Positions 1-64,000 of a stretch of DNA of 64,000 nucleotides are shown in pieces. The notes below the pieces were generated by a model. It ran no database searches. It saw nothing but the letters and a program-made list of their open reading frames with translations, and was not told the origin of the DNA. This stretch comes from Apostichopus japonicus. Lineage: Eukaryota; Echinodermata; Holothuroidea; Aspidochirotida; Stichopodidae. The DNA lies in contig NC_092561.1 in assembly GCF_037975245.1 (NCBI RefSeq), forward strand, positions 9,235,001 to 9,299,000, given 5' to 3'. Numbering within the stretch: position 1 is the first letter of the stretch; every line of letters starts with the position of its first letter. A program made the position numbers and the translations under genes.

Positions 1-3000
1 GGCACAAAGGACAATAATTTATAAATAAAATAAGTTATACAATCTAAAGACAACATTGCAGTTCCAATGTATAATTACAATATCTTATGTGTTATATACA
101 CGTGTATTCAGAATCACAACAAAGACGCGTATCGCGAACGCATGCACGCGTCGATGACACGCGCGCACACACAGCTATAAAGTCACACGCGCCTATCAGA
201 CTCCTTTTTGGAAAGGGATGATTCGTGAAGTGTCTTATGCATATTGAGAGAAATGGGCGTGTCTAAGGAAGGTTTCTGTTTTGAACCTGGTTCCTGAGAG
301 GGAGTTGTTCGGAAATCAAGAACAAAGGTTACGATTGGTTATAGTTTGCAATATGACGAATACAGACATGTACATACTTTGTCGGTCGCCCAGCTCGTTT
401 GTCTGGACACGAGCTGTTCAAATCATCAACCCTGTGGTTTTCAAAAAGCAAAATCTGCCTTAGAAAATAATCCAGGGCCCCTTTGTACGATATAGTTCTT
501 TCACAAAAGTATAAGTTCAGTTATAAGAAGACAGTTGTAGAAGCATAAAAAATAATATCCTTTATAGTAAAAGTTCGTTCCTGTACTAATTTCCATTAAA
601 TACGATTCCGCGCTAAGGGGGGTTGTAACACTATAACTGTGTCAAATTTCACAAAATGAATGCATATGGTATGTCATGTGATCAGAGTATACGGTAACCT
701 ACATGATATCGATGTTAACGCATTGCGAAGGCATGTAATGTACATATCACGCACAATGTAAGTTATGCACTGTCACGTAGATACTACACTCTCTTGACTT
801 TTGAGTCGATTGGCTGCTAGATAAAAATGTAGTATCAAAGCAGATGATTAAATTTAATTCAATTTGCACATTCAATTTAAAAGCATGTGCAAGGATGGGG
901 GAAGAGTGAGATGGACAGGATATAGCAGGGAAGCACCCCTACATAGAAATTTGACTTATGTTATACCCGGCAGTGTATAACTCGTGACAATTCTTTGCAG
1001 CAGCAACTACAAACACTACAACAGAGGAAGTTGAAAGCAAGGACGGTATTTTAGAAAGCATCACACACAATTAGTTGTAAGACGCTACGCATTATTTGTC
1101 ATAAATTAACTTGAACAACGACGTTAAACAATGACCTACACCAAACTGTGTTTCAAAGAATAATGTAATGGTTGACAAAGGCATGGATTTGTATCAAAGT
1201 AAAGAAAAAGCTTGAAGTTAGGAAACTGGTTTCATGTTATAAAGTCAGTTAATTTCAGTTGAAAAAAAGTTTACATTAGACAAACTCAAATTGTAACGCT
1301 ATTGGCGTTCCATATGATGCGGCGCGGGCTGGGCATGTATTTCTTTGGCTTAGGCCATAGAGCAGAATATTTACGTGCTTTAGTTTAGTGCTAGCCTAGC
1401 TTCACTTCCGCCTGTACCTTTTGCATAAAGCTAGCCGTTACCCAGTGCACTGAATTGCGCGTGCAAAATTTACGATTCGCTTGCCTATCACCTGGCAACC
1501 TGCTAGGATCTCGTTGGATTAAAGCAAATTTTGGCTAATGAAAAAGACGCCATCAAAAATATCGGTCAGTCATTAGAAACGCAAAATTTCACGCAAAACT
1601 CTTGTCCTAACCTAAGTAAGTCAAGCCGCCTAGGCTCTCGGCTTATTCTAGCCTAGCTCAGTTAGGCTCTAGAGGCTTAACAGTTAGGCTACATAACATT
1701 AACGTTAGACCTGAGTTATCAACGTCAAGTTAGATAGAACTTACACTCAGTAGCCCATGTTAGTATGCAAGGTTAGGACCTAACTTAGCCTGCAGTTGAC
1801 AAATTGACACTCCCATCGTCGTGGTAAATTGTAGCCTGTTATTTTGTGGATCAAGCCAATCTTTAACTTTAAAGTTGTTTAACCAATTGGATTATTTCAT
1901 TGATGATTTTTAATATGATAAATATAATATCTAGGCTAAGCCTAGCGCTATGCATAACATTGCTGTACTATTAGTTCCTTAGCATAGGCCAAGGATGAGT
2001 TGATCTCTTTTACACATTCAAGTTACACCCATAAAGCTATATGCCTAGGCTATGTCTTCCTCAAATAAATTGAGAAAAATACATCACATCTCTTATTCCA
2101 CCACAGGTTTACTGTTATAAGTGCATGAATTGACTTTATGATGGTATAATAGAAAGAATTATACTTGTAAAGGTCGGGCATTGAACTGCTTGAAGCCACA
2201 AAAAATTTCCCTAACTTAGCGCACGCCTTGAAGTTGACTGTGTAATTATGCTAAATGTTTGAAATAATCCGAGAAAGTCACAAGTGATGTTTTCTTGTTT
2301 CACTGTGGCAATTTTTTGTGGCCATTTCTGGGTTCCAATTTGACTGACAAGAACAGCAATTTACTCGCAATCTAAGGATTGCTGGTCGAAATCCTGACCA
2401 GATCATTGTGTAGTTTCATTTATGCCATCCACATTATCTCCTTTGCCTCTCTACTCAGGTTAATAGAGATAATTGAAAACTATTGTTGTATATGGCTGCA
2501 TCATATGGGAAGACCCCCAGGGGTAGTGTTACCATATATTTGGGTTGAATAGGTGGACACTGTGTGAAGCTTATAAATGAGCTAATTTGCTGCTGTCAAG
2601 CGTACTTGTATTTTGAAAACAGAAGTTAATGTTTCCAAAATGTTTCAGTTATAATGATGCATACAACAGAGCCAACAACATCTTCATGCTACTTTTTCTA
2701 AGTTGCCAATATCATAAAAGTAGAAACTGATATATTTGAATGTCACAAGGCCAAGACTGTCAAACTTTCAGTACTTTGAATAATAATGAAACTGAACATT
2801 GACTTGAAGAACAGTATATTAAAGTGAAGTTCCAAATTAAAAAGTAAAATGGCAAGAACCAGGTAGTCAATTTTATGGTCACTCTCTCGGTTTCACAGGT
2901 CCAGGTACCTATTTCCATCACTAATATTTTATCATCAGAACATGTGTTCTGTTTGGTAATGTAGTAAATCATAAATCGCATAAACTACAAGTAATTCTTC

Positions 3001-3022
3001 CGTTTTCTACTTTTTCATCCAG
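1..3022 (+). other. Upstream region of DED gene 1, no coding exon seen
   Basis: I see no convincing coding exon here. A CpG-containing stretch at about 120-200 includes a TATA-like CTATAAAG near 175 and could be a promoter, but nothing confirms it. From about 1380 to 2060 the sequence is dense in TAGGCCTA/CCTAGGCT-like words, a composition that returns near 14.9, 39.9 and 59.5 kb. The region ends in a pyrimidine-rich acceptor (TTTTTCATCCAG, ending 3022) directly before the DED exon, so at least one upstream noncoding exon is expected. Confidence 0.35.
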
Positions 3023-3030
3023 ATAGCAGG

Positions 3031-3288
3031 ATGGGTGATGATATGAATTATGGACTCCTGAAGTTGACAGTGGCAAACCAGCTCACCAAAGCCAAGTGCC
3101 AAGAGATTCATATGTTGTTGGGGATCGCGCCAGCCGTATGTGAAAGAACTTGCAGTGGACTGGAGTTACTAAATGAGCTGGAATCAATGGGGCACTTTTC
3201 AGAAACCAATCTGGATCCGTTAAAACGAACTCTGAGAACTGTGAAACTTATGAGTGCTGTGGCAGTCCTCGATGGCTACAGACCGTAG
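3031..3288 (+). CDS. DED-only protein (death-effector-domain family)
   Basis: The exon follows an acceptor ending at 3022; the first ATG (3031) opens an 85-residue frame ending in TAG. The whole protein fits one death-effector domain: a first helix around LLKLTVANQLTK, a helix 2 region CQEIHMLLGIA, the hallmark stretch SGLELLNELESMGHFSETNL (residues about 43-62), then LDPLKRTLR and a last helix ending VLDGY. This matches the general FADD/caspase-8/PEA-15 DED pattern (GLDL..LE..G.L...NL..L...LR). The usual RxDL charge-triad motif of the final helix is absent (RTVKLM). DEDs act by homotypic assembly in the cytosol, so a DED-only product could be an adaptor or a competitive regulator, as FLIP and PEA-15 are; that role is inference. 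It is paralogous to the DED exon at 16657, sharing YG..K..VT, LTK..C..I and the same acceptor-then-ATG layout. An alternative reading is another death-fold subtype such as CARD. Confidence 0.75.
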   Translation: MGDDMNYGLLKLTVANQLTKAKCQEIHMLLGIAPAVCERTCSGLELLNELESMGHFSETNLDPLKRTLRTVKLMSAVAVLDGYRP

Positions 3289-4341
3289 ATATAGGTCATC
3301 AAACTGTCATCGAAAGGTGGACTTGTCGGCTAAATAACCTCTACAGTAGGGATTTATATCCAGGTATCTCCTGGACTGAATGACCTCTGGTGGACATTGC
3401 TGGTCGGTGACAAACAAAGTTAAAAAATGATTCTGTTCAGTTATCAAGAATTGAGATCGACATCGAACAGCAATAAGTTTTTATATTGGAATCATGGAAA
3501 AGTATGACATCATTTTATAGTAGTAAGAATCACAGATTGAGTACTTAGAGATGAGACATATCAGGTCCTGTGAAAGGCTATGGACACTGAAAAACGAGTT
3601 TTTGAGAAGTCATGGATTTTAATTTACCTGAAAACTTTACTTGAGTTCATAAGTGTTTTGTTGCCAGAAGTAATGTTAAAAGTGTTTCAAAAAGCTGTTT
3701 CAGGAAAAAATGACCCTTTCCCCCCCCCCCCCCCCCCAATACCACCCACTCCATCCCACTCTCTTATCATTATAACTGATCATGTAGAACAAGGATATGA
3801 ATTGTTCATTGATGTCATAGCTGATATATAGTTTTTATTTCTTCCTTTCAAATTTGCTCTGTCCAGTGACAAGTTGTACCTATGTCATTATTTCCCGATC
3901 CTTCAGCTTAAATGTTTACGTTCCACCCTCCAGTTTGTTTATATTGTGTACTTTGCCTGCCTATTTCATACGCTAGTCTCTTGTGCTCCTCTTCAGATAC
4001 TTCTTAAGATAGAAACAAAGTCCAGCAGTTTGAACATCATAATTTGTACAAAGATCTACTTTAATAGCTATTGGAGACCTATTTACAGTATGTGTGTGTG
4101 TGTGTGTGTGTCTCTGGAGGTCAAAAGATGCCCAAGTCCTAACATCTTGGAGCTCCCTGAAATGCCATACTTGGACTGTGTAGTTTTTACATGTTGAAAG
4201 GACGACTGTAAAAGTAATTATGATAAGTTGTTGTTGATCACACTGCTTTCGATCCAGGTTGTATTTCTATGTAACACGTTTTGAGGAATGATTCTTTAAG
4301 GAACAAAAATTTAAAAGAAATGCTGAGGCTCATACAATAAA
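3289..4341 (+). other. Putative 3' UTR of DED gene 1 with polyA signal
   Basis: No coding sequence is apparent. The stretch holds a C tract (3720-3737), a short TG microsatellite (4090-4110) and the first canonical AATAAA downstream of the stop at 4336-4341. Its ORFs are short and contain these simple repeats, so I treat them as chance. Confidence 0.4.
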
Positions 4342-4617
4342 GCAATTGGATTATATATTGGATTTTATATATACAGATCACTAGGTCAGTTCCTCAGATG
4401 CAACACACAAGACCCAAAAGGGAAATCAAAGAATCTTTGACCTCAATGACATAAATACAATATGTGTACAAATTCATCAAGGAAGAATGGTGTTGAATGT
4501 CATCCAAAGTGCTCTAGTGGTGTTTATATAAAGGTTTTGGTTGCATAATTGGCATTTAAAGCAATGGATAAAACATTAAGAGTAAGGCCTGCAGTGAGGA
4601 ACCAACATTGTCATTAA

Positions 4618-4981
4618 AGGCATTGAAGACTCGCCCCAAACAGCGTGCGGCCATCTGAAAAAGTTAACTTTCTGTTGCTTGCAAGTGACGTTCTGTTTGT
4701 GTCGCTACAAAATGCAGACAGTAATGAAACGTGATACCTTAATGGTTATCTTTAGCTGGACCTGAGATGCCCATCGCTGTATTGCGTGTATACTGTGCTG
4801 TGGGTATTGACAGCAGCTGTATGTACCGACTGTACACTAGTTTCTAATTACCTACGGTAGCAAGCTGTGTGTGTATTTTCTGGGATCGATGGTGGTGTTC
4901 AACACTTCTATTACACCTCATTCGAAACTAGGTCAGATTACCGGCATGAGACGTCTCTTTTTGCGCGAGTCTTCACACCCT
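4618..4981. mobile_element. piggyBac-like MITE, copy A
   Basis: The 364-bp segment starts AGGCATTGAAGACTCG and ends CGAGTCTTCACACCCT, imperfect terminal inverted repeats, and is flanked on both sides by TTAA (4614-4617 and 4982-4985), the target site of piggyBac transposons. Two related copies lie at 6167-6526 and 6573-6733. It has no transposase and is therefore non-autonomous. The flanks on both sides also resemble each other (AAAGCAATGGAT near 4558 and 4984), suggesting a small local duplication around the insertion. Confidence 0.7.
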
Positions 4982-4985
4982 TTAA

Positions 4986-6166
4986 AGCAATGGATGAACA
5001 TTTAAAGTTAAGCCTGCATTGTCATTAAGTAAGCCCTTAAAGGAGCATTCCAGAGATATTATTAGCATATTGAAAATCAAAATACTCTAAAGCTGTAGAA
5101 ACATTACTAGTACTCATTTTTTTTTTCTTCTTTTTTCTTGGCTTGGTCTATAACATATCAAGACTAAAAGTCTGTCTATGTTATCATCCTTTAAGAATTG
5201 TGTAGTATATATATATATGTGAAGGTAAAAGGCATATAACTACTACTTGATGTGCAAAAAACCTATGGAAGTCAAAGATGGTCAAAACTCTGAAAATCTT
5301 GAGTGCAGTGTTATACTAGTTACATGATTTATTGATCTCATAATTGGCAAGGTATTACACTGACTTTTTGAGTGCTTTTGTTTATTTTTGAATTTCATGG
5401 TAACAGGTATGGGGGTAGGATTGGTCAAAATGTTATTTTTTAATTTCTTTCATCTCATATCATTTTGCTAATTATGTCCATTAAGTGATTAAGCAATTAA
5501 CATCCCATTGTCTGCCCGAGCATTTGAATGCCAGTGCTTTCGATGCATTGATTTAAATTTATTGTAAGCTTTCCGTTATGAAATAACATTGTGAATTGTG
5601 TGTTCAAATTTTAAATTACCAGTGCCTTTAGTGCATATAATGTAACCCTTTTTTGCATTTTGTTTTGAGTACAAACAATTTTGCAAGCAGCTATTTTACT
5701 GAAATAATGTGTTAATATATATAGATGACACAATAAGTAATGTGATGGAATTTAAATACTATGTGTTAAGCACTTAATAGATTGAATTCCATGTTGAATC
5801 TATTGATTCTGTTTTTTTTTTTTTTGTGGAGGAAGGTGCGGGAGGGAGGGGGCAAGGCAAGGGGTATTTGGAACTCGAATTTTATTTTGTCTTTTGTACC
5901 AATGAAAAAAACTTGAAATATTAAAAAAATCACCTTTATATGTGTTGAATAGAAAATATTTTAATGTTGAAGTGAATGATGCCAAAGGCACAGTTTGGGG
6001 ATCTGGTTTTGAGACTACTTATCTTTTCCAAAACTTGAAAAAAAAAGATCTGTTAGATGTACTATAAAACAGTTGGCCATGAACCAACTTTCATATTTAT
6101 GTATCAGTACTGCAAAGTGTAGAGATGCTGATCTGGTCAATTGTTATTTGGGGTTGTCATTATGAA
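4986..6166. other. Unassigned A+T-rich sequence
   Basis: Contains T- and A-rich tracts (5118-5140, 5811-5825) and a short TA run (5207-5218). I see no gene, RNA gene or recognisable repeat. Confidence 0.4.
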
Positions 6167-6526
6167 AGGCATTGAAGACTCGCCCCAAACCGCAGTACTG
6201 TGCTCTGAAAAAGTTAACTTTCCGTTGCTTGCAAGTGACGTTTTCTTCTTGTCGCTACAAAATGCAGACAGTAATGAAACGTGATACCTTGTTTTCTTTT
6301 ATCTATAGAGCTGAGATGTCCATCGCTGCTATGTACACTGTGTTGTGGGTATTGACCGTAGCTGTATGTATTGACCGTACAATAGTGTCTAAATACCGAC
6401 GGTAGCAAGCTGCGTGTGTATTTTCTGGGATCGATGGTGGTGTCTAATACTTCTGTTACACCTCATTCGAAACTAGGTCAGATTACCGGCATCAGACGTT
6501 TCTTTGTGCGCGAGTCTTCACACCCT
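6167..6526. mobile_element. piggyBac-like MITE, copy B
   Basis: About 360 bp, same terminal sequences as copy A (AGGCATTGAAGACTCG at the left, CGAGTCTTCACACCCT at the right) and the same interior. The TTAA target duplications are degraded (TTATGA on the left, GTAA on the right), so this copy is older or rearranged. Confidence 0.65.
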
Positions 6527-6572
6527 GTAAGGGTTGTTAAATGTACCTGTATAGTACATCCAGTCTTGTTAA

Positions 6573-6733
6573 AGGCATTGAAGACACCCCAAACCGCGAG
6601 TGGCCATCTGAAAAAAGTTAACTTTCTGTTGCTTACAAGTGACGTGGTGTCTAGCATTTCTGTTACACCTCATTCGAAACGAAGTCAGATTACCGGCATT
6701 AGACGTTTCTTTTTGCGCGAGTCTTCACATCCT
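6573..6733. mobile_element. piggyBac-like MITE, copy C (internally deleted)
   Basis: A 161-bp derivative with both ends of the family and TTAA on each side (6569-6572, 6734-6737), lacking about 200 bp of interior relative to copies A and B. It lies only about 46 bp from copy B in the same orientation. Confidence 0.7.
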
Positions 6734-6737
6734 TTAA

Positions 6738-7399
6738 AGGCGTTCGTTCTATATACCGGCGAGTTGTAACACTGATTGAGGGCGCCCATCCACAAAGCTG
6801 CTTGTTTGGGAATTAGCCTTAAACCAGGGAGATGTTATGGAATAACAACTCCCTACACTGAACCTGATTTTGACAGATGTTCGACAGAGGCTGTGAGGGC
6901 GCATTCATATTAATTGTAGCAGGCAAAGGTACAGCAAAATGCCAGGGTCTTGAACAAAACTGTTCCTCATAGGAAAATAGATACATCATGCATGTAGAAT
7001 TTTCAGTGATGTATACAGTACTTGCATTCGGAGATAGTAAGGTACATTTGTGTTTCATGGAAACTGATTAACTCAAATACAGAGAAGAATGATCCAGTGA
7101 CTAACTCTACAAGAAGATATCGTTCGTGGACACAAGTGACCAACATTTTGCACAAATTGCATCAGCAGGAGGGCATGCTCATAGACAGACTGCTGTGCCC
7201 CCTCCCTCCCCCCCCCCACAGATGTTACGGTTGCACTGAGTGCGCCATGGTGCATTTTGAATATGATGATTGGTCCCGATGCTTTGGAATCTATCGGAAC
7301 ATATGCAGACGAGTTAGCGTGTGTGTGTGTGTATGTAGCGCCCTAGCTTGTAAACACGGTAACTCAAGAAGGAAATATGTGATTGATGTCATACTTGGT
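6738..7399. other. Unassigned sequence
   Basis: Open frames occur on both strands (6819-7058 and 7022-7405) but include a C tract and a TG run and show no recognisable domain or splice context. I do not support a gene here. Confidence 0.35.
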
Positions 7400-8720
7400 C
7401 AGTAGATGATTATTGCAATAATGTTATTGGTAGGGCTCTTGCATATTGAGGAGTGGGCGGGGCTTAATGTAAAATTCTTAAAATGTCAATATCTCTGCAA
7501 TTGATGTCCGATTCTAGTTCATACTGGGTATGTTGTTGTAACTACATAGTAAGTACATGTTCTTTGCCACACCAATGTTACTAGATCAACTTGATATTCA
7601 AGAGTGGATGGAGTTTATTTGGGAAATCTTCAAAAACAGCTTGGAAACACCATATCTCAACAAACAAGTGGTATCGATGTCATATTTGGTAGTGTTGCTC
7701 ATGGTCAGTAGATGACCCCTATCGTTTATGGTAGGGCTGTTATACATATTAATGAGTGGGCGGAGCTTAACGTAAAATTATGAAAATGTCAGGATCTGTT
7801 GCCCCATTAAGTTCATACTGAATATGGTGATGTAACTACATAGTAAGTACATGTCTAACAACATTTGTAACAACAATTTTACTTCATTAATATTCATGAG
7901 GGGACGGGGCTTAATGGCAAATTTCAAAACCAGTGTGTAAACATGATATCTCAACCAAACCAAGTTGAATGGGAGACAGATGACCTATACGGTGAGTAGA
8001 TGTGCCCTTTGTTTTTTTTACTTTGGTTCCCATCTCATGAATATTAATGAGTGGTCAAGGGCTTATCAGAAAATTCTGAAAATGTCAATTTCTCTGCTAC
8101 AGTATGTCCGATTTTGTTTATACTTGGTATGGTGAAGTAACTACATAAACATGTTCTTTGCAACAACAATTTTCACCTCATTAATATTCATGATAGACGG
8201 GGCTTTATGTGAAATTGTCAAAATACAGCTTGTAAACATGATATCTCAACAACCACAAGTTGAATCAATGGTATACTATAGAAGGTAGATGCCTTGTGAT
8301 GAGTAGATTGCTTTTGGTTCCGATGCCATTAGTATTAGTGAATAAGTAGAGCGTAACGTAAAATTTGGTTCTTGCTGGTATGGTGATATTGGTACAAAAT
8401 GAGCACATATTCATGATATTTCCATGTTTATATCATTAATATTCATCAAATTGCAAGAAATAGGTTTTGACACAAGACAAGAACCAAATATTCCGTGATT
8501 CTCATCCTTGACATATAAGGTTTGTCACACTACATTAATACAATCAATCTTCTTGTTTTTTGTGTGCATATCATGAATATGAATCAGTGAACATTACTTT
8601 CTTAATAAGATAACTCTGATATAATATGTCCAATTAGCTTCATACATATGTACTTGGATAATACAATGTAAGTACAGTATATGATACAGTACAGATCATA
8701 AACTTTGACCTCATTAATAT
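7400..8720. repeat. Diverged tandem array, about 297-bp unit
   Basis: The motif ATTAATGAGTGGGCGGGGCTTA or its variants recurs near 7437, 7736, 8034 and 8328, spaced 299, 298 and 294 bp. A second shared block with CATTAATATTCATGA recurs at about 7885, 8180, 8438 and 8710, and a third, TAACTACATAGTAAGTACATG, precedes it. The array has roughly four and a half units and becomes progressively more diverged to the right. Confidence 0.75.
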
Positions 8721-9245
8721 TCATGCATGTATCTATTTGTATACGATGTCAATAAATAGACTGCCAACATGATAACTGATTCCTGGTACCTTCTTTCATA
8801 TATTGCCGCATTAGTCAATACACGACCCCTCTTCATTTTGGTGTTCACAAGTTCATAAATATCAAAATGTATGGCTTTCCTCACATTATGAATATATTTG
8901 GTCATCGGAACCACTAAACGTTTTCGTTTTCTGGTTGAGGCAAGCCGTATAGTAGTAGCTGTACTGCAAGTTGCCGTGATTGTAGACTCGCGGTCGCGAC
9001 CAACATGTTTGTACAGGGGGATGGGCGGGGCTTATGTTTTATCGTCCAGGGGAGGGCAGTCTCTCTTTGAGATGTTTTTTTTTGTTTGTCAAATGGAGGT
9101 TGCGTGGATGCGAAATGGCGCTATAACTGTTTTGAAACAAGGTAAATGAATTGTAAAAGAAAAAACAATATACTTCCACTTAGCATACCAAATAGATTAT
9201 AATATCTTTCTTTGTTGTGCTAAGTAAACTATTATCTATATATGA
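8721..9245. other. Unassigned sequence
   Basis: No gene or repeat recognised. An 83-codon frame at 8898-9149 has no domain or splice support. Confidence 0.3.
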
Positions 9246-9971
9246 CCAGTACGGTATATCAAATTGTTTACCAGTACATAGCTAATAGTCTACGTGATGG
9301 TTGACACACGCCGGTATCTCTTATCTCTAAGTATCCTTTGATATTGACGAACATGGACCCGTAGAGAGAATATGATATGAAGTTCCATTAATGGTCAATG
9401 GTACTTGGACTATACAAATGTACGGTATATCAGTACGGTATATCAGTACGGTATATCAGTACGGTATATCAGTACGGTATATCAGTACGGTATATCAGTA
9501 TGGTATATCAGTACGGTATATCAGTACTGTATATCAGTATCAGTACGGTATATCAGTACTTTATATCAGTACTGTTTATCAGTACGGTATATCAGTACGG
9601 TATATCAGTACGGTATATTAGTACGGTATATCTGTACGGTATATCAGTACGGTATATCAGTACGGTATATCAGTACGGTATATCAGTACGGTATATCAGT
9701 ACGGTATATCAGTACGGTATATCAGTACGGTATATCAGTACGGTATATCAGTACGGTATATCAGTACGGTATATCAGTACGGTATATCAGTACGGTATAT
9801 CAAATTGTTTACCACTACATAGCATGATAGGATGCCGTGTTACTGTTAGTTGACACACACCGGTATCTCTTATCTCTAAGTATCCTTTTAGATTGACGAA
9901 CATGGACCCCTATAGAGAGAAGATGATATGAAGTTCCATTCACGGTCAATCGTACTTGGACTATACAAATG
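9246..9971. repeat. Direct repeats flanking a 13-bp minisatellite
   Basis: About 175 bp at 9246-9420 is repeated at 9788-9971 (shared blocks include TATCTCTTATCTCTAAGTAT, ACGAACATGGACCC and TTGGACTATACAAATG). Between them, 9421-9802 is about 29 units of the 13-mer TACGGTATATCAG with scattered substitutions. The left direct repeat itself begins with a single copy of the 13-mer at 9247, so the minisatellite probably expanded at the junction of a roughly 550-bp tandem duplication. Long open frames here are artefacts of the 13-bp periodicity, which is open in three frames. Confidence 0.9.
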
Positions 9972-10027
9972 TGACGGCATCAAAAGTAAACTTGTTCAGA
10001 CAAACATCGTTTCATGTTAAGTTTATA

Positions 10028-10029
<2 letters not shown>

Positions 10030-10101
<72 letters not shown>
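10030..10101. repeat. (TA)n microsatellite
   Basis: About 36 uninterrupted TA dinucleotides, abutting the dispersed repeat that begins at 10102. Confidence 0.95.
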
Positions 10102-10103
<2 letters not shown>

Positions 10104-10406
10104 GTGCGTATCCAGGGGGGGCGTTGGGGGCGCGCGCCCCCCGGGTAAGAAAAAGAGAAGAGAAAAAAAGAGAAGAAAAAAGGAAAAAAGAGGGGAAAAA
10201 AAGAGGAGGAGGAGAGGAAGGAAGGGAAAAGAAAAAGAAGAAAGAAAGAAAAAGGAGAAAAAGAGGGAGGAAAAGCAAAACGCGAAGACACCGGGTAGAG
10301 AAAGAAGAACAGTGACATCATTACAGCGCTGAAGGGTAGCCAGTGACGGATCAATGATTTCGTAAAAGTGTGACTCACCCTACCCCTTACACCGACAACT
10401 CCATTT
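10102..10406. repeat. Dispersed repeat with polypurine core, copy 1
   Basis: Begins CAGGTGCGTATCCAGGGGG, continues through a GC-rich hairpin-like GGGGGCGCGCGCCCCCC and an A/G-only tract of about 150 bp (10145-10300), and ends CTTACACCGACAACTCCA. A second copy with the same order lies at 19833-20159. The ORFs drawn across the purine tract are low-complexity artefacts. Confidence 0.75.
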
Positions 10407-12225
10407 TTTGACGTTTCCATTTTCCTCTCTCACTAATGATCTATATATATACTATATATGGTCTATCATAGCGCGTGTGTAGAATTGTGCTATGAAACCA
10501 ACTGTGGCTGATCTCGAACTCGACCGTGTCGTCGGGGAACATGACGCATTTTGGGATGGGGGCGACCGCCCGCCCCCCCCCCCATTCAGCATTTTTTTAA
10601 ATGATATCGCTAAGTAATTTCAAAATAGAAAGTGCTTAGAGGCAACTTACAAGGCCTGGGAAGTGTCATTTCCAGCGATCTGGGAGACATTTTCGGCCAA
10701 AATTTGCTTGTACGCTTCGCGCTAACCTATGGTGGCGCTACGCTTAGATAATTTGCCTACAGGCTTCGCCCCTCCCTTGGCAAATTCTTCGCTACGCGCC
10801 TGTTCGAATTTGTAACGCAAACAGCAGATATCACATCATATCAATGAGCATGAAAATGCGTTCCAGGATGAAAAGCCTCAAAGCTGTCCGACTTGCCTGA
10901 AAAAATAGCCAAAAATTTTCGCGCGCGAAGCGCGCGTTCAACGTGTTCATGTCAATATCATATAAGCAAGCATCGGTTATTACATCGCATGCCATCATGT
11001 ACCGTACGGTCCGTTCAAATTGCGCAGTATACCGCGGGATGCTAATGTAAACAACGACATGTCACATGTAGATGTATAAAAAGCATGGAGGTCCAATTAT
11101 GTCAAAACGCTCTTTTACATTAGTAATGGCGAATTAGGGCCTGCACCCCCGCCGCGCAGTGGCGGAGCGTCCATATGGTCAGGGGGCGGATGCCCCCCTG
11201 ACGGACTCAAATGGACTGCTGGCGCCTTTTTCAGCTCTTTACCACTTTTTACTTATTCGTGATTATTGACTTTTTTATTGCGCTCTCATCTACTTATTGA
11301 CATTTGTCACATTTTGTTGCTGTAATTTGGCGATGACACCTATTTATTCTTCGTTTATCTGCAAATTAGCCAGGCCCGGAGAGGGTCATTTCCGGCGATC
11401 TAGGGAGTATCTTTACTCAAAAAATTTATGTACGCTACGCGCCAACCAGTGGTGGCGCTCCGCTTAGATAGTGTCGAAAGCGCCCCTTCAGACCATTCTC
11501 GCCACTCCTGACCAATACCCCTAGCTCCGCCACTGCCGCCGCGCCTCCTACGCCTATGCGTGTAGTGTTCGGTTTCGGAAATATCTGCTATTTTTTCATT
11601 TCCTTCAACCAAGTTTTATAATAGCCGTTATAACAGGTTTTAATATTTGTACACCAATAAATTAACTGTGTCTGAATTTTCGAAAATTTCTGACCAGCAT
11701 TCTACATCACACTTCCCTCTACTCGTGCAATTTTGACAGGTCTGTTAGGGGTTGAAGGAAGTTTTTTCTATATTGGTTGTCCATAGATGAAATTTTGTAC
11801 AACATTATGGGTATGTTTTGAAGTGAGTTTATTCACGAGAAATGTGAATTTTCAAATTCTGAACAAATATGGGGCTCAAAACCTTGAAAAGTGGGGCTGA
11901 CGGGTATTGTGGGCCGCGACGTAGAATCACCTACAAAAGCAAAGACCCACAGGAGATGCGATCAGGTCGAACATGATGTGTACCGGGTTGACAATCTTCA
12001 AAAAGGTTATGGATGAAAAAAAAAAAAAACTATTAGGAAAAACTTGGTTCTCAGGCAAAAAGTGTACATCTGGTTGGTCATTTCAAGCCCGAGAAGTGCC
12101 GTTTCCGGTGATCTGGGGGGTTTCAGAACAAGAAATTTTCTTGTACGCTGCGCGCCAACCGATGGTGGCGCTCCGCTTAGATAGTAATTCGCGCCCCCCC
12201 CCCCCCGGGTTTGAAAATCCTGGAT
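10407..12225. repeat. Long dispersed repeat, copy 1
   Basis: Colinear with 24056-25620: both begin TTGACGTTTCCATTT, pass through AACATGACGCATTTT, a copy of the 100-bp hAT-like core, a segment GTGTAGTGTTCGGTTTCG, a second copy of the core and end near CCCGGGTT.GAAAATCC. Copy 1 carries a 379-bp MITE (11157-11535) that copy 2 lacks. No transposase frame is seen. The unit may be a composite of older elements that spread together. Confidence 0.7.
11157..11535. mobile_element. hAT-like MITE (CAGTGGCGGAG family), 379 bp
   Basis: Terminal inverted repeats CAGTGGCGGAGC and GCTCCGCCACTG are flanked by a perfect 8-bp target duplication CCGCCGCG (11149-11156 and 11536-11543), diagnostic of hAT transposons. 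The related long repeat at 24056-25620 has the uninserted site near 24940. It contains one copy of the shared core at 11373-11472. Confidence 0.9.
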
Positions 12226-12839
12226 ACATTACGTAATTGATGAAATACATATCAGTACTGAATCAAAGAATTTCCCCTTTTCTTGTTTTATTTTGACGAG
12301 AGGTATTCAAATTTGGGAAGTGCGCACGGTTTTCTTCATTTGTACCAATGGAAATATTGGCAAAGTTACGAACATCGATTTTATGTAAATTACATTTACA
12401 ATCGAACGATGACTTTAATGATATAGTATGGAGATCTGTAAGCCTATAAAACATACACTACACACACTGCATTGCGTTCAAAAGTGATAGGTTCATTATT
12501 ATCAAGATGTATAGGAACCGAATCTCACTGCGTTATAGTGCGATAGAGCCCGGACTATAGGATTAAAGGGCTCACTGCTCTGATTTTAGAGACCTTATAT
12601 AATCATTGGTCCGAAGCTCGCGTACCAAGTCACCAATCGTTTCGCCGCTGCTGACACCCCCCCCCCCCCCCGCATTTATTTTGCCATCAGGGTGTTTGTA
12701 TTGCATTGTGGTGTTATCTACACCATTAGAACCTGCATAAAAGATGAAAATAATGGATGGAATCTTGCCATAATGACTTAACGACGGTTAAAGAGGGCAC
12801 CTATGGCAAGCCGTTTTAACATTTATCTCCGGCTTATTC
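12226..12839. other. Unassigned sequence
   Basis: No gene seen. Contains a C tract at 12656-12671. Confidence 0.35.
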
Positions 12840-13195
12840 TACCTAAGTATAATTAATTCCACTTAAGTAGAATACCATTAAGCTCAAGTGAAATTAATTG
12901 CACTTAAGTAGAATTGTATTTTACTTAAGCTAAATTGTATTTCACTTAAATAAAATACAACTTCACTTAAGTAAAAGTATCTTTCCTTTTCACTTAAGCT
13001 AAATTGAATTTTACTTAAGTAAAATTCAATTTTACTTAAGTAGAATACAATTAAGCTTAAGTGCAATTGAATTTAGCTTAAGCTAACTTGAATTCTACTT
13101 AAGTAGAATAAAAATGCACTTAAGCTGAATATAATTGCATTATATTTAAGTAAAATTCAATTCTATTTAAGTAAAATACAATTTAGCTTAAGAGA
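12840..13195. repeat. 21-bp array with CTTAAG palindrome in each unit
   Basis: About 17 diverged units of an A+T-rich 21-mer of the form TTYACTTAAGTARAATTSAAT. Nearly every unit keeps a CTTAAG (or ATTTAAG) palindrome flanked by A/T arms, so single units are self-complementary. The minus-strand 60-residue frame is a translation of this array (repeating FYLSKIQ) and is not a gene. Confidence 0.85.
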
Positions 13196-13387
13196 AATTG
13201 AAGGATCGGTCGTCAATGCTTTGCATTCTGCAGTATTACAACAATTTTTTTCGCTTTTAATTCTATTGATCTTTCTGCTTTACAATGCGACCGAATTCTC
13301 TCAATTATCAGTAACACAGTGCAAATGTGGTCTTGCAGTTAATGACAGGGAAAATCGCTTCCAGGACTTAAAATATATACTTCGGTC

Positions 13388-14064
13388 ATGAAAACTTCGT
13401 CATCATCAGCGATGGGTTGCATGCAACAAGGACACAAGAGGTGAATGAGTCCATTGTTAGCCTGGTAAGTTATATTTAACATATTCAATTGCTTGCTACA
13501 GAAAATCGCAGCAACCATGGAGTAGAAATTCAGCAGAGAGGAGCTGTTGGCAACTACGGAGCTGCTCGCATATTCGACCTCGGAGAAAGGTACAATTCGA
13601 GTAAAAGTTAGAAATCCAAGCTACACTATTCAGTATGCTTGACTACAAAGTTATAGTACCGTATTAGAAATTCATTTGTTCTCAGCCTTTTCTATATATA
13701 TTTCATTGTTGGCCTCTGAACACTAGTTTCTAAGTTATACCAGCCTCTTTTGCATGTTATTTAATTTACAAGCCCCTAAAAATAATATTATGTTTCCTTT
13801 GTCATCCTCTACGATGTATATTGTAAACTGTTGCTGATGCAGTTGGAACGGCACTTTCGAGGGCAAGGGAACAGCTACAACACGACGTACCATCAAGCAG
13901 GGAGTTGTTCCATACAACTCCCTGGTGGTACTAGTAGTAGTATAGTACCACAAGACATGGTACCCATGAAAACATTGCCTCCAGCTAGACCACTAACTTC
14001 TACGCACAACGATGACGTTGTGTTGTCGAAGCAACATAGTCCACACGTTAGTATGCCTATTTAA
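13388..14064 (+). CDS. Possible small three-exon gene (weak)
   Basis: A phase-consistent chain can be drawn: ATG at 13388 to donor GTGAAT after 13440 (phase 2); acceptor CTTGCTACAG then 13502-13589 with donor GTACAA (phase 0); acceptor TGATGCAG then 13843-14064, ending TAA. The last exon is the strongest part, 73 residues with Pro/Ser/Thr-rich composition (KTLPPARPLTSTHND). The middle exon ends in a basic patch (RPRRK), loosely recalling the basic exon junction of the kinase genes. Against it: the middle exon is open in more than one frame, its donor is weak, the first intron is only 61 bp, and the opposite strand of the last exon is also open. No domain is recognised. It may be a degraded gene or chance. 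Confidence 0.25.
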
Positions 14065-15376
14065 TACTTCAAGTTGCTGACAATTTGAGCCCGACATTTC
14101 AATCGAGGCTGACAATGAGCCTGAAAAGATGTTTCAACTACAATAAGGTTGATAAATGCATGATAACAATATGGTAGCATACGCCCATTAAAAGCCCCAT
14201 TGACTTACATACTAATTCACAAAAGTAATGTGGTCTCTAAGTCTAGATAGAAGTTTTCACTAGCTAAACGCTACCCATCACCGGAAACTAACAAGTTGGC
14301 CATTCATGGCACCATGATTTTATTGTATCAAAACCGTGTAAATTTTTGGCTATCAGTGCCTGAAGTTTTCGTCACTTGTAAACAAACCTCTTCACTCAGT
14401 AGTAAAACCATTTTCGTACGCTATTCCTGAGAGGCCCAAAGGGGTTTAAATGTGTCTCAATTGACCCAGGTTTTGCACCACATGTACTCCCATTCATGCT
14501 CTGTAGCATGCAAGCCTAAAAAGAATAGATTCTGATAACATATCAAAACTCCTAGTCCTACTACATTTTGGCACTTTTCCTGAAGGAGAACACCCAATTG
14601 ATATAGACTCTAATAGGAGTATGCCATGTGCATCGTTAAGATAAAAACGGCATGCCATACGCGCAATACAGTAAAGCTATTTATAACTTCCGGGAGTTCC
14701 TGTTCGAACTACGCTGTTGCTCTACTCAGTAAAGCCCTAGAGGAACTAAAACGTAAAGTAAAACGAAGGTGACAATTGCTAGGAAGAGCTTTAAACTTTT
14801 ATTCAAGTTTTATTGAGAGGCCTTTCTCAAGATCAATTAATCAGAGCAACTTCTATCACAGCTTCTTCTCACCTAGGCTAGCCCTAGGTAACTTAGAATA
14901 CTGTAACTAAGTGTAGGGACCTAGGCCTGCCCTACGCATATTGAAAGATTGTGTAGGCCTAGGCGAACCAGTATACACCGGCTGACATGTGTTTGTATGC
15001 TGAGTTCTATGCTGAGTAGGCTGGGCTAAATGAGCACGTACAGTACGTCAAACTGGTATCAATTCTCATTGTGCAACGGTCGGATTCTCAAATTTATTTT
15101 AACTGAAGTGTAAGTAAGGTATGTGTGCTGTCGCCTTTATGATAATGTAAACTATAGTCTAGGCCAGTAGGATGGTGACTTCGAAGTTCGGCCACTTAAG
15201 ACTTAAAACACCCCAAAACTAAATCTTCTGGTATAAATCATTTGAAAATATACTTCATATGGTGGGAGAATTTTGTTATAGTACGATACACGGCCAAACT
15301 TTCTTTCCTGCAAACTGTTTTCACGTTGTTTTCCAAGAAGATTCTTCGTGATTGTGGAACTGGTATTTCTTGCTAG
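14065..15376. other. Unassigned; AGGCCTA-rich patch upstream of DED gene 2
   Basis: No gene seen. 14870-15040 and 15160 are rich in CCTAGGCCTA-like words, as near 1.4-2.0 kb upstream of DED gene 1. This may mark the 5' end or first intron of DED gene 2, but no promoter motif is convincing. Confidence 0.35.
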
Positions 15377-15653
15377 AGTATTGCGAAGTTCGGACACGCA
15401 ACCCACAGTGTGGCGCTGGTAAAAATTGGTGGCGCTGTTGCTCTTTCAGTAATTATAACAGACTTCATAGATCTTCGTCATTTTATTGACAAATATTTAA
15501 GTAATTTCTTGCACACGGGTCATTTTGGAGAGAAAATAACTGTAGCTTCGTACTTTTTGGTGAAATTTGGCTCTTCCTGTACGGTTTTCATGGTGAAAAT
15601 CGTGTATTTCTTAGGGTGCCCGAACTTCGCAGTATGGCGAACTTCGCAATACT
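15377..15653. repeat. Inverted-repeat element (AGTATTGCGAAGTTCG)
   Basis: The left end AGTATTGCGAAGTTCGGACAC is matched in inverse by GTGCCCGAACTTCGCAGTAT and a second CGAACTTCGCAATACT at the right end. The layout suggests a short non-autonomous DNA transposon with a duplicated right terminus. A related CTTCGAAGTTCGGCCAC at 15180 may be a further end. Target duplication is unclear. Confidence 0.5.
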
Positions 15654-16643
15654 GACTATACTATAGGCTAAGTAAGTTTGAGAATACTGGCTTAATTGCA
15701 CAATGCCCTGACACAGAACTCCAGCTGTATGATACATCTCCAATAATAATAATAGTAAATAATAGTTAGTCTTATAGGGCAGAATCAAAAGTTTCTCAGT
15801 GCACTTTACATTGAACTTGACTTTTTTTGGGCATTTGTCTGTGTAGCATGGTGGGCTCATAATTGACGCACTTAAGGATTTGATCAACGATGTCTATCAA
15901 GGAAAAATCCAAATCACTCAACTGTATGTGTTTTTCATATGTGTAGTTCCTCAGAAATGTTATGAAATCAAAATATTTAAGGTTCTGTGCTTATGCACCG
16001 TACAATTGGGCAGAATTTGACCATAAAATGTCTGCCATGTTATTTTCAACGCTGCGATGAATTGAAATATTAATGTATACACACTGTTTATAATGCTTAC
16101 TCATAATTTGCAAACTAAAGAACAACAAAGAAACTTGTGCATAATGAGATTATTTGAAACGTTGGCATATTTGAGTATTCCTCAAAAGTAGAATTGGTAA
16201 ATTGCTGCAATGAAACACCATCTTAAAAAAAAAAATCCGTTTACACCAAAACGAATTAAAAAAGCTGCGATTTCTGCATTTAACCTTTGGATTCCAAGAA
16301 TTTTGCTATCTAGACATTACGTATGTGTTCTAATCGTTGTAAACATTTTATCAATACTTTTGATCTGTGCCTTTTTTACTTTTAGATGTATTGAAAGTTT
16401 AAATAACTTATGCTAATTGGACTGTAGTGCTGTGGAATTTAGCCTCTTACAGTAGAAAAATATGAAGTTTTGCAAAATCACCTCAATTTGCCACATTAAA
16501 ATGTGAATCTTTGTGCGAATGTGTGTTTATCAGTAGTTGTTATTTATTTATTTATGTATTTATTTGTTTTTTTGTTTTTCATTGATTGTTTTTTTGATGT
16601 ATCAATCTCAGCACTGATTGCCAAATTTCTCTTCACTTTCCAG
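15654..16643. other. Unassigned sequence upstream of DED exon
   Basis: No coding exon recognised. A T-rich tract (16534-16595) and a pyrimidine run lead into the acceptor at 16643. Confidence 0.35.
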
Positions 16644-16656
16644 CAGTTAAACTGAG

Positions 16657-19600
16657 ATGGATATAAACAAGCAATATGGAAAAATGAAGGTTACGCTGAG
16701 TGACTACTTAACAAAGACTAACTGCGAGAGAATTATGGTATCACTGAATTGGCCGCCAGGTAAACGCGACAATGTACAGAAACCAGCCGACCTCATCGAC
16801 AAGTTAGAAGCCGAAGAAATAGTTGGTATCGGGAATTATGACAGGTTGATTAATATCCTTAGGGAGAACAACCTTAGACAGGCCGCCAATATTGTGGTAG
16901 ATTTCCAAAGGAATACTGCAGACAGGACACCTATTCAAGAAACTGGGCGATGTAAGTAGCTAGGAATATATATATATGCTAGCACTTTATCTTGCATTGT
17001 TGGTATTGTTGTTTGCTGAACCTTCTCTGTGTTGCCAATTCATGGCTAAGGTTGCGAAAGTTCATTTTGAAGGGCACAGCAAACTCAGTATTGAAAGAAT
17101 GACTATCCATAACAGCCATACATTTTTTGTTCTTCGACGATCCCAAAAACCCTTTTTTTCTGAAAAAGTGAAAATGACAAAAAATCTTGAGTCGTTTGTG
17201 TACTTGTGCACATCTTCCATCTCTTTCCATCTTCCGTCCTTGAGCTCGTCTTTCTCAATTTTTTGTTTTTTTCCCCCGCAAACCAAAATTGCCTTAAAAA
17301 GAGTGACCACTTGGGTCGAGTCAGGCCTATATTCCCCAATAATTTGGCGATGAACTGCTCTCAATGTGAAGGTTGGGATGCACCAAACTCTGAAAGTATC
17401 CTCACTCAGTAAACATTCAAGGTATCTGACATGTATGCAATTGATCTTTGGTTTCAAATAGGGTTGGGCGATATATCGAAAATTATTATTATCGCGATAA
17501 TTTTTTTTCATTACGATATTTTTTGAGGATTGAACAAATGACGATAATTTCTTCTGAAAGAAATTTGAAATAGATGTAGAAAAAAAAATTGTCCGTTTTA
17601 TGTGTAAATGTTATTCTAGCATTCCATGGTTAAGACAGTTGAAAAGAAATATTTTCTCAACTTCATTTACTGACTTTTGAACTTCGTAAAAACCCGTTCT
17701 TTACAACATTGACTGTATAGAGAACAAAACTCTGAAAATCAGTAGAGAAATTACCAATTGTGTACGAAAAGTAAGTTGGTACACCTTTCTAATTTTACGA
17801 AAGATCGAGCAAAATACTTTCGAAAAATTCACGCGAAACTGGCATATCGTGCTAAATTCAACAAGTGTCATGTAAACAAGGCTCTAGTACACCCATTTAT
17901 GAATAAACCAGAAGACCACATATGGTGTAAAGCGGGGGAAAGAAAGTATTTTCTAGAATTTCTAAAAAAAAAAGAATAATAATAATATCCTACCATAGTT
18001 AAGTGTATAGTAAATAGCCTAACCACTTCGTCAGTTACGGAACTTACGTAACAACAAAAATACAATTAGTTGTGTTTTTGTTGCGAAGTTGACGATTTCT
18101 ACAAGGCCATGGAAACAATATTTAGCATTAAGTTAATCACGCCTGGTGGCCTAAAACATGGAATTACAAGGTTTACTTTCATACAGATGGCCATACTGTA
18201 GCTATTGGGGCCTTGATATCGTGCTATGTCTGTATGGTATAGACTGTGCCTCGTGTATAAGGGGAAATAGATTGTTTTGTTCATGCGGAGGAGTCGGTTG
18301 GCTTGAGGTGTGTTTTACTTACCTTAATGTTACGGGGATATTTACCTACTTTCCTTGAACGTCTAAGATAATATTTCGCATAACTTTACGGATCCTTTAC
18401 TGACTGACCTAATTAATTCTAGAGTGGAGCCAAAAAAGTTTACTCCATGAAAAGTTTTTTGGAACCGTGCCAAAAATGTTAACAAACAGGTGTTAGACAG
18501 GGGGGTTGTTTTGCAAGGTACTGTATCTGAGAAAATTTGAAGCACATTGTAACCTACCGTGATATTTAAGTACGGTTGCACTGCAGTTGTAAACTGATTG
18601 TTAGGCAATCTAGTAACGGGGCTTTGCCGAACGTAGTTTGTTTCATAATATCGACAGTTTTGTAAGTTAAACTTTATAAAGATTGTAAGACATATTAATT
18701 CTCTTTTCATTTTATCACATAATATAGCTACTCTAACTTGTCATTTTAAAACTTTCATCAGTTTCGTGACAATTTAAATTCATAAAGTTAGTATTTTGAA
18801 TCCTCAATTGCGAATATTTTATCGCCAGACACGCAAAAATACTTAACTTTTCCGGGGGCCTTCGCCCCTGGACCCCCACAAGGGGTTCCACCCCTTGACT
18901 CCAACGGGGCTCTAAGGCGGGCCCTGAACCCCACGCCATTATGCTCGGTGTGTTTGCTGCGCGAAAACACCGGTGGGAAATTGGCAGTTGTTTTTAGTGT
19001 GTTCGCGAACACACTAAAAACAACAAGAAAAAATTATCGTAATTATCGAAATATCGCGATAATTTTTGAACTATTTATCGTGACATTAAAAAGCAAATAT
19101 CGCCCAACCCTAGTTTCAAACAATCATGTAAATCATCATAACATCATGACAATGTCCTCTTTTGGCCAGAACATCTCCCATTCCCAGACAATACAAACAT
19201 TGCCTTCGTCTTTCCAAAACTTTAGTCAGACGCAAGCGCTGGCAGGCGAATCGACCTTTCGATTCGTAATTGCAAAAAAGGATGTGTGCTTGGACTGCAT
19301 CACTGAATGCATCGCGCCATTATGGATGGCATAAGTATTAAAATGTCTGACTCTCTCTCTACTTTCCTCTATCCGTCAAATAATGTTTGCCGTAGAGGCG
19401 CGAGCCGTTCAAACCACACATTTGACCAGTACCTTAGAGTCCCATACTGTACATCAGTCTTCACTGTGTACTAGTCTGCTGTGTGTTGCTTTTCTTTTCG
19501 AGTATTACGTATATTTCTGACGACGTGATAAGCTCGCGCATGGAATGCCCGATTAACATTTTGATTTGACTGACTGCGTATGTTGATAAACAGGTGCCAA

Positions 19601-22600
19601 CTTTGTTATTTGTCTGAAGTTTTAATTTGCCAGTTCTCTACGGTTGGCGAAAAAAAGTAGATTGTCATGATTGTGTCGATGATGACCTACACAATAGTAT
19701 TAAACGATTGCATAGGTGCAGGGAATCGGTATCTCTGTGTTTACAAAGGAAAGTAATATATACATAATAAGGCTATATTTAACGCATAATTATTTTACAC
19801 TCTGAATAATTGTTAACACTTGAGACATTATCAGGCGTGTATCCAGGGGGGAGGGCGTTGGGGGCGCGCGCCCCCCGGGTAAGGAGAAGAGGAGAGAAAA
19901 AAAGAGAAGAAAAAAGGGAAAAAGAGGGAGAAAAAAGAAAAGGAGGAGAGGAAGGAAGGGAAAAGAAAAAGAAGAAAGAGAGGAAAAGGAGAAAAGGAGG
20001 AAGTAGAAGATAAATGCCAAGACCTCGGGAAGAGAAAGAGGAACAGTCATAATTACAGCGCTGATCCCTATTATATACACAGGGTAGCCAGTGACAGATC
20101 GAAGATTACAGAGGGGATGTGCGCCTCACCCTACCCCTTACACCGACAACTCCACTTTTAGCTCATACCAGCATGCTGGTGTGAGCTATTGTTACAGTGC
20201 GGCGTCTATCACTCTATCCGTCAACAATTGGTAAAACCGCTCCCACTCACACAGTATTTAATGGAATTTCATGAAACTTGGACACAAGGACCATTGGATA
20301 TAGGGCCATCAGAGATGGTCCGAAATTTGGGGTCAATGGTCACCTGTGGGCCGTAATGGGCCATTTTGTGGAAATACGCAAAATGCTTCTTCTCCTACAG
20401 ATTCCATGGTACAATGTTGAGGGTTTGTCACGATAGTACTATGGAAGTTTTACCTTCAGGGTGTTCATGAATTTGAGATCAAAGATCAACTAGGGGTCTT
20501 TTGTGGCTGGGCCGCCGCCCTATATTTTCAAATTGCTCCTGTTCGTACAGTGTATGGCCAGTTATAATGAAACTTGGTCACAACGTTCCTCAGGATGAGG
20601 GTTATGAGGGGTGTTCGGAAAATTGAGGTCAAATGTCATTTAGGGGGTCATTAGGGGTCATTCTTTGTAATATTTTCAAATATCTCAATCTCCTCAAGAT
20701 TTTGATGGATCATATTCAAAGTTGAACTGATGATTGTTGGATTGTGTATGAATAAGATGATGCCTAATAATTTTTGGTCAAAAGTTAATTAATTACAATT
20801 AATCCCCATTGTTTAAAAAATCTGAGCCTTCACCTTTTGCCAAAGCTCCTTTAATTTGTCTCCCAGTCTCTGCAGTGTTTGTTTACATTTGGGGTTAAGC
20901 TCTGCAGAGGCTGTTAGTGGAATTAAAGCAGTACTGGGAGTTGTTATTAACTGTTGAACTGTAAGCATGAGAGCCCTATAGCCAATCAGCACTTGCCGAT
21001 TCTTAGAAGTCTTTGAGCCTGAGGTATGTAGGCAGCCAGCCAAAATTTTGGCAAGGAGTGCTACAGTATGGAACGCGAAAAGGGCAACCATATTTCGTTG
21101 TCTAAACTAAGTTTGTTGCAGTCTAAACTAAAGTTGCTGCTGCTGTTTTACCACGTTGTTGCTCAAACTCACGTTGTTATTTTAACTTCCGTTGTCTAAA
21201 CATACGTCGTTGTCTAAACTTACGTTGTTGCTATCGGCGCTGTTCAAAATTGCTCAACCGCGTAATGTAAACCAGAATGCAAAATGCATTGAGGTTTCGA
21301 TGACTTCAGTACACTAGAAAGGTGTTAGTATAAGCAGAACTAGCTGTTACTATATAGACATGGCCCGAACCACCATTTTGATACATTAAATAAACACAGG
21401 TCAGTCTACTGTACGTGGCTATACACACCTGCACCAAAAACAATAGGGGTCTTGGAGGTCCAAGTCCATTTGGAGTCACCAAACGCAAACTTGTGGAAAC
21501 CTTGTTTTATAAGCTACCGTATCTCCCACAGCCAGCCTATCAGACAACATGTGCGTTAGTACAACTCATACGAATAGGAGGCTGCACGGTAAACAACTTT
21601 TAAAATGTTATAATGTTATACTTATAGGCTATGCATATACACTGTGAATGTCGGAAATCAAGTACAACGTCAAGTGTCTAGACAAAGTACCAGCATAAAA
21701 ATACTGCATTTTTAAACTGATTTCATTGAGCCCCTCCAACAATGTGTAGAGATAATCTGGGAATGTCGGTAATCAAGTAAAACGAGTGTCGAGACAAAAT
21801 GCCAGCATAAAATACTGTACTTAAAATTGAATTGAACCATTACATGATGTCTGGATATGTTGTGAATGTCGGCAATCAAGTAAAACGAATGACAGTAATA
21901 TTACTAAAGACAAATGTTTTCGTCCCGATCGAACAACAATTGCGTTTATTATATGACCTATACTTTTACTAGTGTTTATAGTTGAGAAGATGCGATCTTA
22001 TCACTGCCTGTACTTTGTGAATGCTCTACACAATATATATATGGCGGATGCCATCCAGTGCCCTAGCTTCGCTGTTTTACAAGGGCGGCCGTCCGACCTT
22101 CATTTCGCCTGCCCTGCCACTCTTTCCTCCTCTCCAACTCCGTATATTGTACCTCGATGCTTTGACCTGCAGCGATTTCACCAGCTACCCCAACTCTTCA
22201 AATATCCCCACAAATGTAGTGTGCATATCTTGCTAAATTCCACGCAATTTGTATTAGGCCTGTTCAAACTTCGGAGTTTCAACTGCAAATGCGCATATCC
22301 TGAAAATTTGTGGAGAAAAGATCATATCACCTTACCTACAACACATAGCCTTAGTCAAAACTCGAGTGTATCTTGGATGATTCGTTTCTTGCATAACATG
22401 TTAGCGGGTTTTTTGGCCTAAAATTCTTAATGCTGAGCGAGGTTTGTGTATATTCCATTTACAACACAATCCCTTTCGCAAATCGAAACTCCGAACTGGA
22501 TTGGTGTTACGAATGAACTTGCTTGGCGGGCTTAGTAAACTAGTTCTGTGAGTCATATTGCCTACGTACTTCAAAACTGTGCCCCTCTTGTTACTCACGA

Positions 22601-25600
22601 AGCGCAGACTACATCCAACCATAGAGCAACTGATCCAACATTTACCCTGGATGCTTTTCAGTATTTGGAAACAACCAACTCCACGAAAATTATAGTATTT
22701 AAATAACATTTTTACGCAATGTCGAAACTTCAGTGACTACTTTTGACGATGTATGACTGCAGTAGTTTATGCACACGAATTAGTGTTGCACCAGAATCAT
22801 GACTTGAAGCACGTGGTCAAAGGGACCGCAAAACTTTACGCAAGTTTGCAACGAAGAAATAACTGTGGTATAAATGCTACATTTTACATGATCAACTCTC
22901 AAAAGGGAGAGAACATAACATACTGTGAGATTTAAAGTCCTTTTCAGTATCAGAGATGTTGTGGTAGCTTCCCGCAAATTCATAGATTGTCTCAACTTAT
23001 AACTTTCTGTGATAAAACAATTATTCAAATATGACATTAACAATATAAATGTAAATAACATCCTCGGAGTTGTATCAACTATCATGTAAATATCGTTAAC
23101 AACGTGATTTTGTTCGACAAATCAGGTTGTTAAGGATATTTACATGGCTGTTGCTACAAATCCGGCATGACATTAACGATTACCCCCCCCCCCCCTTTTC
23201 GCGTTACATAGTTAAACCATCATACTTTGTGTTCATTGAGCACTGAAGATGCAAGCATGTTTGCAGACAATGGGTAAGGGACTATTAACCAAACAAATCT
23301 CAGGAAATTTGAGAAACATCATTGGCTGTATTTAGCATGAAAATCTCTGTAATAGATATGTTGTTAGCACTGCACGGAAGCAACTTGCGGTTGATTGTTA
23401 TAATTCTTTTGAAAAGAAAGAATGATGTTCGTTCACAATGTGTTCACAACGGAACTTTAGATAGCAACGAAAGTGTAGACATCAACGTGAGTTTAGACAT
23501 CAACCGTAAGTTAACTTAGCAACGAAAGTTTTAGACATCAACGTGAGTTTAGACATCAACTGTAAGGTTTATAAATCAACGTGAGTTTAGACATTAAGGC
23601 GCGTATAGTCGTCAACGTGACTTTATAGACATCAACGTAAGTTTAGACATCAACGAACAACAGCAACATGGTAAACTAGCAGCAACAGCTTTAGTTTAGA
23701 CAGCAACAAACTTAGTTTAGGCAATGAAACAAACTTAGTTTAGGCAACGAAATACAGTTGCCCTTTTCGCGTTCCATACTTCAGGTCTGCTCAGGTAGAG
23801 GGAAAAAAGTTTAATAGGGTAGGTCAGTGGTATTGCTTGAGAGAGTGGGTAAAACAGGATTTAAAGGGGGAAAATAGGAATTATAGCCAGTGGTGTGGCC
23901 AGTATTCTGCTAACGGAGGGGGGGGGGTATCCCTCATGGGCCCAAAATTGGTGGAATCTGAAAAATGGCCTGAAATTTGGTGGGCCATAAAGTTTTGTGG
24001 GCCCTACATTTTTAAGCTCGAAAAGGTATGAGCTTCTGCACCATTGGTGCTTTAGTTGACGTTTCCATTTTTCCTCTCTCACTAATGTATCTATATATAC
24101 TGTATATACTATATATGGTCTAGCATAACGCGTGTGTGTGTATGGACGCCTTGAACAATTGTTCAATTGTGCAATGGAACCAACTGTGGCTGGTCTTGAA
24201 CTCGACCGAGTCGTCGGGGAACATGACGCATTTTCTCTATGATATCGCTAGTAATTTCAAAATAGACAATGCTTAGATGCAACTTACAAGGCCTGGGAAG
24301 TGTCATTTCCAGCAATCTGGGAGGCATTTTCGGCCAAAATTTTCCTGTACGCTTCCCGCCAATCCATGGTGGCGCTTCGCTCAGATAGTTTGCCTACAGG
24401 CTTCGCCCTTCAGTTGGCAAATTACTCGCTACACGCCTGTTCGAATTTGTAAAGCAAAGAGCAGACATCACTTAATATCAGTGAGCATGAAAATGCATGT
24501 TCAAAAATGAACAGCCCCAAAACTGTCTATGTGTGTAGTCAAAGGCATAGGAGCCCAATTGGATTTGGGGGCTGTAAGGACTTGCCCGAAAAATATAACC
24601 AAAATTTTTCCCGCGCTACGCGCGCGTTCAACATGTCAATGTCAATATCATATAAGCAAGCATAGGTCATTACATCGCACGGCATCGTGTACCATACGGT
24701 CCGTGAAAGTTGCGCAGTCATCCGCAGGATGCTAATGTAAACAACAGATGGAGAAAAAGCATACAGGTCCAATTATGTCAAAACTCTCTTTTACAGTAGT
24801 AATGGCGAATTAGTCTGCCAAGCTTAGAACTTTATTTTAATTTAGCAAGGAGATAATTTTTAAACTATTCATTTATTCTCAGCATATTGCCCGAATTTTC
24901 AGGGGAACATGTTTGGTTGGGGGGGGGGGGCTGCAGCCCCCGCCTCCTACGCCTATGTGTGTAGTGTTCGGTTTCGAAATATCTGATCTCGGAAATATCT
25001 GCTATTTTTCATTTCCTTCAACCAAGTTTTATAATTGCCGTTATAAGAGGTTGTAATATTTCTACACCAATAAATTAACTGTGTCTGAATTTTCGAAAAC
25101 TTCCTGACCAACATTCTTCATCATGCTTCCCTCTACTCGTAGCAATTTTGACCTGTCTGTTAGGGGTTGAATGAGGTTTTTCTATATTGGTTGTCCATAG
25201 TTTGAATTTTGTGCAACATTATGTATGTTTTGAAGTGATTTTCTTCACGAGAAATGTGAATTTTCAAATTCTGAACAAATAATGGGCTTTAAACTTAAGT
25301 GGGGCTTTCTGATATTGTGGGCCGTGACGTAGAATCACCTACAAAAGCAATGATCCACAGGACATGCAATGAGGTTGAACATAATGTGTGACTGGTTACA
25401 ATCTTCAAAAAGGTTATGGATGAAGGTGAAAAAAAAAAAATTGGGAAATACTTGGTTCTCAGGCAAAAGTGTACATCTGGTTGGTCATTTTCAAGCCCGA
25501 GAAGTGCCATTTCCGGTGATCTAGGGGGTATCAAAACCTGAAATTTTCTTGTACGATCCGCGCCAACCGATGGTGGCGCTCCGCTTAGATAGTAATTCGC

Positions 25601-26256
25601 GCCCCCCGGGTTAGAAAATCCCATTTTAAGGTTTTTTTCATAAGTTCTGCATAGGAGCAAACTATGAGAACATTTTAATGAAAAATCTCTTAAACAGAGC
25701 AAATTTTTAGCGGGACCTCAGATTATCCAAGGAGACCAAGTTTCTGTTGGGACAACCAAAATCAGCTCATCGAAGGAGGACAGTGGTTTCCATCAAATTT
25801 CAGATTGCATTGTCACTGAATATCTCGAAAAGATTCAAACGATAAATCCGTATCGCCCTCCTCCATTCACTTTGGAGGTACTGAAATAAAACAAAAAATA
25901 AAATAGTGTTATGATTATTCGTCCCACGGGGAATATCACCGGCCCAAAAGTGACATAATTCAGACCAGCTTATTTCGTTATTTTGGCTCATGATTGTCGC
26001 CACGATTTATCAACGTTTATTGAAAACAGAGGATGTTATAAAGTTACTTGTTAGATATTCAAGTTGAATTGCTTTACTTAACAATTGTTTTCTTGCTTTT
26101 TCTTTGCAGAATGAAAATGCTTACTTTGGGAAACCGCAAACGTATATTCTTCTCGCGTTCGTCCCTGCAATGACCCCATCAGCAACCGACAACTCGAAAT
26201 ATTTGAGACCAGTGCTGCAGTGCCTTTCCAGTTGGAAGTCAGACGATCAACAGTAA
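16657..26256 (+). CDS. DED protein with C-terminal extension, 3 coding exons
   Basis: Exon 1 follows acceptor CTTTCCAG and runs 16657-16951 to donor GTAAGT (phase 1). It encodes a DED-like fold: YGKMKVTLSDYLTKTNCERI, then DLIDKLEAEEIVGIGNYDRL and a final helix LRQAANIVVDF; it is a paralogue of the 3031 protein and likewise lacks RxDL. I join it to 25711-25877 (acceptor AAATTTTTAG, phase 1) and 26110-26256 (acceptor TTTTTCTTTGCAG, phase 0), ending TAA, for 202 residues. The extension has acidic/Ser-rich KISSSKEDSGFHQIS, resembling a phospho-regulated DSG motif, and a proline patch NPYRPPPF. The agreement of both phases with open frames supports the model. Weak points: the exon 2 donor is GTACTG, reading through it gives a stop after four residues (then AATAAA), and unspliced exon 1 gives a 100-residue DED-only product. 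The 8.8-kb intron holds a hAT element, a foldback-like element and long repeats. Confidence 0.55.
17745..18505. repeat. Interior block shared with 34205-34965 (inverted)
   Basis: The reverse complement of 34205-34965 follows this block nearly end to end; for example CACCTGTTTGTTAACATTTT at 34240 answers AAAAATGTTAACAAACAGGTG near 18473, and the TTTACGAAAGATCGAGCAAA segment at 17793 answers 34896-34915. Both copies are internal to hAT-like elements with different ends, so the ends and the interior have been shuffled. Confidence 0.7.
18988..19025. repeat. 38-bp perfect palindrome
   Basis: GTTGTTTTTAGTGTGTTCG is followed at once by its exact reverse complement, with no spacer. It lies within the hAT element at 17459-19112. 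Confidence 0.9.
19121..19832. other. Unassigned intron sequence
   Basis: Several acceptor-like AG sites precede an open stretch ending at 19334, but none gives a frame that continues from the phase-1 end of the DED exon, so I do not call an exon. Confidence 0.35.
19833..20159. repeat. Dispersed repeat with polypurine core, copy 2
   Basis: Same order as 10102-10406: GTATCCAGGGGGGAGGGCG, a GGGGGCGCGCGCCCCCC hairpin-like block, an A/G tract at 19880-20050, then GGTAGCCAGTGAC and CCGACAACTCCA. Confidence 0.75.
20160..20810. repeat. Dispersed repeat starting with a hairpin
   Basis: Opens with AGCTCATACCAGCATGCTGG and its near-perfect inverse (20160-20187, one mismatch). It contains two related sub-blocks about 296 bp apart (ATGAAACTTGGACACAA near 20270 and ATGAAACTTGGTCACAA near 20567), each followed by GGTCA-type half-sites such as GAGGTCAAATGTCA. 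The style resembles noncoding interspersed repeats of marine invertebrates; the family is not identified. Confidence 0.5.
21069..23776. mobile_element. Foldback-like element with tandem-repeat inverted arms
   Basis: The left end TGGAACGCGAAAAGGGCAAC and the right end GTTGCCCTTTTCGCGTTCCA are exact inverses, flanked by TA on both sides (21067-21068, 23777-23778). Inside each end comes an arm of short tandem units of the type GTTGATGTCTAAACTYACGT: about 170 bp on the left and about 350 bp on the right. The middle has a 100-118-bp tandem repeat (GAATGTCGG.AATCAAGTA at 21644, 21762, 21863) and a 20-bp-stem hairpin at 23083-23146. No transposase is recognised among its short frames. Structure resembles foldback elements; the TA flank may instead place it with Tc1/mariner-like elements. 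It lies in the DED gene 2 intron. Confidence 0.7.
23083..23146. repeat. Long hairpin within the foldback-like element
   Basis: CATGTAAATATCGTTAACAAC pairs with GTTGTTAAGGATATTTACATG, with one mismatch, across a loop of about 22 nt that itself contains TTTTGTTCGACAAA. Confidence 0.8.
23779..24055. other. Unassigned; possible end of a CAGTGGTG element
   Basis: CCAGTGGTGTGGCCAGTA near 23888 and CACCATTGGTGC near 24038 look like degraded inverted ends of another hAT-like insertion. No gene seen. Confidence 0.3.
24056..25620. repeat. Long dispersed repeat, copy 2
   Basis: Colinear with 10407-12225 and in the same orientation, including both copies of the 100-bp core (24291-24389 and 25495-25593). 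It lacks the MITE found in copy 1. It ends about 90 bp before the second coding exon of DED gene 2. Confidence 0.7.
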
Positions 26257-26519
26257 AATCAATAGACAAGTTCACCTGACCAGACGACTATAGCGATTGT
26301 AGTTAACTCTCTGGGAAAATGTATGTGACCATTGATAGGTACATTGTTTATTCCTCACACCTCCACTCCACTGCACACTTCCCAATAACCACTTCATTTT
26401 GAGAAGTGACCTTATGACCTTTTAATTTTTAAACCCATTCTGTGGTGAATACATAAATAGAGGTTCACCAGCATAGTACTATGCATGCTCTTAAGGAATA
26501 ATGATCTAAGTCATTACTC

Positions 26520-26960
26520 TCTCGTCCATGTTGAATATGGCGGTCGACCGTAAAATGACAAAACCATCTGTTCATTCGACCAGTTGAGAGATGACTCTGA
26601 AATTTGGATGAAAAGTTAGATGCAATTTAAAAAAAAATAAATAAAAAAAATGTCATTCTTTTTGAATATGGCTGTCAACTGTAAACTGATATACCATTTA
26701 ATCAATTAAGGAATTAAAAAAAAAATAAAAAAATAAAGATAGTGAAAAATATTGATCTAAGTCATTACTCTCTCGTTCATGTTGAATATGGCGGTTGACT
26801 GTAAAATGACAAACCGTCTGTTCATTCGACCTATTGGGAGATGAAAAGTTAGAACCAATTAAAAAAAAAGAAAAAGAAAAAAAAAGAAACTGTTGTTCAT
26901 GTTGAATATGGCGGTCGACTGTAAAATGACTAACCATTTAAGCAATTAAGGAAATAAAAA
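26520..26960. repeat. Tandem array of 118-131-bp units
   Basis: TTGAATATGGCGGTCGACTG or close variants recur at 26529, 26660, 26781 and 26899, each followed by TAAAATGAC and separated by A-rich tracts. The array begins about 260 bp after the stop of DED gene 2 and may lie in its 3' UTR. Confidence 0.8.
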
Positions 26961-28204
26961 AAAATAATAATACAGATAATAATATTAGTAAACATGAAAG
27001 CACTGTAAAGAGTACAGTATCTCAATAGGATGAGATAGGAAACTATCTGTACCATCCACTGATGATGATGTTTAAGGATTAAATCAAATGTTACTGTGAT
27101 TGAACGCAACCTGGACCGGTGTCGTAGAGAGGCCATTTTATGGGGTTCCATCTTTCTTTTCAACTTGAATTGCCATGAGACAGAATTTTGCGGGAAATCA
27201 ATGCTTCGGAACTTCTAATAGTTGTCGTGATCGTTTTCAATGGCAGTTGATTTCTGTCATGAACCATAAAGGACGAAGGATGTTAAAAGGAAAAAATGAC
27301 TCCCATAATGCAAAGCAGTTTTGAGTTTTTAATATCGTTTATTATTCGCAATGACTGTATGGCATAAATTTTATTATTTGTGGTCAAAGGTGGCAGATAA
27401 AGACACTGCATGAAAAACCAGTAGCATCAATGTATACAAGAAAAAAGTATTAACAGAAGTAGGTTGCAAACTTGTCATTCTGGGAGAAATTAAAATTCCT
27501 TCCATCTTGTTATTGTGGAATATTTTGTATCCTTCTTGAGGTTGATAATTCCAAACCTACAGACCAGTACTACTGGAAAAGATAAGCCACTACTGTAATC
27601 CATGGTTTTAGAAATTCATTTCATTCAACCGAAACATGTTCTTTTTACCTTCATGTGAACAAGATTTGTTTGTTTTTTAATGAATTATTAACATGTCATT
27701 TCAAGGCCATCAAAGGTCTAAATTTTTTCCTGTGAATTTTTGTGTTGCAGCTGAGGATGAGACCTATCATAGTCTGTGTGTTAGACTTGGATGTCCAGTC
27801 ACTTTGTTAGTTGATGAGGTCCAAATGTTTTAAAGGGGCTCATTTGCCCCCCAAAAATGAATACAAGTGGGATAACAATGCTTTGGTGACTGATAGCATT
27901 GTTTTTGTAAAATTGAGGAGCAAATTTTTCAAGTTTGGAGGGAATTTGATCAATATGTTTCTGTTTACTGTACTGATTCTGTATTTTCCTTTCAATATGT
28001 GTAATCTCGTCAACTTCATTCATTATCTGTTTAATTTTGGTTTAATATCAAACTCTTTCGTACGTAAAACATTGATACTAAAATCTAAAATTCACCATCA
28101 TAAGGTATCTCAATTTTATATATGTAGTGAGCATTGAGTATGGAGACAGGAAGGTAGAAAGTATGATTATGAATGAACTGGCCTTGTTGTGTGATCTCTA
28201 TCTG
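26961..28204 (+). other. Mostly unassigned; one exon-like segment at 27751-27833
   Basis: No recognised gene. A strong acceptor (TTTTTGTGTTGCAG, ending 27750) precedes a frame of 26 residues ending TAA at 27831-27833 (EDETYHSLCVRLGCPVTLLV followed by six more residues). Its phase (two leading bases) would also accept the DED exon of gene 2, so it may be an alternative last exon. Evidence is limited to splice motif and phase. Confidence 0.25.
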
Positions 28205-28472
28205 TCAAGGGTGGAGGAACCAGGGGGGCTGGGGGGCACTAGCCCCCCAGTTAAAAATATGGGGTGGCGGAAGTATCATTCCGCCCCCCCCCCCCCCGCT
28301 TCGCAAGTCAGAAAACCCCTTTTTCATTTCCAAACGAGAAAAAAATCTCATTTGGAGCACCAAATTGCATCTAAGGCCAGGTGAAAATTCAAAATTATTT
28401 ACAAAATGGAGTGGGTGTTGAAATGTGCTATATTGCACCAAATTGCATCTGAGGCCACCTGGAAATGCAATT
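28205..28472. repeat. G-rich repeat fragment
   Basis: GGAACCAGGGGGGCTGGGGG, its inverse CTAGCCCCCCAG and a C tract (28284-28297) followed by a CTTCGCAAGTC block resemble ends of interspersed DNA elements elsewhere in the window. Boundaries are unclear. Confidence 0.4.
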
Positions 28473-28729
28473 GATAGCTCGATTCCTGCCTAGTCCATTA
28501 TGTTGTGTCCTTGGGCAAGATGCTTTATCTCACTTGCCTATCTCCACCCAGGGTTAAATGGGTACCTGTGAGGTAACTTGTCATTGGGTGCAGTATATAA
28601 CTGCTGCCGACTGGAGGGATTGTCTCTGGGACAGGTTATCATTGACCAAGGGTAATATAACGTCTGTAAAGCGCTTTGAGACCTATAGCTGGCATAAAGC
28701 GCTATATAAAAAGCAAATATTATTATTAA
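28473..28729 (+). mobile_element. tRNA-related SINE (5' truncated)
   Basis: Starts at a B-box-like AGCTCGATTCC (28476-28486), has a body with CTTGGGCAAGATGCTTTATC and ACCCAGGGTTAAATGGGTACC-type blocks, then GTAAAGCGCTTTGAGACC, AAGCGCTATATAAA and a (TTA)n tail. The A box is missing, so the copy is truncated at the 5' end. Its 3' end matches that of the LINE fragment at 60410-60760, indicating which LINE type mobilised it. Confidence 0.8.
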
Positions 28730-28849
28730 CTTTGGTAATAAGGTGATCAATATAATTGCCAAGTGAACAAAGTTGGTTTGGGTTTCGATGACAAGAGAAA
28801 CCAATGCAGTCATGATGGCGTGTGTAAGTATGTCTGTGTGTGTGTGATG

Positions 28850-29200
28850 CCCAGTTTGTAATCATGGTATATCAAGATAGGAATCATGGATACTTTGCAT
28901 ACATGGCACGTAGACGCCCCATATCGAGTATAAGAATCCTATTGTTTTTGGCGGAGGTCAAAGGTCATCTGATATCAGCAGAGATTGAACTGAAAACCGT
29001 TCTAAACACGATATCTCATGATAGGAAGTATGAATACTTTTTATACGTGGCATGTGTATGAGTCATATTAAGTAGAAGACCCTTTTTGCTTTTTGTGGAG
29101 GTCAAAGGTCACCAGAGGTCAAATACTCAAAATTTTGTAACACTAAATCTCAAGATAGGAATCATGGATACTTTTCATACTTTAAATTTAATGCCACATA
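28850..29200. repeat. 144-bp tandem repeat with AGGTCAAAGGTCA
   Basis: About 2.3 units, each with TATCWMRATAGGAA.CATGGATAC and a perfect AGGTCAAAGGTCA (28955-28967 and 29099-29111). That 13-mer is a DR1 nuclear-receptor half-site pair, but its presence in a repeat does not show function. Confidence 0.7.
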
Positions 29201-30539
29201 AAGTAAACTGACCTGTGTTTATCATGCCATAGTGTAATTGTACATCAAAATAGTGGTCCATAAGAGAGATTATAAGATGTCTGGTGAACAAGCAGAAGTC
29301 TAGTGTTATGAAGTCATCGAAACCTCTTTGCATTCTAGTTGTTGTTGTGTTGTGCTTTTTCAGTAAAATCCTTTATTTTCTTTTTTTTTCCATCTAAATA
29401 ATACTATATGCCTTAAGACAGTCTTACCATTCGCAACTGAAATAAACCATTGATTTTTGTCTGTGTTTGTGAAGTCTTTCTTAAGTTATGTTTACGTTTT
29501 CTAAAAGAAGATTAATTGTTACAGAATGATCATGAAATGTGTGAAAGCTTAATAAATATAATCTCAAATTGTATACTTTCTATGAGTAATCTGGGATTCA
29601 TTTGAACTTTTTCTTTGACATTGAGTGGCGCTCAATGGAAATGAATTTGGAGTCACTCAAATCACCAGCCTTATTCACTCCTCCCCTTGATGTCTAATAA
29701 AATCATACTGTACAATATTCCAGTCAAAGTAGCTTAAGTTCTGAAATCATAAGTGCGTAGGTCACTGTTTACTGTCGAAGTCGAATTTGCCGGCCAAGGG
29801 GAGGGGGGGGGGGGGCTGCATCGCCTTGTATAATGTTATTGCCGAAGTTCTTTGTAGTGGACTGAACTATTGCTTTAACATTGAAAGGCTTTTACCATGA
29901 TTGTAAAGTAGCACCTAGGGCCATAGCCGCAAGGGGAGGGGTGGGAACCTTCCCCAGCCCCACCCAATTGTTTCAGACTTTCTTCCAAATGACCTATATC
30001 TATAGGCTCACGCTATAAAAGGAATTACTTGTACTCCACAAATGTAGTAATATGGATGGGACTGACAGCACCATTTTGCAACTTAAGCCCCATATGAAAG
30101 TTACCCCACCCCCCCCCCCCATAGACTCCAGGACGGAAATGATCTAAAATTTGTGCCTTATAAAAAGTCGGACTCTGGGCCAATGGCCCTGGCACGACCT
30201 GTTTCTTCCCCGAAAATAAAAGAAAGATAATTTATGAAATTAGTGAAATCATATAGATATATGGTCAATGTGTTACGGGAAACAGTCCCAAATGGCGTGC
30301 CATGGTATTATTTTTTCTCCATGATTTTCGAGGAAATTGGCAAGCATGTATAGGTGTTCGAGGTCCGTAACATATGCTAACAATATGATTCTGTTGCTTG
30401 AAAACAACAGCAAGTCCTGCCCCTGCATTAATTTCGTTCCCCGTGGTTCGTTTGCCTCACATAGATATAGCATAGGTCAGCGGACCCCCACGGGGTGTGG
30501 ATATGGGGTGCCATACACCAGCCCGCCCCCGTCCCAAAA
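29201..30539. other. Unassigned sequence with G/C tracts
   Basis: No gene seen. A G tract (29803-29815) and a C tract (30107-30120) lie in decayed repeat-like sequence (GGGCCATAGCCGCAAGGGG near 29920). Confidence 0.35.
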
Positions 30540-31163
30540 ATATTTGGCACCAGGAAAAGACACTAGGTAGATACACGACTATTTCCGACTTCTATTGACA
30601 ATAATTTACATTCATCTACTTCCAATTCTGCAATTTCCGTATTTCTATATGCAGTTACTTCAAAAAGGAGCAAGGGAGTAAGATACTATGATTTTTAACA
30701 CTGAAAGATGACTGACCAGCATACTTCATCGGGAGATCGAAACTACTGGTCATTCATCACGCAAAGCTCCTAATCCTGTTTCCTGGGAGGGGGGAAAGGT
30801 TTGGTGGATCGATAGGTCTAGTCAGTCTTAGTCACTCTTGTTCAGAATTCTACTCTTCACCTTCTTTGACCTTTGACCTTTCGTTCTGAGAGTCTGCGAG
30901 ACGCATGTTTCCATCATGAGACATCTTTCTACCAAATTTGAAGATAACCTGCCCAGCCGTTTATCAAGCGCTTTTGACACAAAATTGCACTGCTCAGGAA
31001 CATGAACTGTCACAGGGGAAACCGTATCCTATAGGCTCTATTGACTCCAATATCTCATCCTCTCTATCGGAATGACGAGATAACCAAGACTACGGATGAC
31101 AGTGTACACAACATATTATTGTCGCTATCGGGCAGAATATATTGTTGCCACCCGATAACGCCA

Positions 31164-31561
31164 TATATAAGTACAGCTATAGTGATATGTGTGTTTGCAG
31201 AAGCCGCATATGGTTACCAAGCAACTGGTGCGCATGCTAGATTTACGGTTCTTAACCCTTGAGAGACATGGTACAGCGCGATCCAAAATCGGACGCTATA
31301 TATTAATGCTAAACGACGAAGGGGCCAGGCGCCCTACCTTATCTCTGCTTTGCCCACTGTACAACGGCAGCTCCATGTGTGTACACGCAGATCTGGTGCA
31401 GCGCAATACGATATCTTTGTACGCATCACGCAGAAAGTTTCTAGACGCAACACGTACAAATCAGCACCGATATATACATGTAACACTATGTAGATATTTG
31501 CGCGCGTTCAAAGGCATCGTATGCACACGAAAACATTAATTTACATATGTGACGAAATAAA
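31164..31561 (+). promoter_or_regulatory. TATA box and upstream module of kinase copy 1
   Basis: TATATAA at 31164-31170 is followed 385 bp later by AATAAA (31556-31561), both before the kinase start codon. Copy 2 keeps the same two signals (TATAAG at 52311, AATAAA at 52700). The 116-residue frame between them in copy 1 is not conserved in copy 2, so it is probably noncoding. Either this is the kinase promoter and 5' UTR, or a TATA-to-polyA unit such as a solo LTR carried in the duplication. Confidence 0.35.
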
Positions 31562-31699
31562 GGTTGTGAACCTTATCAATGACAACAACAACATTCACAT
31601 TAATAACACAGTATTATACGCGTTTTGCTATACGAGTGTTACACACGTACTTTCGAAAGCTTCTTGAAATCTTCGGGTTTTAATCAAAACATCATCAGA

Positions 31700-34600
31700 A
31701 TGAATCAAAAACTTACTCTTGATTTGCTTCGCTTGGCTGGTAAGTATATATAACTTTGTGAATATCCTCTTTTTTTCCCAATAAACTGTTAAACTGATTC
31801 TACCAATCAACCGCTGCAAAGACTTTCTGCCTGCCCACATATAAAAAAAAAAACACAAACAACGTGCAATAATTAGTTATTACAATAAAAGCATATGCCC
31901 GATTCTTATATACAAAGTTGATTAGGCAAGTCGTTGGGCCAATAGTGTTGCTCCTTGGTAAAGTAACGTAATTTCTCGGACATTATCGATGTGTGATATG
32001 TAAGTAGCTAACGTTATCTGTTCTGAGCATGCTCACTACATATATACATGTGTTATGATGCAAACGCATTCATGCAGTTATAGCCTGTTCTTATTTTGTT
32101 AACGTGTTGTAGGCGGGATTTTACGAATTAAGGGTTGTGGATGTTGGTTCGTTGAATACAATGCCCACATAGGTGGGGTGGGGGGGGGGGGGGTCTGGTA
32201 CACCAGAAGAAAATTTCAAAGTTTACACGCCAAAATGGTGCATTCAGAGACTTATTTAGACTATAAGTTTGGTCTTTAATTCGGTCTAAACGCGAGGTGG
32301 TGCTAATAAATACTTTTGAATGGTAAAACTATTCAGTTTGTACGCCAATGAATAAAAGACTACAACATGATACGACAATGGCTTCACTTTACTTCATCAT
32401 TCGAAAATAACCTTTAAATTTCTTTAACAGGATTACTTGGCTTCTGTAGAGACTCCAAAAATCGCCATACTGGACGAGAGATAGATTCAGTGTTTGATAC
32501 ACTGGCATCAGATGTTAGCTCTTTGTTAAAGTAAGTATTTTACGACACAATGATAAGAGACACATGTGTTGTAGGATTATCAGTCGTTTATCAAGGACTC
32601 TGCCCGGTAGCTGTGCCTAGCCCCCCACCCCCTCCTCCCTCTCCCCAAATATTTGTCTATTTTCTTAGCCGTTTGGGAGTTGTTCTTCAACAAGATTTCC
32701 GTCATATAAGCCAACGATGATGGTTGGGTTTGAGTCGACTCTAATCTTGACATAATTTCATCATTTGTTGCAGGAGTTATCAGGAGATTGAAGATCAGAA
32801 TCTCAAACTGAAACAAGAACTTCGTTCCTGTCGTTGCCGAGGAGCAAGGTCCGCCCACAATGGACCAAATGGCAAGAAAAGGAAGGTATGTTGCTTACCT
32901 TAAAGTAAAATATTCAATGACCATCTTGACTTATCATGGTTTCTATGTGATTGCAATGAAGGAAGAATATGCGTTTGGTGAACAGGAGCGTAACCACGTA
33001 TACGTTGGTGGCGGGGGTGTTATCCTCACCCCTGCCCACTCCCTCCCCGCTGGTTGACAGAATATTGCAAAATTCCTAGACAGATATATAACCTGCACTT
33101 GCGGTATACAACCTAAACAATCGAAATTTCTTCAACAACGTTTCAAAAGTTTCTGGTCATTTTGTAGAAATGAATTTCTAATAACCATATGTATTGTGTG
33201 TTACTATATATTGAACAAATAAAGTACAGTTTTAATGCGATTTGTTCGAATATATTCAGTATACCGTCGATAGTGTAAGCCAGTCTTATTATGGCAACTT
33301 TTATACCTGTAGGTATTCCCAATATTAATAGTAAGCCGGATACGTAACTGCAGTGATAAAAAGAAGCATCACCAAATCACCCACGCCTTCCCCCACCCTG
33401 CCCCACCCCTTCCCACCCCTTTCCTACCCTTCCTCACCGCTTTATGTGTTTTTGTGTCAAAGTTTAACACATTTGATGTTTGTCTTCACAGAGGAGACAT
33501 CAAAGCACTTCATCCTCTGGCCGAAATCACAAGCAACGTCACAGCAACAGGGCTGTCGTAAACGCTAACGGCAGGAACTTGAGCAATGGTAGCAACGGTG
33601 GTGCTGCTGGTAACATTAGTGGTGCTTATGGTTACGGCAGCATTGCGCAGACCAATGGCAGTAGCAACCAAAGTCACACGAACGGGTACAGCAACAGTAG
33701 TGGCTCCAACTCTAGTTCCAGTCACCAGATAGTTGTGCCACATGACGTCATGGTCAAGGCGCAGGCGGAAATGCGAAAAGCCGGTTACGAGCTTCTTGAT
33801 CAGCTTGGACACGGTGGCTTTGGTTTGGTCTACAGAGGACGACCACTGAACAATACTCCCTACACCCCAAGTCTGGTAAATATATATATATATCAGGGTT
33901 CTGCCCAGGGTGGATTGAGTGCCGGCAGGACTATCTAAGCGGAGCGCCACCATCGGTTGGCGCGGTGCGTACAAGAAAATTTTGGGTTTTGGAAACCCCC
34001 CAGATGGCCGGAAACGGCCCTTCCCGAGTATTCTGAGCCACATGTAGACAGCTTTGAAATGAGATCTCATGTCTGGAATTTTTCATAATTAATGAAAAAA
34101 GTTAGGACAAATATCTGGAGCACCAGAGTACAGACCAGCCGGTGGTGCCTATTATTAAATAAATCATTCAGGCTACATGTGCCGCGAATTTTCCCAGGTA
34201 CCTTGCCAAACAACTGTGAGATCATCCCATGTCTAACACCTGTTTGTTAACATTTTTTGGCACGTTGCCAGGGAACTTTTCATGGAGTAAACTTTTTTCG
34301 TTCCACTCTAGAATTAATTAGGTCAGTCAGTAAAGGATCGGTAAAGTTATGCGAAATGATATCTTAGACGCTCAAGAAAAGTAGGTAAAATATCCCCGTT
34401 AAATTTAGGTAAAACACACCTCAAGCCAACTGACTCCTCCGCATGCACACCCCATGAAACACGAGGCACAGTCCATACCATACACGCATAGCACGATATC
34501 AAGGCCCCCTTGCTATGGCCGTCTTTATGAAAGTTACCCTTGTAATCACATGTTTTAGGCCCCTTGGCATGATTAACTCAATGCTAAATATTGTTTCCAT

Positions 34601-36028
34601 GTTCTTGTAGAAAACGTAAACTCCGCAAAATACAATTAGTTTTGATTTTGTAGTTACGTGAGATCCGTTATAACCGCCGAGGTGGTTAGGCTATTTGCTA
34701 TACACTTAACTATGGTAGGATATTATTTTTTCGGTATTTTTGGAAATGCTAGAAAATACTTTCTTTTCCCCCGCTTAACACCAGATGTGGTCTTACGGTA
34801 TATTCATAAATGGATGCACTAGAGCCTTGTTTACATGACGTTAGTTGCATTTAGTACGCTAGCAAGTTTGGCGTGAATTTTTCGAAAGTGCTTTGCTCGA
34901 TCTTTCGTAAAATTTGAAAGGTGTAGCCTACCACCTTTCCGTACACAATTGGTACACAATTGATTTTCAGTTTGTTCTCTGTACGGTGAAGTGAATAAGT
35001 TGTACATTGAGTATAAACTCATCGCGAATGCAAAAAACGATGCGGGGATTTCCAGCAGACAAATGTTTTCTTTGCAGGATTACTGAGTCAGTTGAAGGGA
35101 ATCCCGCACCTTAGTGGGAACACTGAACTGAAGTCAAATTCATACGAAAGAAAACGTTTACTAACCAACATACAATACAAATATAAAAGAACGTGGAATG
35201 GCAATATTGTTCAAAACATTTCCCGCGAGGCTGATTTATTACAGCAACCTTCCCGCGCTGGGCCGTGGGTGTCCGTGTGACACGTATACCCTGAAGCTTG
35301 CGAAATAGCCATTGTAAGTGGGTTGGGGACACATCATTACTCGTTGGTATTGTGACTAAAATTGCTAGCACGCTCTCTGAACATTTTCCTTTTGTTTCTG
35401 AAACTTTTCTTGTGAAATTTTACATTTAGTTTTTTTTATAGCTGTACTGATTTGTCCTTTGTGTTTTTTTTTTCGTCCCGTTTTTTTTTTCTATTTTTTT
35501 TGTCCGATTTTTTTTTTTTCGCCAGCCGGGCTGGATTTCCCGCGAGCATCGCGGAATTCCCGCGAACCTTGTTCGGACGGTTCGCAAGGTTTTCCAGCCC
35601 TTGTCACTCGTGCCAAATACAATATGATGTAAATTCACCCGCTACGAAGGTTAACGGCCGTATGTGTACTAGCTAGCTGGATAGTGCCTGTGTCTCGCGC
35701 GATAAAAGTAGATATAAATGAAACTATCAAAAGTAAGATCGGGAGTTGGAAACGGAAAACAGTCATTGATCTGGAATGCGGAACTCCGGTAATTTTTACT
35801 AAGTATGACACTGTGATGTGTTGGATATTTTGAACAGTTATGAACTGGATTTCCCCTAGTCTCAAACAGATTGTTTCTGTACGTTCGACCCTCCGGCTAT
35901 GGAGCTGTTTCTTGGAGTTCCTATCGAAAATAAGTGCCGGTCGGAAAAGTCACTCAGGCAGATTGTGGCGGTCGGTAATTCAGCGTGCTGGTCGGGCCCG
36001 ACCGGCGCCGACCGGCAGCGGCAGAACC

Positions 36029-36099
<71 letters not shown>

Positions 36100-37135
36100 A
36101 AAGGATAACAATATTTGTTTCATATCTTGAACACTTTTTATGTCAATTACTAAAGTGCATTGCCCGTTGACCTAACATACTATATAGCTTTTAATATCAT
36201 GATAATATTGGTGTCACTTGTCAGGCTTCCATGGTTTTTGTATAGTCTAAATATAATATGATATCGTCACATTTTGCACCCACCACGTGACTTAATATAG
36301 GTATTAGTTCGCATCATACCACTATATTTGGAATATCTTATACTTGGTGTAACACTGGTTTAAGAGTCTGTATTCGTATCTTTTACAGGAGGTTGCCATC
36401 AAGTTCACCAAATGCAGTGATATTCACTTATGGACCACTCTTCCCAATAGCCCCGATCAGATACCGTTAGAGGCAGCAGCTCTTGTGGCTCTGGAATCTG
36501 TGACCAGTGTTGTGGACCTTCTTGGCTACGGTCAAATTTCCTTAGGCAATGATGACGTCTTCACTCTTGTGATGGAGAAACCAGCCGGTTGCCTCTCGTT
36601 CGCTTCATATTTAAGACGACAAGCACCGCTGACTGAGTCTATGGCTTTCTTCTTCCTCGAACAACTCGTTTCCATAGTGATGGCTATCCATCGATGTGGC
36701 TGGGTACATGGAGACCTGAAACCCAGTAACTTGTTGATTTGTGATCCAGATCAGCTTAAAGCCATCGACTATGGACTAGCCAGGGAGGTCGTCAATGATG
36801 AATGTATCGTACCCGCAGCTGGTGGTACATTGTTATGGAACATACCTCCCGAGCGAATAAACGGAGCGTACGACTTGGTCAAGTCTACAGTCTGGTCTGT
36901 GGGTGTAATCTACTATTGTATGGTCTTTGGAAAACTGCCATTTCCATCTCTTAGGAAGGCAAAAAACAGCCCTCTAAGATGGCATCACAACATCTCTAGT
37001 GGAGCTAAATTTATGCTACAACGTTTATTGGATCCAGAACCGAACAGACGAGTGGCAATTCAAGATCTAGAACAACTGATCCAGACAAACGCTCCTCCGA
37101 GCGGCGTCCTGGAAATTCGTAGACTGCTTAATTAA
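31700..37135 (+). CDS. PIM-like Ser/Thr kinase, copy 1 (5 exons, 460 aa)
   Basis: Exons 31700-31739, 32431-32530, 32774-32885, 33492-33875 and 36389-37135; every junction is GT-AG and phases agree (1, 2, 0, 0). Residues 1-46 are helical, 30-62 look like a short coiled coil (KSYQEIEDQNLKLKQEL), then CRCRG and a basic NLS-like GKKRKRRH at 80-87. Residues 90-165 are Ser/Asn/Gly-rich. The kinase domain runs from about 183: glycine loop GHGGFG (190-195), VAIK lysine K217, likely helix-C Glu240, hinge MEKPAG, catalytic loop HGDLKPSN (Asp321), DYG (Asp339), PPE (365-367) and VWSVGVIYYCMVFGKLPF. The hinge proline and PPE/VWS.G..Y.MV.G..PF recall PIM kinases. HGD (no Arg) and DYG are unusual, but Lys217, Asp321 and Asp339 remain, so activity is plausible. 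Substrates are unknown. Its last intron carries a hAT insertion. Confidence 0.88.
33894..36031. mobile_element. hAT-like insertion in kinase intron 4, 2138 bp
   Basis: Ends CAGGGTTCTGCC and GGCAGAACCCTG are exact inverses and sit inside a TA microsatellite, whose repeats mask the 8-bp target duplication. Kinase copy 2 has a plain TA tract at the same intron position, so this is a post-duplication insertion. Inside are one 100-bp core copy (33930-34028, inverted), the block shared with 17745-18505, and T-rich and CGCGAA-rich sequence near 35450-35600. No transposase is recognised. Confidence 0.85.
36031..36094. repeat. (TA)n microsatellite
   Basis: About 31 TA units, the right-hand part of the microsatellite split by the hAT insertion. 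Confidence 0.9.
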
Positions 37136-37169
37136 TCAGCCTCGGCTCCATCAAGGAGAGAAACTTTGA

Positions 37170-38800
37170 GTTAATTGACTCAATCTTCTATTATTATGTA
37201 ATAGCTGAGTACAATGCATGAAGGTAGCCAATTATTGTTTCTTTCCGAGTGGATCGAACAGAATAGTGAAGATTTTGAGAAAAGTGACTCACGATTCTTT
37301 GGAATATGTTATAGTTGAGTGAAAAGCATATTTGGAAATAATCTTCGCTTGTCTTTTGTGAAAGAAAACGGAATTTATGAACAAGAGAATGGTTCTTCAG
37401 GATCTATAACATTCAGGATCTATAACATCTGATCCAGACGCACAGTGCTGCAATGCAGCTGATGGCAGAGCACAAGTTTGGATCCTCCGTGGATCAAACA
37501 GAGAAAGAGAGAGAGAAATAGAGAGAGAGATTTTGAGAAAATTGACTCAATCCTTTGGTATTATGCAATTGCTGAGTGAAATGCATGATGGGAAATAATC
37601 TTTGCTTGTCTGTTCTCAAAGAAAATCTGCAAATGCATCTGATGGCTGAGCACAAGTTTGGATCCTCCGTGGATCAAACAGAGAAAGAGAGAGAGAGAAG
37701 TATAGAGAATTATTTTGAGAAAAATGACTCAATCCTTTGGTATTATGCAATTGCTGAGTGAAATGCATGATGGGAAATAATCATTGCTTGTCTGTTCTTA
37801 TAGAAGAGAGTGGTTTTTCAGGATCTATGACAACTCATCCAGACGAACAGTGCTGCAATGCATATGATGGCTGAGCACAAGTTTGGATCCTCCGTGGATC
37901 AAACAGAGAAATAGAGAGAGAGATTTTGAGAAAATTGACTCAATCCTTTGGTATTATGCAATTGCTGAGTGAAATGCTTGATGGGAAATAATCTTTGCTT
38001 GTCTGTTCTCAAAGAAGAGAGTGGTTCTTCAGGATCTATAACAACTGAACCAGACGCTCAGTGCTGCAATGCATCTGATGACTGAGCACAAGTTTGGATC
38101 CTCCGTGGACCCGGCAAAAAGGGAAAGAGGGAGAGAGAGATTTTGAGATAATTAACTCAATCCTTTGGTATTATGCAATGGCTGAGTGCAATGCATGATG
38201 GGAAATAATCTTTGCTTGTCTGTTCTCAAAGAAAATGGAATTTATGAACAAGACGGAATGGTTCTCCAGGATCTATAACATCTGATCCAGACGCACAGTG
38301 CTGCAATGCAGCTGATAGTTGAGCACAAGTTTTGATCCTACTTGATTAAACAGAGAAATAGAGAGAGAAAAAGAGAGAAATATTTTGAGATAATTGACTC
38401 AAACCTTTGGTATTATGCAAAGGTTGAATGCAATGCATGATGGGAAATAATCTTTGCTTGTCTGCTATGAAAGAAAACGGAATTTATGAGCAAGAGAGTG
38501 GTTCTTCAGGATCTATGACAACTCATCCAAACACACAGTGCTGCAATACATCTGATGGCTGAGCACAAGGTTTGATCCTCCTTCGAGCAAACAGAGAAAG
38601 AGAGAGAGAGAGAGATTTTGAGATAATTGCCTCAATCCTTTTAAATTATGTAATTGCTGAGTGAAATGCATGATGGTAAATAATCTTTGCTTGTCTGCTC
38701 TGAAAGACAAAGGAATTTATGAACAAGAGATTGTTTCTTCCGATCATAACAACTGATCGAGACTCATACAGAGCCTTATATCTCTGGACTCATATAGGTT
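37170..38800 (+). repeat. Tandem array in 3' UTR of kinase copy 1 (180-240-bp units)
   Basis: Units contain CTTCAGGATCTATAACAACT, CACAGTGCTGCAATGCA, a GGATCC.CCGTGGATCAAAC block, an (AG)n stretch, TGACTCAATCCTTTGGTATT and TGATGGGAAATAATCTTTGC. The GGATCC-type block recurs at 37479, 37660, 37887, 38098, 38332 and 38574. The array lies between the stop codon and a polyA signal, so it would form most of a roughly 1.9-kb 3' UTR. Copy 2 has the same array with fewer units. Confidence 0.85.
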
Positions 38801-39029
38801 GCAGTGCAACCTATAACTTAGCGGAAGGTTCCACCCGCCGTTGATGATTACGGAGAGAAAAATTTGAGATATAGACTCAATCTGCTATTTATGAACCGGT
38901 AGTTACTGCATGACCAAGCGCATCATGGGAATTGGTTATCTTTTGTAAATGCCGTGTGATCATTATGTTCACCTGAAATGTGCGTCAACGTGAAGAAACA
39001 TTGTTTATGCATTCTGTACGTGAATGCAA

Positions 39030-39035
39030 AATAAA
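39030..39035 (+). terminator. PolyA signal of kinase copy 1
   Basis: AATAAA in the context GTACGTGAATGCAAAATAAA, conserved at 57652-57657 in copy 2. Confidence 0.6.
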
Positions 39036-39200
39036 GTAATTAATTAAGTAAAAAACTCTCGTCTCTTGCGTATAATTGTGTTCGTTAATGAGTGTCAGTA
39101 TAGTGAGGGAGGGGAGGGGAGGGTGGTTGGGGGGTGGGTAGTAGGAGTATATATTTCGCTAATTAATTCAGCAGCAGGAAAATATTCAAATAGTTACGAA

Positions 39201-40329
39201 TTGGTACATATGTTGACAAACCGGAGTTTTTTTATATCGAAAGTTACCTTGAAGCGATTAATTTATTCATATTTAAAAGAGTATTTTGAGCTTAGAAATG
39301 AGCCTGCCATTCGAATGCATATAACGAATGTATGAATTAGGTAAAGGCCTATGTGTAATTTAAGTTGACACTAAATTTCCCTGCCATTTTTGACAATACC
39401 AGGTTGCTTTATATTTCCGACAACCTGGGGTCGGCTGTTAGACATATTGAACTAAGCACAGGATGTATTTTCCGTTTTTTTGGTGGTCATATCTCGAGAA
39501 AAACAATTATCTTAGTAAGATGAACAAACGTATTACAACAACTGTACAGAGCGCCATCGCACCAAGTAAAGACACCGTACCTGCAGTGCACATGCGCACA
39601 ATACATTAACTGTGGATTACATTAACGTAATCGCAGGTATAGCGTAGCATCAACAGCACACGTAAGTTTCTTAAACTTCAGTCTTTTGGGCATAAAAGGT
39701 TACATTTTTCCAATAAAAGGAAAGAAAGCTTTCCTAAAACTATCCGGAGGCCTTCTTAATTCTAAACTGAGTCCAAATTACAGGTCAAAATTACTCCTAC
39801 CGTGAGCGGCTTCGCGAACTACAGTACAGTATAGGCCTAGCCTTATCACCAACCGTGACTCTGTATAGGCCCTAGGCCTAGCGGCTTTCATTTTGGCCTC
39901 TTGCCAACGTTTTAGCACAAGTGTTGTAATGATGCTACAACCTTCTTAGTTAGGTTTACGTTATTGTAATTTTATGAACTTTAGGACATGGTGAATGCAA
40001 TGATCATGGTGCACCTGGCAGGCTTATCCATACATTCAAGGAGCTGTCTGGTTTAGCAAATTTGTAAACCATAGCTGCAGGCTAAAGTAACTTAGTAGGG
40101 TAGGCCTAGGCCAACTACAGTACAGTATACCTTTGTCAGATTTTGGAAATTTGTTATCCAAGGGTAGGCCTACCGTAGGCTAGGCTTAGTAAACAGCTGT
40201 TTTTAATGTTATAACACTTGCAGCAGCACCAACATTTCGCCTAAAACATTAAGAACAGAGTTTAGCTTAGAATTTTGCAAAGACACAGGAGTGTGGTCAA
40301 AATTTCAGACCATCATGGAGGGATAGAAC
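39201..40329. other. Possible 5' end of a further gene; AGGCCTA-rich
   Basis: No coding exon. A donor-like CACACGTAAGT at 39657-39667 follows a moderately GC-rich stretch, and 39830-40200 is dense in TAGGCCTAGGC words as in the regions upstream of the DED genes. A noncoding first exon is possible but unproven. Confidence 0.3.
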
Positions 40330-41230
40330 CATTGGCGGAGAAATTGGGGGGTTTTAACACCCCCACTTTTTGAAGAGGGGGGTTGGCCCACACAATCAAC
40401 CCCCCCCCTAGTTTTTGCCAGTAATATTCTGTTATAGCCTATGTTATGTGCTCCAAATGGCATAATAAATCAAATTTATTAAATTTGAAATTGTTAAAAT
40501 GATGTCAACCTTTTACCTGGTACATCAACAATTAACGACCGAAAACCGAGTTAGAATTGACCCACACATTATTTCTAGCCCCTTTCCCCCACCTTGCGCA
40601 TCGGAACTTGTAGCTCATAGCGCTAACTTCACCTCACAAAAGACATACACAAAATAACGTTTTGTCACTGTTGAATAGCTTTGGAACTGTATGCACTTGC
40701 CAACTTCAACGAGGTGTTTCTTAGTACATGTACGTAGGCAATATGAGTGTCGAAATCTGTCGCTAGGCTAGCGCGCTTTGGCACTATCAATGCGAGGTCG
40801 ATTTCGCTGCACGTGCCTTACGTCTTACACAGCACCGTTTGGTAAAAATGTACTCTTAAAAAGTTGATTGGATACGGCCAATAGGCTACTGTATATAATC
40901 CATGGTGGCCGTTTATTTACAAGTTGAGTTACTTACAACATGAAAAAACAAAAACTCTTGCTTTTCATTAATTATAGTAACACATCAGTGACAGAACATG
41001 AGATTTCAATTTTCAAAATATGAAATGATTAAATGCAGCTTTTCCAGGCCTGGGCAGTGCCATTTACTGCAATCTGGGAGGTAATATTTGCCCAAAAATT
41101 CTTGTGCACTTCGCACCAACTTATGGTGGCTCTCCACTTAGATAGTGAGCCAGCAGTTATGACTTTTTATTTCATCAATGGCCTGCAACCCCCCCCCCCC
41201 CCCACTTCTGACAAGAAATCTCCGCCACTG
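40330..41230. mobile_element. hAT-like element (CAGTGGCGGAG family), 901 bp
   Basis: Ends CATTGGCGGAGA and TCTCCGCCACTG with a perfect 8-bp target duplication GATAGAAC (40322-40329 and 41231-41238). One 100-bp core copy lies at 41047-41146. No transposase. Confidence 0.9.
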
Positions 41231-43093
41231 GATAGAACAATATTTTTGTTTACAGCAACCTAAAAGAATGTTAGGCACAATATTGTACAGCTTCCAATTC
41301 TGTGCTCAAGGTCAGAAGATGAAGATTATTTTGCAGCAATCTGTTAGCCTAACCACAACAATGTTTGGAAGGGTAAAGAGGCCCTGCACATTATTGTGAA
41401 ATTATGGGATGGTCTCCATGTAGCAACAAGGAGAAGGCACAGGAATACAGATCTTACCCTGGGTGTTGATTGTACATTAGGCTAGGAAGCCTATATAAAT
41501 TTCATATATTTGAGCACTCTAAGCAGGCAAATAAAATGGATAAATAGTTCATTTTCATTGGTGATTTATACTCTCATCTCAATTCATGTGTTTATATTGT
41601 TAGTGGTATTGGTAAAAAAAAGGTAGCTTAAAATTACTATTATCCTTAGTACCCAGCTACTTATTAAAATTTTATTGTTGGGAACATGTTTACCATTTTC
41701 TGAACTTGTTCCTTATAATAGAGTGTTAATAGAAACTGCTGAAGTAAACTCCTCCCAGCCTCCCAGGGATGCTGTGGAGTCCAGGGTTGCTATAAGAGAC
41801 CTAAATGAGCTTGTATTCTATAGTGTTACATGACATTATGATGATGTAATTTGTCAGCACAAAACACATCCCCTAACTGTGCATTACAAAGTAACATGCA
41901 AATATATGCCAACATGTTTATGTTGAGCTTTTAAAATATGTAGAAAGAATGTATAGCATAGTTTGACAGGGAAATGGTAAGGAAATCTCCAATTTTCCCT
42001 TTTCTGAATTGCCACTCACAGGGATTTTATAGTGTACTATAAATTATAATGAGAGACTCACTAGGTAATAAATTATCAGTTATTGAATTGTAAAATTGAC
42101 TGTATGAGTGTTTTTGTGATCAATATTATTCAAATTTGTAAACCTTAAAATTGCTGATATTCCACTTACAAGTGCAGGAACCTGGCTATCGTCTGAGATT
42201 AATTTAATAACAACGGTTAATTTGTTTTGAAACATTACTTACTGAATCTTGAAAAGTGAAACAAACTTTAATAGGCAAGAAATTGCAGTTTGTTACTGTA
42301 GAAGGTCTGCTTTATCCATCTATATCTGTTGTATTTTCACTTTATTCATTGAATAGCAGATGCAGTTAAGATCAAACACTGTGGTGATGAAATCCATGTT
42401 TTGAATAGTACCCATAAATTGTTTCATAAATAATAGCTTTTGAAGTCAAGCTACAGCTACTGTTACTGTAAAATTTTGTATTGATATTTATGCTTAGTGA
42501 AACATTTACTAACATGGTCATCATATCATTTGTGAGCCATGTTCTGCTCCCCAACATTAATGTTAAGCATTCATCCCAATACAGAGTATAATCCATGTTG
42601 ACTAAATAAATTTAAAAAAATTAAATTTAAGCTGCTGTCACTTAATTTTCAGAAATCTTTGCACCTAATAATTTTATTTTTTATTTTTTGTTGTAGGAAG
42701 TGTCCAGGAGCAATAATTTCCTGGAAAACCTAACTTTTGCTGGACTTTTGAAAGGTATGTGTAACACTCATGTTTGTGACATAATTGATGTAGAATGTTC
42801 ATCTATTATGTTCCATGTAAGTCAAAATTTATTTCAAAGGGAAATTAATGTGACCTAAATTGTGAAGCATTTTATCAGGGACGGGTATTCCAGCAGTTTT
42901 CATTTGCATTTAGCAAATTAAATGATTTGTTAACACAATAGATAGATTTCAATAGAAAGGCAATAGATTTCATCCCATAGCAATTAATCCATTCAACTGT
43001 GTTCTGCCTGTTTCATGCAGTTGAAAACTTTGACCTCTCTAAATGATGAACAGTTTTGTTCATGTAGTCTGTCAATTATGTCAAATGATTGAA
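41231..43093 (+). other. Mostly unassigned; exon-like segment at 42697-42754
   Basis: A strong acceptor (TTTTTGTTGTAG) and donor (AAAG/GTATGT) bound 58 bp encoding EVSRSNNFLENLTFAGLLK in phase 0 to 1. Its phase would accept the exon-like start at 46405 (acceptor ATATTTTACAG). The peptide is not recognised and no upstream coding exon was found. Nothing else in the interval is supported. Confidence 0.3.
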
Positions 43094-44650
43094 AAGTTGT
43101 ACCTCACCTCACCTATCCCGGAGTCTGGTAGACCGTAGGGGCGCCACAGATGCCCTCCCAACTATTACTTTCCACTTTTTCCTGTCCTCGGCCTCTCGAA
43201 GGGCATCAGGCAGTTTGAGGCCCGTCCACTCTGGGATGTTGTCCTTCCATCTTTTCCTCTGTCTGCCTCTCCTTCTTCCTCCCGGTACCGTGCCCTGCAG
43301 TATGGTCTTGGCTAGTCCTGTAGATCTTGTGACATGGCCATACCATCTCAATTTGCTTTTTTTCACAATGGTGAGGAGGTCATCGTAGGGCCCGATAGCC
43401 TGGCCAATTCTTTTCCTCACTTCTTGATTGGAGATGGGGTCCCTGTAGGATATGTTGAGGAGTCTGCAGAAACATCTCATTTCTACAGCTTGTATCCTCC
43501 TTTCGATGTCTGCTGTCAGGGTCCATGACTCACAGGCATAGAGGAATATTGAGGTGACAAGGGAGCACATCAGTCGGATCTTCGACCGGAGGGTGATGTT
43601 CCTGTCCTTCCAAATTAGCTTCAGTTTCGTTACTGCTGATGTTGTCTGTGCAATCCTGGAGAGTATTTCTGGCTTTGAACCTTCGTCTGTTACTATTGCT
43701 CCCAGGTACTTGAAGCTCTGAACCGTTTCCAGCTTTTCGCCATTGGCCCTGATGTCTACGTTGATGCCATCGCTGCTATTGGTCATCAGCTTGGTTTTTT
43801 GTGCATTGATCTCCATCCCGTAGGCTGCCGAGGTCTTGTCGAGGCGTTCCACTAAACTGGAGAGCTCTGCTTCTTTTCCTGCAAGGGCATCAATGTCATC
43901 GGCAGAACGTAAGTTGTTACATGTTCTGCCACCGATGCTCACTGTCCCTCCATGCATATCTAGAGCATCCGACATGATTTTCTCAAGGAAAACGTTGAAG
44001 AGAGTAGGCAAGAGCAAGCAACCTTGCCGGACTCCGACTGTTGTTCTGAACCACTCCCCTATTGCACCATTGAAGATGACTGCGCTGGTGGCTTTGTCAT
44101 AAAGCTGTTGGATCACTCTGGTGAGGTTGACATTGAAGTTGTAGTGCCTCATAGTTGCCCATAGAGCCGCATGCCAGACTCTATCAAAAGCCTTTTTGAA
44201 GTCTATAAAGACATGGTAGAGGTCTTGCTGGTGTTGTAGGTAACGTTCGCACAGTATTCTGAGATTGAAGATCTGCTCTGTCATGCTGCGACCAGCTCTA
44301 AATCCAGCCTGTTCCTCCGCAATGATTGCTTCTGCTTGTGGTTTCAGTCGGTTTAGCAAGATCTTTAGCATTACTTTACTCGGGTGGCAGATGAGGCTGA
44401 TTGTGCGATAGTTCTGGCACTGTTGTAAATTGCCTTTCTTTGGAAGGGTGATGACCAAAGACTGTGTCCATGGTGTGGGCCAGTTTCCTGTCTGCTAGAT
44501 CTTTTTGCAGATTGTGTGTAGTGTGTTGATGGCAGCTTCTCCCCCTGCTTGAATCAGTTCTGCTGGGATGTTATCCACTCCTGCTGACTTGCCCTTTTTC
44601 AGTGATGAAAGTTGTAAGCAACCTTTTTCAAAAGTTGTAGGCAACTGCAA
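43094..44650 (-). pseudogene. LINE reverse transcriptase, 5'-truncated and inactivated
   Basis: A non-LTR retrotransposon fragment. On the minus strand the frame begins around KKGKSAGVDNIPAELIQAGG, is interrupted by TAG at 44495-44497 where the family expects Trp (KKI-stop-QTGNWP), and continues for 449 codons. Motif A is FIDFKKAFDRVW; motif B is RQGCLLLPTLF, with Leu replacing the usual Ser; motif C is LRSADD, with Ser replacing the usual aromatic or hydrophobic residue before ADD. The C-terminal part has LRWYGHVTR and a basic GGRRRGRQRKRW. The 3' end is a short GGTGA repeat at 43097-43110. The endonuclease half is missing. It is a dead-on-arrival copy; clade not assigned. Confidence 0.9.
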
Positions 44651-44720
44651 TATAAAGTGAGAAATTAGCTCAACAGCAGCAAAGCATAACCAAAAATGAA
44701 ATTCCATGAAAGGCTACTCC

Positions 44721-45626
44721 CAGTGGCGGAGCTAGGGGTATTGGTCGGGGGGGGGGGTGAGAATAGTCTGTAGGGGCGCTTTGACACTATCTAAGCGGAG
44801 TGCCACCACAGGTTGGCCGGAGCCTACAGAAATTTTTTGAGTAAATATACTCCCTATAGATCACCGGAAATGACCCTTTCCGGGCCTTGCTAATTTGCAG
44901 ATAAACGAAGAATAAATGGGTGTCATCGCCATTTTGTCAGAAAATTACACCAACAAAATGTGACAAATGTCAATAGGTATTTGAGAGCGCAATTAAAAAG
45001 TCAATAATCGCGAATATGTAGAAAGTGGTGAAAAGCTGAAATGGCGCCAGCAGGCATTTGAGTCCGTCAGGGGTGTAAACGCGCACACACGATGTGTTGT
45101 TTGTGTATTGTTACAAAGTGTGCGTCATGTAAATTTGCAGTGCTACTGCGCGTGTTTGTGCGAGTGTGCGTGGGTATGTGTTTGAAATTTGTTTTCGTTG
45201 GTTCTGTCTTTACGGTCATGTATATGAGTTCAGTCGATATTAAGAACGTAAATTTAAGCAAGAAGTGTTTTCCAGTGTAAAACCAAAGATTTTATGTTAG
45301 TTGTGTTTTTATTGATAAAACGTTGTATATTTGTTGTTCACATGATTATTTATTCTGTATGATTTGGATTTATGTATTTATTCTTCAATAATTGACTTAT
45401 TCATTAATTGACTTCCTGGTTGTTTAATTACAAACGTATGTTTCTTTTTCATTTGTTTAGTTACCAGACAGTTACCAGATATCACAGCAAAATAAACGAA
45501 TCGACACATTACATCTGCGTTGAATAATCTTTGGATTACTGAGTTCAGGAATATGGAATTAAGAAATCTTCATTGATTTACAAGGGGGGCATCTGCCCCT
45601 CTGACTGTATGAACGCTCCACCACTG
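44721..45626. mobile_element. hAT-like element (CAGTGGCGGAG family), 906 bp
   Basis: Ends CAGTGGCGGAGC and GCTCCACCACTG; target duplication GCTACTCC / GCCACTCC matches at 7 of 8 bases. Carries an inverted core copy (44786-44886) and, next to it, the ATTTGCAGATAAACGAAGAA block also present in the 379-bp MITE at 11157, so the short form is probably a deletion derivative of this type. No transposase. Confidence 0.85.
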
Positions 45627-46404
45627 GCCACTCCCAAATTCCTGCAAGTTTCCAGTTGCAACAACAGGAGGGTAATATGCAATAGGCAATTCACTCTAAA
45701 GGTACTCTTTGCGACAATATTACTAAGTAATGAAGTGTCTGTGCTTAAAGAATGTTTTCAGAAATGAACAGTGCTAGCTGCAGAATCTGGGGCCACTTGC
45801 TTCCATGAAAGGTACTTGATTGCCATCATAAAGTGAAAGTGGTCATGTCTAAAGTACATGTACTCAATTAGTTCTTCTAAAAAAAAACAATTAATTTTGG
45901 TTTGAACTTTGAACGGTGGAAGAACAAAGTGGGGTGGAACTTTTATGAGTGAGAATTGAACCTAGGTTGCTGCCTTGCATTGCAGCCACCCTCGATGAAA
46001 CAAGAAAAACAAAAATGTTCAGTTACCCCAAACTCACTTCATTAGCTAAGATTCTCTGATACCTGCGAGATGAATTGGCAGTGAATCATACACATGCAGC
46101 TGGGTGATCACTATTACTGACTTGATGTCACATGAAATGAGAGGAAATAAACCCGGAACTAAAACTTAGATCTGGACATTGCAGTTGGTAGCAATTTATT
46201 TGCTGTCCTTAATTCATTGGATCAAAAACTGTCTTTGATCTGTCAAAAAATAAAAGCCAACATGTTTTACTAGAGTATCTGCCACATGTAGAAGTTAACT
46301 AATTAGACGTGTGTATGTCTAGTTAGCTCATTTAATTCTTCGAGTGAGTGCAGGTATGACCAAATTAGTTTTGAGTAATTGTCTTGTGTATTTGGATATT
46401 TTAC
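45627..46404. other. Unassigned sequence
   Basis: No gene or repeat recognised before the acceptor-like ATTTTACAG at 46404. Confidence 0.35.
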
Positions 46405-48205
46405 AGATACCCCGAGAGTCACATTGCAGGAGCCAGAAAGGCAATGGAAGTCAGGTACCACCAGAGTCACATTGTGAAAGTGAGGAACACAAGTCAGATA
46501 CCACCAGAGTCACATCGTGGTAGTGAGGAACACAATTCTGATACCACCAGAGTCACATCGAGGTAGTGAGGAACACAAGTCAGATACCACCAGAGTCACA
46601 TCGTGGTAGTGAGGAACACAAGTCTGATACCACCAGAGTCACATTGTGGTAGTGAGGAACACAAGTCTGATACCACCAGAGTCACATTGTGGTAGTGAGG
46701 AACACAGTGGAAGTCAGATACCACTAGAGTCACATTTGGTAGTGAGGAACACAATGGCAGTCAGATACCACCAGAGTCACATCGTGGTAGTGAGGAACAC
46801 AAGTCTGATACCACCAGAGTCACATTGTGGTAGTGAGGAACACAAGTCTGATACCACCAGAGTCACATCGTGGTAGTGAGGAACATGAGTCAGATACCAC
46901 CAGAGTCACATCGTGGTAGTGAGGAACACAAGTCTGATACCACCAGAGTCACATTGTGGTAGTGAGGAACACAATGGAAGTCAGGTACCACCAGAGTCAC
47001 ATTGTGGTAGTGAGGAACACAAGTCAGGTACCACCAGAGTCACATTGTGGTAGTGAGGAACACAAGTCAGGTACCACCAGAGTCACATTGTGGTATTGAT
47101 CAAGGAACACAATGGAAGTCAGGTACCACCAGAGTCACATTGTAGTAGTGAGGAACACAAGTCAGGTACCACCAGAGTCACATTGTGGTATTGATCAAGG
47201 AACACAATGGAAGTCAGGTAAACCATAGTCACATTGTGGTAGTGAGGAACACAATGGAAGTCAGATACCACCAAAGTCACATTGTGGTAGTGAGGAACAC
47301 AATGGAAGTCAGGTACCACCAGAGTCACATTGTGGTAATGAGGAACACAAGTCAGGTACCACCAGAGTCACATTGTGGTATTGATCAAGGAACGCAATGG
47401 AAGTCAGGTAAAACCATAGTCACATTGTGGTAGTGAGGAACACAATGGAAGTCAGGTACCACCAGAGTCACATTGTGGTAGTGAGGAACACAGTGGAAGT
47501 CAGATACCACCAGAGTCACATTGTGGTAATGAGGAACACAATGGAAGTCAGATACCACGAGAGTCACATTGTGGTAATGAGGAACACAATGGAAGTCAGA
47601 TACCACCAGAGTCACATTGTGGTAGTGAGGAACACAATGGAAGTCAGATACCACCAGAGTCACATTGTGGTAGTGAGAAACACAATGGAAGTCAGATACC
47701 ACCAGAGTCACATTTGGTAGTGAGGAACACAATGGAAGTCAGATACCACCAGAGTCACATTGTGGTAATGAGGAACACAATGGAAGTCAGATACCACCAG
47801 AGTCACATTGTGGTAGTGAGGAACACAATGGAAGTCAGATACCACTAGAGTCACATTGTGGTAATGAGAAACACAATGGAAGTCAGGTACCACCAGAGTC
47901 ACATTTGGTAGTGAGGAACACAATGGAAGTCAGATACCACCAGAGTCACATTGTGGTAATGAGGAACACAATGGAAGTCAGATACCACCAGAGTCACATC
48001 GTGGTAGTGAGGAACACAATGGAAGTCAGATACCACCAGAGTCACATCTTGGTAGTGAGGAACACAATGGAAGTCAGATACCATGCAGCAGAGTCACATC
48101 GTGGTAGTGAGGAACACAAGTCAAATACCACCAGAATAACATTGTGGTAGTGAGGAACACAATTACAGTCAGGTACCACCAGAGTCACATTGTGGTAGTG
48201 AGGAA
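46405..48205. repeat. Minisatellite, 48-bp unit with 43-bp variants
   Basis: About 38 units of GAGTCACATTGTGGTAGTGA followed by GGAACACAATGGAAGTCAGATACCACCA minus or plus a few bases. The 48-bp form predominates on the right; a 43-bp form lacking AATGG is common on the left; a third variant adds TTGATCA. The 48-bp unit keeps frame and is open in several frames on both strands, which explains many long apparent ORFs. The most divergent unit is the first one, directly after the acceptor-like ATTTTACAG. Confidence 0.95.
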
Positions 48206-48225
48206 CAGTCAGTCAGTCAGTCAGT

Positions 48226-48749
48226 TTCCATGGTAAGGGCTATCCATCTCGTTCGCTTCATATTTAAGACGACGAGTACCGCTGTCTGAATCTATGGCTT
48301 TCTTCTTCCTCTAACAACTCGTTTCCATGGTGATGGCTATCCATCGATGTGGCTGGGTACATGGAGACCTGAAACCCAGTAACGTGTTGATTTGTGATCA
48401 AGATCAGCTTAAAGCCATCGACTATGGACTAGCCAGGGAGGTCGTCAATGATCAATGTATCGTACCCGCAGCTGGTGGGACACTGTTATGGAACATACCT
48501 CCCGAGCGAATAAACGGGGCGTACGACTTGGTCAAGTCTACAGTCTGGTCTGTGGGTGTAATCTACTATTGTATGGTCTTTGGAAAACTACCATTCGCAT
48601 CCCTTAGGAAGGCAAAAGACTGCCCTCTAAGATGGCATCACAACATCTCTAGTGGAACTAAATTTATGCTGCAGCATTTATTGGATCCAGAACCAAACAG
48701 ACGAGTCGTAATTCAAGATCTAGAACAACTGGTCCAGACAAAACTTTGA
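48226..48749 (+). pseudogene. Kinase pseudogene (copy 3, partial last exon)
   Basis: Homologous to the central and C-terminal part of kinase exon 5 only. The frame has TAA at 48312-48314 in place of the Glu of FFLEQL, and the C terminus is cut by a deletion so that it ends QTKL-stop instead of running on to RRLLN. The stretch after the stop keeps HGDLKPSN, DYG and PPE and could be read from ATG 48327 as a 140-residue C-lobe fragment. Its 5' edge has a short duplicated piece (GTTTCCATGGT..GGCTATCCAT at 48226 and 48321) next to a CAGT tetranucleotide run, a signature of a template-switch breakpoint. Confidence 0.9.
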
Positions 48750-49279
48750 GATAATTGACTCAATCTTCTATTATTATGTAATAGAGGAGTACAATGCACG
48801 ATGGTAGCCAATCATTGTTTTCCTTCTGAGAATGACAAATAAACTCAGTATTCTAGTGTAAAATTTTGATACAGACTCAAAGTGCTGCAGTGCAGCTGAT
48901 AACAGAGCACAAGGTTTGATCCATCAAGAATTGATCAATTAATCAATCAATTTAGAAGAGATACTTTGAGATAATTGACTCAGTTCTCTGTCAGAGTGCG
49001 ACAATGCATGGTGGGACGTTATTTTGTTCTTTCTGTGAGGGACGAATAAACTATTGTGTGGGAAGCTTCTTCCACCCTGTCCAAACAACAGAGTGCATAA
49101 ATACTCATACAGGATCTATAACAACTGATCCAGATGCACAGTGCTGCAAATTCAGCTGATAACTTAGCACAAGCAGTGATCCACTGTGGATCCACCGAAA
49201 GAGTGGATCTCTCTTTTATGAGTATACATGCTAAGTTAAATACCAATAAGGTCTAGTCTCTTTCATCTCATTCCTGCAA
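48750..49279 (+). other. 3' flank of kinase pseudogene
   Basis: Related to the 3' UTRs of the intact copies (TTGAC TCAATCTTCTATTATTATGTAATAG) with an AATAAA at 48838-48843 and one or two diverged units of the 3' array. No gene. Confidence 0.6.
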
Positions 49280-49308
49280 CTGAAGAAGAGCTGTGATAAA
49301 GCTCGAAA
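49280..49308 (+). ncRNA. Hammerhead-like core motif
   Basis: CTGAAGA (49280-49286), a single A, a 5-bp stem GAGCT/AGCTC with a 7-nt loop, then GAAA (49305-49308). This fits the hammerhead core CUGANGA-stem II-GAAA apart from the extra A. The second copy at 63747-63783 has the same architecture with a different stem sequence. Stems I and III and the cleavage site were not resolved, so ribozyme activity is unproven. Hammerheads are known in Penelope-like retroelements, a likely source. Confidence 0.35.
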
Positions 49309-50464
49309 TATTTTGTAACTGATTTAAGGTTTTAAGTAATAAAGTTGGAAATGAAAGTATCATATTTTTTCCTTTGATCTCCACAACAAATAATATGCTT
49401 CTTGTACTCAATATCGTACTTTTAATCACAAGTTCGTCCGACTTTTCCCTTCTTCAGATATTGTGTTTACTAGCTGGGCGTCACAAACGCACACACACCC
49501 ACCCATCCACACAATCATGAAAGCAAAGCTTACGATTATCATCGAAACCAAAATATAGGCACCAGCTTTTACAAGGTCAAGTAGAACATTACTAGATCCC
49601 ATTGCTGTCACAGACTAATTAGTATGGTGGAGGTCTATATACACACAAACAGTGAATTAAAAAGAAAACATAGTTGCAGTACATATCAAGCAAATGTATA
49701 AATTAGATTGTACTTAAAAACTGATGTTTATCCTGTTCTGGTAGGCTTAACCTAAGCTTAGTGTATATAATGAACTGAATTATTTTCCAATGTATCGTAG
49801 GCCAAACAAGCTATACTCCGATTCTGACTAGCTGATCATATAGGGCTCGGAAATAGCAGTTTCCGGCCTAAAACATGCTTTCTGACCCTCAAGCCAAATC
49901 TATTCGCATTGTACTAAGACGGTCGTGATGATATTTACAGATTAATAATAGACGCAATTTAAAAACAAAAGATTATATGTGATATGATTCCAAAGCTAGT
50001 AAGTAAATTCCCCAACATTTCGGCACATACAGCCGGTGTACATTTCTCGGTTAACCGGTTTCAATAACGTGAGCGGATGAGAGCCTGCCAAAGGCGTTTC
50101 TAAATATAGGTAAAGGCAGATGGGACGTCAGTCTATAGATTTACTTCCCCATTTTGCAGGAACCGTCGTTAATGCACATTGTTACAGTCCAGGTACTGTG
50201 TATAGGTGCGACAAGCATGTTCCAATTACCTTTAAGCCATACTTGTTTTTTTGTACTGGGGAGAGGGCAGTCGAAGTAAGTTTCGTGACTGTAATATTAT
50301 ATATATTAATAATGGTATTCTTGTAGGGAGAAAATAGGATAAGTTGAAAGATGTTTTCTTCATATATATTGGTCTAGTTCCGAGGATATGGAAACTAAGC
50401 CAAACAACATTGAACTAAATAACCCCATGAACAAACCGAAATTGTAATGAAACCAGGCGTATAT
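49309..50464. other. Unassigned sequence
   Basis: No gene seen. TTCTTCAG near 49453 on the opposite strand may be a decayed partner of the hammerhead-like motif. Confidence 0.35.
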
Positions 50465-50717
50465 GAAGTATGTATGTATGTATGTATATGTGATCTTCCC
50501 GCAAGCAGGAACTCGCGAAAGAAGCCATGCAGGCTTATAGACTCGCAAGCTGACCGAAGCCAATCTCTCGGCACACATCCATTTAACGTCCATGTCGGGA
50601 AGTTGTTATTGAACAACACCCTTGCCAGACGACACACATTGCTGTCGGCGGGGAATCGAACCGGGGATCTCATGACTGGGAGACGCCGGCGTTAACCACT
50701 AGGCTATACACTCCGCC
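50465..50717 (-). mobile_element. tRNA-derived SINE
   Basis: Read on the minus strand, it begins GGCGGAGTGTATAGCC, contains an A box TAGCCTAGTGGTTAAC (complement of 50691-50706) and a B box GGTTCGATTCC (complement of 50652-50662), giving a tRNA-like head of about 75 nt. A body of about 150 bp follows, ending in a (CATA)n tail at 50465-50489. The tRNA head is a pol III promoter, not a functional tRNA gene. Confidence 0.85.
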
Positions 50718-50742
50718 AAAGTAGACTTTGAAATGACATTTG

Positions 50743-50904
50743 CAGAGCCACCGACACCGGGTTGGGGGCGGGGGCATGGTCCCCAATAATTTTCAAAGCA
50801 ATCATTTTCAAATAGACCTTTTCAACATGTAAAGTTGGTGAATTTTGACAACTTTTTTCTTGGCCCCCCTCCCACCCCAATAGGAAACCCGTATCGGTGC
50901 TCTG
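50743..50904. mobile_element. Small TIR element (MITE), 162 bp
   Basis: CAGAGCCACCGACACCGGGTT at the left is matched in inverse by AAACCCGTATCGGTGCTCTG at the right. The termini CAGAG..CTCTG are hAT-like, but no 8-bp target duplication is evident. Confidence 0.6.
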
Positions 50905-51449
50905 AATAGCAAATTGAAGGAGGAATGTAAAAATATACTTCTTTAACGTTTGGAGCGATGCAGAAAATATGACAATAATCTGAATTTATTTTTCCATGTA
51001 TTACGAATCAATCTTTGAATTGTACGGTGGCTTAATAGTGACATAGGAAAGGAAAAAATAGTCCTCAAATCTCAAATGTTGTCAAAATTTATACTTTTGT
51101 TTAACCTTGCAAGTCTTAGTTAAGTCAAACCTTTGTACAACTTTGGTACAAATCCATCATGTATGTACAGAAATCCCAAATTCCTGTCGACTGACTGAAC
51201 TCAAAAGAAAAAAAAAAATTACATAGAGGAATATAAGAGTTGTAAAAACTTATGACCCAGTATAGGTAAGTGGTTTACAAATGTGCACAAGTCGGGGGAA
51301 CATTTGATATTGTGTCCCCTCTCTCAAAAAGTGGGGCACATGTCCCCCTCCCCCTCCCCAGGATTGACGCCCATGGGTATAGGCACTATGGGGTAAAATG
51401 CACCCACCTCCATAAACAAATGTTTGGCGCCCTCAACTCCCCCTTCCCA
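50905..51449. other. Unassigned sequence
   Basis: A decayed GC-rich repeat end (CCCCTCCCCAGGATTGACGC near 51350) and otherwise nothing recognised. Confidence 0.3.
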
Positions 51450-52310
51450 ATTGAAATTTGCGATGTGTTCAGAAAAAATATCAGAAAGATACACGACTCT
51501 TTCGGCTTCTACTGGCAATAATTGAAATTCGTCTTCTTCAAAAAGTCTACTTGTCTGAAGATGATAAAAGTTCTGGAAATGATGAAAACCGCAAAGCTTC
51601 AGGTGCATTGGCCCCCTTAACCTCGATCGAGCCGACAGGGCTCCGCGATCGCGCCCATGGTGCCAGCTTGCATTGCCTGCATCATGTGGTGCCTAAATGT
51701 TGCATTCATTTTGCTGGGCCCCCTCCCCACCCCACCTACAAATGTTCGGCGACGATAAACCTGCAATTTCCGTGTTTCTATATGCAGTTACTTCAAAAAA
51801 GAGCAAGGGAGTAACATACAGCTGAAAGATTTGAAAACATTTAAAAATGACTGACCACCATACTTCATCGGGTGAACGAGCTACCACTACATGTGTGAGG
51901 TCTAAACTGCTGGTCTGTTCCCATCACGCAAAGCTCCTAATCCTTCTTCCTGGGAGGGGGGGGGGGGGGGGTTGAAGATAACCAGCACAGCCCAGCCGTT
52001 TATGAAGAGCTTTTGACACAAAACTTCATATGTAACAGAAATACACACACACGGACATCGTTTTACCCCTAACCCATATATGGACCCTACCATGGGTTAC
52101 ACCTCGAGACTCATTACTCAGAAACATTAACCGTCATCGTGGAAACGGTTGATATGGCAACCGAGATGACTTACCGACTCCAATATTTTATCATCTCTAT
52201 CGGAGTGATGAGATAACAAAGAGTATGGATGAAAGAGTATGGAATAACAGTGTAAAAACAGTATTGCTGCTGTCGGGCACAATATATATTGTTGCCACCC
52301 AATAACGCCA

Positions 52311-52705
52311 TATAAGTACAGCTATGTTGATATGAGTGTATGCAGAAGCCGCGTACATAGTAACCAAGCAACGGGTGCGCATGTTAGATTTAAGTCTAGA
52401 TATGTTACAGCGCGATACAAAATCGAGCGCAATATACAAATGCGCGACGTATAAGCGACGAAGGGGCCAGACGCCGTACCTTATCTCTGCTCTGCCCACT
52501 GTACAACGGCAGCTCCATGTGTGTATACACTCAGATCTGGTGTAGCGCAATACGATATCTTTGTACGCATCACGCAGAAAGTTTCTAGACGCAACACGTA
52601 CAAATCAGCTTCGATATATACATGTAACACTATGTAGATATTTGCGCGCGTTCTAAGGCATCGTATGCGCACGAAAACACTAATTTACATATGTGACGAA
52701 ATAAA
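52311..52705 (+). promoter_or_regulatory. TATA-like upstream module of kinase copy 2
   Basis: TATAAG at 52311 and AATAAA at 52700-52705 stand at the same places as in copy 1. The TATA box is shorter than the copy 1 TATATAA. Confidence 0.3.
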
Positions 52706-52844
52706 GGTTGTGTACCTTATCAATGACAACAACAACATTCACATATAATCACACAGTATTATACGCGTTTTGCTATACGACTGTTACACACGTACTTTCG
52801 AAAGCTTCTTGAAATCTTCGGGTTTTAATTAAAACATCATCAGA

Positions 52845-55800
52845 ATGAATCAAAAAATTACTCTTGATTTGCTTCGCTTGGCTGGTAAGTATGTATAACT
52901 TTGTGAATAGCCTCTTTTGTTTCCAATAAAATGTTAAACTGATTTTACCAATCAACCAGTGCAAAGAATTTCTGCCTGCCCACATATAAAAAAAAAACCA
53001 CAAACAACGTGCAATTATTAGTTAATAACAATAATAGCATATGCCCGATTCTTATATACAAAGTTGATTAGGCAAGTCGTTGGGCCAATAGCGTTGCTCC
53101 TTGGTAAAGTAACGTAATTTCTCGAACATTATCGATGTGTGATATGTAAGTAGCGAACGTTATCTGTTCTGCGCATTCTCACTACATGCATGTGTAACGA
53201 TGCAAACACATTCATGCAGTTATAGCCTGTTCTTAATATTTTTGACGGGTTGTAGGCGGGATTTTACGAATTAAAATTAAGGGTTGTGGATGTTGGTTCG
53301 TTGACCCACATAGGTGGGGTGGGGGGGGGGGGGGCTGGTACACCAGAAGAAAATTTCAAAGCTTACACGCCAAATGGTGCATTCAGAGACTTATTTAAAC
53401 TATAAGTTTGGTCTTTAATTCGGTCTAAACGCGAGTTGGTGCTAATAAATACTTTTGAATGGTAAAACTATCCAGTTTGTACGCCAATGAATGAAAGACT
53501 ACAACATGATACGACAATGGCTTCATTTTACTTCATCATTCGTAAAATAACCTTTAAAATCCTTTTACAGGATTACTTGGCTTCTGTAGAGACTCCAAAA
53601 ATCGCCATGTTGGACGAGAGATAGATTCAGTGTTTGATACACTGGCCTCAGATGTTAGCTCTTTGTTAAAGTAAGTATTTGACGACACAATGATAAGAGA
53701 CACATGTGTTGTAGGATTATCAGTCGTTTATCAAGGACTCGGACCGGTAGCTGTGCCTACCCCCTCCCCCCTCCCCCTCCCTCTCCCCTCTCCCCCAAAA
53801 TGTGTCTATTTTATTAGCCGTTTGGGAGTTGTTCTTCACCAAGATCTCCGTCATAATAAGCCAAAGATGATGGTTGGGTTTGAGTCGACTCTAATCTGGA
53901 AATTATTTCATCATTTATTGCAGGAGTTATCAGGAGATTGAAGATCAGAATCTCAAATTGAGACAAGACCTTCGTTCCTGTCGTTGCCGAGGAGCAAGGT
54001 CCACCCACAATGGACCAAATGACAAGAAAAGGAAGGTATGTTGCTTATGTCTATATAATCGATTTGTAAAATATTCAGTGACCATCTTGACTTATCATGG
54101 TTTCTATGTGATTGCAAGGAAGGAAGAATATGCATTTGGTGAACAGGAGCGCAACCACGTAAACTTTGGTGGTGGGGGTGTTATCCTCACCCCTCCCCAC
54201 TCCCTCCCCGCTGGTTGACAGAATATTGCAAAATTCTTAGACAGATATATAACATGTATTTGAGGTACAACCTAAACAATCGAAAATTCTTCAACATCGT
54301 TTCAAAAGTTTCTGGTCATTTTGTAGAAATGAATTTCTAATATCCATTTGAATGGAGTGTTACTATATATTGAACAAATAAAGTACAGTTTTAATGCGAT
54401 TTGTTCGAATGTAGTCAGTATACTGTCGATAGTGTAAGCCAGTCTTATAATTATGGCAACTTTTATACCTGTATATGCATTCTCGATATTAATAGTAAGC
54501 CGGATACGTAACTCTAGTGATAAAAAGAAGTATCACCAAATCACCAACGCACACGCCCTCCTGGACCCCTTCCCCACCCCTTCCCACCCCTTCCCACCCT
54601 TTATGTGTTTTTGTGTCAAAGTTTAACACATTTGATGTTTGTCTTCACAGAGGAGACATCAAAGCACTTCATCCTCTGGCCGAAATTACCAGCAACGTCA
54701 CAGCCACAGGGCTGTCGTAAACGCCAACGGCGGGAACTCGAGCAATGGTAGCAATGGTGGTGCTGCTGGTAACATAAGTGGTGCCTATGGTTACGGCAGC
54801 GTTGCTCGGACCAATGGCAGTAACAACCACAGTCACACAAACGGTAACAGCAACAGTAGTGGCTCCAACTCTAGTTCCAGTCACCAGATAGTTGTGCCAC
54901 ATGACGTCATGGTCAAGGCGCAGGCGGAAATGCGAAAAGCCGGTTACGAGCTTCTTGATCAGCTTGGACACGGTGGCTTTGGTTTGGTGTACAGAGGACG
55001 ACCACTGAACAATACTCCATACACCCCAAGTCAGGTAACTATAAATATAAATATATATATATATATATATACCTATATATATACATATATATATATATAT
55101 TTATATATATATATGTATATGTGTGTGTGTGTGTGTAACAAAGGTTTTTTCTTCGACGTATTTGCCATACAGTATATGCTAGAAATCAAATAATGGTCAA
55201 CCGTGACCAGACTTCAATAGGCACGTCCCTCCCATCCTACCAAAGCATTTCCTCTCGCTGAGAGGATTTAGTTATCTAATTTAACTCTCCTTTAATTAAA
55301 GTCTCACAAATATGAAATGAAAGGCTTCAATCTTAAGACGAGTGAAAACTTTAGACATTTTTGAAAAATTTAGAAATTTAGCTTTTAATTTATAGCCTGC
55401 TAACATTTTTGAGTCAACCCTGACAACAATATTTGTTTCATATCTTGAACATTTTTGATGTAAATTACTAAAGTGCATTGTCCGTTGACCTAAAATACTA
55501 TAAAGCTTTTTAATATCACGATAGTATTGGTGTCACTTGTCAGGCTTTCATGGCTTTTGTATAATCTCAATATAATATGATATCGTCACACTTTGCACCC
55601 ATCACGTGACTTAATATAATTAGTTCGCATCATACCACTATATTTGGAATATCTTATACTTGGTGTAACACTGGTTTAAGAGTCTGTATTCGTATCTTTT
55701 ACAGGAGGTTGCCATCAAGTTCACCAAATGCAGTGATATTCACTTATGGACCACTCTTCCCAATAGCCCCGATCAGATACCGTTAGAGGCAGCAGCTCTT

Positions 55801-56451
55801 GTGGCTCTGGAATCTGTAACCAGTGTTGTGGACCTTCTTGGCTACGGTAAAATTTCCTTAGGCAATGATGACGTCTTCACTCTTGTGATGGAGAAACCAG
55901 CCGGTTGCCTCTCGTTCGCTTCATATTTAAGACGACAAGCACCGCTGACTGAGTCTATGGCTTTCTTCTTCCTCGAACAACTCGTTTCCATAGTGATGGC
56001 TATCCATCGACTTGGCTGGGTACATGGAGACCTGAAACCCAGTAACTTGTTGATTTGTGATCAAGATCAGCTGAAAGCCATCGACTATGGACTAGCCAGG
56101 GAGGTCGTCAATGATCAATGTATCGTACCCGCAGCTGGTGGTACATTGTTATGGAACATACCTCCCGAGCGAATAAACGGAGCGTACGACTTGGTCAAGT
56201 CTACAGTCTGGTCTGTGGGTGTAATCTACTATTGTATGGTCTTTGGAAAACTGCCATTTCCATCTCTTAGGAAGGCAAAAAACAGCCCTCTAAGATGGCA
56301 TCACAACATCTCTAGTGGAGCTAAATTTATGCTACAACGTTTATTGGATCCAGAACCGAACAGACGAGTGGCAATTCAAGATCTAGAACAACTGATCCAG
56401 ACAAACGCTCCTCCGAGCGGCGTCCTGGAAATTCGTAGACTGCTTAATTAA
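52845..56451 (+). CDS. PIM-like Ser/Thr kinase, copy 2 (5 exons, 460 aa)
   Basis: Exons 52845-52884, 53571-53670, 53924-54035, 54651-55034 and 55705-56451, with exon lengths (40, 100, 112, 384, 747) and phases identical to copy 1. Within the last exon only four residues differ from copy 1 (GYGK/GYGQ, HRL/HRC, CDQD/CDPD, NDQC/NDEC), whereas the Ser/Asn/Gly linker of exon 4 differs at about a dozen positions. All catalytic features are kept: GHGGFG, VAIK, HGDLKPSN, DYG, PPE. The basic patch is DKKRKRRH. The lower divergence of the kinase domain than of the linker, together with indels in introns and flanks, suggests constraint on the catalytic part or local gene conversion. Regulation is not visible beyond the shared TATA-like module and 3' repeat array. 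Confidence 0.88.
55040..55137. repeat. TA/TG microsatellite in kinase intron 4
   Basis: Interrupted TA repeats followed by (TG)n; the uninterrupted-by-transposon counterpart of the tract at 33878-33893 / 36031-36094. Confidence 0.85.
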
Positions 56452-56559
56452 TCAGCCTCGGCTCCATCAAGGAGAGAAACTTTGAGATAATTGACTCAAT
56501 CTTCTATTATTATGTAGTAGAGGAGTACAATGCACGATGGTGGCCAATCATTGTTTTTC

Positions 56560-57440
56560 CTAGTGGATCGAACAGAATAGGAAAGATTTTGAGAAAAGTG
56601 ACTCATGATCCTTTGGAATATGTAATAGTTGAGTGCAATGCATATTTGGAAATAATCTTTGCTTGACTTTTGTGAAAGAAAACGGAATTTAAGAACAGGA
56701 GAGTGGTTCTTCAGGATCTATAACAACTGATCCAGACACATAGTGCTGCAATGCATCTGATAGCCGAGCCTAAGGCTTGATCCTCCGCGGATCAAACAGA
56801 GAAAGAGAGAGAGAGAAAGAAAGAGAAATATTTTGAGATAATTGACTCAATCCTTTTAAATTATGTAATTGCTGAGAGAAATGCATGATGGGAAATAATC
56901 TTTGCTTGTCTGCTCTGAGAGACAAAAGAATTTATGAACAAGAGAGAGGTTCTTCAGGATCTATAACAACTGATCCAGACACACAGTGCTGCAATGCAGC
57001 TGATAGCTGAGCAAAAGTTTGGATCCTCCGTGGATCAAACAGAGAAATAGAGAGAGAGATTTTGAGATAATTGACTCAATCCTTTGGTATTATGCAATGG
57101 CTGAGTGGAATGCATGATGGGAAATAATCTTTGCTGGTCTGTTCTCAAAGAAGAGAGTGGTTCTTCAGGATCTATAACAACTGATCCAGATACACAGTGC
57201 TGCAATGCATCTGATGGCTGAGCACAAGGTTTGATCCTCCGTGGATCAAACAGAGAAAGAGGGAGAGAAAGAAAGGAATATTTGAGATAATTGACTCAAT
57301 CCTTTTAAATTATGTAATTGCTGAGTGCATTGCATGATGGGAAATAATCTTTGCTTGTCTCCCCTGAAAGACAAAGGAATTTATGAACTAGAGAGAGGTT
57401 CTTCAGGATCTATAACAACTGATCCAGACTCATATGTGTT
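56560..57440 (+). repeat. Tandem array in 3' UTR of kinase copy 2
   Basis: About four units of the same 200-240-bp repeat as 37170-38800 (GGATCCTCCGTGGATCAAAC and TTGACTCAATCC blocks), followed by the polyA signal AATAAA at 57652-57657. Confidence 0.85.
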
Positions 57441-57651
57441 GCAGTGCTACCTATAAATTAGCGGAAGGTTTGACCCGCCGTTGATTACGGAGATATTGAC
57501 TCAATCTGCTATCTATGAACTGGTAGTAAATGCATGACCAAGTGCATCATGGGAAGTAATATTTCGTAAATACCTTGTGGTTATTATGTTCACCTGAATG
57601 GTGAGTTAATGTGATACAAACATTGCCAATGCATTCTGTACGTGAATGCAA

Positions 57652-57657
57652 AATAAA
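57652..57657 (+). terminator. PolyA signal of kinase copy 2
   Basis: AATAAA in the same context as 39030-39035. Confidence 0.6.
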
Positions 57658-57887
57658 TTAATTAATGAAGTAAAAAAAAACTCGTGTTTTTTGCGTATAA
57701 TTTTGTTCGTTTATAAATGTCAGAATTGTGAGGGGAGGGAGGTAGGGGGGGGGCAGTTTATAGCAGTCTTTCGCCAATTAATACAGCAGCAGGAAAAATT
57801 CAATTCGGCTGAATATGCACGTAACTATGGACAATTCGCATTTACGTAAGCGTAAGTACGCGATTTACAACGACGCGGAATCGATCA

Positions 57888-58084
<197 letters not shown>

Positions 58085-58086
<2 letters not shown>

Positions 58087-59681
58087 CATCAATCCAGCCA
58101 CCACCAACTCCTTCATGACACGCCCTCTCCTGTTATAAAGAATAAGTTAGCACACTCCATACAAATGCCCCGTTGATTTACGTCAAAAGTCGTGCGGTCT
58201 TTGAGAAAATCTACGTTTGCTATTCGTTGCACCCTCAATTTTTCGTACCATGTACGTATAAACAGGTCCCAACTTTTATCTGAGAGAAACAAGGATATTC
58301 ATACTGGAGTTTGATATCAAATGTCTGGATTGTAGTCAAAGATGCTTGTCAGTGGCGGAAGCAGCCCGTCAAAAGTTTTCTTTCAATCTTAAGTGTGCCA
58401 CTACAAGGGTTTAAAGAAACACATCTTGGTTTATAAAAGTGCCGAAGAGCATCATGTGATCATCTTTTTCTTTATGTTATCAAAACATAACCTACTGTGT
58501 GGTTTGAATGGGCGTGAAAGAGCATTAGCAAGCTGATAAAACTTTAGACCACTTTGGGTCCTCCAAGAGAAGCACACGAAAATGATTTACCGGAGTCAGT
58601 AAAGAGGCTTGTTTACAAGTGACGAAAACTTTGAGTTCTCATAAATAAAACCCAGTTGGGACAATTTTTTTTTCTATACTGTAGTGTCATGTCCCACTTC
58701 AGAGCACTCGTATTGTCAGTACGAGCAGTATAAATATCATATTTCTATCAAATTAAGGTTAGGAACTGTTTGTACTGTCAATACCAGTGCTCTGAGAGCA
58801 TGATATTGGAGTACATTTTAGAGAGATATTATCATTAGGAAATTTTCCCAACTGGCTGAGCATTTTTCCTTAAACTGGATATTCATTGTACGTTTTGCAT
58901 ATTATTTAAGTTATGCTGTGTAGCTGAAGAGCTGTTTAATTAATGCTTTGTTGAAAAGAATTCGTGTTTGCATAAGATGTACACTATCAAGTAGCTCTAC
59001 TAGTACTTGGTTCGTTTAAATTTATCCTGCTGATATATAACATGCCTATATACTACTTAACTGTTGCTTGTTTTGAAATAATATTAATTCGTGAATTCTC
59101 GACCTATTTTATATTCTTCCCATGTGTGCGTGTGTACATCGTGTCATTGAGCCACCGTTAAGAAAAGTAGAAGATTTGGTCAATTTGACATGCGTGATAT
59201 GTCGAACAGAAATTTATAATATTGAAGAGCGCCACGATTATTGAAAGTTTCCGTAACCATGCAATCGCCCTACCGTCAAGTGTTTACGCAATGAAATATT
59301 TTAAAGTATTGTGTCTCTCGTGCTTTCCCTGATCCCGGGTTAGGAAAGATTCATTGACCAACACCATCTCTTTGCTCCATTAATTCTATCTGTTTCCAAA
59401 CGAAGGGCTATCATAAACCAAAAATTGAAGGTAGGTAACATTCTTACATTCTTGTCCTAGCCTAAGTCACATGCGGTCCAATTCACAACGTTACATTAAC
59501 TTTATATTATAGGCGTAGGCCCAAGTTAGGACATAGAATAATTATTAAATATATGTTGATAAAGGGCCTAGGCTAGACCTTCCTGCGATTATTGCAGGAT
59601 GATGCATGAACAGGTGTAAAACGCATCCAGAAATAGCATTATACACCAGTGAGTACAGTTAGTGTTGATTTGAGTCGTTGC
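58085..59681. other. Unassigned sequence; AGGCCTA words near 59.5 kb
   Basis: No gene recognised. Donor-like AAG/GTAGGTAAC at about 59430 and the cluster of TAGGC words at 59455-59580 resemble the regions upstream of other genes in the window. Confidence 0.3.
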
Positions 59682-59895
59682 ACCTATGCTTATGTGAACA
59701 GTTGCAACAAGAGAATTCTCAAGTAAACAGTTAAATCTTGTAGTTATCATGGATTTAACATGGAAGGTATTTGATCAAATTGTTGCCACCTAGGCATATG
59801 GGAACAGTTGTAACAAGAGAATTCTCAAGTAGCCTAAACAGTTAAATCTTGTAGTTAGCATGGATTTAACATGGAAGGTACTCAATCAGATGGAA
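59682..59895. repeat. 106-bp tandem duplication
   Basis: ACAAGAGAATTCTCAAGTA, CAGTTAAATCTTGTAGTTA and CATGGATTTAACATGGAAGG occur twice with a 106-bp offset. Confidence 0.85.
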
Positions 59896-59988
59896 ATAAG
59901 TGTGAACCAGCACTTGCAACAATTACTTTAGTTTGGATAATGATGTTTACTGTCACTTTACACATGTTTCTTGTACTGTATTCCAGAT

Positions 59989-60031
59989 CATTATGGAGTC
60001 ATTGCTGTAATGCAAGGCCTAGGCATTGGTA
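59989..60031 (+). other. Exon-like segment (acceptor and donor)
   Basis: Acceptor TGTACTGTATTCCAG and donor TTG/GTAAGTC bound 43 bp. The second ATG (60013) gives MQGLGI in phase 1. Probably a 5' UTR or first coding exon if real; there is no further support. Confidence 0.2.
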
Positions 60032-60409
60032 AGTCAATTGGTGTTTATTAAATGTCTTTTAATGGTTCCATTCCTTTGGATCACTGTTCCCAGGACATTT
60101 GAACATTTTCTCCTTTGCTGAATCAAAGCCTCCATTAACTTATGATACTAACGTTAGGCCTATTTTAGTTTCTATGTTTGCTTCGTATGCCATAATATCA
60201 ATATTAGAAATGCAGTGTTTGATGCCAGCATTGCTAAATGAGGTTATCGTTGTTGCTGAACACCCTCCCCCCCCCCCCCCCTATGGTTAGTGTCCTTCAG
60301 GCTGAAACCATGCTTTCTCAAACATTTTGATCATGATTTTGCCAACAGTTGTTTACAATAAGGGGCTGGCCCCCTATGATAAGTATGTTTCAAACTTAAA
60401 GGGGGTACA

Positions 60410-60760
60410 ACAAAATATATATATATATATATATATAAGGCAATTATATAGCGCCATAACTAAAACGATATTCTATGTCTATGGCGCTTTACAAGGAAGA
60501 AATAAATCATACGAATAAAAAAAAACAGCAACAAGACAGAAAAGAGAAAAAATAGGATTACTTAAAGGCCTTATTAAAGAGAACTGTCTTCAGAGCTTTC
60601 TTGAAAGAGAGAAATTTGGATTGATCAGCAACCGAAGACGGCAAGTCGTTCCACAGCCTGGCCCCAGTAACAGTAAATACACGGTTGCCAAACTGTTTTG
60701 TGCAGGTGGCGGGAAAGTTTAAAAGAAGTAGCAGATATACTTCTTATACGGTATGACAAA
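60410..60760 (-). pseudogene. LINE C-terminal fragment and 3' end
   Basis: On the minus strand, 60558-60692 encodes FGNRVFTVTGARLWNDLP then FLSFKKALKTVLFNKAFK and a stop, the characteristic C terminus of CR1/L2/Jockey-type reverse-transcriptase polyproteins (RLWN.LP....FK..LKT.LF..AF). The 3' UTR has GTAAAGCGCC and GGCGCTATATAA followed by a TA tail at 60411-60437. Heavily 5' truncated. Confidence 0.8.
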
Positions 60761-62606
60761 ACATGCTTAGTAAGCAACTAGTTAACACAAAAAATCAGGG
60801 GCCTGTTTATTAATACATATATGATAAATCAAACAAAGAACCTTGAATGTAATGTGTTGCTCAATGGGGGAGCCAATGTAAAGTGAAAAGACAGTCAAAT
60901 TGTAGGTTTTGAGGAAATCGACGTAGAATTCACAAGATGCTGAAAGGAAATGAAGATAGATTTGTCTGTTTAAATGGCTAACATATGTATACCATAATTT
61001 TTTTCACTCAAGCACTCTTAATTAAAGAAAAACTTACCAAAATTTTAGGCTCTTCCCTATGCTACAATTTCAGACAAAAAAAACAGGTCAGAAATGGAAT
61101 TCCTACCAATGTTCTGGTTAATGCCCTGATCTCAGTGATAGCAAATATATGCAGGATAACATGGTGTCACTGAACTCATCAGTAAGATGAAAAGTCCCCA
61201 CATCAATCTTTGAAAATAAAATAGGAAAAGACTGGACAGGTCTGGAAATAACTTCTTTATGATGCATTGCAACTTTGTCAGTGATAAATTGGTATTAATC
61301 CTCTGATAAATTCCTGCTTGTCATTAACTAACTACAAAGAAAACAAAAAAACGGACAGAACCAAAAAACACATACATGTGACAGATTATCAGAAATAATA
61401 AATGATTGGATTAATATTTAATAATTAAGCCTGGATGGATGAGCTGACACCATTATAAACATTGCGGGGGTACAAAACAGACATGTGCCTCAGTACATGA
61501 CAAACCAAAAGAAGGGAAACAACAGACTATTTCATTATGGGAATGTTTGATTGTGAAAAGTTTTCCTGGCAGTTAATGGGAAGCCATAAATGGGCCTCCC
61601 CCTCCCCCCCCCTCCCCCCCCCCCCCCCCGAATAAGCAGCCACTCATGGAACTTAACCCACAAAAGTTTAGTGTTCTACTTTGTAAATTTCTCTCCATTT
61701 TCAAAATGAAGAACTAGTACTAAAATTCATTCACTAAATTTTAACCTTTAAGACGTAAACAATATTTCATTGAAACATTGGGCAATTGGCATAAAGATTC
61801 TCAATATCATAAATTGTGAAACAGTTTGTTTAAGTTTTCATTTGCAGTGCAGCAGTTCATTTTATGTCCATTGTACAGTAACTTGTTTGTTGTCTTTCTA
61901 TGATAATACCCCCAGACAGATAATCTAATCTGAATAATATCAATAATTTAATCTGATCTGAATGTTATCAAGCATCTCAGAGGAGTATAGAGAGGGTCAG
62001 GTAACAGAGGTAGTGGTGGGTCATAGCCAAAGTGGAATGGTAGGGATAAGGGAGCAACCTTAGTGTCAAAAGTATGGATTAACTAGATAAATAGAGAGGA
62101 TTAAGGTGTATACAGTTAAGCCTCCCCCCTCTCCTTCCCATAGTCAGGATTAAAACTAACAATTAACTTCTACCTTCCAACACATTGAGTGGAGGCTTGG
62201 ATAAAACATTAAAATTAACTTGGGTTTTAGCTTTGGGTCGGGGATGTATATATATATATATATAGAATATTTAGAAACAGCTTAATTGAATACATTCAAC
62301 CGTTACAAACAATTAGCTATTATCTACTTTTAATGAACTGCAATCACACCTCATTTGCTTATTTACATTTTGTTATTAAATGGACAAAGGTTATTTACTG
62401 ATAGATGTCAAATTGCCGACTTATCAGTGCTTTTAAGATACCACACGACACCAGCTGTCCGGCATTTCTCCCGTTAACTAACTGCTGGTAAAATAACAAA
62501 GAAGTGACGATACACGACGAATGAAACAAAGGGTTAATTATGTTGTACTGTTATATATGATCTACATGTTCAGCATTCTCATGTACTTTGCAACTGGACT
62601 GATATT
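60761..62606. other. Unassigned A+T-rich sequence
   Basis: No gene seen. Includes a long C tract (61600-61629) and a short TA run (62248-62265). Confidence 0.35.
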
Positions 62607-62634
62607 ATGAGTGAAATTGGACTTAAATTTGTGG
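62607..62634 (+). CDS. Possible first coding exon of a gene leaving the window
   Basis: ATG followed by nine codons (MSEIGLKFV) and a perfect donor G/GTAAGT, phase 1, the same phase and layout as kinase exon 1. The rest of the gene would lie beyond 64000. Very short, so low confidence. Confidence 0.2.
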
Positions 62635-63059
62635 GTAAGTTCAGTGAATTTTTTTCCGTCTAAGGCAGTACTTATAGAATGAGTTCCATCTTTTTTAAGT
62701 ATCTGACAAGCATAACTGTGACAGAAAGAAAGTTTTGAAAAATCATTTAACCATTTATGTGAAGTGATGTATAGTCGCGTCCCCCGATATCATAAATATC
62801 TTAAATCGAAGTATAATATGAGAGTAAAACATACGATAGATTATACCCAAAGAGAGGCATAATTTTAGTCTAGATAGAATTGATACAAAAATCACTTAAA
62901 AATATTGACATATTTTTGCTTGAACGGTTCACTCGCACCAAGGTACTGTCTAGTGTACAGGACTGTGCACTATACTGTCCATAAAGTTATGACAGATAAT
63001 CTTAGGGTTAACATACTGTATCTATAAAGTAAGAATGTTCAAGAGGTACGTTACAGTCT

Positions 63060-63740
63060 GAACCATGCAAAAATGCTAAGATACAATTTTTACCTAGATA
63101 TTAATTTATCAGAATTGGTACCCAAGTTAATACCAGAAATGTTTACATACAGTGTAAATATAAAGAAACATTGTGTACCCGATGCAGATGGGCTAAGGTA
63201 TGGTAGTTGTAACTATGATTTATAACCCAATAATGCAAAATGTCCTCATATCTAAATATTAAAGAACTAATGTAGCCGGACACATAAACCATTCCAACAT
63301 GCCAAGTTCTGAAGAACCCTGAATTGTATAAATTTATATCCCAGGTATTTAAAATGTTTGCATGTCTCAATTATAAGAACTACTGCGACATAACAGTACA
63401 GACATATTTATGCCATATGTACTATGAAGTCACCTTATATTGATGTTCCAAATGTGTTAAATGTTTGCATACGTGTGTTAAAAGAGAACTGTTGTAATAT
63501 AAACTATGGAGATATGCCATGTTATGTATAAAGTCTATACATTTAATAACATTGATATCCCTGTTATATGTGTATTAAAATGTTTGCATGTCTAAATAAA
63601 AGCTCCCAATACTTTATTATATTAACAGATATCAAGTATATTATATGCGTATTCGCAAATTTATTGATATTTCAGATGTTTGCATGTCTAAACAATATAA
63701 ACCATGCTGACCTGCCAAGTTTTGTATAGTGTAAAAGTAA
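63060..63740. repeat. Diverged tandem repeat, about 100-115-bp unit
   Basis: AAATGTTTGCATGTCTAAA or variants occur near 63354, 63463, 63580 and 63677, with a recurring CATGCCAAGTT..GTATA block between. Strongly diverged. Confidence 0.6.
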
Positions 63741-63746
63741 GTTGGC

Positions 63747-63783
63747 CTGACGTTTCGATCCTAGCAGGATCTTCTTCAAAGGC
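63747..63783 (-). ncRNA. Hammerhead-like core motif (likely retroelement)
   Basis: On the minus strand: TTGAAGA, an extra A, a 5-bp stem GATCC/GGATC with a TGCTA loop, GAAA, then CGTC. Same order as the motif at 49280 with a different but still complementary stem. The first core base is T instead of C, which should impair cleavage. The neighbouring sequence to 64000 is purine-rich and unassigned, and looks like a retroelement remnant. Confidence 0.35.
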
Positions 63784-64000
63784 TACATGACAAGTAACAG
63801 TAACAGAAGGGACAAAAACACGCACAGAATACAGACAGGTTAATGAGCATGGTGAACACAAAGAGATGTAGACAAGGGATGGAGAGAGGAAAGAAAGAAA
63901 CCAATAGGGGAAGAGGAGAGGTAAGAGATAAACAGTGGAGGGACAAAGAGAGGATTAAGGGAAGGGGATAGGGAATAGAGTTTTGTATAGCGATGAATTT

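Follow-up and report, generated by a model that had tools for sequence, protein, structure and literature searches.

Alongside its canonical PIM gene, the genome of the sea cucumber Apostichopus japonicus holds a family of at least 14 loci whose complete members carry a PIM-like kinase domain behind a conserved N-terminal module. We propose, with about an even chance of being right, that this is a lineage-expanded family of divergent PIM-like Ser/Thr kinases whose members would work independently of the activation loop, pair or dock through their N termini and be placed in the nucleus. Three of the loci, copies A, B and C, lie inside the 64,000-nucleotide stretch of DNA that was analysed (C1:9235001-9299000, hereafter the window).

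Gene models in the window and copies across the genome

Copies A (31700-37135) and C (52845-56451, both in window coordinates) each encode 460 residues spliced from five exons. Splice sites and reading frame agree throughout, with an open frame and GT-AG boundaries at all eight introns (Table 1), bearing out the five exons that an earlier note on this DNA had claimed for both copies. Because six further complete copies elsewhere in the genome repeat the same layout, it is not a product of chance. The same note had counted two intact copies and one broken: A and C are indeed intact and B is broken, however B is not a whole broken gene, being a fragment of exon 5 of about 500 bp. This fragment begins 36 bp after the end of a 48-bp minisatellite located at 46404-48207.

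Table 1. Exons of copies A and C and the copy B fragment, in window coordinates
Copy	Feature	Position	Strand	Basis
A	Exon 1, start codon	31700..31739	+	Splice sites, frame
A	Exon 2, N-terminal module (probably helical)	32431..32530	+	Splice sites, frame; conserved in paralogues
A	Exon 3, CRCRG and beginning of basic patch; possible coiled coil	32774..32885	+	Splice sites, frame; paralogues
A	Exon 4, remaining basic patch, Ser/Asn/Gly linker, glycine loop	33492..33875	+	Splice sites, frame
A	Exon 5, kinase domain from EVAIK to stop codon, HGDLKPSN, DYG	36389..37135	+	Splice sites, frame; Pfam, PDB and genome searches
B	5'-truncated exon-5 fragment, one in-frame TAA	48243..48749 (match C1:9283243-9283746)	+	Exon-5 genome search
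C	Exon 1, start codon	52845..52884	+	Splice sites, frame
C	Exon 2	53571..53670	+	Splice sites, frame
C	Exon 3	53924..54035	+	Splice sites, frame
C	Exon 4	54651..55034	+	Splice sites, frame
C	Exon 5, kinase domain to stop codon	55705..56451	+	Splice sites, frame; Pfam and genome search

Along copy A, the motifs CRCRG, KKRKRR, VAIK, HGDLKPSN and IDYG start at residues 66, 81, 214, 319 and 338, respectively. About 165 residues lie upstream of the kinase domain; exons 1-3 are conserved across all eight complete copies of the family, and 45 of the 76 residues of the exon 4 linker are Ser, Asn or Gly. Structure prediction for exon 5 with 10 paralogous rows gave no usable model (mean pLDDT 33.3, pTM 0.28).

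The whole genome (35 contigs, 671,581,487 bases) was searched with exon 5, the match counts being lower bounds. This returned at least 26 matches, made up of 14 family loci and 12 matches to other kinases, the latter aligning with only a portion of the query, at 27-35% identity. The family loci, of which there are at least 14, are distributed over C1 (five, three of them in the window), C21 (five), C7 (two), C22 (one) and C3 (one). Eight hold complete five-exon frames, including C1_10.207, which reads DYV at the DFG site, and one is uncertain, the end of exon 2 being altered (C21_6.62). The remaining five are broken or partial: window copy B, C3_13.35, C21_6.38, C1_10.215, where exon 4 is frameshifted and exon 5 contains a stop, and C7_14.378, whose exon 4 is interrupted and has a stop. 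An origin by retrocopying was rejected since the copies keep their introns.

Likeness to PIM kinases and the catalytic site

Whole-domain searches of the PDB support the earlier description of the kinase domain as PIM-like. PIM came first with copy A (89.5 bits; best non-PIM match PASK, 72.5), with a C21 copy (76.7 bits; CIPK23, 63.5) and with a profile of six of the eight complete copies (86.8 bits; CDPK2, 80.0). The earlier note had also called for a phylogeny with PIM kinases, and in an 18-row tree comprising seven of the eight complete copies, human PIM-1 and PIM-2, the canonical PIM and eight other kinases of the genome, the family and the PIMs were joined with support of 95/93, a grouping that holds for this panel only, because PASK, TTK and VRK are absent from it. 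The branch leading to the family in this tree is long (3.37). An alternative topology that unites the family with two further kinases of the genome was only mildly rejected (p-AU 0.034, uncorrected for the tree having been seen beforehand). Identity of the family is 26-31% to the three PIM rows and 18-24% to the eight other kinases.

The canonical PIM gene lies on C20 at about 31.924-31.928 Mb, carries HRD and DFG, and matches PIM-1 at 60.0% identity across 255 columns. Both it and the family have a phase-0 intron, directly before VAIK in the canonical gene and directly before EVAIK in the family, so that the two positions fall within one codon of each other. A further likeness is the W..L..P.E insert between the beta3 Lys and the alphaC Glu, present in 10 of the 14 family loci and in none of 20 loci of other kinases, which fall at 14 distinct places and do not all cover the stretch; in these counts the canonical PIM is scored as lacking the insert since an exon break hides the pattern, which was itself drawn from the PIM alignments once these had been seen. 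The hinge motif E-R-P, a PIM hallmark, is shared by the canonical gene with PIM-1 and PIM-2, and all eight complete copies have E-K-P at this place.

PIM kinases are short proteins not known to have a separate N-terminal module, whereas the family has a module and linker that together span about 165 residues. Where PIM-1 and PIM-2 have HRD and DFG, the family has HGD and mostly DCG or DYG, and two introns inside the kinase domain of the canonical gene are absent from the family. We consider the family PIM-like and probably descended from PIM; because it departs from HRD, DFG and the short architecture, we stop short of classing it as a PIM kinase proper. It has the look of a divergent offshoot within a known enzyme family, not a new type of system.

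HGD is constant at all 13 loci with a readable catalytic loop, as HGDLKPSN in 12 and HGDMKPSN in one. The DFG site varies among the same 13 loci: seven read DCG, four DYG, one DYV and one DCD, the Gly being missing from the last two (C1_10.207 and C3_13.35, respectively). Every one of the eight complete copies keeps the glycine loop, the beta3 Lys, the alphaC Glu, the HGD Asp, the Asn and the Asp of the DFG site, and their activation segments all end in [PA]PER. Copies A and C thus do combine HGDLKPSN and DYG with the retained Lys, Asp and Asn, as previously noted. DYG does not serve as a mark of the family, as it differs between paralogues (four of the 13 readable loci), and the same holds for CRCRG, which is present in A and C but not constant, reading RRCRG in two of the eight complete copies. 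Likewise, the pairing of HGD with DYG is real but not without precedent: PMC2639636 describes VRKs as working kinases that have DyG and no HRD arginine, for which its authors suggest constitutive activity. On the sequence, the family described here is probably active.

The N-terminal module

With the full protein, no Pfam family reached its cut-off outside the kinase domain, and residues 1-88 gave none above cut-off either (best VirD1, E 0.051). Searching the PDB with the N-terminal part returned four GpsB chains alone (E 0.74 to 1.5). We took the VirD1 and GpsB matches as chance or a product of coiled-coil make-up; with no convincing match to it in Pfam or the PDB, the earlier view that this part is foreign to the PIM family is supported.

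Within the genome, the module gave 29 matches, which cover 12 of the 14 kinase loci plus three additional places (C3:7.746 Mb, C3:7.788 Mb and C18:1.988 Mb). One of the extra C3 loci has stops in the module and no kinase match within its 5 kb, and the second has a TGA and a TAA inside two exon matches, the TAA lying at the exon end, as in good copies. The C18 locus also has stops in the module and, in the 6 kb examined, a weak match to exon 5, with gaps (E 0.008, 38% over 39 residues), that is perhaps a kinase remnant. The 19.8 kb surrounding the canonical PIM gene gave no match to the module at E 1 or better. A module borrowed from another gene of the genome found no support, matches falling only at family loci or remnants.

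The N terminus encoded by exons 1-3 is probably helical, with a possible coiled coil in exon 3, and ends in a basic patch; the protein is probably nuclear. The NLS that the earlier note assigned here is supported only as a basic patch (KRKR in seven and KKKR in one of the eight complete copies).

Constraint was compared between two clades, one of A, C, C1_10.207 and C7_14.391 and the other of the C22 copy and three C21 copies, giving 16 pairs. Residues 1-88 show dN of 0.10-0.15 and dN/dS of 0.17-0.28, the kinase domain dN of 0.19-0.20 and dN/dS of 0.26-0.36, and the linker dN of 0.39-0.48 and dN/dS of 0.23-0.55, the linker ratio being unsure because its dS is near or above 1. The lower dN in residues 1-88 therefore makes the N-terminal module the most conserved part between the clades. 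In the recent pair A/C, the same residues carry seven nonsynonymous and two synonymous changes (dN/dS 0.98).

Proposed mechanism and competing explanations

We propose that the kinase domain would phosphorylate Ser/Thr substrates without prior phosphorylation of the activation loop. That phosphate would be unneeded for two reasons: the HRD arginine that reads it is replaced by Gly here, just as VRKs lack it, and PIM kinases are constitutively active to begin with, according to the abstracts of PMC1368972 and PMC10380471. Expression level and placement would then determine the output: the helical module at the N terminus, which is conserved, would pair or dock the protein, and the basic patch would carry it into the nucleus. 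The ranking obtained with exon 5 only, the long branch, the drift at the DFG site and the N-terminal changes between A and C all count against this reading. More tentatively, the genes may form a new PIM-born subfamily of the sea cucumber lineage in which an activation-loop-independent kinase acquired an NLS and a new helical module for pairing or docking, and which partly converged on the VRK site (HGD...DYG) and is still multiplying in the genome.

The main rival, since the DFG site drifts and its Gly is gone in two copies, is that of a pseudokinase or scaffold family in which the fold is kept for binding and catalysis is lost or fading, which we regard as unlikely. Loss of the HRD Arg and replacement of the DFG Phe at all 13 readable loci, loss of the DFG Gly at two of them, a between-clade dN lower in the N terminus than in the kinase domain, and breakage or truncation at five of the 14 loci are all in keeping with it. 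The intact catalytic positions of all eight complete copies, from glycine loop to DFG Asp, argue for catalysis, as does the kinase dN/dS between clades; moreover, the VRKs are active with DyG in place and the HRD Arg missing (PMC2639636). It is improbable, in our view, that the genes belong to another kinase branch, CDPK/TTK-like or VRK-like, and owe their PIM likeness to a long-branch effect. An exon-5-only profile (10 rows) did place CDPK2 (76.0 bits) and TTK (74.6) ahead of PIM-1 (71.4) in the PDB, but both were matched only from profile position 53-55 on and rank below PIM with the whole domain. Identity to PIM is only 26-31%, and HGD and DYG recall the VRKs (PMC2639636). The likeness to VRK1 and VRK2 (CK1 group) extends to the absent HRD arginine at 13 of 13 readable loci and to DYG at just four, whereas the [PA]PER ending differs from the SxD that PMC2639636 gives for the VRK activation segment, and the 60 best PDB matches that the three whole-domain searches listed include no VRK. 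PIM ranking first in those searches, the 95/93 support, the near-identical intron position, the PIM-type insert and the hinge E-[KR]-P speak for the PIM side.

Very improbable, by our estimate, is a family of mostly redundant duplicates with no distinct roles, spread by duplication, kept alike by gene conversion and decaying, although the recent history of A and C offers it some footing. These copies differ at 34 codons, 13 of them synonymously, and diverge by only 0.9% in exon 5, with a kinase dS of 0.020; introns 1-3 differ by 5.2-8.4%, the flanks by 9.1-9.6%, exons 1-4 by 2.5-5.2% and the end of intron 4, as far as aligned, by 5.9%. Gene conversion may have homogenised exon 5 of the two copies; strong protein constraint by itself would not cut synonymous divergence so far. 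The five broken or partial loci among the 14, and the three extra loci with N-terminal exons only and stops in at least one exon match each, point the same way, but the open frames are under purifying selection in two diverged clades.

No report of this kinase family was seen among the papers listed for PIM kinases, kinomes and gene family expansion in sea cucumbers, sea urchins and other echinoderms, zebrafish and teleosts, a literature covered with few subscription journals, nor was one of PIM3 in Apostichopus japonicus. The word 'pim' is absent from the main texts of the Holothuria glaberrima genome preprint (PMC13228809) and the Paracentrotus lividus genome paper (PMC10855541). To most biologists the family would be an ordinary lineage-specific expansion, and its interest for specialists in kinases or echinoderms is moderate. 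If active, it would represent a second way, besides VRK, of building a kinase that lacks the HRD arginine and has a residue other than Phe in the DFG site, and an example of a PIM relative gaining an N-terminal module and multiplying, while its Tyr and Cys paralogues would offer a natural test of the DFG drift that a working kinase tolerates.

Probable mobile elements in and around the kinase genes

Inspection by eye of intron 4 in copy A, one of the two intact PIM-like kinase genes, revealed an insert with 12-bp inverted ends (CAGGGTTCTGCC ... GGCAGAACCCTG) and AT repeats on either side. This insert is probably a non-autonomous DNA transposon, and a 54-bp piece of it was found again in the window, near 44786-44837. 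The reverse transcriptase frame is a LINE-like element. On contig C3 of the same genome, the stretch L053 (C3:7742000-7747000) holds a decayed N-terminal module of the kinase family and, nearby on the opposite strand, a polyprotein frame of 946 residues, which is LTR-retroelement-like.

Repeats and probable mobile elements in the window
Feature	Position	Strand	Details
Insert, copy A intron 4	33894-36031		inverted ends, flanking AT repeats
Tandem array behind copy A	37448-38763		units ~180-240 bp
Reverse transcriptase open frame	43109-44494	minus	461 residues; RVT_1 domain, E 5.8e-36
Minisatellite	46404-48207		48 bp, ~39 copies; adjoins fragment copy B
Tandem array behind copy C	56586-57429		units ~180-240 bp
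TAA trinucleotide array	57890-58084		65 copies

Tandem repeats and gene ends

Several open frames read through parts of the 48-bp minisatellite. In the two longer-period arrays, pieces of the units match sequence from copy A: its 3' flank and short segments from the end of exon 5. Given these matches, the satellite behind copies A and C seems to represent amplified kinase gene ends.
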